Assembly: GCA_905221605.1 (NCBI GenBank)
Contig: CAJNDS010000247.1
Location: 253,138 to 317,137 of the forward strand
From: Symbiodinium natans
Taxonomy: Eukaryota > Sar > Dinophyceae > Suessiales > Symbiodiniaceae
Reading direction: 5' to 3'
DNA: 64,000 nt
Part shown: piece after piece, positions 1 to 64,000 of the stretch
Layout: the number at the start of each line of letters is the position of its first letter
Numbering within the stretch: the first letter of the stretch is position 1
The notes under the pieces: generated by a model
Told to the model about the DNA's origin: nothing
Database searches by the model: none
The model's input: only the letters and a program-made list of their open reading frames with translations
Translations under genes and position numbers: made by a program

Positions 1-119
1 AATGGTTTCGGGATTTAGGGTTCCTGGGTTTTTCAAAGCATGTAGTGTCGTAGGAGTGCTTTGGGATTTTCTGGGGAGTTCCGGCTCGGGCCTGAACCAT
101 GACCCTCGCCTTCTCGCAG

Positions 120-443
120 GGCGGAATGCCCCCTGAAAATAGAAACATCCTTTGGGGGGAGTGGGGCTGTTGCGATAGTGGCTCCACGATCCCAGGGTGG
201 CCTCGATGAGGAGGAGGATGACTCCTTTTGGGCATCGACGCACAAATCGTAGCTTGCCCAAGTGCCACCCGGGGCGATGTAGGTGGCAGGTTCACGCAGC
301 AGCCGTGCCTGGAAATGCTTCCCAGGTCAAACGTCAAGGCGGACATCCTCGGCGGTCCAACGCAGGCCGGCTCTGCGATCCTGCAGCAAGCATCGCCGTA
401 TGAAATTGCCACCCGTGAGGCCGCCGATGGAGACAATGATTAA
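120..443 (+). CDS. hypothetical protein, 3'-terminal exons
   Basis: After a probable acceptor (TCTCGCAG) an open frame reads ECPLKIETSFGGSGAV, then an acidic run LDEEEDDSFW. A second piece ends NVKADILGGPTQAG...REAADGDND and a TAA stop at 441-443. The two frames join in phase if a 41-bp GT-AG intron (249-289) is removed, which is very short and so uncertain. No family recognised. The sequence left of 120 looks like intron. Confidence 0.45.
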
Positions 444-677
444 AGGATCCCGTACAGGGCGTCTCACTCGATACCACTACAACAGTGAAGAGGAGGCAAG
501 CGAGCAGAGACCATGATATGGACAGACTTGCACAGGTAAAACTGCCAGGTTGCTTGCGTGCCTGAAGACAGCACGAACAGAAGACTCAGCAGCAAAGCCG
601 ATGAACACTCGGACAGCATGTCGGCTGTCCGAGTGTAAGGGGGGGGGGGGGGGGTTTCGGACAAACTTAGATTTGCA

Positions 678-857
678 ATGACTCTTCGTAAGCCAGGGCT
701 CGACCTTGAAGTCGATGCAGCTGGACATGAGTCTTCTGCTCCGAACTCGCTTGGGAGCTTGGCAGGTACAAAGGGTCCTCTGCTTCCTGCATGCCAGGAT
801 TCACTTGAATTCAGAGGCTCCTCAAACTCGCATGTCGGTCACAGGCTTATTGGCTGA
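678..857 (+). CDS. small hypothetical ORF or exon
   Basis: An ATG-initiated frame of 59 codons (start MTLRKPGLDLEVDAAG, end SHVGHRLIG, TGA stop) shows balanced composition. The frame is open upstream to the poly-G tract at about 641-652, so it may be an exon rather than a complete gene. No family recognised. Confidence 0.35.
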   Translation: MTLRKPGLDLEVDAAGHESSAPNSLGSLAGTKGPLLPACQDSLEFRGSSNSHVGHRLIG

Positions 858-977
858 CCTCTTCTGACCTCCCGCAGCAGGATTGCACAGGCACAAGGAT
901 GCACAACCCACATGGAGCTACAAAAGTCTCTACACCCTAAGCTTCCTGGTGAAACCTTAAAGAACCTGGAGTTGTAG

Positions 978-1247
978 GCTGATGCCCTGCCATTTCTGCG
1001 TTCAAAGCTTACCCACCCATGGGCACGCACAAACCCGCCAGACCCTTGCGCTGCACTCTATCAACGACAGCATCCCTCAACCAAAACCCAACAATCCCAA
1101 GCAAAGGGTATACCTGCCATAAGCTTCATCCACGGGTCCATGACTGCTGCACGGTGTGCTCCGGAGGCACACACTGAGCATGGTTCAGCAAGGCCTCAAG
1201 GTAGGTTACTTACGGTTACGCGAAGGATCGACCTCAGGAAAGTGTAG
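978..1247 (+). CDS. hypothetical protein segment
   Basis: An 89-codon frame opens right after a TAG and runs ADALPFLRSKLTHPW...GIPAISFIHGSMTAARC...RRIDLRKV to TAG at 1245-1247. Composition is mixed and protein-like. The only ATG is internal, so it reads best as a terminal exon. No family recognised. Nothing convincing is seen between 1248 and about 1720. Confidence 0.4.
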   Translation, partial: ADALPFLRSKLTHPWARTNPPDPCAALYQRQHPSTKTQQSQAKGIPAISFIHGSMTAARCAPEAHTEHGSARPQGRLLTVTRRIDLRKV

Positions 1248-1721
1248 GGTTTTGATTTGATTAGATGTCTGGATTAGATGGGCTTTCCGGCTTTCCTGAC
1301 AAGTTCTGAGCAATGAACAACAAGAAATTCTTACAACATCTCAAAACTCTAAGCCCAAAACAACCACTACTTCGTAGAAATTTTCAGACCCCACAGCCTC
1401 ACAGCCTGTGCCTTGGAAGCCAGCGGGTTTAGGGTTCACTGGTTGTAGAAGAACAAGAACAGGGTACAGCACATCTTATTCGGGCATTCTGCCGTTTGGC
1501 ACGCATGAGGAAGCGTCAGAATCCCGCAGGCTACCGCACCTACATCGTGCGCATCGCCTGAGGCACGTCTTCGTACTGACTGTTTTTTAGCAAAAGCAGC
1601 TTGAGTCGATGCTTGCCCTTAGGATGATCTGGAAAGCGTTGAGGCCTGCCTCCTTTTTGTGACGAATAGAGCTATGGGGCTTTTGCACCTGCTGGATCTT
1701 AGGCGTCTTTCTATCGTGATC

Positions 1722-1911
1722 CGGACTTGAACTTGCCTCAAATGAAGAGAACAGGTCAGTGAATCTTGACCCGACAGATGCTGACAGGACGACGGCATCA
1801 CTGGGGCAGAAGCACGTCAGAAACGAAAGCTACACAGCTGCAAGAAAGATGCAACACGCATGCCTTGATGCGGCAGAGCGATGCACAACATGTCAAGACA
1901 ACGGAAGCTAG
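1722..1911 (+). CDS. hypothetical exon
   Basis: The frame reads SGLELASNEENRSVNLDPTD ... SYTAARKMQHACLDAAERC and stops at TAG 1909-1911. Charged and aromatic residues are evenly spread and a Cys pair sits near the end (CTTCQ). It has no ATG start. Probably part of the same transcription unit as the next exon. Confidence 0.4.
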
Positions 1912-1937
1912 ATCAAGCTCACTCACTATCCCTCAAT

Positions 1938-2163
1938 CTCCCGCTGACTGTTGGCTTGAACAGTGATCTTTCGCTTGCTCTGGATATGAGGTCCTGTATT
2001 GAAATAACCCCACCAGGGAAAATAGTTTGGTACAGCCCCGTATGGGGATCTACAAATATAGGGGACCCCTAAATAGTAGGATCCTCTTATACTGAGGACC
2101 CCAATGAGGCACCCCTTATTCTCGTAAACCCCCATATGCTGGGGTTCGGAAAAGCTGGCCTTG
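1938..2163 (+). CDS. hypothetical exon interrupted by a family A element
   Basis: The frame LTVGLNSDLSLALDMRSC then EITPPGKIVWYSPV is cut by the inverted-repeat element at 2043-2134. If the element and one TA target copy are removed, the frame continues CWGSEKLALTL into a telomeric tract. The restored junction VWYSPV-CWGSEKL is seamless. No family recognised; splicing out of the element is inferred. Confidence 0.5.
2043..2134. mobile_element. family A TIR element A1 (introner-like)
   Basis: Ends are TGGGGATCTACAAATATAGG and the inverse of TGGGGGTTTACGAGAATAAG. It is flanked by a TA duplication at 2041-2042 and 2135-2136. The interior has the family motif of stacked GGGGACCCC / GTAGGATCCTC blocks. 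No coding capacity, so non-autonomous. Confidence 0.8.
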
Positions 2164-2203
2164 ACCCTAAGCCCTAAACCCTAAACCCTAAACCCTAAAC
2201 CCT
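2164..2203 (-). repeat. interstitial telomeric tract CCCTAAA
   Basis: About five CCCTAAA units, directly upstream of a small exon. Confidence 0.95.
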
Positions 2204-2204
2204 T

Positions 2205-5200
2205 GTCAGTGGCTTCGCAGAGATTCCACGAGGCAGCGGCGCGAGGCGCGGGAAGCGGCGAGGCTGCAGCGTTTGGCACTGAAGGCTCCCGGTGGGGTTT
2301 AGGGTTTAGGGTTTAGGGTTTAGGGGTTAGGGGTTTAGGGTTTAGGGTTTAGGAGGTTGTTCCCAACCGAGTTTGAGGGCCCAAAGGCCTGAGCCACCCT
2401 ATAACCTATAAACCTGACGAACATGATTCGCGTTATGAGCAAGACTACTCTTAGTTCTTACCGTTACATATTCCGAAATATTGCGAGTATTACTAAATTA
2501 GTGTCATGAGCAGTCTACCAGAATGAACCCTAAAACCCTAAAACCCTAAATCCCTCAAACCCTAAAACCCGAAAACCCTGAATCCCTGAATCCCTAAAAC
2601 CCTAAAACCCTGAAACCCTGAAACCCTAAAACCCTAAAACCCTTATTCCTACTGTTATTGTTGTGAGCCTGGCGCACCAGGCTGCGGCTCGCCGTTCCGG
2701 ACCCTCTGCGGAGGAGCTGCGAGCTGCGACCACAGGGGGCCACACGGGGATGGGGCTTTTCGGTTTAGGGTTTAGGGTTTAGGGTTTAGGGTTTCGGGTT
2801 TCGGGTTTAGGGTTTAGGGTTTAGGGTTTGGGTAACTTTGCACTATACTTGGAGGTTCATGGTACTTATGAACCCAAATTATGACTGTACTTATAACCCA
2901 ATCATACCCAATCATAGCCATGTTGTGGCACCGAAGGGGCTTGGGGATTTTGCACCATAGAAGAATACGAGTCATGCACGAGACCTCGATCGCTTCATGC
3001 AGTCAGCGTAGCCCAGCCTAGCAGGCTGTCATAGGCTGTCACTATAGGGCTTGGCAGCTCGTTGCAGGTAGAGAATGTACCGTGACTTCTGTTTACTTCA
3101 TTTGCTGGGGTTGCGCGGTAAGGCACAGAAGATCGCAGAGAAGGCAGCGGCGCGACGGGCCAAGGCCACCCGCAACCTTTTCATTACATGGCTGTCCCAA
3201 AATAGGGGTACCCCTTGTATACGCTAAAATAGAGTAGGACCCCAAAGGGTGCCCCAAAAGGGTACCCCTATTTTCGGAAACCCCCACATCCTAATTACAG
3301 AGTTTTGGGAAGGTTTGGGCATGGATCACAACCTCAATTGTGCGGTCTTTGCAGTAGCGAATTCACCCTACTTGTGAGCTGTCGCGCGTTTGTTTAGCGG
3401 TCACGCTTTTTCAAAAAAGCATCGCTGAAGATCTAAACCCTGATTCCGACTCTGCTCACATGAACTGTACGTATGTCTGCGTGTATATACATATATGTTT
3501 TTGTATGTACTTGCCTGTTGCTTAACATGTTTTATCTACTTCTGTAGTTTTATGTCTACAAGAATGTGGCAGAATTACCTTTTGAATGCATGTGATATCA
3601 TAATATGCATATACATATATATATATATATATACATATATGTATATATATATATATATGTGTGTACACGTTGCTGCCTCACAATCCTGGTGGATGGTCCT
3701 GTGTCCTCGGCTTGCCCTGCTTACAAACGCCTTACAACCTGTCCGAGATGCTCTTGGAGATCACTAAAAGATCATGGCTCCCATCGATGGGTTTGGGGTT
3801 TAGGGTTTAGGGTTTAGGGTTTAGGGTTTAGGGTTTAGGGTTTAGGGGCTCGCCTATTGGGTCACTGGCGACTGGCTTCTCATGGTTAATGCTCCGATGC
3901 GATTACAATCGGAGTTTCGGAGGCCAGAGACGTTCGTGGACTTGGGCAAAATCGTTTCCTTCTGACATTGCAAGTTGCCCAACGCCAAAACAGTCAAAAG
4001 CTCTTCCTTTCGTGTTCTGAGCTGGTCAGCAAGTCTGACATGTCCATGTGGGAAATGATCTCATGTGACATGTATAACCAAGCACACATGAGAAAGTATT
4101 TCTGCGCAAGCCAGTGGTTCAGGCCTTTCCAAGTTCCGAACGTTTGCACAAAGTCACAAAAGCGCAATAGCCGCTTTTTAGCGTGCGCCTCGGTGCAAAC
4201 TACATCGACCTCAGATTGAGATGCTCGTACGCGAGTTCAAAAGCCCAGAGAATACGGTTTTGTTCCTTCCAAAATGCAAGTAGAGCAAGCTACTGTAGAG
4301 TACTGAAAAATGTCGAGCTGATGCACAGTGACTTTTGTTAAGCGCGACGAGGCCAAAGGTGCAAAACCTGAGGAGGCCGACAAGGAAGCATCCTTGCCAG
4401 GCGCCGAGGCGCTGGCATGAGAGCTTCTCACAAAGCCCCACCTTTAGGGTTTAGGGTTTAGGGTTTAGGGTTTAAACCCTAGACACTAAACCCTGAACCA
4501 TAGACCCAAAACCCTAAATCCTAAACCCTTCCTCCTTCTCTGGTATAGGATAGTGAATTCCCACAAGCTCTGAATCCCAAGACCGACATGAATAGAGAGG
4601 TCCAGGTTAAACCGTGGTTCCCAAGTTCCTTCACAGCCTCATGAACAAGCCTTGGCCTGTGCTTGCAGGCGACCGGCGATCCGGAACCTCCCAAATCGGA
4701 GAAGGAACAGAAGGAGCCCTTTGGGAGCAATTGGTAGCGAAGACGTTTTGGTTGGTTTAAGCGCTCCTTCTGCACATAGGCCCTAAACCCTCAACACTAA
4801 AGGGTACGTACAAGTGGAGCTTTCAGCACCTTAAGGCCGGCTGGTCAAGAAGAAGCCGGACTCACCGCCCAAAACGGGTCCACAGCCGCAGCTTTGCAGA
4901 CAATGGTAGCCATATAGGGTATGTGAGCTTGTTCTTGGGTTTAGGGAGAAAGGGTTTAGGGTTTAGGGTTTAGGGTTTAGGGTTTAGGCTAGGTCAAGGC
5001 AATTCAGAGGGCCGTGTCTGATGCTTAGGTTGAAGACAAGGGGAAGAATCATAAAGAGCCGGCAGCTTGCACGCATTGCTGCTTCGCATCTTGCGACAGA
5101 TGGGGGTTTCCGAATAGGGGGGGGGGGGGGATACCCTTCTTTGGGGGTCCCTTTAAGGGGCTTCTATTTTATTTGGGGTACAAAAGGGGTACTTGAAAGC

Positions 5201-5509
5201 CACCCGGCTCTGTCTCGGCAGGTGAACTCCGAGAGCAGGCAGAGCAAGCTGTGCGCTGAGAACTTGGCGCCCGAGAGCGATGCCGACGAGAAAGGGTCGA
5301 AGGAAGTAGAGAAAAAGACGGACAAGAAGGCGAACGGAGATGCAGGAAAGGAGAAGCAGCAGGATCCGAAGGAGAAAGAAAAGGAGGCAGGCAAGGAGGA
5401 GCAGAAGACTGCAGCTTCGCAGGAAAGGTCGCCTAAACGAAAGCGAAAGACCAGAGAGGAGGAGCTCGCGTTGCATATCGCGTTGCATATTGGAAGCACT
5501 TCAACCTGA
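2205..5509 (+). CDS. multi-exon Lys/Glu-rich hypothetical protein
   Basis: At least eleven small coding blocks on one strand: 2213-2290 (RFHEAAARGAGSGEAAAFG), 2677-2745 (AAARRSGPSAEELRAATTG), 3107-3192 (GKAQKIAEKAAARRAKATRN) continuing after element A2 as LITEFWEGLGMDHNLNCAVF, 3672-3790 (YNLSEMLLEITKRSWLPSM), 3848-3945 (AYWVTGDWLLMVNAPMRLQ), 4219-4283 (EMLVREFKSPENTVLFLP), 4339-4422 (VKRDEAKGAKPEEADKEAS), 4672-4733, 4842-4907, 5025-5098 (VEDKGKNHKEPAACTHCC) and 5221-5509. The last block is strongly charged (KKTDKKANGDAGKEKQQ, PKRKRKTREEEL) and ends at TGA 5507-5509. Introns between blocks carry telomeric tracts or family A elements. Whether all blocks belong to one gene is inference. Low-complexity charge suggests a nuclear or nucleic-acid-associated protein, but no family is recognised. 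Confidence 0.45.
2296..2352 (+). repeat. interstitial telomeric tract TTTAGGG
   Basis: About eight TTTAGGG units with two variants, immediately downstream of the exon ending near 2290. Confidence 0.95.
2525..2643 (-). repeat. degenerate telomeric tract CCCTAAAA
   Basis: Mostly 8-bp CCCTAAAA units with CCCTGAAA/CCCTGAAT variants, upstream of the exon at 2677. Confidence 0.9.
2762..2831 (+). repeat. interstitial telomeric tract TTTAGGG
   Basis: About nine TTTAGGG/TTTCGGG units directly after an exon. Confidence 0.95.
3193..3286. mobile_element. family A TIR element A2 (introner-like)
   Basis: Left end TGTCCCAAAATAGGGGTACC mirrors right end GGGTACCCCTATTTTCGG followed by AAACCCCCA. Flanks are GC and CA, so any target duplication has diverged. 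Removal joins NLFIT to LITEFWEGL in frame. Confidence 0.75.
3603..3662. repeat. TA/CATATA microsatellite
   Basis: Alternating TA with CATATA interruptions, about 60 bp, inside an intron. Confidence 0.9.
3790..3848 (+). repeat. interstitial telomeric tract TTTAGGG
   Basis: About eight near-perfect TTTAGGG units between the exons ending near 3790 and starting near 3848. Confidence 0.95.
4443..4529. repeat. inverted telomeric tract, TTTAGGG then CCCTAAA
   Basis: Four TTTAGGG units run straight into CCCTAGA/CCCTAAA variants, forming a head-to-head inverted repeat that could fold into a hairpin. Confidence 0.9.
4936..4988 (+). repeat. interstitial telomeric tract TTTAGGG
   Basis: Five perfect units preceded by one broken unit. 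Confidence 0.95.
5101..5200. mobile_element. degenerate family A element A3
   Basis: Left end TGGGGGTTTCCGAATAGGGG matches the family terminus. The right half is decayed and a G-run interrupts the left half. It lies between two charged exons. Confidence 0.6.
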
Positions 5510-5751
5510 TGACATGAGAACCATGAATCCGTCCCTGTCTTCCCTTGAGATCCGCACAGGACACCGAGGACAAGAAGGAAGGCTAGACCATACTGCAGAA
5601 TGGGGTTTACTATGATACAATATCGTGTGGGACTCTCTTTAATGTGTTCCCCCCCTGAACAGTCGAAGCTGATTTGGGTCCTCTTCAGACGGTCGTTCCC
5701 CAGTATTTTATATGGTTTTTTTTGAAAAGGATGAGTTCATGTGAATTAAAA

Positions 5752-5935
5752 AGGTTGGGTGACCCCCAGCAATTGATCTTCAAGGCGCACCACGCGAAAG
5801 ATTCTTATGACGCTTTGAAGACTTGACTTAAGAGCGGACCCACCCTTGACCCCCAAACTGTCACAGGATCCTGAAGTAGCCCGGCAAAACGCGACTTCAT
5901 AGAGGAAGCCCCTACCAGAGGGGGTCACTCAGCTC
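5752..5935. mobile_element. TIR element, separate family E
   Basis: Left GGTTGGGTGACCCCC and right GGGGGTCACTCAGC are imperfect inverted repeats about 180 bp apart, in a stretch without a gene after the stop at 5509. No transposase is present. Confidence 0.5.
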
Positions 5936-6110
5936 CGAAGGTGGGCTCACCAACCCGAAGCCCTTGAGTATCATTATATACCTCCGTAGAATCAAAATTC
6001 ATCATGATGGTTCGAATTAACATTGCCTAAGGAAAGAAAGCCACACACATCATTCGTATGCCTGAACCCTCAAACACTCTCTTGAAGATGCTGACTTGCT
6101 CCTTGCAGCA

Positions 6111-6162
6111 CCCTAAACCCTAAACCCTATAAGCCCTAAACCCTAAACCCTAAACCCTAAAC
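6111..6162 (-). repeat. interstitial telomeric tract CCCTAAA
   Basis: About seven units with one AT insertion, just before an exon. Confidence 0.95.
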
Positions 6163-6167
6163 GCAGC

Positions 6168-7673
6168 AGGCAGAAGATCCCGAGACAGGCGGCGGCGAGC
6201 CGAGGAGCCGAGACCGCTTTGAGGGTGGAAAGGCGTGCAGGTTTAAGGTCTATAGGGGTTCAGGGTTTGGGGTTTGGGGGCTTCAAGGGTTAGGGGTTTA
6301 GGGTTTAGGGGGTTCAGGGTTTAGGGGTTCAGGGTTTGGGGGTTCAGGGTTTGCGGCTTCAGGGTTTGGGGTTCAGGGTCTCGGGGTTCCGGGGTGATGT
6401 GTGGACATGCATCAGATGCTCAAAGACATGCGACGCTGCAGGATCACAATGGCAGACGGCCCAGCGTCCGAAGAGGACTCTGCTTCGCAAAGGGTTGAGA
6501 GTGTCAGAGAGAATTGCTGGGAGCTTGGGCTGAAACTCCTTCAAGGACATGGGCGCCATAGGAGAAGACACGACAGCAGGGAAGGCGGCGAAAGGAAGGC
6601 CGGTAAATACAGAAACATCACATCCCTTCTTGCTCTGAGTCTGGTTGCTCCAGGGTGCCAGAGACAAGAAGAGCCGGAAGGATGCCAGCAGGTCACAGCA
6701 CAGCCGATGAGATCATGTGCTGCTTTGTGTGTGCTTTCTCAGCTCGACCCGGTAGACAAAAATGGGTTCTGGCAATGCAACGCTGTAGTTAGGGGCCCGG
6801 TGCGCCGGGAAGCTCTGAGGGCTTCTATTTTGAGGCAAGCCATGTAGCATGCCTCATACCATTTCGACAGGTCGCGGTCTGCAAAAAGACCTGCCAGACG
6901 GGCCGCGGACTTTGTGTCGCATAGGGTCAGAAATCGGTGTGGAGTTTGGACTGCCCTGGCATGTCTTGGAAATGAGACTTTCCCGAGATTTATCGGCTGA
7001 GGCCAACGCCATCTCTCCACCAAAGCCTGCCAAAGCTCGTCCAGCAGTTGGAGCACGAGTTCGGGTTTTGACCGAAAACGAGGACAAAGAAGGCCTCTAC
7101 TACGACGACGATCGAGTTGCTGGGCAAGCAAGAGCATGATATTATAGCATGATGCCGAACTAAAATGCAGGCTCTTGTTGATCTTGTTGGCACTGTGATG
7201 CACTGATATCTGAAAATCAGGTTGGCATGAAGGGTATGACCGGACGAATTATCGAAGACGATACTTCCGAGCAGCCTTTTCGAGTAAAGCTCCGAAACGG
7301 GAAGCTCTCCTGGTTCAAGGAAGCCTGGATAGAGGACGCGAGTTGGGGTTCAAGGTCTTACAGATGGGAATGTAGGAGTGCCCAATTCCCACCATGAAGA
7401 GACTGAGAGGGCCCAATGAGGGTGTGCTTCCTCGCCCTTCTCTCTTCACGCAAATCAAGGAGCTCGACGGTGGGCCTGCCTCCCAAGTTGCGCGTGTTCG
7501 CACATGGGACATGGGGTCGACCTCTTAATGCCCAGAGGGTCTATATTTCAAAGCGAAACGCCTAGGTCATCCTCTTCGAGCTCATCGTCGTCTTCTTCAG
7601 ACTCTTCCGGCGAGTCGGCCCAGGACGTGCTTGGCCCGCAAGGAGTGAAGAAGCGGCAGGCGAAACATCGCTG
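6168..7673 (+). CDS. multi-exon protein with an SH3-like barrel and Ser-rich tail
   Basis: Coding blocks: 6168-6240 (AEDPETGGGEPRSRDRFEGG), 6407-6545 (MADGPASEEDSASQRVESV), 6548-6600 (DMGAIGEDTTAGKAAKG), 6653-6696 (GARDKKSRKDAS), about 6990-7090 (AVGARVRVLTENEDKE), 7213-7345 (GMTGRIIEDDTSEQPFRVK then NGKLSWFKEAWIEDA), 7424-7522 (PSLFTQIKELDGGPASQVAR) and 7563-7673, a Ser run then DSSGESAQDVLGPQGVKKRQ and TGA at 7671-7673. The VGARVRVL ... GMTGRII ... FRV-L-NGK-SWF pattern resembles the small beta-barrel (KOW/MIB-like) repeats frequent in dinoflagellate proteins; that assignment is from memory of the pattern. The intron after DKE may use a GA-AG pair. Confidence 0.5.
6256..6390 (+). repeat. 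degenerate telomere-like tract (TTTAGGG/TTCAGGG)
   Basis: Twelve or so GGGTTT/GGGTTC variants, following the exon ending near 6240. Confidence 0.85.
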
Positions 7674-7800
7674 ACCGTCCCATGAGCTCATGGTGGCTAC
7701 CCGGATTTGTGCCGAGGCATCTGGCAATGGACAGAGTCCAGGTGAGGAGGCAGCGATCAGAATCGAGCGCTTGAGCTCCTGGAACACGTTCCAGAGCATG

Positions 7801-7838
7801 GGTTTAGGGTTTAGGGTTTAGAGTTTAGGGTTTGGGGT
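7801..7838 (+). repeat. interstitial telomeric tract TTTAGGG
   Basis: Five units, two with substitutions. Confidence 0.9.
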
Positions 7839-7882
7839 ATCATGATACTGCCGACATCTGCCGATGCCCTTCCTGCCCAGGC

Positions 7883-9916
7883 TGTGGCCTTCGCATGGGA
7901 GAAAACTCCAAAGAACCTGCCAGCAGCTGGCCTGGCCCGCCTCAGCGAGTGTTGAGCTGTGCCGTAGGACCGCCATAGGCTTCTCGGTTAAAGGGCTTGC
8001 TCATGGTAGTATACTCTCTCTATATATATATATGTATGTTACAATATTTATATATATATATATATATACTCGCTATACTATGTGTACTTTCTATCAATAG
8101 GAAAAAGGACTCGCTGCAAACCTTGTGGGCAGTTTTGTTCCCTTGGCCAGGCTGCCTATGCCCTCAACGGGGCCGGGAGCATCTCGCCACTTGCCGCCGA
8201 GGCAGATACATCTCCGGAACGTTTCTGTTTGTTGCTGTTTGAGCATTTAACACGAATTTTAAGGAGAGGTCAACTTCTAGGCCGGTCATGTCCGTCTCTG
8301 CTGACAGGTGGAGACGTTCCTGGCGACTGCAAATGTTGCCGGGCACCCAAGACCTCGAGTGACCCCTTGGTGCCTCACCATCCTCTGTGCGGTTGCCGGT
8401 ATCCTGCGCCAGTCGAAAGCCTTTGAAACAAGGATGGAGAGGCCGCTCAACGCTTGCGAGTCATGCCTGCCCATCAGCAACGAATGGTCATGGAGTCCGC
8501 TGCCCAACACTTCCGCCTCAACTTGTAGCGAGAGATAGTCAGTCCCGTTATCCTCCTAGAATCTCCTGGACTTAGTCGCGGGCCAATAGCTGGAAGCAGA
8601 GCACCTGCAGGGGCACCTGCCTAAGAGCAATCCGGAGACCAGCAATGGCCCACCTTGTGTTTCAAACCTAGTTGATTTTTTAGGTGCTGGTCGCTCGAAT
8701 CCGCGATGCTGAGCTGGGACGTGCAGGGCCAGGATATGCCAAACCCGAAACCCTAAACCCTAAACCCTAATTTAAACCCTTTTCGCTTTGTTCTTCTTGG
8801 GGGGGGGAGGGGTTTTCATCGTCACAGAGTGATCGCGGCCCTAAACCCTGCGAGGAGCCTTGGGTGCAATTCCAATGAACGGTGGCCCGCCATCTTCCAA
8901 TCCTGAGATTGAGAAGCTGATCTCAAAGCGGCGACCCCAACTTGCTTTAGCTTTACCCAAAGGCTCCTATGTAGTACCTTTTTGGGGTAGTATACCAGAA
9001 TCCTCTATAACTAATTAACCCGAAAAGGAACTGCATTGGAGTTTTTTGGGTTGATTCTAAGATTCTAAGGCCAGGGGTTCTGGGGTTTGGGAATGGTTTT
9101 GGCTTAGGATGTACAATGATTCGACAGGTGGAGCTTGGATGTCAAGGCCTCATGGATGTTGCGGAGCTTGCCACCCGCATGTAACTCAGTTGCTCCACCG
9201 CGTCTTGGGCTGTGTGAGGGCTTTGGGTTGGGCGCCATGATGCCACATGAATACCGTTCTAAGCCTGGACCTAGGACAAGCACGAGCTGGCATTGAAGAT
9301 ATCGGTAGAGAAGGCCCCGCTGCCTCAGGAAGTCGGTTCACATCGAACGAACTGCTTGGACGTAACGTCTTTCGCCAGGCCCGAAATCCTTCGGCCTATG
9401 TCATCACCCAGCTGAACTCGCGAGCCTGGCAAGTATGTTGCATCTGCAAGTAGTGGCGACAGGGGTTGGCCACAAAAAGGCACTGACTCAGGGTGATGGC
9501 CGAATGCGCTAGACCATGCAAGCTAGACCCACTAGGGACATCTAGGAAGCCACAGGCCCGATGGTCAAGTAAGATGCAGCAGAACTGCGCAGTCGCTTTG
9601 CCAGGCTGTTTGGCGGAATTCAAGGCATTCAGGACAGTGGCTTCTTGATTGATTGTGGCACTTCGAGAAGTGCGTGAATAGCATAGTTCGGGGCCTCTTC
9701 CTGCACGAAGATCTTCGTGGGATTCAACCGACTGTTCAACTCACCTTGAGCATACGCATACAGGGGGCCCCAAGGCCGTACTATGATCATCGTGGTATGA
9801 AGATCTCCCATTCACCGCTGCGCTTTCTGCTTCCCGCGCCCTTCAATCTGAGAACTTACAAAAACGTTACAAATCCGACACCAAATGGCCCCTTGAGCGT
9901 ACCACGAAAGTGTTAA
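7883..9916 (+). CDS. multi-exon hypothetical protein
   Basis: Coding blocks: 7883-7950 (AVAFAWEKTPKNLPAAGLAR, after a pyrimidine-rich acceptor), about 8105-8240, 8308-8538 (frame from a probable acceptor: VETFLATANVAGHPRPRV, 77 codons), 8688-8745 (VARIRDAELGRAGPGYAK), 8853-8945 (NPEIEKLISKRRPQLALALP), 9129-9183 (VELGCQGLMDVAELATRM), 9247-9430 (MNTVLSLDLGQARAGIED, donor GTATGT at 9431), 9593-9675 (RFARLFGGIQGIQDSGFL) and 9690-9916. The helical, Ala/Leu-rich pieces suggest a repeat protein, but nothing is recognised. Grouping into one gene is inference. Confidence 0.4.
8019..8072. repeat. TA microsatellite
   Basis: Two TA-rich runs separated by TGTATGTTACAATATT, intronic. Confidence 0.9.
8741..8781 (-). 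repeat. interstitial telomeric tract CCCTAAA
   Basis: About four units after an exon; a poly-G run follows at about 8799. Confidence 0.9.
8946..9056. mobile_element. family D element (related to A)
   Basis: Shares the ACCTTTTTGGGGTAGTA core and a following AATCCTCTAT block with the element at 57840-57960. Ends are decayed. It follows the exon ending RPQLALALPK. Confidence 0.45.
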
Positions 9917-9964
9917 CATGCTTTAACTGTAACTGTAAAGTGCTCCCGTATTTGACACTCAGAT

Positions 9965-10579
9965 GTGATATGCCTGGAGTTGTTACGGATGGACCGCTGG
10001 AGCACTCTTCGTGACCTTACATCGTCCTGCACTGTTTGGGGTCGATTCGGCATGCCAGTGTTACTCGTTTCGCAAATTCCGGGGAGTTCGCCCCCTGAAC
10101 CCGAAACCCTAAACCCTAAACTACTAAACCTCTTTGTGAGGGTTACTGGTTGGTTATCCCCAGTGAACGTGGCCAGCTGGAAGCCTCAACAACTGCCTCT
10201 TGGGCTGGTCGCTGACGTACCCGCTTGTTTTGTGCATGAAACGGAGTATCCCCAGCTGAAAATGTGCAGACCTTTGCTTTCCAAGCAGCTAAATGTGTTT
10301 GGAAGCATCGTACGGTCCATGTTCAAAGAAGCTGCCATTGATTACCCAATGTCCCGGACCAAGTCCCTTGCTCATTGGGGTGTTAACAAAGAGGTCCCGT
10401 CGATTTGCATTGCCCCTTGTACAGTGCGGGCTGATGTCGGGAAGCTGTCAGATACTTTTTGGGCACACAGACGGTACAGTCGGGCGCAGGCTATTCCCTT
10501 TCAGCCTCCCCGAGATCCTGTTGATTGTCCAACACCTTTTGTTAATGGTCACGTGGGCTCGGTATTACGCTCGGCGTAG
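9965..10579 (+). CDS. hypothetical protein, large 3' exon
   Basis: A long open frame. The convincing coding part starts near 10150, after a telomeric tract, and includes ASWKPQQLPLGLVADVPACF, QLNVFGSIVRSMFKEAA and KLSDTFWAHRRYSRAQAIP, with TAG at 10577-10579. No domain recognised. The portion before about 10090 contains intron-like telomeric sequence, so the full 204-codon frame is probably not all coding. Confidence 0.5.
   Translation: MICLELLRMDRWSTLRDLTSSCTVWGRFGMPVLLVSQIPGSSPPEPETLNPKLLNLFVRVTGWLSPVNVASWKPQQLPLGLVADVPACFVHETEYPQLKMCRPLLSKQLNVFGSIVRSMFKEAAIDYPMSRTKSLAHWGVNKEVPSICIAPCTVRADVGKLSDTFWAHRRYSRAQAIPFQPPRDPVDCPTPFVNGHVGSVLRSA
10095..10130 (-). repeat. interstitial telomeric tract CCCTAAA
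   Basis: Three to four units with a CTACTAAA variant. Confidence 0.85.
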
Positions 10580-10674
10580 ACTGGCCCGTAATTCATAATT
10601 AACTCAACGAGGAGAGAGCTTGGAGCAGGGATCCGTACGTCTGTCTCGCCTGGATCGTCCGACGACCGCTTCAT

Positions 10675-10704
10675 AAACCTCTAAACCCCTAAACCCTAAA
10701 CCCT
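10675..10704 (-). repeat. interstitial telomeric tract CCCTAAA
   Basis: Four units, one with an extra C. Confidence 0.85.
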
Positions 10705-10746
10705 GATGGCCGGTAAAAGCAGTCACTCCCCACGCTCCCTAGCAGG

Positions 10747-11035
10747 TCATTGGGAGGTCTGGCTCGAACCCTAAGTGCAGCATGGGGATTTCCGATTTTC
10801 CGGGTACCTTTTTGCGGTCCTCACTTATAAGTTATAAGGGGATCCTACTATTTTGGTGGTGTATATTAGAGGCCCCTTATTTTGGTCAACCCCCACATGG
10901 ACTGCAGGAGCTACAAAGGATGAGTGCCATTGCCAATGGAAACCGGGCTGCGCGCTCAAGTCTATTGGGGTCAATGTAGGCAACCAGCCAAAAGAGGCAG
11001 AGCTGGTAGCTTGGTGGCTGAAGTGAGGGACGGCT
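10747..11035 (+). CDS. hypothetical terminal exon split by a family A element
   Basis: Frame SLGGLARTLSA is cut by the element at 10783-10895. With the element and one CA copy removed it continues AWTAGATKDECHCQWKPGCA and ends GNQPKEAELVAWWLK, TGA at 11033-11035. The combined frame is cleanly protein-like. No family recognised. Confidence 0.5.
10783..10895. mobile_element. family A TIR element A4 (introner-like)
   Basis: TGGGGATTTCCGATTTTCCG at the left against the inverse of TGGGGGTTGACCAAAATAAG at the right. Exact CA duplication at 10781-10782 and 10896-10897. Confidence 0.85.
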
Positions 11036-11246
11036 GTTGAGCTCTCAAGGATGCACTGCTAATGGCGCCGAAGTTCAAAGAGCCAAACTTCAACTTAACT
11101 GCTGTGGCTTGGCCTACTCTCAGTCGGAACCGAGCAGTTGAGTTGTGTCCAGCAATCCCCCCCCCCCAAAAAAAAAGAGTGGCAAAGTGAGGTGACGCTG
11201 TGATGCCGCCTTTGGCATCGCCACCAGACGCACCGTTCCAACGGTT

Positions 11247-11701
11247 ATGGCATCCCCCGGGCCACCCTCCAAGATCCCAAAGACCCCAAAGCCCCCAAAG
11301 ACTCCAAACTCGGTCTCTGCACTTTTGGCCAAATGCTGCACACCGAAAGGCGTTGCAAGGGGCCAGGAAAAAGATTGCTCACAGTGCGCTCCGGAGGTAG
11401 AACGCCAGAAGCTCCATGAGGCTTCCAATAGCATTCCAACTTGCGGGCAATCTCCGAAACTCGGCTTCGGGTGCGGTTTGTGCACCTTATTTTTCTTCGC
11501 AATGTTGTCTAGAAACGTGGTGAGTGCCGTAAAGGCACGATTTCTGATTGGGTTTCGAGTAAGAGAGATTTGTTTGCTGACAGGCCATGAAGAGATGAAG
11601 TGGAGGTCTACTGGTTCACAATCGGTTATGCGTTGGCACGGGACGCACTGCGGAGCATGTGGCTTGCATTGCTGAGCCCTATGAGGTTACAGCATGAGTA
11701 A
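11247..11701 (+). CDS. two-exon hypothetical protein, Pro/Lys-rich N-terminus
   Basis: Starts MASPGPPSKIPKTPKPPKTP, then TPKGVARGQEKDCSQCAPEV and CGLCTLFFFAMLSRN. A GTGAGT donor lies at about 11520. The second exon (about 11594) reads DEVEVYWFTIGYALARDALR ... LLSPMRLQHE with TAA at 11699-11701. The basic, Pro-rich start followed by Cys pairs and a short hydrophobic stretch suggests a targeting or anchor region, but the family is unknown. The ATG choice is the first in frame after a run without coding signal. Confidence 0.5.
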
Positions 11702-12093
11702 AGGCACCAGACAAGAGCCACTCACAAGTGAACTAACACAGGCTGACTCCATAAACCCACGTTAGCTCCATCCGGCGCAGAAAGAGAGGTCGGTCAAGCA
11801 GTCTCCCGTGTTCCCCAGGGTCATTATGCGATGTAAACCCTTCGAGTCCGCAGCGGCAGAATTGGTCGACGAGAGCTGGGGGCCCCAGTGAACCTCACAG
11901 TCACTGCACCCAATTTGCCCAAATAGTGGTGCGGGAGGAGGGGGGGAGAGGGGTTCGATCGCTGGATCCAGCCTGACTTAGGACAAGCATGTCTCGCGAA
12001 TTGGGACAGGGCTGTGGCACAGAGCATCCCAAACATGAAATGCATTCTGTGCCTCAGGCCTGCACCCGCTTGAGCAGCTCAACATTCTGTCCC

Positions 12094-13634
12094 AGAAGGT
12101 TCCAACCTCGGCGTGGGCTTTGCTGTAGGAGCCCAGCTCTCTGTTTTCACGCAGAAGGGCCGCAGGCAGTATTTTTCAACAGGGTAAGCTTGGCACACTG
12201 CGTCAACACTTTCGCGATGAGTAAATTGATACAAGTAATTACAAGTATATGTTGTATATGTATACATATATTTTCTTCCATATATATATATATACATAAC
12301 ATGGTCACCCCGCTGCCAAGACCTACCGCTCGGGTTCCGGTTCGCGATACTTCAACATGAGTCTTATGATATCTACAATACCTGCAGCTCGTGCATTTCC
12401 AAAGGCCCAGTTTTCAGCGGTTGTTTTCAAGCTGTATCCTCATGATTTAATACGACGACTTATTCTATGAGCCGAAATTGCTATTGATGTAAACCATCGA
12501 AATACCGGCCCCGTGTTCACGGCAGCATCCCTACATTTTTGCAAAATTCCTACATACGGACATGCACCTCATCATCTCTGCCATATCCGTAGCACAGTGC
12601 AAAAACTCGAGCCTGCGTGAGCTGTCACCCCAGACATGGGCTTAAACAGTGTGTGTCCAGCATGGTACCCATGACAGTCCAGAGATTCCTAGTGTATCAT
12701 TCTCGAATGCATGTATTTTCGAGTATATGCACTTGATTGGCGCATTAGCTCTTACGCTTTTTGGCCTTCTCCTTTTGCTTGCCATATACTCCCAGATTCT
12801 GGGAGTCTGGGAAGTTGGGGTGGGAGAATCTGGAAATCTGGGGGGTTGGGGTGCGAAAATCTGGGAATCTCGAGGATTCCCGAGTTTAAGATTACCAAAA
12901 CTAAGGATACGAGAATCTCGTGCGATTTCTCTGCGAGAGGTAGGTCTTTGCAGGGGGGGGGGGGGGGGCTCCGCATGTATATACATATACATATATATAT
13001 ATATATAGATCGACTCTATTTCGACACGGTATATGTATGAAATAGCATACTTTCGATTGAGTTGCCAGCTGAGGCAAAGGAATTGGCAGGTCAAGGCGAC
13101 ACAGATGCTGTCATTGAGTGGAAGACCTAGCCGCCAGCCAATTCAGGCTATTCGACTCTTCCAGCAAGAAGCAGTTGGGGGGCGTTTCCCAGCACGCACC
13201 TTGTGGCTGAGGTGCCGCATCAAGCAGCTTACCCTGCAGCGAGACTGGTCCTCAGAGCCGGCTGAGAACCATCGAGCGCCGGTGTTTTGCCGCTGCTGAG
13301 GTCCTGGCACATTTGCATCAGTTCCCGCTGCAGCCTCTGATCCAAGCCCAGGCCGCCCTTGCCGAGGCCGCATGGCATTGCCAAGCTGGAAGATAACTTG
13401 AGGTAGGGTGTGTAGGGTCCATCTTACGGTCATGATTCGCAAGTGTATGTATGGGGCGCTTTTTTGAGATACTAGCGGCGACTACAAAGCGACCAGACTT
13501 ACATTGACATGCTTCACAGTTAGGGCCATGCAGAGGCCTACGGGCAAGGGGGCTACTTCGTCCAAGCCTGCGCCCCAGTTTGGAAGGTTTCGAGTCACAC
13601 CTCCCGTAGTAAGGATTGATAATTCTGTGCCCTA
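12094..13634 (+). CDS. multi-exon hypothetical protein
   Basis: Blocks: 12094-12183 (EGSNLGVGFAVGAQLSVFTQ, donor GTAAGC), 12303-12470 (GHPAAKTYRSGSGSRYFNMS ... FSAVVFKLYPHDLIRRLIL, TGA), 13045-13127 (LPAEAKELAGQGDTDAVIEW), 13220-13395 (RLRTIERRCFAAAEVLAHLH then QPLIQAQAALAEAAWHC) and 13520-13634 (MQRPTGKGATSSKPAPQFGR ... VTPPVVRIDNSVP, TAG). The TGA at 12468-12470 may end one gene, with a second gene running from 13045 to 13634. Mostly helical; no family recognised. Region 12471-13040 holds microsatellites and short palindromes only. Confidence 0.4.
12255..12297. repeat. TA/CATATA microsatellite
   Basis: GTATATG/CATATA alternation in an intron-like gap. Confidence 0.85.
12952..13011. repeat. 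poly-G run plus CATATA/TA microsatellite
   Basis: A 17-bp G tract at about 12952-12968, then CATATACATA and TA repeats. Confidence 0.9.
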
Positions 13635-13808
13635 GGGCCCAGATGCTGACATAGACCCTTGATGACCCTTGCAAGGGATTTAGAGGGGCTCAGGGTTTAA
13701 GGCTATACCCGCTATAGAGCCCAGGCCAGGGAGCATCTTGCTCAGGCGAGGGACGTCCTTGCCTGAGCATCCTCGCACCATCCCCCTTGGGCATTTGTGG
13801 TTGCAGAG

Positions 13809-15599
13809 CTTGCACACGAAGCAGAAATGCAATTGAGTCTCTTTGAGGTATGCCATGGCGGGATCTACGACCACCAGCAGCATCAACGGCTGCAGGCGTA
13901 CATGTTCCACCGACAGTTTCGAGCGAGGTGGTTCAGGGACCTGTCCAGGCAGACCTCCTCATGGCTGAAGGGTCGGTCCATCTGGCACAGAGGCAGCTGG
14001 AGGCAGAAGCTTTGCAAGCATGCACCATCTCGCGCAGGTTCACAGAGGGTCACACACCACCATTCTTCGTTCAGGCAGCTGAAAAGACCTTGCTGGAAGC
14101 TGCTCGCCTCGGCCGGGAAACACGAGGAGAGCTGGATGAAGAAGCCGCGCGCCTGGCTCAGACTCGCTTGCTGCAGGGGCTTGCTGGGTGTATGATGGTG
14201 TAGGCATGGCACAGCCACACTGCTTTTGAAGATGTCGGGAATTCCACTGTTGAGTTTGAACCGCGGAAGCTCCTGGATGCCTAAGCAAGGCATGTGCATC
14301 TTCTCCTGGGTCAGGCACCGGCACTGCATGGACTGCCACGAAACAGTTGCAGCAGTGTTGCGAGCATTCAGCCACGAACGCCAAGCTGCTTCGTTGTTTG
14401 CGAGGTTGCCTCTCAGAGAGGAGACTTCGACAAAGCGATCGATCATCTTTCTGAAGCATGGCAGGCACTGAGGGCCCTCACTCACACGGTCGACCATTAA
14501 CACGAAGTGATGCAAGCTGCGCAGGTGCACGATCACATTGATGGCAAAACGGCAGAGCCTACACTGCGAGTCAGGCAGACACGCGCTTGCACCACTACCG
14601 GTTGGGGAGAAGGGCGGAATGACACAATGCGTGCGAAGTGAGTGCAAGTCGCGCGCAACTGTGCCGCGTCCAGGCTGCAAGTGGCAGAGGCTGAAAGATC
14701 GGCCAACAGGCCGACCGTCATCCATGCGGCTTCGTGTCAGAGTAATATATTGACGCTCTTCATATTATGGTTTTAATATTTTACATGTCATAGGTTTATT
14801 TCGTATCAGTAATATGATTACTTTAATTGACATTATTAGTGGTATTAAGTTGATTCCCAACATGGTCTGCAGGTCAGAGGAAGCTGTTCAAACTCTGCAG
14901 GCCAAGCGGGTACCTGGAGCAATGGCACTGGTGGGGCTGGTTGTCATTTTCAGGGCATCCGCGTCCAGTGGCGTGATCAGAATGTGGCTGCCCAAAGTCA
15001 AGGCTGTCGTGTCAATCCTCCAGAATGAAGAGCCTTTGAAGACTGCTAACCTCTCAGAAGTCTCTCACCTCAGCGCATGAGATTTACAAGGCCTCGCGCT
15101 GAAGCAGTGAGCGAGTGGAGTGCCGAGGCTTTGCTCATCAAGAGCAGCTGTCAGTTGGCAAACTGGCCCCAGCCCAAGACGTTGCTGTCGGGGAGAATCC
15201 GGTAATCTGCGATACCTCTGGAGCAGGCTTGAGGTTGACAAGCGAGAGAGAGAAGCACTGGAGGCAGGGAGACTGTCACCAGTGGCAGCCAGACTCCCGA
15301 TACCCTAACATGCATTCATTCTGCTACTCGACTATTTTCAGTGAGCGCTGTGATTGGAGATAGCGGAGGCCTTGCAGGTCGCAGAAAGTGCTGCGCAAAG
15401 CCTCGGCCACTCCCTGAGCCTGGAACTCCGCTGACGTGAATCGCAACGAGTCGCAGCGTCAGGTGAGGAAGATCCCCAAGTTGTGGACGTGAAGCGTGAT
15501 GCCACTTGGAGGAACTCGGGTGCTTGCGAAGGTTCGACCAAGTGCTTTAATTTTAACGCTACGCGACCCGCCTCGGCCCGGCCCAGCGCATCCGCGTGA
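13809..15599 (+). CDS. multi-exon TPR/coiled-coil protein
   Basis: Small exons with good splice signals: 13809-13848 (LAHEAEMQLSLFE, donor GTATGC), 13932-14038 (VVQGPVQADLLMAEGSVHLA), 14079-14203 (AAEKTLLEAARLGRETRGEL), 14227-14283 (FEDVGNSTVEFEPRKLLDA), 14399-14500 (RGDFDKAIDHLSEAWQALRA, a TPR helix-turn-helix), 14536-14575, 14690-14745 (LQVAEAERSANRPTVIHAAS), 14874-14905, 15013-15080, 15103-15206 (EAVSEWSAEALLIKSSCQLA), 15226-15309 (LEVDKREREALEAGRLSPVA), 15356-15434 (EIAEALQVAESAAQSLGHSL) and 15459-15599 (GEEDPQVVDVKRDATWRN, TGA 15597-15599). Predicted largely alpha-helical scaffold; TPR proteins usually mediate protein-protein contacts. One gene from these exons is the simplest reading but not proven. 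Confidence 0.5.
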
Positions 15600-15646
15600 G
15601 CATGGTGATTCCGCAGCGCCCAAGTCGCTGGACCCCAAGCAATAAG

Positions 15647-15770
15647 GGTTGGGTTGAGGGTTGAGGGTTGAGGGTTCCGGGTTTATGGTTTGGGGTTTGG
15701 GGTTGAGGGTTAGTTTAGGGCTCAAGGTTCACGCTTTGGGGTTGAGGGTTTTTTTGGGTTTAGGGTTCGG
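15647..15770 (+). repeat. degenerate telomere-like tract (GGGTTGA/GGGTTT)
   Basis: GGGTTGAGGGTTGAGGGTT grading into GGTTTGGGGTTT and TTTAGGG. A one-base variant of the telomeric unit dominates. Confidence 0.8.
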
Positions 15771-15816
15771 CTTGGAGTGAGGCAGGCCCCTTAAAGTTTA
15801 AGGCGAATTTTCGGCA

Positions 15817-16110
15817 GGGTGGGGGGGAGGGGGGAGGTGGGGTGGGGGGTCACCGTGTGGGGGAGGGGAGGGGGTGGGGGGGGGGGGGGGGGGGGGGTGG
15901 GGGAGGGGGCCCTGTTGGGAGGGGCTTCGACTGCCTCTGGTCCTGGCGAATCGTCCGCTTGCGGACCCCGGTTTCCCAGGGGGGGTACCCATTTGAGGCC
16001 AAAAAAAGGGGTCCGAAAAAGGGTTTTGTTGGGTGTGGGGGGGGGTGCCTGTTCTGACAACCTATACACCTCCGGCCCGAGGCCTCGGCGGATTTGCGGC
16101 CGTGCTCACA
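15817..16110 (+). repeat. G-rich repeat copy 1
   Basis: A long poly-G/GGGGT stretch (15817-15910) followed by about 200 bp that recurs at 16545-16730. Both copies contain CGAGGCCTCGGCGG-like and GGGGGGTACCCATTTGAGG segments. Confidence 0.75.
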
Positions 16111-16389
16111 CCAGTTGAGCCTCCGGCCCTCAAGCCAGCGCGTCGGAGCAGGAAAACTCCGCCTTTCACAAACACCTTATGTGAGCAAGCGCCAAAACCC
16201 CCAGCCATTCAATTAAGCAAGGGGTGGACACGAATGCCCAAAACCCTGTAAAACGATGGGAACACTTGAAAAGCGACACGCCTAGGTTATGAACCATTGG
16301 GTGTGCTATAGCGACACCTACAAACATCAAGCCCCTCTTGTTGCGTCCATTAGCACCTCGAGCCCAGCCGCTCATGTGGCTGTTGGGGG

Positions 16390-16466
16390 AGGGAGAAAAG
16401 GGGGGGTAGGGGGGGAGGTGGGGGGTGGGGGGGGGGGTTGGGGGGGGGGGTGGGGGGGGGGGGGGT

Positions 16467-16509
<43 letters not shown>

Positions 16510-16520
16510 GGGGGGGGGCA
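16390..16520. repeat. extreme poly-G tract
   Basis: About 130 bp that are almost entirely G with sparse T or A, including an unbroken run of several tens of G. Strong G-quadruplex potential on the + strand. Assembly length here is unreliable. Confidence 0.9.
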
Positions 16521-16544
16521 GGGGGCGTAGGGGAGTGAAAAAAG

Positions 16545-16730
16545 GGGGGGCCTTGCTGGGAAGGGCTGCAACTGGTTCTGGTCCTGGCGAACCATCCGCT
16601 TGCGGACCCTGCTCACCTAGGGGGGGTACCCATTTGAGGCAAAAAAAGGGGTCCGAAAAAGAGCTGAGGGGGGGTGCCTGTTCTGACTACCGATACACCT
16701 TCGGCCCGAGGCCTCGGCGGATTAGAGAGT
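16545..16730 (+). repeat. G-rich repeat copy 2
   Basis: Second copy of the 15915-16100 unit with substitutions and short indels, about 630 bp downstream. Both copies can be translated to similar GPGEPSACGP...GGTHLR peptides, but no start or splice context supports a gene. Confidence 0.75.
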
Positions 16731-17033
16731 CCTAACAATTGCTAAACAGGCCTCGGAGTGGCTACGAGTGTTCCAGAAAAGAGGTGTTTGTAAACGACAG
16801 CCGCAAAGCCTTTCAAAGGGGTTCCTGCACAAGAGTAAAACGGAGGTTTAAACAGTACAGTCTTTACACTTTAAGGTGACTCAGGGTAAATATCGGCAAG
16901 CCCAAAGGCCTCTCCCACCCCCCGGCCCCATAAGATGATTGCTGATTGTATCAATACTGATGCCGTCATCCCCTTCCCCCCCCCCCCCATGTGGCCCCAT
17001 AGCCCCATATGGCCCCCTTGCCATCGCTCTTCA

Positions 17034-18742
17034 GGTTACCGCTGCTTTCGAAGCATTTAGCACGGTTGTAGCAGACGTATGCAGACGTCGTTGTTTTGGA
17101 CAGCAGCCCGTCCAGCCGCCTTTGCTGAGTTCCGCTTTCGGCACCGCTTCGTTAAACTTCAGTCAGACCCAAGCCCCACGTACGCGCGACGACAAAAGCA
17201 AGTCATCTAGCATTCGTGGCCTCAAGCTCACGAACTTGTACTGTGTGGAGACTGCTTGGGGAAGAGTAGGTTCCCTTTCTGAGGATCCGCCTTTACGAAC
17301 CCCCAGATGGCCTTGTATAGCTGACAATTCAAAACTAAAGCTGGACTTAGATGGCACTGCTCTTTATCAAGCTCGGACGACATGAAGACGCCAGGATCTT
17401 TATTGCCTTCAGCAGAGTCGTGATGCTGTGTCCGCTTCCACGAAGATGCAGTCGAAAATGCCAGAGGCGTTGCTGTACCTGAACGATGTCCATTACCTGG
17501 AGCGCAGGCACATCCACAGTAATCGTCGCACGTCCTTGCGAGCATAGCTCTGAAGTCACCACTGTGAGGCTTCATGGATCTCAGCTGGAACCTTAGGGAC
17601 AATGAGGTTTGACAGCCCAGCCCAGTGGCAACTGGCAGTAAGCCATGTCTCGCCTCGTTCTCAAGGTCTTCACAGGTTGCGCGCACCCTGAAGGCCCGAG
17701 CACGCAAAGTCTTGCATCAACCTCGGCAGTTAATACGTCGTTCAGTTCGGGAGAGTTGGTCTCAAACGGACCCTTCGTGGCCTCTCATAAACATGAAACA
17801 GAGGCGTCGTACAGTTCGTCTCTTGTACATGCAGCTCGTCTAGTCCTGCCCTGAAGGTTTCTAAGGTGCTTGCAAGGGCGAACGCTGGCCAATTGAAGTT
17901 GCAAAGTCTCATTGACATCCACCACCTCCACGGCTGCACCTCCTCTTCCTCTGAGACCTTTACCCTTTGCCTTCGGACCCCTGCGCATTGTTCCCAGCCA
18001 AGAGGGATGGGCTGCTACGTGGGCCCGTCTCACTTGCACTTTCATGTACAGAAACCCTAAACCCCTCAAGCCTAAATCTGAAACCCTGAACCCGAAACCC
18101 AGCCTAAACCCATGCTGGCGTGTGCCAGCATGGGCTCAGTCAGCCATACTTTCCTCTTGCGAGGGGGATATCCTATAATCATGAGGTGGGCCTATGGCTT
18201 GCACCTACGCACCCACCTCCAAAGGCTCTTCGTGGCCTTGGACCAGAAGCTTAAATACTGAGCTTGAAAAAAACCTGGCACCCAAAGTCCTGGCACCCCA
18301 AGTCCTGGACCCTCACTTCCAAACCCCCAAAAAATCTTAGACCCGAAGATCTAAGCCCAAAAAAACCCCAGGCAGCACAAATCTCTGAAAGCCCTACTCG
18401 TTGGAGGCGCTGGGATCGGTTCACCTGGTCCTGGGAAAGGATTCGGAGGCTGAGAGCTGCCTGCGGCAGGCCGGCCGAAGAAGCGGCTTTACACTTGAGG
18501 GTTAGGGCTTATTAAAAGGCTTGTTTTTTATAGTTTTTGTGTAGGATTAATGGGGTTAAACGGTTTAGGATGTTGGGAGGCGACCGCTGAGGGTTGAGGG
18601 TGTAGGTTTCGCCAGACCGCAGGCCCTTCGAATCTTTGAGATCGACAACAACAACGCCGCGATTGTACGGGACATTCACGCAAAGCACACGCCTCGAAGG
18701 CTTCTGCAGCTGCCTCCCGCTGTTGCACGCTGTCATGAGTGA
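17034..18742 (+). CDS. multi-exon hypothetical protein(s)
   Basis: Blocks: 17034-17385 (VTAAFEAFSTVVADVCRRRC ... NSKLKLDLDGTALYQARTT, TGA), 17410-17551 (MQSKMPEALLYLNDVHYLER), 17676-17843 (VARTLKARARKVLHQPRQLI, very basic), 17869-18000 (VLARANAGQLKLQSLIDIHH), 18112-18261 (49 codons, MLACASMGSVSHTFLLRG ... LQRLFVALDQKLKY, TGA 18259-18261), about 18385-18500, and 18623-18742 (LRIFEIDNNNAAIVRDIHAK then TPRRLLQLPPAVARCHE, TGA). Several stops mean this may be two or three genes. No family recognised. Confidence 0.4.
18052..18111 (-). repeat. degenerate telomeric tract CCCTAAA
   Basis: CCCTAAA/CCCTGAA/CCCGAAA variants immediately before the ATG at 18112. Confidence 0.8.
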
Positions 18743-18748
18743 GCAATG

Positions 18749-18790
18749 CCCTAAACCCTAAGCCCCAAACCCTAAACCCCAAAACCCGAA
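18749..18790 (-). repeat. interstitial telomeric tract CCCTAAA
   Basis: Five to six CCCTAAA/CCCCAAA units. A short TTTAGGG pair follows at about 18898-18913, on the other side of a small exon. Confidence 0.85.
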
Positions 18791-18800
18791 AATTCCCCTG

Positions 18801-20419
18801 CTACATGCGCCATGCGGAGAAGTTTGCTTCGGATAAGGCTGGCAAGCATACCGGCGGGCGATGGCTGAGGTGAAGTCCCACAAGTAGCACGCATGCAGTT
18901 TAGGGTTTAGGGATGTAGTGTCCTGTGCACCATGGACACCATGGCACATGAGGTGCTTGTTTACGTTAAAGGTACCATGGAAATTAGTTAGATCAACTCG
19001 CCATAGCCGACAAGCCTTCCCATGCATTGCCAAGAAGTTGCGCAGGAGAAGCGATTGGCTGAAACGTGGCCGACTGCTCGTTCTCGGCACTGACTGGCGA
19101 GATGAGAACCTCTCACGCGCAGCAACAGACTCCTCATGGTTTCTCCCTCTGCCCCTGTCCCATCTTTCACACGGATCCAACAGTATTTGGCCCATGAGTG
19201 GCTGTTTGTTCACAATTGCTTGCGGGGCGAGTTTTTTGTAAGCCTGCAGTCCTTCCACATTGCCCGACAACTTCAAGCTTGACCATGTCTCGTCCCGCCC
19301 CGGTTGTTCTTCATCACTTCGCCACAGAACCTTGAACAGGCGTTTACGAAATAGGCGGCTTTTGGGGAGCTGTGAGGAGTTCAAGCCCACTCTATCTACT
19401 CTGTTGTGCATCAGACGCCGCCGCCCATTCATAGAGAGCCCAACACGAAGAAGCATGCCTGCCACACCCGAGACACGTAGCTCATAGCTCACACAAACAA
19501 CAGTGGGTTTCACACAAGCAACACTGGGTTTTCCTATGTTCCTAAAGAGCGTCAGGCTACAGGGAATCGGCTCAACTGTGGTCTTCCACCATGTACTCCA
19601 CCATTGGTACTACGTAGAATCGGGCGAATCGCATGTCTCCCTGGCATCCCTCGCTTCAAAGGTTCGTTGCCTGCTCCAGGATCAGTCAGTTGAAAGGTTC
19701 CTGAGTAGAAGACACTGTTGAAGTTTGAAAGGGAGTTTTGTTTGCCAAGTCTGTCCACAGACGATCTAGCGAAATCTAGCCTTTAGCCTTCGCCCATGTG
19801 TCACAGTTTCCGCTTTGCGCGCGTAATGGGCAACGTGCCACTTCCCACCTGCCATGGTTGAAGCAACCCATCGGCGTGAAGACTTGCAGCACAGCAAAGC
19901 GCTAACTTGCCTCCGGGCTACACCAGAATGTCAGAGCAGTTGCCTTTCCGAGATTTCCGAGAAGGAGTTGCCGAGAACTGTCCAACAGTTTGTGTATTCA
20001 TGCACCATGCATCTTCAAGTTCGGCCAAGACAAAACATGCTCAGGCTATTGTAGCTTGCCTGCCTGCAGTTCGGTCTTCAGTCTGCGCATATCTGCCCGG
20101 TATCCGCCAGCTGCTGAGCTGCAGCACATTCATTGGATAGCGATCTTCCAAAGGTCGGAAGCTTCCCCGGCGCAAGAAAGCCGGGCGCTGCTCACCACGG
20201 CCAACCATTGGAGCTTCGCTGCACATTCAGTCCTGTATCAGCCTCAGATGTTGTGGGCCAAGCTGACATGTGTTCAGATGTTTTTTTTCCGAGAGTACCC
20301 TCTCTCGAAGCCCGCAAGCGCCATTGCCAAGTGCACCAGCAACAAGCAAGTCCGTGAAACGGACAGCTGAAACTCTGCTACGAGTGGACTTTGCACCAGT
20401 GAGGTACAACAGTGTATAA
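18801..20419 (+). CDS. multi-exon hypothetical protein
   Basis: Blocks: 18801-18871 (YMRHAEKFASDKAGKHTGGR, donor GTGAAG), about 18933-18990 (DTMAHEVLVYVKGTMEI), 19003-19098 (MHCQEVAQEKRLAETWPTAR), 19260-19487 (PDNFKLDHVSSRPGCSSSLR), 19857-20000 (VEATHRREDLQHSKALTCLR), 20185-20350 (LELRCTFSPVSASDVVGQAD) and 20349-20419 (SVKRTAETLLRVDFAPVRYN, TAA). No domain recognised. A 251-codon antisense frame spans this gene and is rejected as a shadow. Confidence 0.4.
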
Positions 20420-20454
20420 CTCATACACTTGGCTTTTTCCAGGCTGATGGCCAA

Positions 20455-23400
20455 CTGCCCTCACCTGCTTGGAGTACCGCGTGGCCGCAAAACATGTGCG
20501 CACCAGCACTGAGATTTTTCCTTGGCTGAATCTTTCCAAAGATCAGTTGATCGGCTCAGGCTCCGGCCTTCCGAAGAACTGAAAATGCGTGGAAGTCCCC
20601 AAAAAGCCTTTACAGGCTGAGTACTTGGTAAGTTGGCGACAGGCCACTGCCCACTGTGAAGCTCACATTTGCAGTCACAGCCCGATGACGCAACTACGAG
20701 TATCAGGGCGCTCTGAGATACTTTGATGATCTTTGATGGACATGTGCATTATGCATCGTGAACTCTGCAAAAGAGAGAACACATTCCTGGTTCTTCTGAA
20801 AATTCGGACTGATTTCCTCAGGTGCACACCAAGCTTAGCCATGATTCCCCGAAAGCCTGTCAAAGGCGCACGCGCTCAGAGTTCAAGGGGAGCTGTTCTG
20901 ATGGCTGATCCGACTTCTTGCATCTGGCTCCGGCCGCCTTGTTCATTAAAGATGAGTTCCTGTAGTGTCTTGTCGTCAGTGGCGCAAGCCACATGTAACA
21001 ATTACCGCGAGCAGTCGAGTAGCAGTACATCTGCATCGCTGTACGCCACTACTCACAACTCACCACAACTCACTCCTCCCCATAATCCAAACTCAGAGGC
21101 CTTGACTCTTTCTAGAATGGCGTGAGGCAGATGTGTAACTGTTCAGGCTGAATGCGGCAACGCATCGCCATGCTCTCCGGACGACCCCTCAGTAGATCCA
21201 GGGCGCAACGTCCAGTACGTCAAACGCCTGTGGCTCCGGCCACCATTTGCACAGAAGCGAACGTGACAGATATCAGAATTCTTGTCGGCAAAGGTCGGCA
21301 TGCCCTTCAAAGGGTCGAGTCACGTGGAATCACACATCAAGGACAGTGGCCTTGTTGGCCTTTCGTTTCATCTCAGATTCTAAAACAGCTGCGCAGCTGA
21401 AATCTATGCAAGAACTCCTGGTGCGGCCTCACCAACTAGACAGAGCCATGATGTGGCGGTAACACGAGTGACACGATCTTTGGACTGTACTCATCACAGT
21501 ACCTCGGATGCTTCGCGCTCAGATGCCGGAACACCGGCCGACTCTGGCCAGCATTCATTCCTGGCTAAACTTTCTTGTCATGTGGTGTGCCTGCAGCATC
21601 AGATGCGAGGCATTGTGAACTGCAAAGCCCTGAGGCGTTCTCAAGTCGAGCATTCATCAAGCACCCTAAGAACCAGCATGCGCTGCATCGAATGGCCGTG
21701 CCTACCACTGCAAAACCGCCACTGTAGCGTGCACGCTCCAGCTTGCTGGGACCTCATGGGCACTTTGAGAGCGTAGACGCATAGCACTGCATGATCTAGA
21801 CTCGCAACCTGTGCTACTTGACAAGTGCGGACACTGCCCTTCATGCTGTCTGCTTCAATGCTTTGAGCTTCATTCCTCGCGATGCAAGTCTCATTGCCTG
21901 CCCTGTTCGTCAGGAGAAGTCTGTTGCACACCAGTCCTGGAAGGAGTGGGCAAAGAGAACCATGGGACACAGACCGCGACGTGCGCAGCAAACATCGCTC
22001 CTTGTCAATGTGTTCCAGATTCTGTTCGCATCCCTTTCATCAAACTGTTGATGAACGTTGGAGTTATCAAGTTGGACGTAGCGTTTGCGTGCGAACTTTG
22101 AATGTGTCCAGTTCCAGCATCGTTCATCATGGTGTGCAGGGCAGGAAATCCAGACTGCCGTGGCTTTCAGTGGAAGAAATGCTGTTTTTTTTGTCTGTGA
22201 GACATTGTGAAGCTAGCCCTTCACAGCTGCGAAACACTTCCTCAGTTTTCAATCGCCATTGTGACTTAGGGCTGTGGGGGTTGTCTTACAGCAGTGCTCA
22301 CTCGTGCTCACCCAGCAACGCGAAGCGCTGAAGCTCGTTGAAGTTGGAGAGAAGATCAAGGGAGCACGTGAGGCACTGGCTCCGGCCAGCTTGAGACGCG
22401 ATGTCCTCTTGTTGAAGGTTTTGAGGGTTTCTCCCATGGGCTAAAGTCCACGGAGTCCGCTGCGACAAATTTTCCAGGCTCCAACAGCAGGTTTGCTTTA
22501 GCCAACAGCCTTTGTCAACAGACCTCCCGGGCAGCCGCGCCAAGCTGTCCCGATACCCCACTGAAATTACGGGGTGGGGCCTATAGTCGATGCGTCGCTG
22601 CTGCAAAGGTGACTTTTGCCAGGGTATCCAAACGGAACCCCTGGCACATCTATGCATTCACAGCCAGGCTCACAAATGGCGGCAGGCATTGAAGTGCAGC
22701 TTTCCTGTCGGATCCTGTCGGGCTTCACTAGCTGTTGAGCTGAGCTGGGCCCCCGTTCAGCCCACCGCCTATAGGTGCACGTTGCGGGATGCAAGTGTCA
22801 CTTTTCAGACGGCTTGTGAGATAGCTTGGAGGTCCAGCGGACATGCAGCACGGGGTTTTGACACCTGAGAGCAAGTGCGGCTAAACTTGTGCACATGCAC
22901 TACTGGTCAGAAGTTTAACGAAGACTGCGCTGGTCCTGTCAGCCAGATGGCCCTGCCTGCAACGAAACTGCTTGCAGAATGCAACTGCAACATTTCAACG
23001 AGACATGCTTTGTCAAGAATGACATGCACTCCGTCGCCACGTCAAGCTGATCAGGTCTGCGGGCCAGGAGTGGTAGGCTTTGTGCAAGTATGTTGTTCTG
23101 GACACTCTGCCAAAGGACCCAAAAAACTGAATTGCACATCCATATGTAGTGGATCAGGGAATTGTTTCATACATTGCCTTGAAGGCGTGTCATTTTGCCG
23201 GCACTGCCAGTTGGTCGCGGCCAAAAGCCGGTAGCCTCACGAGAGAGCCAGAGAGCCAGAGGAACAGTGTTCAAGATCTCCGAAAGCCGCGGGCGAGGGG
23301 ACCAGAGAGTTTCTGAGTGGAAATTTCGACCGAAGAAGGGACCAGGGCTCCGGCCGCCAACAGCACACATGCCCGCATCATGCACCGCACTGTCATGTAC

Positions 23401-23601
23401 GCATCCCTGCCCGCGACCCAAGCGGTACCCCTGGGGCTGTGGCGTGAGTCGTGTGTTTGTGGCTCCGGCCATCTACGCTCAATGCATCGTAATGTCGGCA
23501 CCGGGACGTGTCATTTCGAGGCCAAGCGAGGTCAATGCATGAGCAGCCTTGAGCAGCTTTTCAAATTCTTGGAACTGTCCACGACAGCCTGGCGCGTATG
23601 A
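20455..23601 (+). CDS. series of hypothetical exons
   Basis: Coding-like blocks, all +: 20455-20510 (ADGQLPSPAWSTAWPQNM), 20526-20610 (ESFQRSVDRLRLRPSEELKM), 20733-21125, 21453-21776 with an alternative frame 21616-21726 (FIKHPKNQHALHRMAVPTTA), 21818-22051 (ACPVRQEKSVAHQSWKEWAK), 22106-22206 (EIQTAVAFSGRNAVFFV), 22310-22437 (QQREALKLVEVGEKIKGARE, helical), 22590-22868, 22875-23234 (Cys-rich: CTCTTGQKFNEDCAGP, CRHCQLVAAKSR, TAG 23232-23234), and 23195-23601. Frames overlap in places, so the true exon set is unresolved and probably covers more than one gene. Confidence 0.3.
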
Positions 23602-23894
23602 CCACAGTTGCGAGACTCCTGGAATCCAGTATCTGCCAGTCATCGCGCATGACAAGCTGCCATGACAAGCGTCCGTCTTTAGACATGATCCCCAGGATAT
23701 CCCAGTCGCGTAAGGCGTTGGGATGTGCCTCAGTATATTATTGAATCCACTGCTCTTGAAGACGTGATGGGTACTAAGAGTACGTCATTACGTCAAGGAT
23801 CTGCCTCCGGCACTGCCTTGTTGATTTTGACCCATGCAACAAACCCACATTATACCAAGGCGCTGCCTGAGGAGCGTTGAAATGAAAGACAAAC

Positions 23895-23992
23895 TGTTGG
23901 TTAGTAAGGAATGGGGGGAATGAGGTACCCTATGTAGTCCCTTAAAGGGTATATAATAGGGCCCTAAGTCCTTCATTCCCTGCTATCCAACA
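23895..23992. mobile_element. TIR element of an unnamed family
   Basis: Left TGTTGGTTAGTAAGGAATG and right (inverse) TGTTGGATAGCAGGGAATG form imperfect inverted termini around 98 bp with a short internal GGTACCCTATGTAGTCCC block. No coding capacity. Confidence 0.6.
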
Positions 23993-24005
23993 ATTAAAAG
24001 AATGT

Positions 24006-24845
24006 GCCCTGGTGGTTGCGCAAACTTCCAGTCAAGCCTCCTCTCAGAGTACACCCACAACTGGGAGTGCAAAATTCGACTTCGATGCTTCGCTTTGACT
24101 ACTGCGCGAAACACGCTACGCAGAAGTTCAGGAAATTCCACCAGGCAGGATCAAGGCGGAGAAGCATAATTTATTGTGAAGAAGCACCCGAAAATCCTGG
24201 CTCCGGCCAGCGAAAGACACAAAGACACTGAGAGCCTGGACCGACTGTTTCAAACATCGTTTGTGCTGACAGTGAAAATGTTAAGCCCGCAAATTTACCC
24301 TACCATTGTAAGTTTTAAGTATGCCATTTTTTAATCTCCATCGAGATGTTAACCCTTCAAACCCTTGTCTACTCGACGTGGACGACCGATTTGGCAGCAG
24401 ATGCCGCTTGCATGCATTGAAGGTCGCAGCTGAAGGTCGCATCTTTGCAAAGAGCTGAGCAAAGTAGGTGAGGGTCCAACATCTCAGGCAAAGCTCTGGT
24501 GCTCCGAGCATGGGCGTCCCGCTGTTGGAGCACTCAGGCGGGATCGTCCAGCTGGGCGTTTTCCCAAATTAGGGGGTACCTTCTTGGGCCCTTTTTGTCG
24601 GCGTCGGTGTCAGTGTCGGTGTCTGTGGAGCTGAACAAGCTGAGGGTTCCAGCATCTTGCGTGTACCTGCTGTGTTGTCGAAGTTTACACGTGAACCTGC
24701 TACCAGTAACCCTCAGCAGAAAGAGTTCAGAGAGAAGACTTCGATCCCTGAAGCGGGTCTCACTGACAAGTTGATTTTTTGGCAGGGCGGTACTTCAAAC
24801 CGCATTGACCTATGGTTCTTAGTACTATTCATCATCATGAAAGGT
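24006..24845 (+). CDS. hypothetical exons
   Basis: Blocks: 24006-24173 (CPGGCANFQSSLLSEYTHNW then KIRLRCFALTTARNTLRR, TAA), 24190-24272 (KILAPASERHKDTESLDRLF), 24352-24459 (CLLDVDDRFGSRCRLHALKV, TGA), 24483-24552 (SSGAPSMGVPLLEHSGGIVQ, broken by a family A fragment at 24553) and 24627-24845 (LSKFTREPATSNPQQKEFRE then IPEAGLTDKLIFWQGGT, TAG). No family recognised. Confidence 0.4.
24553..24602. mobile_element. family A fragment A5
   Basis: Left terminus TGGGCGTTTTCCCAAATTAG plus the internal GGTACCTTCTTGGG motif; the right end is missing. It abuts a coding frame ending GGIVQ. Confidence 0.6.
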
Positions 24846-25100
24846 TAGTGTTATTCTGTTATTCTTACTCTTCCTAGCATCAGTATTGCCGTCAATATTG
24901 TTATTCCGGTTATTGCTATTATGGAACTGTCCCAGGCGCAATGGTGAAGGGCAGGTTTCACACGTCGGCGCACACGCACACGGCAGGCAAGCACGCGTCC
25001 ATGTTTGAAGCAGATCATGTCCTGAGCGCCTAGACTATATATAGTCTTATCTGAGCCCTGTCCAATGTTGCGAAGTCTCCGTTTCACCTAGAAAGTTGGG

Positions 25101-25336
25101 CGTTCCGCGCTTGACCCGAAGGCTTCTGCTCATGTCAAAGCGAAAAGGGAGGTGTTCGGAGTATGGGCCCTTGACGCCACAGCTTGCTCAAGCATCATAT
25201 TTGATACAGTTTTCGCTTGTTTGGCCAGTTTCGGGCAGAGTTGTTCTAGCAGTCTTAGGTCTTGTCCACGTTGGCATGTCTTGAGCTGTGACGGTCGAAA
25301 TCTTCGATGTGACGCTCTGCACCCTAAGGCCTGAAA
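25101..25336 (+). CDS. hypothetical terminal exon
   Basis: A single open frame SALDPKASAHVKAKREVFGV ... ACSSIIFDTVFACLASFGQS ... CDGRNLRCDALHPKA ending at TGA 25334-25336. Composition is convincingly protein-like with six Cys. No ATG; splice acceptor not certain. Region 25337-25550 shows nothing but a telomeric tract. Confidence 0.45.
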
Positions 25337-25512
25337 CTTGCCACGAAGGGTTGGAGTGGGGGGCAGAAGGGCAGGTCACATAGTTTTCGTATCTCCCCCG
25401 GCTTTGCTGAGGAGCGCGAGTGCAAATTGCCAAAACCTACTTGGGGGTTGAGATAGTTTTGGTTCGCAAGCACGCGTATAGCGCTCTATAGTTTAGAGTA
25501 TCACAAGATGGT

Positions 25513-25543
25513 CTTAAACCCTAAACCCTAAACCCTAAACCCG
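25513..25543 (-). repeat. interstitial telomeric tract CCCTAAA
   Basis: Four perfect units just upstream of an exon at about 25550. Confidence 0.95.
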
Positions 25544-25549
25544 AAGATC

Positions 25550-28400
25550 ACCCCACACCGGCTCCTGGCCGCCCAGCAGCCTGGCTCATAACCAGTGGGC
25601 TCCACAACTTCCAGCCATGGCAAAGGCTCCCCAGCCGCAAGGGGTTATATATATAATATATCATTTTTCATAGATAATATATAATATATAATTTATAATA
25701 TATAATTTATAATATATAATATATGATATATAACATATAATATACAATATATAATATATAATATGTAATATATTAGGGTCTGGGTTATACAGTCTGGTGG
25801 TCTCTTTATCTGTTCCATAAACTGCCCAATATAGCCCCTGCGTACCATAATAAGGATCCCTACATCTACCCCTTCTAAAACAGAAAACCCCAATTAAAGA
25901 GACCACCAACCTGTTTGAGGTCTCGGGTTCAGGGTGTCATGGTAATCCTGAAGGGGAAGTTCAGGACAGATGGTAGAGTAGGAAATTATATTGTTACGTT
26001 GGTGTATTCTTAAATTTGTATTTTCATATATTCGCAGATGATTAAATGAGTACATTACTGTATTGGTATATTCTTATATTCATTAAAAGTTTCAAAATAC
26101 TAAGTTATCATATTAGTATATCGTCAGAAAGAAGTATATCATCAGAAAGAGGTGTATATACAGTATGTGTATATACATATGTTTATATTGTTGTATGTTA
26201 TAGTAGTAATGTATTAGCGAATTAGTATACTTTTGATATTACTAGATTGTGATATTATCCGATTATTATATGATTATGTTATAATTTTAATACTGTTATG
26301 TTTTAAATTACTGTATTTAGATCAGTATATTATTATATATTATGATATTGTGATGTTATGATGTTATTATGACATCAGTGTATGGTTATATTTTAGTTTT
26401 CCATATTATTTTAGAGAATTAAATATTAGCATACTGAGTATATTGTTATATGAACAATATTTTCTGCTATTATATTGTTATATAATAGCAATAGTAATCA
26501 TAATAATAGTAATAATAAGCTTGATAATGGCAATCTATCAGTATATTGCTGTTACAAAAGCAGACAGTTGAGTCCTCTAAACTCTCAAGCTTCCAGGAGG
26601 ATCCTTTGGACATGGCTCTGCCAGATGAGGATGGCTCTGGGGACGACTATGATCGGGATGAGGACCGCCGTATCACCAGCGCAAGTCATTTCATGAGGAC
26701 CCTAAACCCTAAACCCTAAACCCTAAACCCTAAACCCTAAACCCTAAACCCTAAACCCTAAACCCTAACCCTAAACCCGAAACTGTATTCCCATGGTCCC
26801 CACCAGGACTTCGACGGGGACTATCAGGGCGGCGAGGGCCTAGAGCTGAAGGGACCTGCGGAGTTGGCCATGGACACTCTGTGCGCGGGTGTCTGTGTCT
26901 AGTTTGCTCGTGTTCGTCAATATGGAAATTGTGCATACACATGTTTTGGGGTGTATAGATGTATATTTAGAAAAGCTTAAAAAACTGCATACATGTACTT
27001 GTAAGACAGGACCGGATTGGATCTGACGTGGTATGCATTGCGTTTCCTGGGACGGAAGGTCACAGGCTTACATTGGTTTCGGGTTTAGGGTTTAGGGTCC
27101 CCGACCCCCCCCAACCCTGTTCCAGCCTGCAACCGAAACAACTCAGATGCAAGGAGACGGGGCTTTGAAAGCCCCACATTCCTAATACACTAGTTGCTCT
27201 CCAAGTGCCTCGTAGCAGGCAGAGAGGTCGAAAGCCAGATTTGCGGCTAGCATAAAGGTTGGGGGGAGGGGGTTTTTCATCATCTGTTACAGAACCCAGA
27301 GAGCCCAATAATTACCATTAAATGAAGGAATACACCTTAAACTTTCAAAGGATCCTTATTATGACTTAAGGAATATGCCTTAGTTAAGGGACATTGGGTT
27401 TTTTGGGGAACCTGGCGTGGTCTGATCTGAAGCGGACCCCCGTCGCCAGGACTTCGACGTCTTTGGCAGATATGTGCAAAGCTCGCAGACGGAGAATGGC
27501 AAGCCGGTGTTCCTCGGGTCGCTCGTTTCACGGGATTCAAGACTTCGGGTTTAGGGTTTAGGGGTTGGGATGTTCCCCCTTTATCCTAACAGTCCTTCAT
27601 AGGGCTTATAGTACCCCCTATTCTAGTCCCTGGTAAGGATTGTTAGTGTTAGGGATTCTCGACTGAAGGTTTTTCATGAGGGCAGCGCTTGACGCATGGA
27701 CTGTGCCCTAAGCCTCAACACGACTCTTCAACCCCAAACCCTAAACCCTAAACCCTAAACCCTTCTTACCTGGCAGGCCCAAAACCGAAGGGGCTCGGCC
27801 GAGTATTGCTTTCACACTCGGCGGTGACGACAAGCCAACATGGTGGATCTGTGATGCGTGGCGTCCTTGAGAAATCGGCCGCGCTTGCTCTGATTAATTA
27901 TCAGCCTGAGAAACCATCACCCTCGATGGTATCTGTAGTGGATTTGAGGTCCGGTGGCGAGTGTTTCTACGCTGAATGCGATGCCGATCGTCCTCCAAGG
28001 ACTTTTGTATATATTATATGGTCATATTCTGCTATTTTTGAATGTTCATATGGTGATCTCATTAGATTGTTATGCTATATTACTATATGATTATACCATG
28101 ACGTTCGTATATGGTTTTATTCTTATATGACCGTACTATTTTCTTACTTGTATAAGGCCTTTTCTGGAGCTTGGACGTCCAGGCTCTTGCCCACAACAGA
28201 GTATAATGTTCTTCTGAAGGGCTTAGGGTTAAGGGGTTTAGGCCTCAGGGTTTAGGGTTTAGGGTTTACGCTCCTCTAGTATCCCAGACCCCGAAACCCC
28301 GGTGCCAGGACCGGATGGCGAAACTATTCTGATGCCGAGGTGGAACTGGTGTTGGAGGCCGGTGGAAACGAAACCCCAATGACTTGGGGCATTTTGAGGG
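25550..28400 (+). CDS. multi-exon protein with acidic linker and an NGKPVF-type beta domain
   Basis: Exons: about 25550-25640 (PHTGSWPPSSLAHNQWAPQL), 26562-26680 (VESSKLSSFQEDPLDMALPD, then acidic DGSGDDYDRDEDRRITS), 26807-26890 (DFDGDYQGGEGLELKGPAEL), 27453-27540 (DFDVFGRYVQSSQTENGKPV then FLGSLVSRDS), about 27779-27855 (ARPSIAFTLGGDDKPTWWIC) and 28308-28385 (GWRNYSDAEVELVLEAGGNE). The join at 26680/26807 is in phase using a GCAAGT donor and CAG acceptor. The G-x-Y...NGKPVF...WWI pattern resembles a small domain repeated in many dinoflagellate and ciliate proteins of unknown role. Intron 1 is a 0.9-kb AT-rich block. An overlapping frame at 27855-28010 (NYQPEKPSPSMVSVVDLRSG) also looks coding. 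Confidence 0.5.
25643..26560. repeat. AT-rich intron with palindromic ATATAATATA repeats
   Basis: 25643-25770 is almost wholly A/T with ATAATATATAATTTATAA units; 25980-26560 has repeated TATTAGTATA/ATTATATTGTTATA motifs. It sits between the exons ending near 25642 and starting near 26562. Confidence 0.8.
26699..26780 (-). repeat. longest perfect interstitial telomeric array
   Basis: About eleven consecutive CCCTAAA units (one CCCTAA near the end), wholly inside the 126-bp intron 26681-26806. Confidence 0.97.
27080..27099 (+). repeat. short telomeric tract TTTAGGG
   Basis: Two units after GGTTTCGGG. Confidence 0.8.
27299..27414. mobile_element. family B TIR element B1
   Basis: CCAGAGAGCCCAATAATTAC at the left against the inverse of CCCCAAAAAACCCAATGTCC. 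AAC is present on both flanks, consistent with a 3-bp target duplication. The internal AAGGAATACACCTTAAA / TTAAGGAATATGCCTTAG arms define the family. Confidence 0.7.
27566..27665. mobile_element. family C TIR element C2
   Basis: GTTGGGATGTTCCCCCTTTA start, then CTAACAGTCCTTCATAGGGC mirrored by AAGGATTGTTAGTGTTAGGG. It directly follows a TTTAGGG pair (27547-27564). Confidence 0.6.
27733..27762 (-). repeat. interstitial telomeric tract CCCTAAA
   Basis: Four units placed 15-45 bp before a CAG acceptor at about 27778. Confidence 0.9.
28218..28268 (+). repeat. interstitial telomeric tract TTTAGGG
   Basis: Degenerate then three perfect units. Confidence 0.85.
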
Positions 28401-28919
28401 GGTTTAGGATTTGGGGTTCAGGGAGGCCGAGAATTCTGAGGCTTCTCCACCCACAAACCCCCCCCCCCCCCTCTCACCCCCACCATGCGTATGGCCACCT
28501 TCAAAGACAGGGGCACGCATTCGTGCCCCCCCTTTGACAAGGCAAACGGTTCGACCCCTCCCCCACGTGGCTGCGGTGTGTGTCTTGCTTTGCCTGAAAG
28601 CCAGTTGCTATTCTAGTGAGGAAGCGAACGATCGTAAAATTCGCCAAAGACACCCGGAAGCGCTTACAATCAAGCAGAGGACATTGGTCCCTCATGATTG
28701 GCCCCTCATGAGAGTCCTTTCCAGATGCTCTTTGTCGATGCTCTTCCTTGAGTGCGGTTTTGTCAGAGTGTGGTTTTCGGGTGTTCGCGGTTCGCACAGG
28801 CTTCGGGCTGCATGTGGGACAAAGTACTTTTCCCTTCATCTCCCGTGCTTTGCCGTGTCCACTTCAGCCTGCAGGGTGGATGGGTTGATGGCCAGGCAAA
28901 GAAGCAGGAGGGGATGTAA

Positions 28920-29450
28920 CACTAAAACAATAAAGCGATTGATTTAGAAATGCGAAGATAAGAACATAGTATAAACACATAGTAATAAAATAGTATCCAA
29001 ATTCATAGATGTAACCATATGGTACTTTAGTACTAAACTAATGTAATAGAAAAATAAACGAACCACGCATAATTATGCGATAATGTAATAATGTAGTAAT
29101 GTAAAAAATACAAATAGTAGCAAAGTCTCCGAATTTCATAGTATTTTCCATACTGACAGAATAGGAAGGAAACACTATAAGAATACAATGCGAACATAAG
29201 GGTAATAGAATACGATCATCATACAACAATATTAGTATATAAGAATGTAATACTGTACGAATAGTATCAAAATATCATAATATCACAACATAGAAACATT
29301 GTTACAGAAAAAGAGAATAGCGTAACAATACGAGGATAGAATAAATTAGAATTCAGCATATAATCATATATCCGTGTTTATAATGATCTAATCATTCAAT
29401 AACATGGTATGGTAAAAATGTACTGATCTAATCATAGGGTAACAACAACA
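28920..29450. other. AT-rich intergenic or intronic block
   Basis: About 530 bp rich in ATAGTA/AATAGTATC short motifs with no convincing reading frame. Confidence 0.7.
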
Positions 29451-29464
29451 GTTCAACAAGTCCG

Positions 29465-29713
29465 TTGTGCGCAGGACTCGCGTGCCGATCGGTCACGAAG
29501 CCCGCGGCGCGAGAAGTGCCCCTGGTGATATCAACAATGGGTGTGAGACACCCTGTGGCTTGTACGAGAAAATCGGTTGGTAACGGGCACAAGTTCCTCC
29601 AGCCACAAGCTGTGGTCTTTGAGGCCGCTGTCAAGAGAAAGAGTGGTCCAGGGAGCGTGCCGCACGTGAATCATGCTGCCTTGTCACCTGCATTCAGTTA
29701 CGTCCCTCGCTGA
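29465..29713 (+). CDS. hypothetical exon
   Basis: Open frame including STMGVRHPVACTRKSVGNGH and KSGPGSVPHVNHAALSPAF, TGA at 29711-29713. A second frame over the same bases (FNKSVVRRTRVPIGHEARG) is also protein-like, so the correct one is unresolved. A GTG, not ATG, opens the longer frame. Confidence 0.3.
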   Translation: MCAGLACRSVTKPAAREVPLVISTMGVRHPVACTRKSVGNGHKFLQPQAVVFEAAVKRKSGPGSVPHVNHAALSPAFSYVPR

Positions 29714-29935
29714 AAACTCCAGGTTGGCGAGCCTCACATAACGAGAAAGCAGCTGAACTTGCTCAGAGCGTCTGCAAACGGTTACGAGCGCTTGCCCGTA
29801 CAGCCTTTAGTTGCATCACTCGAACAGCCGTCAACTCAGCTCGCACTGATTCGGAAACAAGTTAAATCCCAACCCCCAACCTTGCATGTCTGTTGGGAGG
29901 ATAAGACGTAAAATGAGCCTTGGCACAAATATGCC

Positions 29936-31060
29936 ATGGCAGTGTTTACCCAGCTGTGGGAGTTCTGGCACTCGCGGCAGTATGAGAAGGCAGCCAGCGA
30001 GGTTTGCCGACTCGTTGGAGTGGAAGCAGAGACTTTTCCGTCACAGAAGGAGCTGCTGGCTGCTGCAAGTGCCGTTCATGCCTGTGAAAACCCAGACTGG
30101 TCCGAAGAGGATCGGTCAGTAGCATTGCTTGGGCGCGGCTGTTGCAATCGGCTGGCTGAGCGACACCTGCGCAGCGGAGACTGGCTCGAAGCTGCGCGGT
30201 GGTGCGCTCTCGCCTGGCAGCTGGAGGGTGGTCAAGGCTGCGCACGTCTTTGGCTGGAAGATGGCAGCTGGGCAGCAGCCCGCTATCAGCGCTTATTCCA
30301 CGCAGCAGAAGTCCTCCGGCTCGCAGGGAAAGGGAAGGGCCAGAAGGCCTCAGATGCAAGGTTGGGATACTTGCAGGCTTCCAGGCGATGTCTGGAAACT
30401 TGCGAGGCAACTCTCCAGAGGCCCCTTGGGTTGAGGGTTTAGTTCATCCCCACTTAAAGCATTGAAACCCTAAGCCCTAAACCCTAAACCCTAGGGCCCT
30501 AGGGATTGTCTAGGGTTTAGTTAGTCCATCCCCGCCGAAACCATTGTTCTTCCCATGCTTTTTTCGTCTCTGTCAGGTGGCCAACTTGCACTGCGAACCC
30601 TGAAGGAATTTACACTTGCCACGGTCTTGGAAGAGAAAGGAGCCGTGAGGCACTGGCAGAGCTTGTTCTTCATCCGAGGTCTCGCAGAAATCTGCTGGCA
30701 GCTGAAGGACTGCCGGATTTGGGATGAAGGGCTGAGGATCACAAACACAAGATCATCTGACTGAATCAGACCTGAATCAGGGCTGGTGCATGCCAACTTT
30801 CCAAGCGAAAGAAGCTTTCGGAAGCCATGAACTATCGGGAGTGTGGCTCCATGGATTTCTACTGTGGCCTAGCACTCTTACTTGGCGAACTAGTTTGACC
30901 AGGACATGGCTGCCGTCAGATGGAGCTGCCGACAAGCGCCTTTTGGCTGACAAACGTCTCGAGCATGGAGTGTCACTGCACAGGCGGGGCATGAAAGTCG
31001 TTCCTGTCAGGCTGTCGCTCCTCTCGCCCATCACAGGCCGGGAAGATTACGGTCGCCTCT
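29936..31060 (+). CDS. multi-exon helical-repeat protein
   Basis: Exon 1 (29936-30430) starts at an ATG in the context ATGCCATGGC and reads MAVFTQLWEFWHSRQYEKAA, LAERHLRSGDWLEAARWCAL and ARYQRLFHAAEVLRLAGKG: paired helices like TPR units. An intron with telomeric repeats follows. Exon 2 (about 30576-30760) has two plausible frames, one giving ALRTLKEFTLATVLEEKG and the other EALAELVLHPRSRRNLLAAE, which has armadillo/HEAT-like spacing. Exon 3 (about 30805-30895) reads LSEAMNYRECGSMDFYCGLA, and 30930-31040 reads RLLADKRLEHGVSLHRRG. Likely a protein-interaction scaffold; family uncertain. Confidence 0.5.
30465..30521. repeat. telomeric tract, CCCTAAA then TAGGG
   Basis: Four CCCTAAA-type units, then CCCTAGGG and a reversed TAGGGTTTAG, giving a small inverted arrangement inside an intron. 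Confidence 0.85.
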
Positions 31061-31062
31061 TA

Positions 31063-31148
31063 GGTACGGGTACACTTTCTAACAGTCCTTTATAGGGCCT
31101 ATAGTACCCCGATTATAATCCCTCTTAAGGACTGTTAGTATAGTAGGA
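31063..31148. mobile_element. family C TIR element C3
   Basis: CTAACAGTCCTTTATAGGGC mirrored by TCTTAAGGACTGTTAG. Flanking ends are decayed. Confidence 0.6.
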
Positions 31149-31746
31149 CTTTTTTCTTCGGCGCTTTTGCCTCGGTCGCCGAAGGTCTGACTTCTGCACG
31201 TGCATACGCGGGCCTTTTCGTCCTGTGGGTGTTTCAAAGCCTGCGGCCCAAGTGAGCCCAAGTGAGCATGCAAAGCAGACTTCCTCGTGCCACGCTGCTG
31301 TGTGAACGAAGGTGCAGCGCTGGAAGCCTTTAGCTGGCGAGAGGCTGCTGGCTGCTTGCCATTTCCGCAAAATTTGCACATGCAAAACAGATCAAGAAAG
31401 GTACGAGCCGCACTCCATTGCGCCAGCGACCTCTTCCACAGGCGTGGCACCCAGCAAAGATTCCCCAGGTTTCCGAGCTGATCGAAAGGACAGCAGGAGT
31501 CGGCAGCGTAAGGGGAAGCTTGGTTTCTTGTTGCACTTGACATCACTTGACTGGCCCAAGCATGTTCAAGGAGTGCAGACTTCCCATCATTCCATGATAC
31601 GCAATCCGACTGCGCAGCCCACAGCTTGAGAGACGCCGCCCGATCGAGAAACGGAGGCAGCGTGTTCGGTGATGAGTTCCTGGACGTCGCAACCAGGCAA
31701 GTTGGGCGGCAAGAGGCTACGAAGTTACGAAGCGATGCCGGTCTGA

Positions 31747-33246
31747 GTAGTTCGAGCGGCAAAAATCACGGCCTGGAAATCGGAAAAACACGGAAATGTG
31801 AATGGCGAGTTGTGGGAGACCTCGGTGGCCAGACTGCAATCAATGCTGCAAGCATGCATGGTTGTGGATGTAGTGGACCTCAACCAGCGGATTTCAGCCT
31901 GCGGTCGAAGTCAAATGTGGAGAGGTGCTCTGCACATCCTGGAAACGCTTCAGCCAATGCTTAGAGCAAGCCTTATCAGCTTCAATGCAGCACTACGTGC
32001 CTTCTCCAGCATGCACTGGTGCGAGGCTCTCTGCCTGCACCGCAGAATGCTTCAGCTGTCAGTGAAAGAGGACATTATCACGGCAAACAGTTCCGGACAA
32101 GCACTGGATGACTGGCAAATTGCTTGCAATCTGATGGAGGCCACATGCAGATCAACAGTCAGAGTCAGTCAGACGAGCTTTGGAGTGCTCCTCAATAGTC
32201 AAAAAGCTGGCCAAGCGTGGGAGCGTGCAGTTGGGACATTCAGCAGCATGAACAGAGTTGCGCTGCAAAGCAACGAGATTATATGCAGCTCGGCGGTCCA
32301 TGCAAGCAGTGTGGTTTGGGAGACTGCCCTGGCCGTGATGAATGCCTTGACCGCCAGCACCCAGCCCAACATTGTATGTTTCAGTTCACTAAGTAGCACA
32401 CTGGACAGGAAAGGTACATGGAAGAAAGCGCTTTCACTAGTTCATGCAGCAATGGCACGGAATGTCAAACTGAACAAGTTTCTTCACAACACCGCCTGCA
32501 GCTCGTGCTCAAAGGTGGCACGATGGGAAAATGCTGTCCAGGTGCAGGAAGACATGGCATCACGCCAATTAAAAATGGATGTCGTAGGCTCCACCTCTAT
32601 CATCAGCTCAATGGATGCACCATGCTGGAGATCAATTCTGGCATTGCTCGGCAGAATGTGCAACTCTGGCATCCAACTAAACAACTTCGTGTTTAATGCA
32701 GCTGGCGATGGCCTTGTCAAGAGCACCCAATGGAACATGGCATCGTGGCTCTTGCATGCTATGTATACTCGTCGCATGGAGATGGATGTGTTCACACACA
32801 GCCTGGCATGGACCGGCTATCGCCGATCGGGCGGGCAGACCATAGACTTCCTATCGCAGTTTCTGCAAAGCAGCTTGAAGCCGAACAAGGTCCTCCTGTC
32901 GAACGCGATCACTCTGCACAAAGAACGCTGCCAGTGGGCACCAGCACTGGCAATCTTTAGCTACATGAGCATCATCAACACGCAGCCTGATCTCATAAGT
33001 CACAGCGACGTCATTGGTGCCTGTTGCTCACCCCGTTGGCAAGTTGGCTTCCACTTGTGGTTCCGGATGTGCACGCTGCGAGTGGAGACGGACGTGGCTT
33101 GCATTGCACAAATTTTGGATGCTGCTGCTGAGCAGCAAGCCACCTGTGTGCCAGAGCTTGCTGAAAGGCTCGACGCTTGCGCAACCTCGCTATATGCTGC
33201 TTCCCAGCATCTCCAGACAAAGCATGTGCCACCGGCGAGGGAATAG
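31747..33246 (+). CDS. pentatricopeptide repeat (PPR)-like protein
   Basis: A single exon of about 500 codons. Degenerate helix-turn-helix units recur roughly every 35 residues: LNQRISACGRSQMWRGALHI, SFNAALRAFSSMHWCEALCL, NTACSSCSKVARWENAVQVQ, FNAAGDGLVKSTQWNMASW, LSNAITLHKERCQWAPALA and SHSDVIGACCSPRWQVGFHL. The alternation of an N/S-x-x-I/A-x-x-C opening helix with a W-x-x-A-L second helix is the PPR pattern, and PPR proteins bind organellar RNA. The frame opens at 31747; the first in-frame candidate start at 31798 is GTG, so the true start is probably in an upstream exon. Stop TAG at 33244-33246. An intron-free body of this size is unusual beside its fragmented neighbours. Confidence 0.75.
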   Translation, partial: VVRAAKITAWKSEKHGNVNGELWETSVARLQSMLQACMVVDVVDLNQRISACGRSQMWRGALHILETLQPMLRASLISFNAALRAFSSMHWCEALCLHRRMLQLSVKEDIITANSSGQALDDWQIACNLMEATCRSTVRVSQTSFGVLLNSQKAGQAWERAVGTFSSMNRVALQSNEIICSSAVHASSVVWETALAVMNALTASTQPNIVCFSSLSSTLDRKGTWKKALSLVHAAMARNVKLNKFLHNTACSSCSKVARWENAVQVQEDMASRQLKMDVVGSTSIISSMDAPCWRSILALLGRMCNSGIQLNNFVFNAAGDGLVKSTQWNMASWLLHAMYTRRMEMDVFTHSLAWTGYRRSGGQTIDFLSQFLQSSLKPNKVLLSNAITLHKERCQWAPALAIFSYMSIINTQPDLISHSDVIGACCSPRWQVGFHLWFRMCTLRVETDVACIAQILDAAAEQQATCVPELAERLDACATSLYAASQHLQTKHVPPARE

Positions 33247-33258
33247 CATCTGGAATGT

Positions 33259-34293
33259 TTGGATGAGAGAAGTTCAGCATTTTTGCAGGCAATGGCAAAG
33301 CCGCGCGAGATGGAATCTTCCAGTTTGTTCATTCGTCTTAAGAGCTGCTGGCAGGTTGGAATCCTCCGGCGTGGCAGCGGACCAGCTCGATGCGTGAGCG
33401 TCTCAGTTGTCATCGAGGAGCAGCTGAAATGCACCATCTCAGTTCCAGCGAACGGACCTAACGCCACAGTATACTATAGCTTGTGGATGCTTGTGGTTTT
33501 GTCAGGCATCGTCGCTTGCTGCGAAGGCTGCAGCGACAGGGTGGTGTTGCAGCGGCCTTGCGAACAGTTTAAATTACATCGCGTACCCATACTACCAGCA
33601 GCTGCAGATTTTTTAAACAAGTTTCCAAGGCTGGCGCAAGTGACACGGATGAAGCTCAGCTGGATCTAGGCCGGGTGCACAGTATTATTCCTGCAGTGAA
33701 GCATGTAAGACGAAGCCATCAGTCAATGCAACTTAGGCTTCTTGTCCGGCTCAGCTCCGTCCGCGTCCCAGCGCGAGACAGAGCTTGTGAAAAGCCCTCA
33801 ATCTCACTAAACATGTGCTGACATGCGAGGCCAGCAGAAGCAGTGGCATCCGCATGCCATGCGTGCCAGACCAGCCAGCCACAATCTACAGCCACGGGCT
33901 CGTGCGGACACCAGCAAGCAGCGCAGGACTATATGTAGACTGCTGAATTGCGGCCGCACGAGGCAAAAGTGGAAGCCGCAACCATGACCGAAGAGTCTCC
34001 TGACCCAAAGGCAGACTCCACAGTTGAATGAATCGCGATCGCGAGACACCTTCCGGCCAGGTGAACAGCTGCCCTGGCAACTGTGAGCACAGGCACGGGC
34101 AGGGGTTAAAGATTTTGGAGCACACGGATCATCTCAAAAATCAGATACCTCGCAAGGCAAGACTGCTTTACAGAAGATGCTGAGAGCGACTTGGCATTTC
34201 TTAGGGGCTGAGGAGCGCGGATCACCGAGGGGTGGCATCCTTTGCACCCAAAACCACAATCGTGTCAGAGTCTTGTCTTGCCCCACATCATGA
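33259..34293 (+). CDS. hypothetical exons downstream of the PPR-like gene
   Basis: Blocks: 33259-33620 (frame unsettled; one reading holds VYYSLWMLVVLSGIVACCE, a possible membrane segment), 33627-33823 (AGASDTDEAQLDLGRVHSII then VRRSHQSMQLRLLVRLSSV, TGA) and 34087-34293 (GVKDFGAHGSSQKSDTSQGK then LQKMLRATWHFLGAEERGSP, TGA 34291-34293). No family recognised; at least two genes are possible. Confidence 0.35.
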
Positions 34294-34560
34294 CAGATGG
34301 ACGGCCTGAAGATAGTCAAGCTGACCCCGAACCTTTTTTGCTTGCAGGGGTGTTTGTGTGTCTGTCGGCCTGTAATTATGAGGACTCACGTCGGTGAGTG
34401 TGCAAGTAAACATTGGTGAATCATGAAGAGTGGGACGGCCGAAGATCGTGGGCACAGGCTGCGGTGTTGCTATGTGTTGCTACTTGGGGTGGAATAACCC
34501 AAATCTCAACTTCACATGTACTTCGGAAGCATGCTTTATGCTTTTGTGCTGTGGCTGCAG

Positions 34561-34575
34561 CATTTTGGCTCCAAC
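34561..34575 (+). other. spliced-leader relic-like sequence
   Basis: CATTTTGGCTC matches 11 consecutive bases of the dinoflagellate spliced leader (whose 3' end is CCATTTTGGCTCAAG), followed by CAA. It lies 27 bp upstream of the chosen ATG of the next gene, where a trans-spliced leader would sit if the gene were reinserted from mRNA. Confidence 0.45.
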
Positions 34576-34601
34576 CTGAGGCTAGAAGTCCCAGCCGCAC
34601 C

Positions 34602-36014
34602 ATGCGCGTTGTGATGCCACACATGTGGTGTCGCGCCACCGGCGCCGTCGTGGGGCTTCTTTGGTTCAGCACCCTTTCTGCCGGTTCCCGATGCGAGTTT
34701 AAGCAGATCGAGTCTTCAAGCCTGGAGCCTGGGTTTGAGCAGGGCATGACTCACCCCTTGCTCATTCAAACAGCTGGAAGTGGAAGGACAGCCGAGATGA
34801 TTGATGGCCTGGGCAACATAACGCTCTATATAACGACTGCCATCGGGAATCAAGCACAGCACGGCTTCACTCAAGACGAGCAGATAGCTGCAAGCGAGTA
34901 CATTCAGCGCCTCGAGACGAACAAGTCCATCCCCTACGCTTTTCGGCAGTGCCATCTCAGTCCAAGTTGCGATCGAGCCTTGGCTAAGGCGGTTGGCATC
35001 CCTTCGTTTCTTCGTGAAACGGCGCGCGAGCTCTTTATGGCCGTCGGCAGCTTTCCGGGATCATTTCCATTGCATAGCCACGATCGGACATGGGCGCTGT
35101 CATTGGCTGGAAGCAAAAGGTGGTTCACCTCACCACCTGGCAAGCCCCCACTGCGGCCCTATGTCGATCATGACGAAGACTCACTAAAACGAGCTGGGTT
35201 CCAGTACTGCGTGCAACATGAGGGCGAGGTCGTCTTTCTGCCACGAGGCTGGTGGCACGCAGTGATCGTTCAGAGTAATTGGAGCTTAACGGTTGGCGGA
35301 CAGGGAGCGTCCAAAGACTTGGTGTTTAGCGCGTGTCGGGGCGACCTGGCAGCTTTTACAAGCAGCCGACCGCATCAGCTGAACCGGCTCGACCCGAGCG
35401 GGATCAGCCCAGCAGGACATGCGGCCAGAGCCGGTCACGCCAAACTGCTTGCGACTTTTCGCGAAAAAGGTGCAGACTTGCAATCGCCAGATGGGAATGG
35501 GTGGACTCTGGCACACCATGCCGCAAAGCTCGGCCATGTTGAGGTGATACAGTGGTTGGCTGAGGGCGGAATCAGCGTGACTGAAAGGAACAGGATGTCT
35601 TGGACTGCCCTGCATACTGCAGCAAAAGCTGGAAACGTGGAAGTAATTCGGGCTCTTCTTCAAGCTCGAGCCATGGTGGAGCCCAAGGATCAGGCTCATG
35701 ACTTCCCAAATGTCATGCTGTATAGTATGCAGCATGCACATAGGTTAGTCAGATATACGGTACGCGCACAGACACGGAATGTCCAATGCAGAGAAGTTAG
35801 TTGACGTGATCTTGACCAGGACGGCAGGACCCCTGTCCACATTGCCGAAGCCCACGGGCATACTACTGCGACGCAAGCCTTACATGCCGCACGTCCTGGA
35901 GGAGGAATAGGAGGCTTGTGGCACATCATTGCCGCTTTGGGCTTGGTTGTGGCCAGCATGTTTTGGGGATCTTCTGTTTGGCGACAAGAGAAAAGCGTGC
36001 GAGATCTGCAGTAA
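34602..36014 (+). CDS. JmjC/cupin-like and ankyrin-repeat membrane protein
   Basis: Two exons, 34602-35687 and 35820-36014, 426 codons plus TAA. ATG 34602 is preferred because a relic-like leader lies just upstream and a hydrophobic segment (GAVVGLLWFSTLSAG) follows. The cupin_8/JmjC-type core shows LHSHDRTWALSLAGSKRWF (about residues 157-175) and EVVFLPRGWWHAVIVQ with the distal His at 219; the usual H-x-D is replaced by H-S-H (158/160), so metal-dependent hydroxylase activity is uncertain. Four ankyrin repeats follow, e.g. NGWTLAHHAAKLGHVEVIQW, WTALHTAAKAGNVEVIRALL and DGRTPVHIAEAHGH. A C-terminal membrane helix (HIIAALGLVVASMFWGS) precedes a basic tail. The exon join PK/DGRTPV is phase 0 across a GA-AG intron; without it the repeat frame breaks. 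It may hydroxylate or bind ankyrin-type partners at a membrane (inference). Confidence 0.8.
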
Positions 36015-36058
36015 CAGCAATGTGGTGTCATAGTGCGATACAAAGATAATCACATCTT

Positions 36059-36082
36059 ATATTATATATATATATGTATAGA
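36059..36082. repeat. TA microsatellite
   Basis: TATTATATATATATATGTAT run just after the stop at 36014. Confidence 0.85.
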
Positions 36083-36118
36083 TATGTTTATGTATGTTTT
36101 TTTAATTCCTTTTTTCCA

Positions 36119-38020
36119 AGGACCAGAAGTTCTTGCATTTCTGGCGCTTCTCGGCGAGGCCTGCGGGGCTCTTTGGGACCATTCGAAGCTTGGGGGGGTG
36201 AGAAGCTGCGCTGTTGGCTGCAGTCCGTTGAAGCGCTCTTTAGAATAGAGCAGCAGTGCCATTCAAGCGAAATCAGAGTGCAGAAGCGGTCTTCAAAATG
36301 AAGCAGCCTAAGCCCTAAAGCCCTGAACCATGAGCTGGCTTGACTGCTCCATAGGAGGCTTCGAGGCAGAGCAGACCCTTGGATCCTGGCCTCATCTCAG
36401 GCGTGGATGGGAGATGCTCCTTACAAGGGTTTATAGGGTAGGGAGAAGGGTTTAGGGTTTAGGGTTTAGGGTTTAGGGTTTCGGGTTTAGGGTTTAGGGT
36501 TTAGGGGAGCCTTGGCCTCAACTCATTGAAGGAGGGCTTTTGTCGTGTTGTCCGGCAGGCCACGGCCGCTTGGACGACCTGCTAGCAGCAGCCGAAGCGG
36601 CGACACCGAAGTCCAGTCTTGCCCTCGTCCGCGTCACCTCATGACTCCAAACCCAAACCTCAGGCAGTTTTGTGATAATTACACAGTAGTAGCCCAAACC
36701 TCAAGCAGTCTTGTTACAAGCATAGCATACACTGGGGAAGAGGAAAAAAGGGGGCTCCCAAGGAGGAGAAAACGGTCAAAAACCCTCCTTGACAAGTGCA
36801 GTGCAGGTTCCTCGCAGCCAGCCCAGGCCTCGCTGAGAGCGCTTTTGAGCTTTTGTGTGTTCGGATGTCTTTGTGCCCCTTAGGGTTGAGGGTTTGGGGC
36901 TTGGGGGTTCGGGTTTAGGGTCTGGTGTTGCTTTGCTTTGTCAGTAGGGACTGAAGGGATGGGGATGAATGGGGTCTCAATATTACATGTAATACCATGT
37001 TATGATGGTTCTTTCGGTCAAGGGAACAGTAAGCGCAGAGCAGCGGCGTTCGACATGAGACCCGGTCGCAAGGCCATGGCAAAGCGTCCGCCAAGCCCGG
37101 CCCCTTTTGCCCCTGCAGCCCCTGCACCAAGTGCGATGGAGGAGCGCGCAGGCTGCGGCATCGACCGAGATTCCCGTTTAGCTTAGAGCTGTCCCTTCCA
37201 TCAAGATATGTTCACATCAGCAGACCATCAGAGACACACTGTAGATGATGTTGGCGGGGGCGCGCCTGACCAGGAGCACGGGCACCAGAAAGACGAAGCC
37301 GATGAAGCCTTGCAAGAGGCGGCAGAGTCGGAGGGCCCCGCCCGCAGGTGGACGAGGAGTGCGATTGCTTTGGACCTGGAGTTGCCTTTCGTTGATGCAC
37401 GAAGCGACCTGCAGAAAGCTGCGCAGGAAGCGGAGTTCCGCACCAACAGCCCTTGCGAGCCCTGCAAGCCCCGCAAGCCCCGCCAGCTGTCACGAACCGG
37501 TGCCGACAGCCGACAGTCCAGACCAAAGTTCTGCCGAGATGGAACCCCAAAGTCAGCTTGCCGGACAAGCGGAGGAGCCAGCAGTGACATGAGTGACGCT
37601 GCTGCACACGTAGCATCGCCCACTTGTCGCAGACATTAGTTAGGTGCTTCGGCGCCAGCACACGTCCTGCAGGAACACTGGCCTCGACCCTGGCTTTCTG
37701 ACCACGGGCTGGGGTCCGAGACGGGCGGTGCCGCGAAGCATTGCAAGAAAGTCCGCCAACTTTTGGCGCCAGGGGTCTGGTACCTGATGGAGAAGCCTCC
37801 TCAAGCGCGGCTCCCAGATGCGTGAGGCGATGCGCATTACATTGGCCCACAAGCAGTATTTCCAGGTGTGACTTCTTCTGCCTTAGAAGAGCTTCGGCGC
37901 AACGTCTTGGAGGGGATGCAGACGGATGAAGTGTTTTGGAAGCACAGAGGGTTATACGGCGTTTCGACATGTTTCGATTTCGCTTGCCTCCTAGAATTCC
38001 TAAAGTGTCTATTGAAGTAG
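36119..38020 (+). CDS. multi-exon hypothetical protein
   Basis: Blocks: 36119-36200 (GPEVLAFLALLGEACGALWD, donor GTGAGA), 36560-36645 (GHGRLDDLLAAAEAATPKSS, or an alternative frame in phase with the previous exon), about 36770-36810 (GAPKEEKTVKNP), 37030-37185 (SKRRAAAFDMRPGRKAMAKR), 37208-37430 (EADEALQEAAESEGPARRWT then VDARSDLQKAAQEAEFRT), 37719-37820 (AAKHCKKVRQLLAPGVWYLM) and 37853-38020 (TSSALEELRRNVLEGMQTDE then YGVSTCFDFACLLEFLKC, TAG 38018-38020). No family recognised. Confidence 0.4.
36448..36507 (+). repeat. interstitial telomeric tract TTTAGGG
   Basis: Eight units, one TTTCGGG; a degenerate lead-in starts at about 36429. Confidence 0.95.
36883..36922 (+). repeat. degenerate telomere-like tract
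   Basis: TTAGGGTTGAGGGTTTGGGG then GGGTTCGGGTTTAGGG. Confidence 0.75.
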
Positions 38021-38454
38021 AGTCTACTGCAGGCTTGCGACAGAGCTAGCTCCGAGCAGTCGGTCGCAACACCGCCAGCTGGCAGCACTGTTCCATCAAA
38101 GAGCTTCGGTCGTTGCAGTTGGTGTTTCATGTTCGGCACAGCGCATTTGACAAGTCTGGACTTGGCTGTAAAACGTCGGACCTTGAATTCAAAGTTCGAG
38201 ATTTGTCCCTTGCCTCAAGTTAGTCATGAAACCTTGCACAAGTAAGTCAGACGAGTATTTTGAGCCGCATGTCAGAGCTGGATAATCGCATCATGTCTAG
38301 TCCACCACGCAGGGCATTGTTTCTGTGACAGTGCAGATGCCGAACAAGGTTTTGTGCCGCCGGTGGCAATCACAGCTAGTAACGCTGGGTTTGGGAAGTT
38401 GTGCTGTTGGTGCACAGGTCGGTCAAATCGTCAGTCAACTTTGCACGATCAGCC

Positions 38455-38940
38455 CAGATCGCAAGGAAGCAAGTCGATCTGCTGCAGCGATTGGCAGATT
38501 GGCGAAGCATGAGGCCAGGAGCGGAGTGCACGAAAGTCGAGCCTCGGCCTTGAGAATACAGAGCAGGTTCACGTGCAGCGCAAAAAATTGTTCGGGCCCG
38601 TGTCAAACCAGAAAGCCCGGAAGCCCTAAACCTCAGATCCTGTAAGGAAGCACAAGTGGCCGCACTCCCACGTGGTCCTATCGGGCCATCAGCAGCCAGG
38701 CTGCGCAGGCACTGGCCTCGTGCAGCTTCGTGCCTCGCTACTTGTCACTGCTGGAGCTGCGTCTATGGATTCTATGGCGAATCCCATGGCATTCTTGATT
38801 CAGCTGTGCAGAGTGGAAGTTCCGAACACAGCATCGAGTCACTCGTAGAGCGATCGCTGACCCTCCAACCCCTCCAAGCCCTCCACCGAAGTGGAACCCG
38901 CTATGCCCTACACTCCAACTCAGGAACCAGAAAGCCTTAG
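38455..38940 (+). CDS. hypothetical exons
   Basis: Blocks: 38461-38563 (ARKQVDLLQRLADWRSMRPG), 38566-38626 (EQVHVQRKKLFGPVSNQKAR), 38698-38799 (QALASCSFVPRYLSLLELRL) and 38801-38935 (AEWKFRTQHRVTRRAIADPP then PPPKWNP). In-frame stops between blocks mean introns are required. No family recognised. Confidence 0.35.
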
Positions 38941-39139
38941 TCGTTAATCTCCTCGAGCTAAAACCCTGATACAGCACTGTACCCGAACAAACTCCTTCTC
39001 AGACAGGCATCAGCAAGCCTCGCCGCCCAATGTCCTGGCCTCAGCACCATAGTTGTTATGATTATTCTCATTACTATTATTTGTTTTATTGGTATTATTA
39101 CCAATATTAGTATTATTCTCACAAGTACCACCAAAAAAA

Positions 39140-39606
39140 TCACTCGGTTGGGGCTGCAAGGACTCCCAGGAGTGCAAGCAGCGATCGAAAGGCTGCAAGG
39201 CCACAAGCTTATGGGGTGTTTACGAAAATAGGCGTACCTTCTTGGGTTTAGGGTTTAGGGTTTAGGGTTTAGGGTTCCTTCTTGGGGTCCTGATTATAAG
39301 GGAATCCTAGCTAGTAAAAGGGGTCTATGTTCGGGGTCCCCCTACTGTCGCAAATCCCCTTATCGAGTTTTCAGGTAGATCGCTTGGGTTTGAGCCCTCA
39401 CATGAAAACTCATGAAGCGTTTTTTGCCGACTCTTGCCTCTTGCACCTCCAGCGCAGAAATCTGTACACGCTTGGGAAGGCAGGAGTTGTAGACCGAGCA
39501 CGACCCGCATCGTGCGATCGGCAACCCATCGCGAAGACCGCGAGGCCTCGAGACAGCCTGCCAATGAGCGTAGCAACATGTGGCAACTGTTTTTGGAAAG
39601 GCCCTA
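39140..39606 (+). CDS. hypothetical exon interrupted by element A6
   Basis: Frame LQGLPGVQAAIERLQGHK ends at the element (39212-39360). Removing the element and one TA copy continues LIEFSGRSLGFEPSHENS to TGA. A further block at 39498-39606 reads IVRSATHREDREASRQPANE then MWQLFLERP. No family recognised. Confidence 0.4.
39212..39360. mobile_element. family A TIR element A6 carrying a telomeric insertion
   Basis: Left TGGGGTGTTTACGAAAATAG against the inverse of AGGGGATTTGCGACAGTAGG, with TA on both flanks (39210-39211, 39361-39362). Inside, 30 bp of TTTAGGG units (39247-39276) split the family motif ACCTTCTTGGGG and are bracketed by direct copies of CCTTCTTGGG. Confidence 0.8.
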
Positions 39607-39730
39607 AACCATCGGGTGCCAAGGACGCCGAGATCCGCTTCGCTTCCACAGCGAGCGCAGAAGCCGGCCACGAGCGCACCAGCTCCAGCGCCGCCGGAGC
39701 AGAGATGCTTGGCTACAAGTATATGTCCCC

Positions 39731-40105
39731 CGCTTGCAGGTACCAGTCATGACACGCGCCATTGCATGTCACTTGCCACTTGTGGAGGACGGCCCCAGCC
39801 GAAGCCGGGGGCCTTCAAGCCGCCGAGCTGCCCGGGTTGTCGGCCGACCTCTGCATCGTACCAAGTTGTTTCTGAGCACGTGGGTAGTTCTCGAAATTGG
39901 GGGCCTTGGGGGGTCCCTTTCTTTGGGGTTCCCGGTGGAGTAAGGTACCCTTGAACGTGGACCCAAAACGGGACCCCAATTTTGAGAACTGCCCGCATGG
40001 AGCTATCTGGAGCCTCAGTGAGCAGAATCTTCCAAACAGAGAAGCATCTCAACAACCCTAAACCCTAAACCCTAAACCCTACTGTAAACCCTAAACCCTA
40101 AACCC
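39731..40105 (+). CDS. hypothetical exon interrupted by element A7
   Basis: Reading KPPSCPGCRPTSASYQVVSE then H reaches the element at 39881. After removal the frame continues MELSGASVSRIFQTEKHLN into a telomeric tract. An alternative upstream frame from a GCAG acceptor at 39739 reads VPVMTRAIACHLPLVEDG, so the 5' part is ambiguous. Confidence 0.4.
39881..39995. mobile_element. family A TIR element A7 (introner-like)
   Basis: TGGGTAGTTCTCGAAATTGG mirrored by the inverse of CGGGCAGTTCTCAAAATTGG, 20 bp with three mismatches. Flanks CG and CA, a duplication with one change. Confidence 0.8.
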
Positions 40106-40109
40106 TAAG
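40055..40109 (-). repeat. interstitial telomeric tract CCCTAAA
   Basis: Seven units interrupted once by ACTGT, placed shortly before an exon starting at about 40117. Confidence 0.95.
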
Positions 40110-40116
40110 TCTGTAG

Positions 40117-40525
40117 CGAATCTCGACGCTGAGGGATACATACGGCCGCCGCTGTCCAGCAGACCTGAGCTTCCAAGCCGGCTACTCCAGCATGCCACAC
40201 GGCTGCATGTGGGGGCTTTCCGAAATTAGGCGGGGAGGGGGGAGGGGGGGGGTACCTTCTTGGGGTTCTATTGGAATGGAATCCTACTATTTGGGGTCTA
40301 TATTTTGGGTCCCTTGTTTTCTATCTTTTGGGTCCCTTAAAGTTCGTAAGCTCCCATGTCGTCCTTGTCCGCAAGAACACGTTTTGCCCAGTGCTTGGGT
40401 CGTTGCCTGCGGATCTACACGAATGGATACAAATGGGCATTCACATACTTAACGGTGCATCGACGACAGTCCATGGGTGTAGGCAAAGCAAGCATGCGTG
40501 CGGCCTCAGAAAAAATGTTGCCTAA
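40117..40525 (+). CDS. hypothetical exon interrupted by element A8
   Basis: Frame NLDAEGYIRPPLSSRPELPS then RLLQHATRLH stops at the element (40210-40356). Removal with one TG copy gives ...TRLH-VVLVRKNTFCPVLGS, LPADLHEWIQMGIHILNGAS, ending at TAA 40523-40525. The junction codon is restored exactly. No family recognised, but both sides are strongly protein-like. Confidence 0.55.
40210..40356. mobile_element. family A TIR element A8 (introner-like)
   Basis: Left TGGGGGCTTTCCGAAATTAG, right the inverse of TGGGAGCTTACGAA. TG duplicated at 40208-40209 and 40357-40358. It carries a G-rich insertion and the GTACCTTCTTGGGGTTC core. Confidence 0.85.
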
Positions 40526-40673
40526 CGAGTCCGTTTTGTCATGTGCCCAATGTAGATCAGCGCCATTCAAGGCCCAACAGAAGCAGAAGTGCAGCCTAGG
40601 TACATATCCGCATCAAGGCATCCGAGGAGTCTGTTGCTCAGGTCTGTTTCTGTGTAGTTGAACAGCTCTGCTC

Positions 40674-41034
40674 ATGTTGAGCCAGCCCTGGCTGTGTGGC
40701 ACCTGCACTCCATGCGCACACGCGCATGCTGAGGTGCAGTACCCACGCCGCCTCGTCGTGCAGCAGCGCGCGCTCGGAAGGGTTCATGGAGGCGCTGGGC
40801 GTGCGTATGCCTGCGTGGCCTTGGAAGATCGCCGGAATGGATGGGAATTGCACATTTTTGCACGTTCTCTCACCTTCACCCCTCAAGCTCTCAGGGAAGA
40901 ATGCCCAGACAGCCAGTTCACAGAATGGTTACACGCGCTGCCGGGACCAGGAACCCCAAGTCTTCCAGAGCCCTTCAGGTTCAGGGCACGAACCAATTAT
41001 CAGGGCACTTAAGGGGCTTATAAGCATCTCATAA
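40674..41034 (+). CDS. hypothetical exon, frame ambiguous
   Basis: Two overlapping frames are open: one reads SEGFMEALGVRMPAWPWKIA, the other QQRALGRVHGGAGRAYACVA then NGWELHIFARSLTFTPQALR. One is presumably real; the sequence alone does not decide. Confidence 0.3.
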
Positions 41035-41137
41035 GTACAGTTCTACTTGGTTCAGAAGTACCATGAACCTCCAAGTAGAGGTACCATGAACCTCCAGGTA
41101 GAGCACCGAAGGACCCGCTAGGCCAGCAGAAGGCGCC

Positions 41138-42059
41138 ATGGGAGAGGCGGCAGATGGAAATGAAGCCGCGGATGGGCCTGCTCTGGATGGCCACCTGACA
41201 TCTTACGCACTTTGCTGCTGTATTCCTTACAAGGGCAATATGGGGATCATTATTGTGATTATGAGATAGATATATATATACACATATTTGTTTATATTTT
41301 GTTATTTAGTTATTGAATTGTTGGGGGGTTTTAAGGAATTAGTAGTTCGGGGTTTAGAGTTTGCACCGGGGTGGGGGGGGGGGGGGGCTTATAGGGTTCT
41401 AAGTTGTTTAGGGGTGTTGCAGTCCAAGGCTACATGCAGCAGCACCAGATCCAGCCATTCGTGCAGGACTGCCTGTACGCCTGAAGTTAGATAATGAATT
41501 CCCTTCTCCCGCCTGCTGTTTTGCCGGATATGGGTATGCTCGCCATCCAGGGCTTGTGACGAGTTGACGGGTTGAATTCCTGGTTTGACGGTTTGTTTCA
41601 ACTGCGAGTCTTGGCTAGATGATCCATCATCTTCACGATCGTCCCTATCTCTTAGTACCCTACATACACAGGCTCCGTATTACAATAAAAGCCCTAGAAC
41701 AATCATAACTATGGAGATGCATTTGCCACGCGAACAATGTAGCCGAACTTGAAAGTAGCTGGACCCGGGATCGTTCTGTCTGCATGGAAGTGCGCGACAT
41801 CCATTTCGTTGGGATTAGTTGTGGATATGGGGGTTTGCGAAAATAAGGGACCCCTCATATAGTTTTCCAGATAGTCCCTTACAGTAAGGACCCCAGGAAG
41901 GTACCCCCGAATGCCGGAAACCCCCATATCCAAGAACAGAGCACCTTCCGTCCTCTCCAGTCCTTAGGTCAACTCCCCCCAGCTGCCTCCAGGAGATGTT
42001 AACAGAGCTGTTTGCTGCTCTACCAGAAGATCCTTACGAGTACATGCCCGGACCCCATG
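41138..42059 (+). CDS. DPY-30/RIIa-type dimerisation domain protein
   Basis: Start ATG 41138 in a good context (GCGCCATGG), reading MGEAADGNEAADGPALDGHL. After an intron with a TATA microsatellite and a G-run, exon 41423-41478 reads VQGYMQQHQIQPFVQDCLY. It joins in phase 0, via a GC-AG intron (41479-41992), to exon 41993-42059, EMLTELFAALPEDPYEYMPG. Y(L/M)..H.I..(F/L)V.D.L..ML..L....PEDPYEYM is the short helix-loop-helix of the DPY-30/PKA-RII dimerisation family, used as a docking domain in cilia and chromatin complexes. The intron contains family A element A9. Downstream exons may extend the protein (see 42278 onward). Confidence 0.65.
41371..41387. repeat. poly-G run
   Basis: GGGGTGG then about 14 G, close to the acceptor at 41422. 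Confidence 0.9.
41828..41926. mobile_element. family A TIR element A9
   Basis: TGGGGGTTTGCGAAAATAAG against the inverse of TGGGGGTTTCCGGCATTCGG. TA duplicated at 41826-41827 and 41927-41928, the cleanest copy in the window. Lies within the intron of the DPY-30-like gene. Confidence 0.9.
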
Positions 42060-42277
42060 GTCAACTGGAAGGGCTGTGATGTCCTGGCCGGTGTACATAT
42101 GTAAATAATACCCATTGCATTGCTACCCATTGCTACCGAGGACGTACCACTTAGCCTCCCGTCGCCCGGTTCGACCACCGCAGGCGGTCCTGAGTAGTCA
42201 GCGGACACATCGGTAGACGCAACGGCGATGCCTCAACCAGCCTGCTTCAGATGCCATCAGTATGAGGTGAACTAAAC

Positions 42278-43543
42278 ATGCAGCATCACTCGGAAGGACC
42301 AAAAGCTCATCAGCAGTGGGGTTTTGTGGGCTCTGCTCCCTGGAGGGGACCCAATGCATCGAGCTCAGACGGTAGTGGACGGTTTTTCCAGCAAGTAGCG
42401 TATCCAAGGCAGCATTTCTGTAGCTTGACATGCAAAGGTCGCCGGAGCAGTGGCGATTACGGCGCTGCTGGCTGACTGAGAAAGGTAGCAAGCCTAGATG
42501 GTTGGCATGCGAGAGGGCCTGAGACACGTACCTCTGACATGTGCAGCTTCTTAGGCATCTTGTGTGTCAGTAACTCCGCCGCGGATGTCGTTCGCGATGA
42601 TGCTGGTGGTACCTTGGCTATGTTGGCTCCCGGACAAGTTCCGCAGAGCTGAATGACCTGGTTTGCTCTTGTGAGCACAAAGGCGTGGTAGTTTCACCAC
42701 CTGAAGATCCTGCACCTCAGGAGCAGAGAGAGTTCAGGGTTTAGGGCTTAGGGTTTAGGGTTTAGGGGTTCAGGTATGAAGCTGCAAGACACCTCAAGCC
42801 TGGAGCATGTGAAGGAGTATCCGCTCGAGAAGGGAGCCACCCACAGGCCACTTTTCAAATGCCATCACAACAACACTTGCAGCACATGCCAGTATGGTCT
42901 GCCATAAAGCAACCGAAGCTTAGCCCTGCAGGGAACTGGATGAAGCGGAGGCCGCCCGGCCCTTCGCCTTCCAAGTGGCAGTGAAACCCGGCCCTTTGGC
43001 CCACCGAGCCGACAAGGAGCAGATGGTCAGCTTTGGGCCTTGTCCATGGAAAGAACCTGTGCTTTTCGGTCTGACGGTTTGAGGCGATCTGGGCACTTCC
43101 CAAAAATGTGGGGCACGCCTTTTGTACCCCAAATACTATAATCCTCATTCAAAAAGGGCACCTGCTTCTGTCGGAAACCCCCATGTCGTGTGTTGAGGAG
43201 CTGGATGGTGGCCGCTGGGTCCTCCAACTGGCAGCCAGCTCCGAGGCCGCTTCAGTGCTGTGCATGTTCTGTGCTCCTTAGGGTTTAGGGTTTAGGGTTT
43301 AGGGTTTAGGGTTTAGGGTTCAGGGTAACTAGGTACCTGTGGAACACTGTGATCTTCGGGGAGCCTTCACACATTCCAACGCACCAGGATCAGCGAAACG
43401 AGTGGTTCAGCTTGTTTGCGCCCTTCTCGCAAGCGGCGGCGCTGCATCTTAGCTGCATGTCAGAGGATTGCTGCCAGTTCCGGAGTGAATCATGGAGTGA
43501 ATCTGCACAGCCTGCACAGGCCCTCTATGGCCCCACCATCTGA
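42278..43543 (+). CDS. multi-exon hypothetical protein
   Basis: Blocks: 42278-42475 (KAHQQWGFVGSAPWRGPNAS), 42568-42651 (NSAADVVRDDAGGTLAMLAP), 42774-42907 (MKLQDTSSLEHVKEYPLEKG then PLFKCHHNNTCSTCQYGLP), 42929-43076 (ELDEAEAARPFAFQVAVKPG, ADKEQMVSFGPCPWKEPVLF, GLT), 43198-43258 (ELDGGRWVLQLAASSEAASV) and 43337-43543 (YLWNTVIFGEPSHIPTHQDQ then EWFSLFAPFSQAAALHLSCM). The 43076/43198 join is phase 0 GT-AG, with element A10 filling the intron. Exons are strongly protein-like but no family is recognised. The block could continue the DPY-30-like gene. Confidence 0.5.
42735..42770 (+). repeat. interstitial telomeric tract TTTAGGG
   Basis: Four to five units ending at the TTCAG acceptor of the 42774 exon. 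Confidence 0.9.
43090..43183. mobile_element. family A TIR element A10
   Basis: Left TGGGCACTTCCCAAAAATGT, right the inverse of TGGGGGTTTCCGACAGAAGC. Flanks TC and TG. It occupies nearly all of a 121-bp GT-AG intron (43077-43197). Confidence 0.8.
43278..43325 (+). repeat. interstitial telomeric tract TTTAGGG
   Basis: Six units, last TTCAGGG, forming most of a short intron between 43258 and 43337. Confidence 0.95.
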
Positions 43544-43933
43544 GCTGCCGCCCGTGAACGAGGAGTAGGCCAGTAGGCAGTGCGTTCAGCATGGCGGCTT
43601 TAGGCAAAATGGCTGCTGGTGCGCAAAACGCGCGGCAAAGCAGTCCTGAGTCAAGAATTTTCTTGCTTCTCACCAATGTAGCTTAGCCGGACTCTGCCAT
43701 GTAGGACGACGTGCCCAAAGGATGCTACAGGAATCTACGAAGACAAAAACATCGTGGCGGCCATCCTTCGGGCAGAGGTATCCCTGAATTTGAAAGCATG
43801 ACTTGGCGGAGCACGCTGAGCGTGTCGCTCTTGGGCATTGGCCTCTCCTAGCCTCTTCCTAGGCTACGGAAAGCTTTGGTGAGTTTGGTACCGTGGGTCG
43901 CCAAGCAGATTCTCTGACCGCCCATGTGGAAAC

Positions 43934-44110
43934 GTGCTTGCTTCGAATGGTCTGAGCAACGTCGTGCTCGGAATTGTTGGTGACGGATCGTGTCAGCTGC
44001 CGTGGCTGGGAGGCCTTGATCCGGCAGTCCTCTGCCGACGGCGAAGAGCTTGGGGGGTTTTTGGGATGTTATCAGATGCCACAGGATTATCAACGACCCA
44101 ACAGTGTCAT
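43934..44110 (+). CDS. hypothetical exon
   Basis: Frame LASNGLSNVVLGIVGDGSCQ, LPWLGGLDPAVLCRRRRAWG and VFGMLSDATGLSTTQQ. No family recognised; downstream frame stops at about 44161. Confidence 0.35.
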
Positions 44111-44245
44111 TTAATAAGGCAGTCGAGTCACCTCCGCGCAGTCGTCGCCAAGACGATGTAACAGCTTGGAGGCCTCAACCCTGGCAGCTCGCAGCATTGA
44201 TTCGCTCGTGATCTGAGTGCCTGGGTAGCTGCAACTACTACTCAG

Positions 44246-44380
44246 AGCCCAAGACCCCTGAATTCAGGAACAGAATATGAATACTCTGAATATAAAATAT
44301 ACCTTAAAGTACGCAGGGATCCTTCATAATCTGATTTAAGGTATATTCCTTAGTTCAGGGGGATTGGGCTCTTTGGGTAG
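44246..44380. mobile_element. family B TIR element B2
   Basis: CAGAGCCCAAGACCCCTGAA mirrored by the inverse of CCCAAAGAGCCCAATCCCCC. The internal ATATACCTTAAAG / TTTAAGGTATATTCCTTAG arms match B1. Confidence 0.7.
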
Positions 44381-44699
44381 TTGCTTGGAGGTGCGAGCAA
44401 AGGACTGCGTTTGGGCCTATCGGGGAGTGCGACGACAGATCGCCAGCTGCTTAGTTTGGACCTGCAGGCACTGCCTCGGTGCCACGTAAAGATTCAGGGT
44501 AGGCAGCCGGGTCAACTACATTGAAGCACTGTGCAGCTAGATCATCAAAGCAGCAAAGCTGGCATCTTCCCCCTTCAAGGAGGCGCCACACTTGCACTTC
44601 GGGCATGTGCCGCGCACTACGCTCGGCTCCCTGCATGGATCTAGCCAAAGCACGCGAAGTTTTCGCGACTGAGCTTCGTCACACCTCCTCACCCTGCAG

Positions 44700-44907
44700 T
44701 TCAGAAGCAACACCAGCAGGCCAATGAGAATGTTGTGCAAGGTTTGCGACAGGAGGCGCTGCTAAGATGGTAGTGCCCTCTTCGCGAATCTGGGCAGCTG
44801 AAGCCGACGTGCCAGGAAACACTTCGCGCGTCAGTGGAAGCTCTGTACCCTTTAAAGCTCCGTCGCAGATGGAAAAAGAGCTGGGAGAAGTGAAATCAAA
44901 TAAATAG
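44700..44907 (+). CDS. hypothetical exons, coiled-coil then acidic/Ser-rich
   Basis: 44700-44775 reads QKQHQQANENVVQGLRQEAL (coiled-coil-like). 44767-44907 reads MVVPSSRIWAAEADVPGNTS ... FKAPSQMEKELGEVKSNK, TAG 44905-44907. A GTAGTG donor inside the overlap could separate them. No family recognised. Confidence 0.4.
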
Positions 44908-45251
44908 CAAAATAGCAAAGAATAGCTAACAACTCATAAATCTATATGACGAATCAATAGTATTGTTCAGAGGATGCACAGTCGCTCTCGTGGCTTTGCA
45001 GAAGCCTGCTGCTCGGTATGCTCGCCGCCAGGCTCTATCAGGCTGCACATGTGTTTCATGTCCGGACGCTTGTTTAAACAGACTTCACCATTTCGTGAAG
45101 GGGGGCAACTCTTAGATCTCTTAAGCAGGCAGCAGCAAGATATGTTCGGACGCTAGGTATGACATAACCATGCCTCATTTCACAACCTCCGAGAATGAGA
45201 CTTTCCTGCGAAATCCGCAATGAGGAGACTTCCCTCCCCTTCGCAGGCAAC

Positions 45252-46624
45252 ATGCCTGAGCGAAGCAAAGCTTTTGCGGAAGCTGCAGAATCGAATTTCT
45301 GCGAGATCACGAGATTTGACGCCGCTCGCAGATTCCACGTATTCCAAGACAGGTACGCTTAGCCAGTGCTCTCTGAGTTCACGGAACTCATTTTCAGCCA
45401 AATCGTCGCGACTTACATCCGTGCGATGCGCTGTTCCTCCGATCGGCGTCAGTGCGGCATTTCTGGTGTCATGTCTCGTCGACGTCGGTCCTATGGCTTC
45501 GGAGACTGCACAAACAACAAGAAATGTAGCTGCGGCGCTGAGGCTCAAGCGCGAGGAGTGCCGAGACTCGGCGCGCAGCGCAGCGGAGCTGGCAGAGCGG
45601 CAGGAGGTGCATCCGCTGACGTGTGGCGAGGTGGCGGGGCCGTGCTCCACGCATGTCGCGCACGCCTGGGATGCGAGCTTTCCAGAGCTTGTAGACTGCT
45701 TGGTGCGAGATGCGGGCTCGGATCTGGACCGGCGGTACAGCATCGACCTCTTTGGAGCCGAGCATCTGTCTGGACATCTGGAAGTGGTGCCTGAAAGTGC
45801 CCCGGCGCGAAGCTCTCAGGGGTCCCAAGCATGCAAGGGGGAGGATCCGGTTGCAGCGGTGCAAGCTCTCGTGCACGGCGCCAAAGAAGTGCTGCTGGTG
45901 CTGGACAAAGAGCTGGCTTGCTTCTCACGGCTTTGGGTTTTGACCGAAGCCATGATGGCCACAGCTGCTAACAAGCTTCGAATCTGCACATCTGACCCAC
46001 GGGGCTACGGCAGCTCTATGGACGACATTCTAAGATGGGAGAGTCGTATTGATGCCATCGACTGGTCCTTGGCTGAGGTCAGCCGTAAGAGCGATGACCG
46101 GCGGCTCCGGTCCTTCAGCGAACGTGTCTGGGATGTGCACGGCATCGGAAACGAAAGGCTTCTGGCACAGCTCAAGGTGGGCATTTCCCAAAACAGGGGT
46201 ACCCCTTATCCCTTATACCCCAAATAGAATTGGATTCCCTTAAGGGACCCACAAAAAGCTCTTCGGAAGCCCCCAGGTGCAGCTGAGGAAGGAGGTGAAC
46301 GGCCAGGTGCTCATCAAGGACACGAGAGTTTCAAAAAAGTTGAGCCGAAGTGATCTGCGGCAACCGCAACGAATTTCAGACACTGCACGCGCCACAGCGT
46401 CCTACGATTAAGCTCCTTCCCAGTAGGCTCCACATTTACCCTAAACCCGAAACCCTAAACCCTAGAGGCCCCTGGGCCCCTCAACCCTACGGCTGCAGGC
46501 GGTGGAGGCTGGTGATTGGAAGGCCATTGACGCTGCACTGGACAGAGGCTGCGGGACATGCAACCCAACTGAGCTGAAATTTCGGGAGTTCATAGGATGG
46601 CTTGGGGCTTCGGGGATGGTGTAG
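45252..46624 (+). CDS. dinoflagellate 'VLVLD'-type domain protein, four exons
   Basis: Phase-consistent model: 45252-45352 (MPERSKAFAEAAESNFCEIT ... RRFHVFQD), GT-AG intron 45353-45452, 45453-46176, intron 46177-46276, 46277-46327, intron 46328-46498, 46499-46624 (TAG); 333 codons. Core: THVAHAWDASFPELVDCLVR, RRYSIDLFGAEHLSGHLEVV, AKEVLLVLDKELACFSRLWV and RIDAIDWSLAEVSRKSDDRR. The order 'H.W...F..LV..L', 'VLVLD.....SR.WVL.E' and 'ID..DW..AE.S..DDR' recurs in many dinoflagellate and diatom proteins of unknown role. The tail AVEAGDWKAIDAALDRGC looks like a partial ankyrin-type repeat. Intron 2 is a family A element; intron 3 contains CCCTAAA units. Function unknown. Confidence 0.65.
46178..46275. 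mobile_element. family A TIR element A11, acting as an intron
   Basis: TGGGCATTTCCCAAAACAGG against the inverse of TGGGGGCTTCCGAAGAGCTT. GG duplicated at 46176-46177 and 46276-46277. The GG target plus the terminal T and A create AAG|GT...AG|GTG, a canonical 100-bp intron whose removal leaves LAQLK-VQLRKEV. Confidence 0.9.
46437..46465 (-). repeat. interstitial telomeric tract CCCTAAA
   Basis: Three to four units, ending about 35 bp before the CTGCAG acceptor of the last exon. Confidence 0.9.
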
Positions 46625-46887
46625 GATGTTCTAGAAATTTCTAGAACGGCTCGGGATGCGTTAAAGACGTTGATCTGTTTCCACGCCTACTGTAACCCCC
46701 CCCCTCCCCCAAGAACCCGCACCATTACACGTGAGTCTACGTGACAGGAACTCTCTTGCCAAGGAACCCGCCGCATCAGATGCAAACGCCAGGTGAAAGC
46801 ATCCATCCTATCTCTTGTTCACTAGGAATTCACCCAACGATGTCTTAGGATGGCCTAGGGCCTAGGGCCTAGGCTTGGGCGGGATAC

Positions 46888-47683
46888 ATCAGATTGCGCA
46901 GTGCCAGGTGCCTCGCTAGAGCAGCGCGATGCCGCCCTCGCTTTGTTTCCGAAGCATCCTTGGCACGCCCCAGAACTTCCAGAACCGGCATGGAGTTTAG
47001 TGGCCAGGCAGATGGCAACACGCTAGAAGAGCTGGCTTGCTACTACAACCACCAGGCCCAGAATGGCTTTGGGGCTTAGTTTTGTTAGCATGACGGGGTT
47101 GGGGGTTCTGTCCAGGATGTTGAAGAGATGCTTTTCGAGAGGACGCCGCCCAAGCTTGAAGCAGATGACGCAATGAAGCTACTGGTAGTTCAAATACCGT
47201 CACGTCACTATCCGAGGCGCATGCGAAGCAAGGCCCACAAACCGCTGTCCATGTTTTTCCGTCCAGAAGATCTGATGGAAAACTGTCAGAGCCTGAGCGC
47301 GGCAGCAGCAGGTTTGAGGCTTAAAGTGAGCCGTGCTCAGCTGACGATGTCAAATGTAGTCAGGGCATAGACAGGTGCTGACGCCCTCCCAGAAGTCCTC
47401 TTGCCGTTCATGACGCAGCCGATCGATGGTTTCCAATCTCAAGCTACATAGCACTGCACGCTTGTTCTTTTCAGGTCCACATCCATTCCCACATGGTCCG
47501 TTGCGCGAGTCAGTGCTGTCAGGCTACTCGAACGAGGTCGCGAATGCCATGCTGGCATATTCCTTCTTTGTGGTTTTCCGGATGTTGCCAGACTTGGCAC
47601 TCCAACTTTGCCAGGAGGACGAGGAGGACGAAGAGACCTGGCGGTATCTGGCAAGCTTGGAGCACGATATGCCCGGGACTTGA
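46888..47683 (+). CDS. multi-exon hypothetical protein
   Basis: Blocks: 46888-47025 (SDCAVPGASLEQRDAALALF then PKHPWHAPELPEPAWSLVAR), 47128-47320 (PPKLEADDAMKLLVVQIPSR, RMRSKAHKPLSMFFRPEDLM) and 47475-47683 (PHPFPHGPLRESVLSGYSNE then ANAMLAYSFFVVFRMLPDLA and an acidic EDEEDEETW, TGA 47681-47683). Well-formed, mostly soluble; no family recognised. Region 47690-48340 shows no confident exon. Confidence 0.45.
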
Positions 47684-48344
47684 GTGAGTTGTTCTTCGTC
47701 CATCTGCTGTTCTTTTTGTTTGCTCTCTTGGAGGCCTTCAGGGGCTGCGGCTGCTGCTTAGCAAGCTCTTTGCTTTTAAGCAGTTGAACTGCTTCACTTA
47801 CATGCTTCGCTGCAAAGTTTCACCTGTGCATGCTGGCTTGCACTCGTGGCAAGCATGCAGGAAATCCCTGCGACGTGCATTTCTCGGACAGAATCTAGTA
47901 CCAAAAAGGCGAAAGACCGCATCCACCGGCCCACGGTAGCCCGCGTGGCCAGCTGATGCTGTGACACAGCAGAGTCCGTCGTGCCTTTGGTGCTCTCTTC
48001 GGCTGTCGAATCACAGCTGCGCGGGACAGCCCCCTAGGCATCCCCTGATCATACACAGTGCAGTCGAAGTGTTCTGTAGGGACAGTCCTGACGAAATGCC
48101 TGGGCCTATGGCAGATACGCGCATCTTCTCCACACAATGCCTCAACCTGAAATCAATGCATCCAACGAATCTCCCGAACTCCGAACGTCATGAAGGGTCG
48201 ACCATGCGGACCAAATGGCAGCAACGATGCAGACTTGATCGAGGACTCAGGGTGGTAGGGCCCAAGGCCTAAGGAGTCTAGTGCAGCATGAATCAAGTGC
48301 TCAGAACTAAGAGACTTACTCCACAACTGAGACATGCCCTTTCT

Positions 48345-49163
48345 TGCCCTAGCTTTCTGCAGCGGCCTGCATCTTCAAAGGCAGCACTGTTCGAATAGAT
48401 CCGCAGCAAGAAGCTTCGGCAAAGCATGCAGGATTCCTCTGGAACGTGAGTCCAGCAAAGGTGCCGCGCACAGATACACAGCATTGAAATGGTCTTGCTT
48501 TGCGTCAATGCTCCAGAGAGAGGGTCAGGCATACTCTGCCACTTCTCAAAAAGCGAGCAACTGCGAGGAGTACAAACAAGGCTGTCAGCATGTGCGCTTG
48601 GTTACTTTGTCAGGTATTCTTAGATCGAAGCTGCGATCTGGCAGGTAAGTGCAAACCTCAGCATTGGCACTTGGTCTTTGATTGTTGTTGTCTCTTTCAC
48701 GCGTGCCTCCAGAGGCGTGCGGGGCGATCGACGTCTTGGCGAGTGGGGCCATCGGGATCAGTGCACGTGAGAGAGTGCGCCTGCCTCAATGTTAGAGAAC
48801 TTGTCGATAGTTGGCATCGTGCTGCGTGAGTGTGTCCGAGTGTATCCGCCACTGCAGCCCAAGCTATAAAGACACACGCTCAGTTGCAAACGCCAGCCAG
48901 CGCGGGACATCAGCGGCCACCTTGGTTCGCAACTTGCAGAGAGGCTAGGTGGCACTAGGGGCACTAGGTGGCACTAGGTGGCACAAAGGTGGCACAAGGC
49001 GGCAGAGGAGAGGAGGTTTGAGGTTCAGAGCCCGTGGGCCTTGCCTTGCGGGGCTGAGGCTCTTGCCCTTAGTCGGCAGCTGGCTGATTTAGCGAGGCAG
49101 GCTTCTGCGCATGAAGCGTGCTTCGCATCGTGCGTTCTTAGACCAGCCCGCTTCTCACTCTGA
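48345..49163 (+). CDS. multi-exon hypothetical protein
   Basis: 48345-48447 reads CIFKGSTVRIDPQQEASAKH then AGFLWN and a consensus GTGAGT donor. 48516-48646 reads REGQAYSATSQKASNCEEYK then QGCQHVRLVTLSGILRSKL and a GTAAGT donor. 48712-48829 continues RSTSWRVGPSGSVHVRECAC to TGA. A separate block at 48985-49163 reads QRWHKAAEERRFEVQSPWAL then GAEALALSRQLADLARQASA. These two donors are the best GT consensus sites in the window. No family recognised. Confidence 0.45.
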
Positions 49164-49183
49164 CTCAGAACCACCGGTCCAAA

Positions 49184-49540
49184 TCACGACCGAGATGCCG
49201 TGCGCAAGGCTGGCCCAGAAACTCCGTCACCATGTGCCCCGCCATGCCCATGGCATCCCATCGTACCAGGAGGCTGCAGCTCTTTGCGACCCACTGGCTC
49301 GTTGCTTACCCTGCTGGCATTCCTCGTGATTTTCAGCAGGTCGTATAAGAAGGCCTTGATTCTGTCGGGACACCTCTTTTGTGCATGCGTCCATAGAGAT
49401 CGCCAGAACTTGTGAGGCCCGTCGCCTGAAAGCGGAGCCATTGCCTCGAAACGGCAGTCGTTGTCAAAGCGGGGCACACCATCTTCCCGGAAGGTCATCC
49501 ACTTTCCGGTCTCTTGATGTGCTGCACTCGAGGGACCCCT
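49184..49540 (-). CDS. possible minus-strand exon
   Basis: Reads LGIEGVPSSAAHQETGKWMT, FREDGVPRFDNDCRFEAMAP, GPHKFWRSLWTHAQKRCPDR and IKAFLYDLLKITRNASRVSN. It looks protein-like, but plus-strand frames over the same bases also do (SEPPVQITTEMPCARLAQKL, EIARTCEARRLKAEPLPR), and everything around it is plus-strand. Confidence 0.25.
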   Translation of the reverse strand, partial: RGPSSAAHQETGKWMTFREDGVPRFDNDCRFEAMAPLSGDGPHKFWRSLWTHAQKRCPDRIKAFLYDLLKITRNASRVSNEPVGRKELQPPGTMGCHGHGGAHGDGVSGPALRTASRS

Positions 49541-49832
49541 TCAATACCAAGTCAAAGGGGCGTCCCCTTGTCGGACCTTCTTGGGCGCAATGAGGTGATT
49601 CAGCTGGCTGCTTCTTTGCAAAAGCCACGACCTCATTGCTGTTTCATGCCACTTTATCACGGGAGCCCTGTGAAGCTCGCACATAGTCGTTTACCATAAC
49701 AGCTCATGCACAATGTCGTGACCAACCCTGCCGTGTCCCTGCCACACGTTCTCCATCTAGTATGTCATCCGTATCGGATGGGAAGCACCACGTTGTCACA
49801 AAACTCACCCTCACGAAAATTTCACATCTTAA

Positions 49833-50128
49833 TTACCGCCCGACTGCGTGCACTGTGTCATTGAAAATGACAAGAATCAGGTTGAGACAGCGAAACACCT
49901 TGCTCTTGGAGACGATGGCGTCGCAGGCCGACAGCACACGAGCTTGACGGCCCTGCAACCCGACCTTACGCGTTCTTGCACGGCCTTCGTGCTGTGGATG
50001 TATTCTGGACAGGTCCTTCGTGGCATGATCAGTTATCCACTGTTTGGGCTCTGCCGAGTGCTTACCAATCGCTGACAGCGGAGACCATGTCATCATCGAG
50101 ATGCGACAGCTTCAAGAACAGACGCAAG
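49833..50128 (+). CDS. hypothetical exon, strand ambiguous
   Basis: Plus-strand reading IENDKNQVETAKHLALGDDG and AFVLWMYSGQVLRGMISYPL, then 50055-50128 AECLPIADSGDHVIIEMRQL, which runs into a telomeric hairpin. A minus-strand frame (SPLSAIGKHSAEPKQWITDH) competes over the first part. Confidence 0.3.
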
Positions 50129-50177
50129 TTTAGGGTTTAGGGTTTAGGGTTTCGACCCTAAACCCTAAACCCTAACA
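50129..50177. repeat. telomeric hairpin (TTTAGGG x3, CG, CCCTAAA x3)
   Basis: A near-perfect inverted repeat of about 22 bp per arm separated by CG, ending CCCTAACATTAG, bracketed by GT at the left (CAA|GTTTAGGG) and AG at the right. Confidence 0.95.
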
Positions 50178-50196
50178 TTAGAATGACTGCATCGAG

Positions 50197-50552
50197 GCAA
50201 CATTCTGAATTGCTTTGCTCGCCTCGGTTATCGACACAATCAGCTGATGGATGCCTGGGCCTCAGAGATGTTGCCAGCTTGGCTGAGTCATGGGGATCTC
50301 ACCAGAGATCCCAATACCCCTTAACCAAGGAATGTACCTCAAATCAGAAGATGGATGTGCTGTAAGGTATGTTCCTTAATTGTGGGGTATTGGGCTCTCT
50401 GGGTCAAGCATGCCCTCAGGGTGTTGCGGCTCACGTGGCTGAGCGAGCCGATGGGCTGTCTCCAGTGGACATCGCATCGCCAGGCACTCGTTCGCAGCAA
50501 TAGGCGGATGAAGGAGGAATTCATCACAGGACTTGGTGACCTGATTCATTGA
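50197..50552 (+). CDS. FASTK/RAP-type helical repeat protein exon, interrupted by element B3
   Basis: Frame NILNCFARLGYRHNQLMDAW then ASEMLPAWLSHGDL meets the element (50302-50403). Its removal with one TCA copy continues KHALRVLRLTWLSEPMGCLQ ... MKEEFITGLGDLIH, TGA 50550-50552. The 'N(I)LN(C/A)FARLG.R...L.......ML' unit is the helix pair of FASTK/RAP-domain and heptatricopeptide-like organellar RNA proteins (pattern recognised, not searched). Related units occur at 51218-51289 (GPNCAIILNSYARLGASLLH) and 52027-52161. Confidence 0.6.
50302..50403. mobile_element. family B TIR element B3 (introner-like)
   Basis: CCAGAGATCCCAATACCCC against the inverse of CCCAGAGAGCCCAATACCCC. TCA duplicated at 50299-50301 and 50404-50406. 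Internal AAGGAATGTACCTCAAATC / TAAGGTATGTTCCTTAA arms as in B1 and B2. Confidence 0.85.
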
Positions 50553-51117
50553 TTTCAGCAAGAAATGCGGAGTCTGCGGAGCAGAATGCCAATTTAGACT
50601 TAGCATTGACTGAGGCTGGTGTTTGTGGGTGCCTCGATGCTTTGAAAGCAGCTGCATCCGTTGTTTTCAATTGCCATCTCAATCTCTGAGGCGTTTGCAG
50701 AGCTGGCGCACAATCCTCGAAACAACTTGCTCGAGGCACACGTGCCCCAAAGACATCACAAGATGCTGCCCCCTCTGCCATGTTCGAAATGCGCCTGTCT
50801 GCGCTGCCCCCCACACGAGGGCCCAGGAAGCAGCAGGTGGCGGCTCCCAGGCTTACATGCGTTGTAAGTAGGGATAATTGGATAAGTAAGGGCACAGGTA
50901 TCCTCAGGCCCTTTGCAATCAAAAAACAGTAGGCGTGAGAGGCCTTGGCGAGAAGACAGGGGGTTTAGCGTTTGCGGGCTTCGGTTGGAGGACCAACATT
51001 TTATCTCATACTCGTGGGATTACGATGTCTGCTCCACAGGTTTGTGCCACGCGGCTGCAGGACTGCTATCTTGAGGCCCAGAGCTGGCACTGTGACATGC
51101 TAAACACCGGGGCATGA
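50541..51117 (+). CDS. armadillo/HEAT-like exons
   Basis: 50541-50683 reads SARNAESAEQNANLDLALTE then AGVCGCLDALKAAASVVFN. 50685-50750 reads EAFAELAHNPRNNLLEAHVP. The 'EA-AEL--NP-N---L-EA' signature is armadillo-like and resembles EALAELVLHPRSRRNLLAAE at about 30650. 51042-51117 (VCATRLQDCYLEAQSWHCDM) may follow. It overlaps the end of the preceding exon by a few bases in another frame, so an intron or a gene boundary lies there. Confidence 0.45.
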
Positions 51118-51217
51118 CCTTGAGTGTCAGGTTTCTAGTATTAGTAGTGGGAGTAGTAGGGAACCTTGGGTCAGATACCCCCCTTAAACCCCCCCTCCCT
51201 TAAGAACCCTATAGCAG

Positions 51218-51289
51218 GTTGGTGGGCCAAATTGCGCCATCATCCTCAACTCGTACGCACGACTCGGGGCCTCTTTGCTACATTGCTGA
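51218..51289 (+). CDS. FASTK/RAP-like repeat exon
   Basis: After an AGCAG acceptor the frame reads VGGPNCAIILNSYARLGASL, matching the repeat unit at 50197. Stops at TGA 51287-51289. Confidence 0.45.
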   Translation, partial: VGGPNCAIILNSYARLGASLLHC

Positions 51290-51299
51290 GTTGCCATGC

Positions 51300-51465
51300 T
51301 CAAAGAGCCCAACACCCCTTAATCAAGGAACATACCTTAAATCATATTCATGATCCCTCAAGAATCTGCCGTAAGGTATGTTTCTCAAGTAAGGAATATA
51401 CCTCAAATCATAGCCAGGATATCTCGACAATCTACTGCAAGCTATAATTGGTGAATTAAGCGGGC
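51300..51465. mobile_element. family B element B4, extended
   Basis: AAAGAGCCCAACACCCCTTA start and two tandem AAGGAATATACCTCAAATCAT arms. Longer than B1-B3 with a decayed right end that abuts a CCCTAAA pair at 51466-51487. Confidence 0.6.
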
Positions 51466-51604
51466 CCCTAAACCCTAAACCCTAAAACCGTGCCTGCCTC
51501 TTTGGTGCTTGTGGCATTCGGCGGGTGAGACTGAGGAGTGCAACCCCGAGTTGTTCAAGGCCTTGTCGAGGCACGGCTCAGACAGAAATAAATACTAAGT
51601 GCGT

Positions 51605-51850
51605 GTGTATATATATATATATATATATTATAAGAGTATGATGATTTAAAAATACACGATATTATCATAGAATGATATTATATGAAAGTAAGTATAGTAC
51701 TTCGACAGTAAAATACCATATTGGTGTCATCACAGTAATAGAATAGTAAGATACTAGTCAGATAAAAACATGTATTGGCTATGATAATACTAGGAAACAA
51801 GAAAATGCAAAGAAAACGAGTAACATAATAACAATAAAACACAGCGTAAA
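51605..51850. other. TA microsatellite and AT-rich spacer
   Basis: TA run at 51607-51629 followed by AT-rich sequence without a reading frame. Confidence 0.8.
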
Positions 51851-51953
51851 GGGAACGATTGGCCGTGTGGAGGTCAGTGGTGCAAACGGAGCCAGGAAGC
51901 TTTCAGGTGCATCACATTAGCCAGGAGCTTGTCCACTTAGGGAGCTGTGCTTT

Positions 51954-51986
51954 GGGGTTTAGGGTTTAGGGTAAACCCTGAACAAG
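51954..51986. repeat. short inverted telomeric tract
   Basis: GGGGTTTAGGGTTTAGGG followed directly by TAAACCCTGAAC. Confidence 0.85.
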
Positions 51987-52026
51987 CATCTAAAACTGAC
52001 ATGGCAATCTCCACTTGCACGAGGCC

Positions 52027-52737
52027 TTGTGATGAATGCATTTGCCAAGTGCGCGGTGCTTGACTCGGAGCTGGTTCTGCTAAGAGCGGCACTGCTTGCA
52101 GAGGGATGCGGAGAGCAACCTGCGTGTAGCGTCGATCTGCTTGGCATAAGACGTTATATCAAGGTACACAAGGCACGCCTCAGTTTCAACGAAATTACTG
52201 CACGGCTGCAAGGAAGATGACACGCACAACAGGCAACGTGACATGAACATATTCACATATTGTTGAGCTGGTCAGGCTGAGTGGTAGGGCACTGGAAAGT
52301 CCTGCGATACTGTCGCACCAGCCATGAAATCCGCAATGGCACGCTTCACCTTCGCTACGATGCTCGCCCACAGCTTACCGGCTTACCGAGGGCAGTGCTC
52401 AGGTAACGCGGCGAAGGGAGTGCAGATACTTGTCCATGCAGCGACTCTGATGAGTTGAAAGGTGGTGTGCAGCAGTGAACAGCCCCTTGAGGAGTGCTTG
52501 CAAACTCTTGTGATGCCGTTCGGTCAAACATCATTAAGTGAACATGTCATTCGAGGACCTCATCTTCCTCAACACAACAGTGGGGTCGCAGTTGCTGAGG
52601 CGACGTTGCATGTCACGCCGAAGAACTCTAGCCGTCCAGCATTCGCAGACAGGTCAGCTTCTCACGCAGAGCTGCGATCTAAGATGATCCAAGCAGCCTC
52701 CGATCGTTTGGTTTTGCCATACGTCATTCTTCCCTAA
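52027..52737 (+). CDS. FASTK/RAP-like protein, 3' exons
   Basis: 52027-52161 reads VMNAFAKCAVLDSELVLLRA ... CSVDLLGIRRYIK with a GTACAC donor; the 'MNAFAK....ELV' unit matches the repeats at 50197 and 51218. 52324-52402 reads MKSAMARFTFATMLAHSLPA with a GTAACG donor. 52462-52737 reads SSEQPLEECLQTLVMPFGQT then NSGVAVAEATLHVTPKNSSR, ELRSKMIQAASDRLVLPYVI and TAA. RAP-type proteins act in organellar RNA metabolism. Whether this is the same gene as 50197-51289 is inferred. Confidence 0.5.
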
Positions 52738-52738
52738 G

Positions 52739-54995
52739 GCCATACTGGCAGCTGTCACCTCATTTCGTCACAGAACTGCCTGGCATGTGCGGTCCCACTA
52801 CAGCACGGAGCTTAAGTCGCTGTTATAAAAGCGCATCGAATATCAAAGGCTGTGTATTCTTCCAGGCGATCATGATTCTGAACGCTCTGGTTCCTCAGGG
52901 TCTTCCGGCTGCAGCAACGCCCTGAGACTGCAAAGAGCCGACTCAAGTGCTGAAAGGGAAGTTTTCAGATTTCAGACCGACTCAGACATCACCCTGCCCA
53001 GGTCTCTGACATGTACTCCTACCACTCCACCCACTTCTCGGAGGTATTGCAGTACTCAGATGACCTTGACAGAGTGATGAAGTTGCTTGCAAGGTCTACC
53101 GATATTGGGAGAGTCAGAACATCTGGAAGTCCGATGCGCGATGTATCAAGGCGCGGAGTGGTTGCGAACTCCGCTTCGCCTTTCTTTACCCCACCTCTTT
53201 CTGGCAGGAGCAAACAACTCCATGGCAAGGTTCACTTCAGCAGGCCGCGTAAGTGCTTGCCCCGACGATTCGGGGGATATTCGGGGGCTGGTTGCGAATT
53301 ACAAGGGGTTCCATGGAGTAGAAGCACTTCGAACGAACAAACCCCATCCGAGTTGGACAAAGCCTTGAGCGCTTCTGAAGATTTTATCAACCCTTCATGT
53401 CAGATTGGTGGCATGCTGCGCTGCCACGGTGCAGCGGCAACAGTCGCAACGGCCTCACACGCTCAGTGCTTCAAATGGGGGGTTTGCGATAATAAGGGGC
53501 CCCAAATATATATCCAAATAAAAAAATATTTATATACATATATATATATATATATCGTCCCCCAAGTAGTAGGATCCCCTTTTAACTAGGACCCCATTAA
53601 GGTGCCTCTAATTTCGGAAGCCCCAAACATGGATCCCGTACTCCACCCGGGCCATAGTGTAATGATACCCTAAGAGGAGGTTATAAAGTGACGATACCCA
53701 AAAAGGGGGCCATAATATAATTGTACGTACTAAAAGGGGGAGGGGGCATAATATGTAATGATATCTAAAAAGGGGGCCATAATCTAAAAAGGGCGCCATA
53801 ATATGTACTGATACCCTAAAAGCAGGCCAGAATATGTAATGATATCTTGAAAAGGGGAGGGCCAGAATATGTAGTGATACCCTAAAGGGGGGGGCCATAA
53901 TATGTAGTGATACCCTAAAAATGGGGGGGGGGGGGGGGGGCGTAACCTGTGTACTGGTACCCAGGTGGAAGCCTCCAAGTCCAGCCTGGAGCAGTTCCGC
54001 GAGACTCTTGTCCAGGCAGCCGGATGCAAGAGATTGTAGGCACTTGTCTATCAATCTTGCTGTGGTGCTTTTGAAGTTGTAGAGTTTTTGATGGGTTCTG
54101 TGCTGGTTCAGGGGACAGAAGTTAGAGAACTGACCAGATGTGGAATGCTTGGATTGTGAGACCGTTGCAAGCATGGCAGGCCTTCTCCGACAGCAGCAGG
54201 CTGAGGCCTAGAGCACACACCCCTTGGAGGTTTAGGTTCAGGGTTTAGGGTTTAGGGCTTAGGGTTTAGGGTTTAGGGTTTAGGGTTTAGGGTTTAGGGT
54301 ATAATTGGGTTGTGAGTCTGTCAGCCATCTAGTGGATCTGATCAGCTCACACTGGGGATTCCCGAAATTCGTGCTGCCCTGTGACAATAGCAGCTACGGT
54401 ACCCAAAAAGGGACCCCAATTTCGTAAACTGGCCAGGCTTGTGGGGATCAACTTCGACCGGAAGATGCTCGGCCAAAGAGGCAAGCAGACAGGGGGGGGG
54501 GGGGGGGGGGGGTGTTGCTCGAAACCAAAGTCCCCTTTTAGACACCTCTTTCATCCTTGAAAACAGGGCACCCCCAAAAAAGAAGAGATCAGAGCATACA
54601 CGAAAACCGAGCTTTTCAGGCGCCGGGCATCACAGCCCGATCGGCGCCTATGACCGGAAGTCGGATCGGGTGCTTGTGATGGATGTTGCCAGGCACAGCA
54701 TGGTCACGGAGGGACAAGATTCCTTGACGTGGATGGGCGCGGCAGACTCGTAGCTGCGGCACAGTCAGGTACAAGTATCCTCCTTTCTGGGCCGGGCTGC
54801 CGGACGTTTTTCTGGCCATGAACTCTACAGCACCTCGGCTCCCAAAGAAAGCCTTGGTCGCAGAGTCTCCAGCCTTTTAGGGAGCTTGAGCAAGAGCTAA
54901 GCAGCTGTGCACCAAGGAGCCAGAGGTCTTCTCAACTCCTCGAGGATACCTGGTGGCATCGGCGCCTGATGCACCAGGGAGCAACATGATCGTCT
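52739..54995 (+). CDS. phytochelatin synthase
   Basis: Exons in order: 52739-52802 (PYWQLSPHFVTELPGMCGPT), 52866 to about 52920 (AIMILNALVPQGLPAA), about 53002-53090 (VSDMYSYHSTHFSEVLQ), about 53405-53475 (IGGMLRCHGAAATVATASHA), 53965-54029 (VEASKSSLEQFRETLVQAAG), 54437-54480 (LVGINFDRKMLGQRG), 54620-54692 (AGHHSPIGAYDRKSDRVLVM, DVA), 54769 to about 54815 (RYKYPPFWAGLPDVFLAMNS) and 54905-54995 (TPRGYLVASAPD). This matches the papain-like phytochelatin synthase fold: catalytic Cys in MCGPTT, His in GHHSPIGAY, Asp in VLVMDVARYKYPP. It makes phytochelatins from glutathione for heavy-metal detoxification. Clean joins use GC-AG introns (52803-52865, 54481-54619, 54693-54768) and apparently GA-AG (54030-54436). 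The N-terminal start exon and the 53.1-53.4 part are unresolved. Confidence 0.85.
53476..53625. mobile_element. family A TIR element A12
   Basis: TGGGGGGTTTGCGATAATAA against the inverse of TGGGGCTTCCGAAATTAGAG. AA on both flanks. It contains an internal TA microsatellite (53506-53556). Lies in a phytochelatin synthase intron. Confidence 0.75.
53640..53945 (+). repeat. minisatellite, about 30-33 bp unit
   Basis: About nine copies of a unit like GGGGCCATAATATGTAGTGA + TACCCTAAAA, increasingly regular to the right and ending in a 15-20 bp G run. It fills the intron before the exon at 53965. Confidence 0.85.
54230..54300 (+). repeat. interstitial telomeric tract TTTAGGG
   Basis: Nine units, inside the phytochelatin synthase intron 54030-54436. 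Confidence 0.95.
54353..54435. mobile_element. family A TIR element A13
   Basis: TGGGGATTCCCGAAATTCGT against the inverse of TGGCCAGTTTACGAAATTGG. Its last base A plus the following G supply the intron's 3' AG. The left flank shows no matching duplicate. Confidence 0.7.
54491..54513. repeat. poly-G run in a phytochelatin synthase intron
   Basis: More than 20 consecutive G within the 139-bp intron 54481-54619. Confidence 0.95.
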
Positions 54996-55261
54996 AGTTT
55001 GTGTAACATCGGCATGACCCACAGTTGCATTGTATAGCACTTGCTTTCCATGTCTGTGAGCTTTTGCTCTCTTTTCCAGGGCGTGCGGCCTTTGGGCACG
55101 CAGGCATCCTGAAAGGAGCTTAAGCCTTCTCAAGCCGGTCCTTCGAATGAGGAATCTGGCTTCCTTATCAGGTCCCTCCAATGTACAGAGTCGCAAACGG
55201 AGCTCAGCAGCCGAATGAAAAGCATGTCAATGGAAAGTATGAAGCATGCACAAGTCTGACA

Positions 55262-55338
55262 CAAGAAGTATCATCATCATCACCAGCATCATCATCATCA
55301 TCATCCTCATCATCCTCATCATCATCATCATCATCATC
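55262..55338. repeat. TCA trinucleotide microsatellite
   Basis: Over 20 TCA units with a few TCC/GCA variants. It would encode poly-Ser in one frame, but the surrounding frame is not supported as coding. Confidence 0.9.
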
Positions 55339-55449
55339 ACGGCGCTCTGGGCTGCCATGCGTCCAGGTGCGGAAGAGCCAGACGCAGCCCCTGCGAGCAG
55401 TTGAGAATCCGTCTCCGCAGTTGCTGTTGCGGATGCGGGCCTGGCCAGG

Positions 55450-56110
55450 ATGCATGTCCTCGGTGACATCCTGGTGTCAAGGCTGCCTGATGCTTGGGGC
55501 GGTTTTGGGGCCATTCGCGATGTGTACCCTGTGGTTTTTGGGGATTATAAGACGTGCCAGGACCGACGAGCTCACACCTCAAAACGTGAGCAACATCGTG
55601 CATGCCTTCTCCAGGCTATCCTGTCCGGTGCCTACTTTTGAAACCCGGATGCTGCGGAGCCCAAAGTGCTGAGCCGAGGCTACAATGTTCGGCTGTTTCA
55701 GAAGCTGGTCACGCGAGCCCCGGCCCCCAGCCTTCAGCCCTCAGCATCCTGCAATGGTTTGAATCGCGCAAGGTGGCATCTGAGGACTTGCAAGCCTACA
55801 AGCTTTACGAACTGGGGGTACTACGCTCAACGCCGGAGAGCAGCGGAGAGCGCTGCCAGGGAAAACGGCAGTGAAACTGCCTCTGCGGCCCTGCGCCTGA
55901 GGTTCTTTGCCACAACTTGGCCAAGTTGCGGTCTGGTGGGCCAACGCAGAGTTCTCAGATTGACCACATTGACACCCGCTGAGATCCAAAAAGGAAATGC
56001 GCCCCCCTGACTGCAAGGGTGTATGGTGCCATGTTCGGGGAGTTGGCAAGACGGCCTTCAGAGGTCCGAGAAGCCGAAAAGCATCAGCACATGTGTGGGT
56101 CACGTGGGTG
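55450..56110 (+). CDS. FASTK/RAP-like protein exons
   Basis: Blocks: 55450-55550 (MHVLGDILVSRLPDAWGGFG), 55563-55672 (DELTPQNVSNIVHAFSRLSC then PVPTFE), about 55687-55740 (NVRLFQKLVTRAP), about 55740-55800 (ILQWFESRKVASEDLQAYKL), 55876-55982 (GPAPEVLCHNLAKLRSGGPT) and 56014-56110 (ARVYGAMFGELARRPSEVRE then EKHQHMC). 'L.PQNVSNI.HAFSRL.....F' is the characteristic repeat of FASTK/RAP-type organellar RNA proteins. The last exon runs into a family A element whose leading T, after G, forms a GT. Confidence 0.5.
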
Positions 56111-56232
56111 AGGTTGCGAAAATTATGGGGCCACCTTCTTCTTGAGGGGATCCCGCAGGATGAAAGTATTGTGGTCCCCAAACCCGAAGCCCTAAACTCC
56201 CTAGGGCCCCTATTTCGGGAACAATATCCTGA
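56105..56232. mobile_element. family A element A14
   Basis: Left TGGGTGAGGTTGCGAAAATT then ATGGGGCC, mirrored by GGCCCCTATTTCGGGAACAA. The right terminus is decayed; the interior contains CCCTAAA-like bases. Confidence 0.6.
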
Positions 56233-56306
56233 AAACACCCCTGGTGTAAACTTTGGGGCCCTCAACGCTATTTTGGGGAAAGAAGGTCTCCTTGAAAAGT
56301 TGGTGG

Positions 56307-56417
56307 GTTGGGATGTTCCCCCTGTTCCTAACAGTCCTTATAATGGGTGGGGGGGGGGTACTACAGTCCCGATTAAGATCGATTAGGGAGAGTTCGTATG
56401 AGGGGGAACATCCCAAC
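56307..56417. mobile_element. family C TIR element C4
   Basis: Perfect 17-bp termini GTTGGGATGTTCCCCCT and its inverse, then CTAACAGTCCTTATAATGGG inside. It abuts the CCCTAAA tract at 56416. Confidence 0.8.
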
Positions 56418-56514
56418 CCTAAACCCCTAAACCCTAAACCTCTAAACCCTAAACCCCTAAACCCACAATCCCCCCGAAACCCCTAAACCCTAAACCCCGA
56501 AACCCTAAACCCTG
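56416..56514 (-). repeat. interstitial telomeric tract CCCTAAA(C)
   Basis: About twelve CCCTAAA/CCCCTAAA units with one CCCACAATCCCC gap. Confidence 0.95.
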
Positions 56515-56734
56515 GTTTGGAGAAAGAAGGTCTCTGGTGGGCCCCTAAAGGGGGCCAAAAATTGCCATCGCGGTTGCGAGGCCTGGGAGCCAAAGGCTGT
56601 CGCACAGGCCGGGGCCCCGGTCGCCTGAATTTTGTCCCTTGGGGCTTTTTGGGTTTTGGAGGGTTTTTTGGGGCCTTTTGGGGTTTTAGGGCTTCTAGGG
56701 TTTTTTAGGCATGTTTAAGGCTTCTTTCTGCCCT

Positions 56735-57240
56735 GGCAGACCGCAAGCTGAAGAGGATCCACCTCCACCTAGCATCCTCCAGCTATCTAGGGTTTAGGGT
56801 TTAGGGTTTAGGAATGTTTAGGGTTTAGGGTCTAGGGTTTAGGGTCGTGGCTCAAAAGGTGCTGGATGCGATGAGGCGTCGCAGCGCGTTCAGCTAGAGG
56901 CTCAGATAGCCTCAGTCAGGATGCAGAGGCATTAGGCAGGTGATGGCACATGTAGAAGCATCGCAACATATCACAACACCAGGTCACGAGCCGCTACTGG
57001 CTGGAGCCTGAGCACCCTAAATGCTTCTGTGAGCTTGCTTGCTGGTTCTGTTTAACAGGTTACATCATCTTGAAGCAGTCATGAAGGCCGTAATGAAGGT
57101 GTTGCATGGTGCTGCCGCCCCTTGTTCATGCACGGGCCCTCGCAGCACACTCTGGCCAAAGCTGCTCTCTGTAAGCACCCTCTGTCGCCACAACATTCGG
57201 CTTCTTGCGGCACACTTACAGCTCTCTGGGACTTGAACGA
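56735..57240 (+). CDS. small hypothetical exons
   Basis: 56738-56790 reads DPQAEEDPPPPSILQLS, 56846-56897 reads VVAQKVLDAMRRRSAF, and 57039-57236 reads LEAVMKAVMKVLHGAAAPCS then LCRHNIRLLAAHLQLSGT with TGA. The first two are separated by a TTTAGGG tract. Could be 5' exons of the S51-like gene. Family unknown. Confidence 0.3.
56789..56846 (+). repeat. interstitial telomeric tract TTTAGGG
   Basis: Six to seven units with one break, lying between two small exons. Confidence 0.95.
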
Positions 57241-57371
57241 AGCATGACGAAACTCTCGTGGAAGAGTCAGACGGCGTCTAGGCGTGTTTTGTCCATGGCA
57301 TGCCTTGCAGCGAGACTGTCCTCTGGCGCACTGTCGTATGACGCAACTTTGCGGCGGCGACAGCTGTTGCT

Positions 57372-60267
57372 GTGTGGACAGTTGCTTCCAGGCTGTCCAA
57401 TTCAACAGCTTGTTCCGTGGCGAATGAGTTGAAAGGTTTGCCTCTTACGTGTTTGCGTGCCAAGGCTATTTGGCTCAGCAGTGCTTTGGCCATTGGCACC
57501 AACAGCCGGAACGCTTCCGCGCTGTTTTGCCAACTCACCACACACCCGAAGATCTCAGAAGGAATTTGCAAGCAAACGCGACTGCGCCGCTTCGGCCATT
57601 CCAGTACTCTTGGCATCAAGAATCTAGGTAGGTGTTTGGCATATTTGTTATATTTCACTTATTATTGGGTTTATGTATCGCATTGAAGAGTATTATTTTC
57701 AAAGGATTTCAGGAACCATCCGAATCCGAGGAATAGATCCGGCAGATACAGAGGGTATTCTGCAGATCCCGGACGTTGGTGAAGGCCCCAGGCTGGCCTA
57801 CATCGGGACCGCACGAACGGCACCACGTAAGGACTCAGACCCTTAGAAAAGTAGAGTAGATAGCCTTTAACCTTTTTGGGGTAGTAGAATTCCTATCTAA
57901 TCTCCAAGGTAAACCTTTAGTTTTCTAGGCTACTAGACAACTAAGGACCGACCTTTGAAAGATCAGCGCAAGAAACGCCGGTACGAAGCACGGCATCGCT
58001 GCAAGCTTCTGGGTGAAGCTCTGGCAGCATCGAGCGTGGACCACATCTTCCTTGAGGACCTCCTACCCCCACCCGACTCAAGGTTTAGGGTTTAGGTTTT
58101 AGGGTTTAAGGTTTAGGGTGGCAAGCTGTGCTTGACACAAAATGCCACCAGGACATGGCCAAGGATGCCAAAGAAGGCCGCACGGGCTCTCAACTGTTGG
58201 ATCAATTAGAAAAAGCCAAAGGCTGGTTTCGACAAACCGGAATCCTTTCGAAAGACTCGGTGCTAACTGGGTCCCTAAACCCTAAACCCTAAACCCTAAA
58301 CCCTAAACCCTCTCATGGGTAAGTGTTGACGAGCTGACATCGACCAGCTCACAGAATCAGCCACTGGCATCCAATCGAAAGCATGCATGCTGAAACTACT
58401 CTCACGCGCTCATGTTTGGTACGGCTACCTGACCGTCTTGAATCGAAGTGATGGCCCTGGTTGAACATCTTTTTGCCGAATCTGCACGAGGTTCAAAAGA
58501 GAAGCTAACCATGGCTCTGAAGACGGCTCTTGGAAACGATGGCCGAGGAATTCTCTACATCGATGGTGGCAATACATTTTGGCTTCCTGGTTGATGTGAC
58601 AGTTGATGGTGTCTGAGGTGCTTGTGTGTAGATGTGGGCATGTGATAAGACATGAAGGCAGATCCCAGTCCTCGGCACTCACATACTCCATTCTTGCCCG
58701 GGCTGCGATGGTCGATCAATTTACAGGCATGCTGACCGAAGACCAGTGAAGGTGAGTTATTCAAGCCCGCAGCGGCGTAGTTCTTACGATTGTTCTGTGT
58801 CATGGTTACATATTGTTATTTCTGGCTGCGTATGGCTACGTGTTGCTGTGTATTGATACTCCTGCAATCGTTGCTACGTTTGTTGTTGGTTGTTATTGTT
58901 GGTTTGGAGTGTATTGCATCGTTGCTGCTACTGTTGTTATTCCTGCTGCGGTTGTTCTTACCAGTACTATCATCATGAGTTTTCGTAATTGTTAGTTGCT
59001 ATCCTTTGCGCTGACCTCTATGCCGAGGCTTTGGTTTCATGCGCCGCTTGATCGCACCAAACTTCATCTAAACCCTAAGCCCTAAGCCCTAAACCTTAAG
59101 CCCTCAACCCTAAATCGATTTCACACCCCGAGGAGACGAGCAGGCTTGTCCGCTGCATTGCGAGAACTTCGCGGTTCAACATCCTTTGTGTACCTGGGAC
59201 TCAATTGCCCTGCCTGGATTGGCCCAAGGAAAGGCCGTAGATGTTCATCCGACAGGACCACATCATTGTGCGCACCACAGAACTACCTACTTTTTTTCGT
59301 CGCTTAGCTAATACACACACACCCATCCACCCACGCACGCACGCACGCACATGGCAGGTTCAGGTCGTCACGAAGGATCCAAGTGGTGAGCTTCGTTCAA
59401 AAGAGGGCCAGAAGGGGTTTTGGCCCTAAGGTGGCTGGGCTTCCAAAGGCCAACGCCCACTTGGCTTGGGGTTTTGTAAGGTGGGGGTGTACGGGATGCG
59501 GGCAGAATCTTCGGAGGGGAACGCGTGATACCCACTCCTGCATGTTTGTATTTCCTTCGTGCGCATGCCGCTCCCACTCCCCGACCTCACAGCTTCCACG
59601 GTTGCACCCTTTTGCCGCCCATCCATGCAAATCCACTTGTTATTTTTTTAGCTGCAGGTACCCTAAACCCTGAACCCTAATAAAAGTACCGTGTGAGGTA
59701 CGTTGGTGTCTCCGCGGGTGCCATACTGTGTGGCAGGACTTGCAACACAGCATACTGGAAAGGTTGGGATGATCCAACCGTGGTTCCCAGCGAGTCCCTG
59801 CCTCAAAACCTTGAGCTTTGGAATGCATTTGCTGTGTGCCTCACCCAGAAAGCTCATGTCACGTGTATACATCTTTTTAGGGGAAGCTCCATGGGGAGCG
59901 CCGGGGGGACTTCTATTCCTTAGAGTAATCCTGCAGGGCCCAATTGAAACCCTACTTCGTACATGGGTTCCTTAGGGCCTAGGGTTCCATGGGCAATCAT
60001 GGGCAAGAAGAATCGCGCAGAAACGAGGATGGCCTTGGACTCATCGATGAAGCCGTTTTCCCACATCACGGACCGCAGTGGGAGGAAACAGTGGCATGGT
60101 CTTGATTCACGAAAAGAAAGGGGCACCGTGCTTGTTATCAGGTGCTCATGGGCCCTTTGTACTGTGCAGTTGAGGTCAGCCGCTGTGTTGGGACTTTGCC
60201 GCCGAACTGCCCACTGCTCTGCATCAATGACGAAGAGAAGAAGCTTCTCCATGGAACCGTAAAGTGA
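57372..60267 (+). CDS. peptidase S51 / dipeptidase E-like protein, many exons
   Basis: Exons: to 57627 (STLGIKNL, donor GTAGGT), 57713-57826 (GTIRIRGIDPADTEGILQIP then EGPRLAYIGTARTAP), 57962-58082 (QRKKRRYEARHRCKLLGEAL then SSVDHIFLEDLLPPPDS), 58126-58270 (AVLDTKCHQDMAKDAKEGRT then EKAKGWFRQTGILSKDS), about 58452-58589 (TMALKTALGNDGRGILYIDG, GNTFWLP), about 58657-58749 and 59112-59228 (HPEETSRLVRCIARTSRFNI, placement uncertain), 59698 to about 59840 (YVGVSAGAILCGRTCNTAYW, KGWDDP), 60021-60098 (NEDGLGLIDEAVFPHHGPQW) and about 60174-60267 (NCPLLCINDEEKKLLHGTVK, TGA). GGNTFWL, the nucleophile elbow GVSAGA, FPHH and a final LxxxDE strand, in this order, are the S51 layout; Ser in VSAGA would be catalytic. 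The first two joins are phase-exact GT-AG. Middle joins do not resolve to canonical sites. Confidence 0.65.
57838..57960. mobile_element. family D element in an S51-gene intron
   Basis: CCTTTAACCTTTTTGGGGTA and AGTAGAATTCCTATCTAATC blocks, with CTAGAAAAGT/TTTTCTAGG-like arms. Same core as the 8946 element. It fills the intron 57827-57961. Confidence 0.5.
58083..58119 (+). repeat. telomeric tract forming an intron start
   Basis: GTTTAGGG-type units begin exactly at the end of the exon ...CCCGACTCAAG. Confidence 0.9.
58272..58312 (-). repeat. interstitial telomeric tract CCCTAAA
   Basis: Five to six perfect units directly after the exon ending near 58270 (donor GTCCCTAAAC). Confidence 0.95.
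59069..59113 (-). repeat. degenerate telomeric tract CCCTAAG
   Basis: CCCTAAG/CCCTAAA/CCTTAAG/CCCTCAA units before the 59112 exon. Confidence 0.85.
59659..59683 (-). repeat. short telomeric tract near an acceptor
   Basis: CCCTAAACCCTGAACCCTAA ends about 18 bp before the GTGTGAG acceptor of the VSAGA exon. Confidence 0.85.
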
Positions 60268-60288
60268 TGGGCATGTAGCCACATGATC

Positions 60289-60504
60289 AAATCATGTGCT
60301 GCGGACGGACGGGAGTGCCACAGCAAAAGTGAAAGCAAATACGCTTTAGAGCATCAGGGCTTCACACCCTCAAGCCGCTGCACTCCGAAGAATCCCACGG
60401 CAAGCGCCTGTAAGGATAGGACAGAGATCAACAGCAAAGAGGTCGCAGAGAAGCCAGCAAGAAGTAGCTCCAGTCTGCAAGCCTTAAGTGTCCTGAATGG
60501 TTAG
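60289..60504 (+). CDS. hypothetical exon or small gene
   Basis: Frame CAADGRECHSKSESKYALEH, GFTPSSRCTPKNPTASACKD and RTEINSKEVAEKPARSSSS, TAG 60502-60504. Polar and Cys-containing; begins about 20 bp after the S51-like stop. No family recognised. Confidence 0.4.
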   Translation, partial: KSCAADGRECHSKSESKYALEHQGFTPSSRCTPKNPTASACKDRTEINSKEVAEKPARSSSSLQALSVLNG

Positions 60505-60937
60505 CTGTGTCGGAGTTGCTTTTTTCGTTTGTGTTTGCAAGGAACCTAAACAGCCCGGCTTTGTTCAAGCGGCCCTAAAGCCTGGTTGTCGCCATTCGCC
60601 TTTGCTTGTGGACCTATTGGATATGCCAGCGCAATCTGAGAGACGGAAGCCCTGAGCTCTCCTCATCTTGGCTTGTTCCTGGACATGACCCTGAACCCTA
60701 AGCCCTAAATGCACATGAGGGTTCAGGTAGTCGAAGTTCGGGTTTGGAGTCCAAGCCTATCCTTGACAATATGGGCCCTTCTGGGGTCTCTTCACTCAAG
60801 TCTGTTTGCGGCATAGAATAGAAGACTCGAATTAAGCAAATTCAAGTTCAACCCCGCACTAGCCACCCTCCCCTTTTGAAGGCAGACTGGATCCGGTGAG
60901 GGAAGCCAGATCAAGTGCGTGTACGTGTGCATAGATC

Positions 60938-60964
60938 AACAAATATATATATATATATATATAT
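60938..60964. repeat. TA microsatellite
   Basis: Uninterrupted TA run of about 26 bp. Confidence 0.95.
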
Positions 60965-61065
60965 AAGTAGGGTGCCCCCCCCCATGTACCTACCATGTTT
61001 TGCTTATTTGGTTGATTTGTTTTGTCTCGACGGTTTCGATTTTCGGTATTCTGCTCACGCGAACG

Positions 61066-62155
61066 ACGAGGGAAGAGTGGCTGGGAGCACGAAACTCACG
61101 GATAACATTGGTTTTCCCAATGTTTTTCAAGGATGGAGCCCCAAAAACATCGGCAAAACCAGTGTTTTCCATCAAATCCATGGTTTTCAAACCATGTGGC
61201 TGGGAGCACCCAATTCACGGATAACATTGGTTTTACCAATGTTTTTGAAGGATGGAGCCCGAAAACATCGGCAAAACCAATGTTTTCCATAAAATCCATG
61301 GTTTTCAAACCATGTGGCTGGGAGCACACAATTCACGGATAACATTGGTTTTACCAATGTCTTTGAAGGATGGAGCACGAAAACATCGGCGAAACCGATA
61401 ATTTCCAAAAAATCCATGGTTTTCAAAGCATGTGGCTGGGAGCACACAATTCACGGATAACATTGGTTTTACCAATGTTTTTGAAGGATAGAGCCCGACA
61501 ACATCAGTAAAACCAATGTTACCCATAAAATCCATGGTTTTCAAACCATGGCTGGGAGCATCCAATTCACGGATAACATTGGTTTTCCCGATGTTTTTGA
61601 AGCATAGAGCCCAAAAAACATCGGTAAAACCAATGTTATCCATGCCTTTCGTGGTCTAAGCCACATGGTTTGAGAACCATGGATTTGATTGGTAACATTG
61701 GTTTTACCCATGTTTTTGGGCTCAATCATTCAAACACATCGGTAAAACCAATGTTATCCGTGAATTGGGTGCTCCCAGCCTCATGGTTTGAAAACCATGG
61801 ATTTTATGGAAAACATTGGTGTTGCCGATGTTTTCGGCCCCCATCCTTCAAAAACATTGGTAAAACCAATGTTATCCGTGAATTGGGTGCTCCCAGCCAG
61901 CTGGTTTGAAAACCATGGATTTTATGGAAAACATTGGTTTTGCCGATGTTTTCGGGCTCCATCCTTCAAAAACATTGGTAAAACCAATGTTATCCGTGAA
62001 TTGGGTGCTCCCAGCCACATGGTTTGAAAACCATGGATTTGATGGAAAACACTGGTTTTGCCGATGTTTTTGGGGCTCCATCCTTCAACAACATTGGTAA
62101 AACCAATGTTATCCGTGATTTTCGTGATCTGAGGCTCTCTCCCAGCCAAAATTTC
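61066..62155. repeat. inverted satellite, nine units of about 118 bp
   Basis: Five direct units (start markers GCTGGGAGCAC at about 61079, 61198, 61316, 61434, 61549) are followed, after a centre near 61650-61690, by four inverted units (GTGCTCCCAGC at about 61770, 61887, 62005; decayed at 62120-62150). Each unit itself has nested palindromes such as ACATTGGTTTTACCAATGT and CATGGTTTTCAAACCATG. Several frames stay open through the whole array on both strands, which is a by-product of the repeat and not evidence of genes. Confidence 0.9.
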
Positions 62156-62369
62156 TCGAGGTAGTACCAGGCAACAAACTCGAATCCTGCAAATTCTCGA
62201 GTACAAAAACCTCCATATAATCAATCACGCCCCAATACGCAAGACATGCCATCTATCCAAAAACTATACCTTAGCCACCATATCTCAAACAATCATCCCC
62301 CGATAAGCAAAACCTAATATCTATACTAAACACTGTACCTTAGCAACATATCTTAAGACATCACGCCCT

Positions 62370-63275
62370 AAGGCTCCTACAAATTTAATAAGGTTCCTAT
62401 CAATTTAAACAGGATTCTTATTCATGTTACTGGGATTCGCATAGGGTTCTCATTAATTCTACAGGATTCCTATTGGATTAGGCTCATATTAGTTTAGTAG
62501 GATTCCTATCAGTTCTTGTTTTTGGATTCTATTGTTTTTTCTTTCGGCCTGTTGGTTCCTATTGATTGTAGAAAGATTCCTTCTCGTTTTAATAGGGTTC
62601 CTGTGAATTGTAATTCGGGGTCTTTTTGATTTGTTAAGGGTTGCATTCATTTTAGTAGGCTTCCTTCCTATTGACTGTTGTCCGGTTCCGATAAGTCAAT
62701 AGAAGATTCCTATTTATCTTCATAGGATTCCAGAAAAAGTTTCATAGAGTTCCGAATTATTAATGAGGCTCCTATTGTTTTGTAATAAGAGTCCTATAAA
62801 TTTAATCAGTTTCTTATTCATGTTAATGAGGTTCGTGTTAATATTAAAGGGGATCTCATTCACTTTCAAGGGATTCCTATGGTTTAGACTCATGTTCATT
62901 TTAATCGGGTTCGTTGTTATTTTTCTAAAGGTTCACATTTTCTTTACAGGAGTCCGATTGGTTCCTATGTAACAGGATTCCTGTTAATTCTACGAGGATT
63001 CTCATAAGCTTATGAGGAGCCTCCAATTCATTTTAAGAGGCTTCCTATTGACTTTACGGCGCCGATTAATTTGAAACAGGGTTCCTATGGATTCAAATAG
63101 AGGATTCCCATTGTTGTTTATAGGATTCCATAAAGTTGTCCCATTTGTTTTAGTAAAGCTCCTACACATTTAATAAGATTCCTATCAATTTAAGTAGGGT
63201 TCTTTTTCATTTGAACCCCATTTATTAAATTTGATCGGAACCCTATTCGAATCAATTGGATTCCTATTTAAACTC
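62370..63275. repeat. degenerate short-unit AT-rich array
   Basis: Dozens of diverged units around AATAGGATTCCTATTAATTT, about 20-26 bp apart, both GGATTCCTAT and GGTTCCTAT variants. Probably an old satellite; no coding frame. Confidence 0.75.
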
Positions 63276-63447
63276 ACAGCATGCAATCCACGAGCAAATT
63301 GTTCAGGTCACTTCTGCTAGAATTAATTGTTATGGGAGCTGCCCAAAAAAATAAAACGACCGCGCGTTGCGGGATCTTGGGGGGAGGGGAGAGACAGGGA
63401 GAAATACAGAATATTCAGCCCAAAAGGGTAGGTACATGGGGGGGTAG

Positions 63448-63565
63448 CATATATATATATATATATATATATGGTAGCATGTATATATATACATACACAT
63501 ATACATATACATATACATATACATATGTATATACATGCACATGTATATATGTATGTGTATATATA
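63448..63565. repeat. TA and CATATA microsatellites
   Basis: TA run, then ACATAT hexamers about six times, then GTATATGTAT. Confidence 0.95.
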
Positions 63566-63590
63566 TGTATATGAAATGTGGGAAGCGTTG

Positions 63591-63916
63591 AGCCAATCTC
63601 TGCAGAGCCGAAGGTCTTGCTATCGGAACGCTTCTTCAACAACCTGGATACTTATCCAGTGCACCCTTTGACCCAGGACAGGTCTGAATGCACACTACGC
63701 TGCAAAAGCAGTCCCACACCGCATGCAGGCATCATGGTGCTTGGTCGAGCTCGACGCACTGAACCTTGCGAAGGGCTTGTTCGGAGCTCAGATGGTGATG
63801 AGAGCACACGAAGCGAAACCCAAGCAATCCCAGAAGCGGGCGAGAAACAGCTACCAGTAGCAAAACGCAGAGTGCAGCACTGGCCCCTTGTCGAGGAGGC
63901 AGGAGTTGCCCGGTGA
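63591..63916 (+). CDS. hypothetical terminal exon
   Basis: Frame VEPISAEPKVLLSERFFNNL, DTYPVHPLTQDRSECTLRCK, SSDGDESTRSETQAIPEAGE then KRRVQHWPLVEEAGVAR, TGA at 63914-63916. A CTGCAG acceptor lies at about 63605. No family recognised; the frame has no ATG. Confidence 0.45.
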
Positions 63917-64000
63917 CGAGCCCACTCAAGGCTTCGGATGTTTATGGTAATACCATAAATATTAACATGACATTAACAAATAGTACCATGAAAAGTACAA

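Follow-up and report, generated by a model that had tools for sequence, protein, structure and literature searches.

A MITE-like TIR element family of Symbiodinium natans with a four-base target duplication and predicted canonical introns at exonic AGGT sites

Introduction

The introners of Symbiodinium microadriaticum that carry TIRs and target duplications are described, in the parts of Gozashti et al. (2022, PMC9860276) drawn on here, as having 4-bp duplications, inverted termini and a splice site derived from the target, and most of the introner families covered there leave the mRNA length unchanged. The family of small elements analysed here in Symbiodinium natans resembles them in its 4-bp target duplication, its TIRs and the recruitment of a splice site from the duplicated target. 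However, as outlined in those parts of PMC9860276, the 3′ splice site of the S. microadriaticum introners is carried by the element, whereas in the present family GT and AG both lie in an AGGT target; the two were set side by side by description and not by sequence. The introner elements of Amoebophrya, according to the portions of Farhat et al. (2021, PMC7789003) that deal with them, have non-canonical junctions supported by RNA. The present family shares with the elements portrayed there the inverted repeats, the short direct repeats and a TE-like spread, and differs from them in that its clear exonic copies are predicted to have GT-AG ends, while its non-AGGT copies appear to have no coding-like excess.

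Additionally, counts of introner elements based on repeat motifs are available for Suessiales genomes (PMC10522408, PMC11114475) and from a comparison of dinoflagellates with S. natans in its tables (PMC10666404). As summarised in the sections of these three papers considered here, such introners have inverted and direct repeats at the intron ends, as the present family does; the counts concern motif patterns in annotated introns, and the same sections make no mention of the present family, its target or a restriction to AGGT. In a literature search by titles and abstract openings, no paper naming the family was found.

MITEs are short, non-coding elements with inverted termini, a target duplication of fixed length and a high copy number, and the present family is like them in each of these respects. 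As a MITE/introner family it belongs to a kind already known in Symbiodinium, and it is filed here as a member of that kind whose insertion anatomy is well resolved. We consider it very probable that its members are non-autonomous, MITE-like TIR transposons with a 4-bp, mostly ANNT target that, through selection, form canonical introns when they lie in a sense exonic AGGT. The family would thus provide a clean example of a loose 4-bp target from which canonical introns arise at proto-splice sites alone. Away from exons it would behave as an ordinary MITE and at exonic AGGT as an introner, so that the effects of insertion preference and of selection for splicing could be told apart.

The Element Family in the Window and in the Genome

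The DNA analysed, referred to as the window, is a stretch of 64,000 nucleotides of S. natans contig CAJNDS010000247.1 with a GC content of about 52%. Small TIR elements of about 90–150 bp, with G-rich and C-rich inverted ends and a conserved core, are dispersed in it, and a profile search recovered 10 family copies at 22 bits or more, the weakest being E3 and E9, besides weak relatives at three places and one fragment. Exact 4-bp duplications flank five of these copies: E2 (3190–3285, minus strand, ACAT, nhmmer 47 bits), one end of which is degenerate; E5 (39213–39359, plus strand, TTAT); E7 (40211–40355, plus strand, ATGT); E8 (41829–41925, minus strand, ATAT, 71 bits), which was also found by the ATAT pattern; and E10 (46179–46274, minus strand, AGGT, 26.8 bits), which lies in a coding exon. 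Agreement at three of four positions, with a perfect match one base over, was observed for E1 (2044–2133, minus strand, 66.7 bits; GTAT/ATAT, then TATG/TATG), E4 (10784–10894, plus strand, 58 bits; GCAT/ACAT, then CATG/CATG) and E11 (53477–53624, minus strand, 66.7 bits; AAAT/AAAC, then CAAA/CAAA). E9 (43091–43182, minus strand, 23.6 bits) is an older copy with the flanks ATCT/ATGT (3/4), and E3 (5102–5191, plus strand, 22.4 bits) is degraded, with only its left end clear and 0/4 flanking bases in agreement. The weak relatives E6 (39883–39991, 17.8 bits) and E12 (54352–54432, 10.8 bits) are inverted repeats with related but distinct termini; the profile search also placed a further weak relative at about 56112–56221 and the family fragment at 24560–24592.

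A Pfam search of the joined flanks of ten window copies, E12 among them, found no domain across a junction. The sole match from those flanks was to phytochelatin synthase (PF05023; E = 3.1e-09 once the frame is joined), in an exon on the plus strand downstream of position 54432; E12 lies upstream of this exon, and the match does not cross the junction. As a separate observation, telomere-type TTTAGGG/CCCTAAA arrays lie inside several copies and lengthen them (E5, from 39244, and L028, L135, L137, L145, L155, L158 and L165), and other family copies adjoin such arrays.

The genome-wide search for the termini that the original prediction had proposed was run on the 759-Mb assembly (2,543 contigs). 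As in introner families, repeats of shared sequence were found at many genomic sites: a 27-base end with up to three mismatches gave 1,436 matches against 0 for its control, and a degenerate exact 22-mer of the terminus gave 3,453 against 5 for the reversed control, the family termini being GGGGGTTT. The prediction of a TIR family with a conserved core was borne out by these matches and by those of the profile search in the window. Where it had counted at least thirteen elements of 80–150 bp, the profile gave 10 copies in the window, besides the weak relatives and the fragment. In the same assembly, the dinoflagellate spliced-leader 21-mer had 205 exact matches (control 0); for S. natans CCMP2548, the pertinent passages of PMC8045281 report 244 putative leader sequences, spread over 211 scaffolds, and describe IsoSeq data for the species.

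Element Ends and Target Duplication

For the delimitation of the elements, a target-agnostic sample of 90 copies was chosen from the best 100 of the 1,436 matches to the 27-base end, without regard to their flanks, and right ends were called by inverted-repeat similarity alone, without reference to the duplication, which left 79 copies with clear right ends. In these 79 copies from the best 100 of 1,436, the agreement between flank letters was maximal at the 4-bp register (156 of 316 letters), the other offsets tried reaching at most 106, and therefore the element itself runs GGGGG...CCCCC, with a target 4 bp in length. The inverted termini are accompanied, as in MITEs, by a target duplication of this fixed length, which was exact in 20 of the 79 copies (sample from the best 100 of 1,436) and had the ANNT form in 19 of these 20; ATTT was the commonest exact target, with six copies, followed by ATGT, ATAT and ACAT with three each. 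Fewer than two of the four letters agreed in 36 of the 79 copies from the same best 100 of 1,436, as expected for old or mis-delimited copies.

A 2-bp target and TGGGGG...CCCCCA ends had been proposed for these elements. The 2-bp reading was dropped, since the peak at the 4-bp register ruled against it: it corresponds to the middle of a mis-delimited 4-bp target, mostly ANNT, and the outer T and A come from the target, not from the element. With the ends set in this way, an insertion into AGGT reads AG/GT-GGGGG...CCCCC-AG/GT, that is, a GT-AG intron, because the donor GT and the acceptor AG are both supplied by the duplicated AGGT. Judging from the letters, AGGT is the sole ANNT target that gives GT-AG at the element boundary.

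According to the mechanism that we propose, non-autonomous TIR DNA transposons of MITE-like type would insert with duplication of 4 bp, mostly ANNT, the transposition being presumably mediated by a TIR transposase, and most copies would end up away from coding exons. An element inserted into a sense-strand exonic AGGT would become a canonical GT-AG spliceosomal intron and leave the mRNA unchanged; E10 and the copy in a cytochrome P450 exon described below are probably spliced in this manner.

Frame Restoration and Coding-Like Junctions

It had been claimed that seven of at least thirteen elements interrupt protein-like frames and that deleting each with one target copy restores the frame exactly. 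Of 180-base stretches taken at random from the window, about 53–55% had an open frame in one or more of the six reading frames, so that seven of thirteen is about the chance level. Moreover, the restored frame is a circular argument, because the excision of any insertion together with one target copy always returns the pre-insertion sequence; it holds by construction, and a frame restored after such a deletion should not be taken as evidence of splicing.

Joined junctions were scored by codon usage, with kinesin exons as the training set (23 stretches, 5,099 codons) and with the coding threshold set so that 2.5% of sites chosen at random in the window would pass. Flanks of 90, 60, 45 and 30 bases were used, at which the sensitivity of the score, measured on the training kinesin exons themselves, was 0.77, 0.46, 0.34 and 0.27, respectively. 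A terminus-score filter kept 87 of the 90 target-agnostic copies, which were scored on either strand; this sample, drawn from the best 100 of the 1,436 matches, is biased to well-preserved, probably young copies. A second set consisted of 40 of the 71 places with GG to the left of an exact end, of which 90-base flanks kept 16 AGGT-flanked copies and 23 others, with one dropped. The sampled loci include six of the genome's 12 clean AGGT copies.

Among the target-agnostic copies from the best 100 of 1,436, coding-like junctions numbered 0 of 87 with 90-base flanks and 1 of 87 with 60, 45 or 30 bases, which is no oftener than chance. For the AGGT copies in the sense orientation, the corresponding values were 2/16, 2/16, 1/16 and 1/17 (p = 0.023, 0.06, 0.29 and 0.30 against the target-agnostic copies of the best 100 of 1,436), 14 of the 16 having no coding-like sense junction. 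When the window copies were added, the comparison at 90 bases became 0/96 versus 3/17 (p = 0.003; the agnostic part again from the best 100 of 1,436), with p = 0.024, 0.059 and 0.065 at 60, 45 and 30 bases. The AGGT contrast is clear at 90-base flanks and weak at shorter ones, in an AGGT sample that is small. The copies that pass at 90 bases are L149 and L157, plus E10 from the window, and these three appear to be coding-exon copies whose edges provide usable splice sites. A third AGGT pass, L145, was considered (3/16, p = 0.003, when either strand was allowed) and left out of the count because its pass is antisense. L137 (AGGT/AGGC) scored best on the wrong strand, and the other copies with GG to the left gave 0/23 passes at 90 bases and 1/23 at shorter flanks.

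In the window, E10 was the sole one of the 10 copies to pass at all four flank lengths, which further weakens the claim that the elements as a group interrupt protein-like frames. Among non-AGGT copies, single passes were recorded for E9 (60 bases only, score 4.9 against a threshold of 4.5), for L028 (target ACAT, antisense, 60 bases) and for L122 (flank AGGA, 30 and 45 bases); the other eight non-AGGT window copies did not pass at any flank length. These results bear on whether most copies could be removed, as in Amoebophrya, by hairpin-assisted splicing whatever their terminal dinucleotides. Such a reading would fit the inverted ends and short duplications, which recall the Amoebophrya introners as presented in the relevant parts of PMC7789003, the GC and GA donors that dinoflagellates use besides GT according to a portion of PMC11453091, and the coding-like score of E9 at one of four flank lengths. 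It is nevertheless highly unlikely, given that the target-agnostic copies (best 100 of 1,436) pass at rates of 0/87 or 1/87, at or below the 2.5% of the null, and that eight of the nine non-AGGT window copies never pass. Many exonic copies with non-GT-AG ends, the Amoebophrya pattern, were not seen among these 87 copies or in the window, where E9 is the one such candidate in nine.

A narrower version, in which certain non-AGGT copies, located in short exons or in genes of lower conservation, are excised non-canonically with the help of a hairpin, E9 being the window candidate, is only slightly easier to credit and still very unlikely; if it were true, one family would yield both canonical and non-canonical introns according to landing site. 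We prefer the reading of canonical introns at AGGT, for which no unusual splicing is needed, since the clear coding-exon copies sit on AGGT and could be removed as ordinary introns. Of the original prediction of an introner-like family, the TIRs, the target duplications and the placement of some copies as introners therefore stand, whereas non-canonical ends as the rule for most copies do not.

Copies in Coding Exons

The AGGT target of E10 occupies positions 46175–46178 and 46275–46278, and E10 is alone among the window copies in having AGGT on both sides. The predicted GT-AG intron extends from 46177 to 46276 (100 nt, plus strand). Upstream of it, the host exon is an open frame on the plus strand at 45199–46176, listed stop to stop as 45199–46227, the part beyond 46176 running into the predicted intron; with the flanks joined, the plus-strand stop-to-stop frame amounts to 370 aa, and the sense junction is coding-like with a score of 10.3 at 90 bases. 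No Pfam match was obtained for the host gene, and a search of its protein against its own genome found no paralogue, returning just the two exon pieces of the gene itself.

The second case, L157 on contig C1762, is an AGGT copy that splits a cytochrome P450 exon. Its joined flanks encode 102 residues, and PF00067 matches residues 2–101 in a single stretch across the junction (E = 1.5e-22); P450 chains from solved structures also align across it. A P450 paralogue at C231:114142-114441 aligns over these 100 residues with 63% identity; its stretch measures exactly 300 bases and contains no insertion. One homologous P450 site is therefore found with and without the predicted intron, in a comparison with one paralogue that does not polarise gain and loss. 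L149 has a joined open frame of 105 aa with a good coding score; for it, no Pfam family scored above the cut-off and a protein search of its own genome gave no paralogue. Another clean AGGT-flanked copy (G000:C1762:12519-12635, minus strand) shares the strand of the P450 copy at a distance of about 4 kb and may belong to the same gene.

The possibility of a plain MITE family with no intron role, whose exonic AGGT copies are recent disruptive insertions, has to be weighed against these cases. It would agree with the position of most sampled copies outside coding-like sequence and with the 14 AGGT copies that lack a coding-like sense junction. However, E10 has diverged from the profile of the family (26.8 bits, as against 66–71 for the best copies) and yet its host frame is open on both sides, the P450 domain is otherwise intact around the inserted copy, and it is on AGGT that the coding-like sense junctions cluster, despite the rarity of GG targets, so that we regard this explanation as unlikely.

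Target Use: Preference or Selection

GG stands before 71 of the 3,453 exact ends (2.1%), compared with 6.8% of the T's in the window, which is a deficit of about threefold (p = 8e-38). Clean copies of the AGGT-AGGT form number 12 in the genome, while the ATAT-ATAT form gives 244 strand matches, some copies being counted on both strands; in the window, AGGT/ACCT sites (456) are more numerous than ATAT sites (308). Owing to this GG deficit and to the large excess of ATAT over AGGT among clean copies, it can be said that the transposon rarely uses GG-centred targets. The clear coding junctions are nonetheless on AGGT (L149, L157 and E10). That the association stems from a transposase favouring exonic AGGT, and not from selection, would account for the fact that the exonic copies found are all on AGGT, but is extremely unlikely in view of the under-representation of GG targets and of the prevalence of ATAT among clean copies despite the larger number of AGGT/ACCT sites. 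Selection for splicing would instead be the cause of the AGGT bias of exonic copies, which would be concentrated on this target because an insertion there leaves the mRNA unchanged.

Kinesin Loci and Other Observations

A kinesin-domain search, made as a source of conserved exons, gave 30 loci (110 kb, some overlapping), in which two family copies were found, a strong one in L066 (66.5 bits, not within the domain match) and a weak one in L040 (19.5 bits). The exons were used as the coding training set instead. In the kinesin-domain gene of L044 (C1882), a different hairpin element at 2446–2553, GGATCCTATATCCCCCC...GGGGAGTATAGGATCC, breaks up the kinesin motor domain; a GATCC...TATAG reading would make it a GA-AG intron, GA being among the donor types reported for dinoflagellates in the pertinent part of PMC11453091. 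A similar hairpin-like stretch lies at 1812–1905 of L066, inside the reported kinesin-domain match. Several kinesin motor domains (L039–L041, L052 and L053) are contained in one uninterrupted open frame, as expected for retrocopied genes. Long open frames also occur in the window at 34410–35804 and 31747–33246, both on the plus strand; from their appearance, we take one of them to have ankyrin-like repeats and one to resemble pentatricopeptide-repeat proteins.
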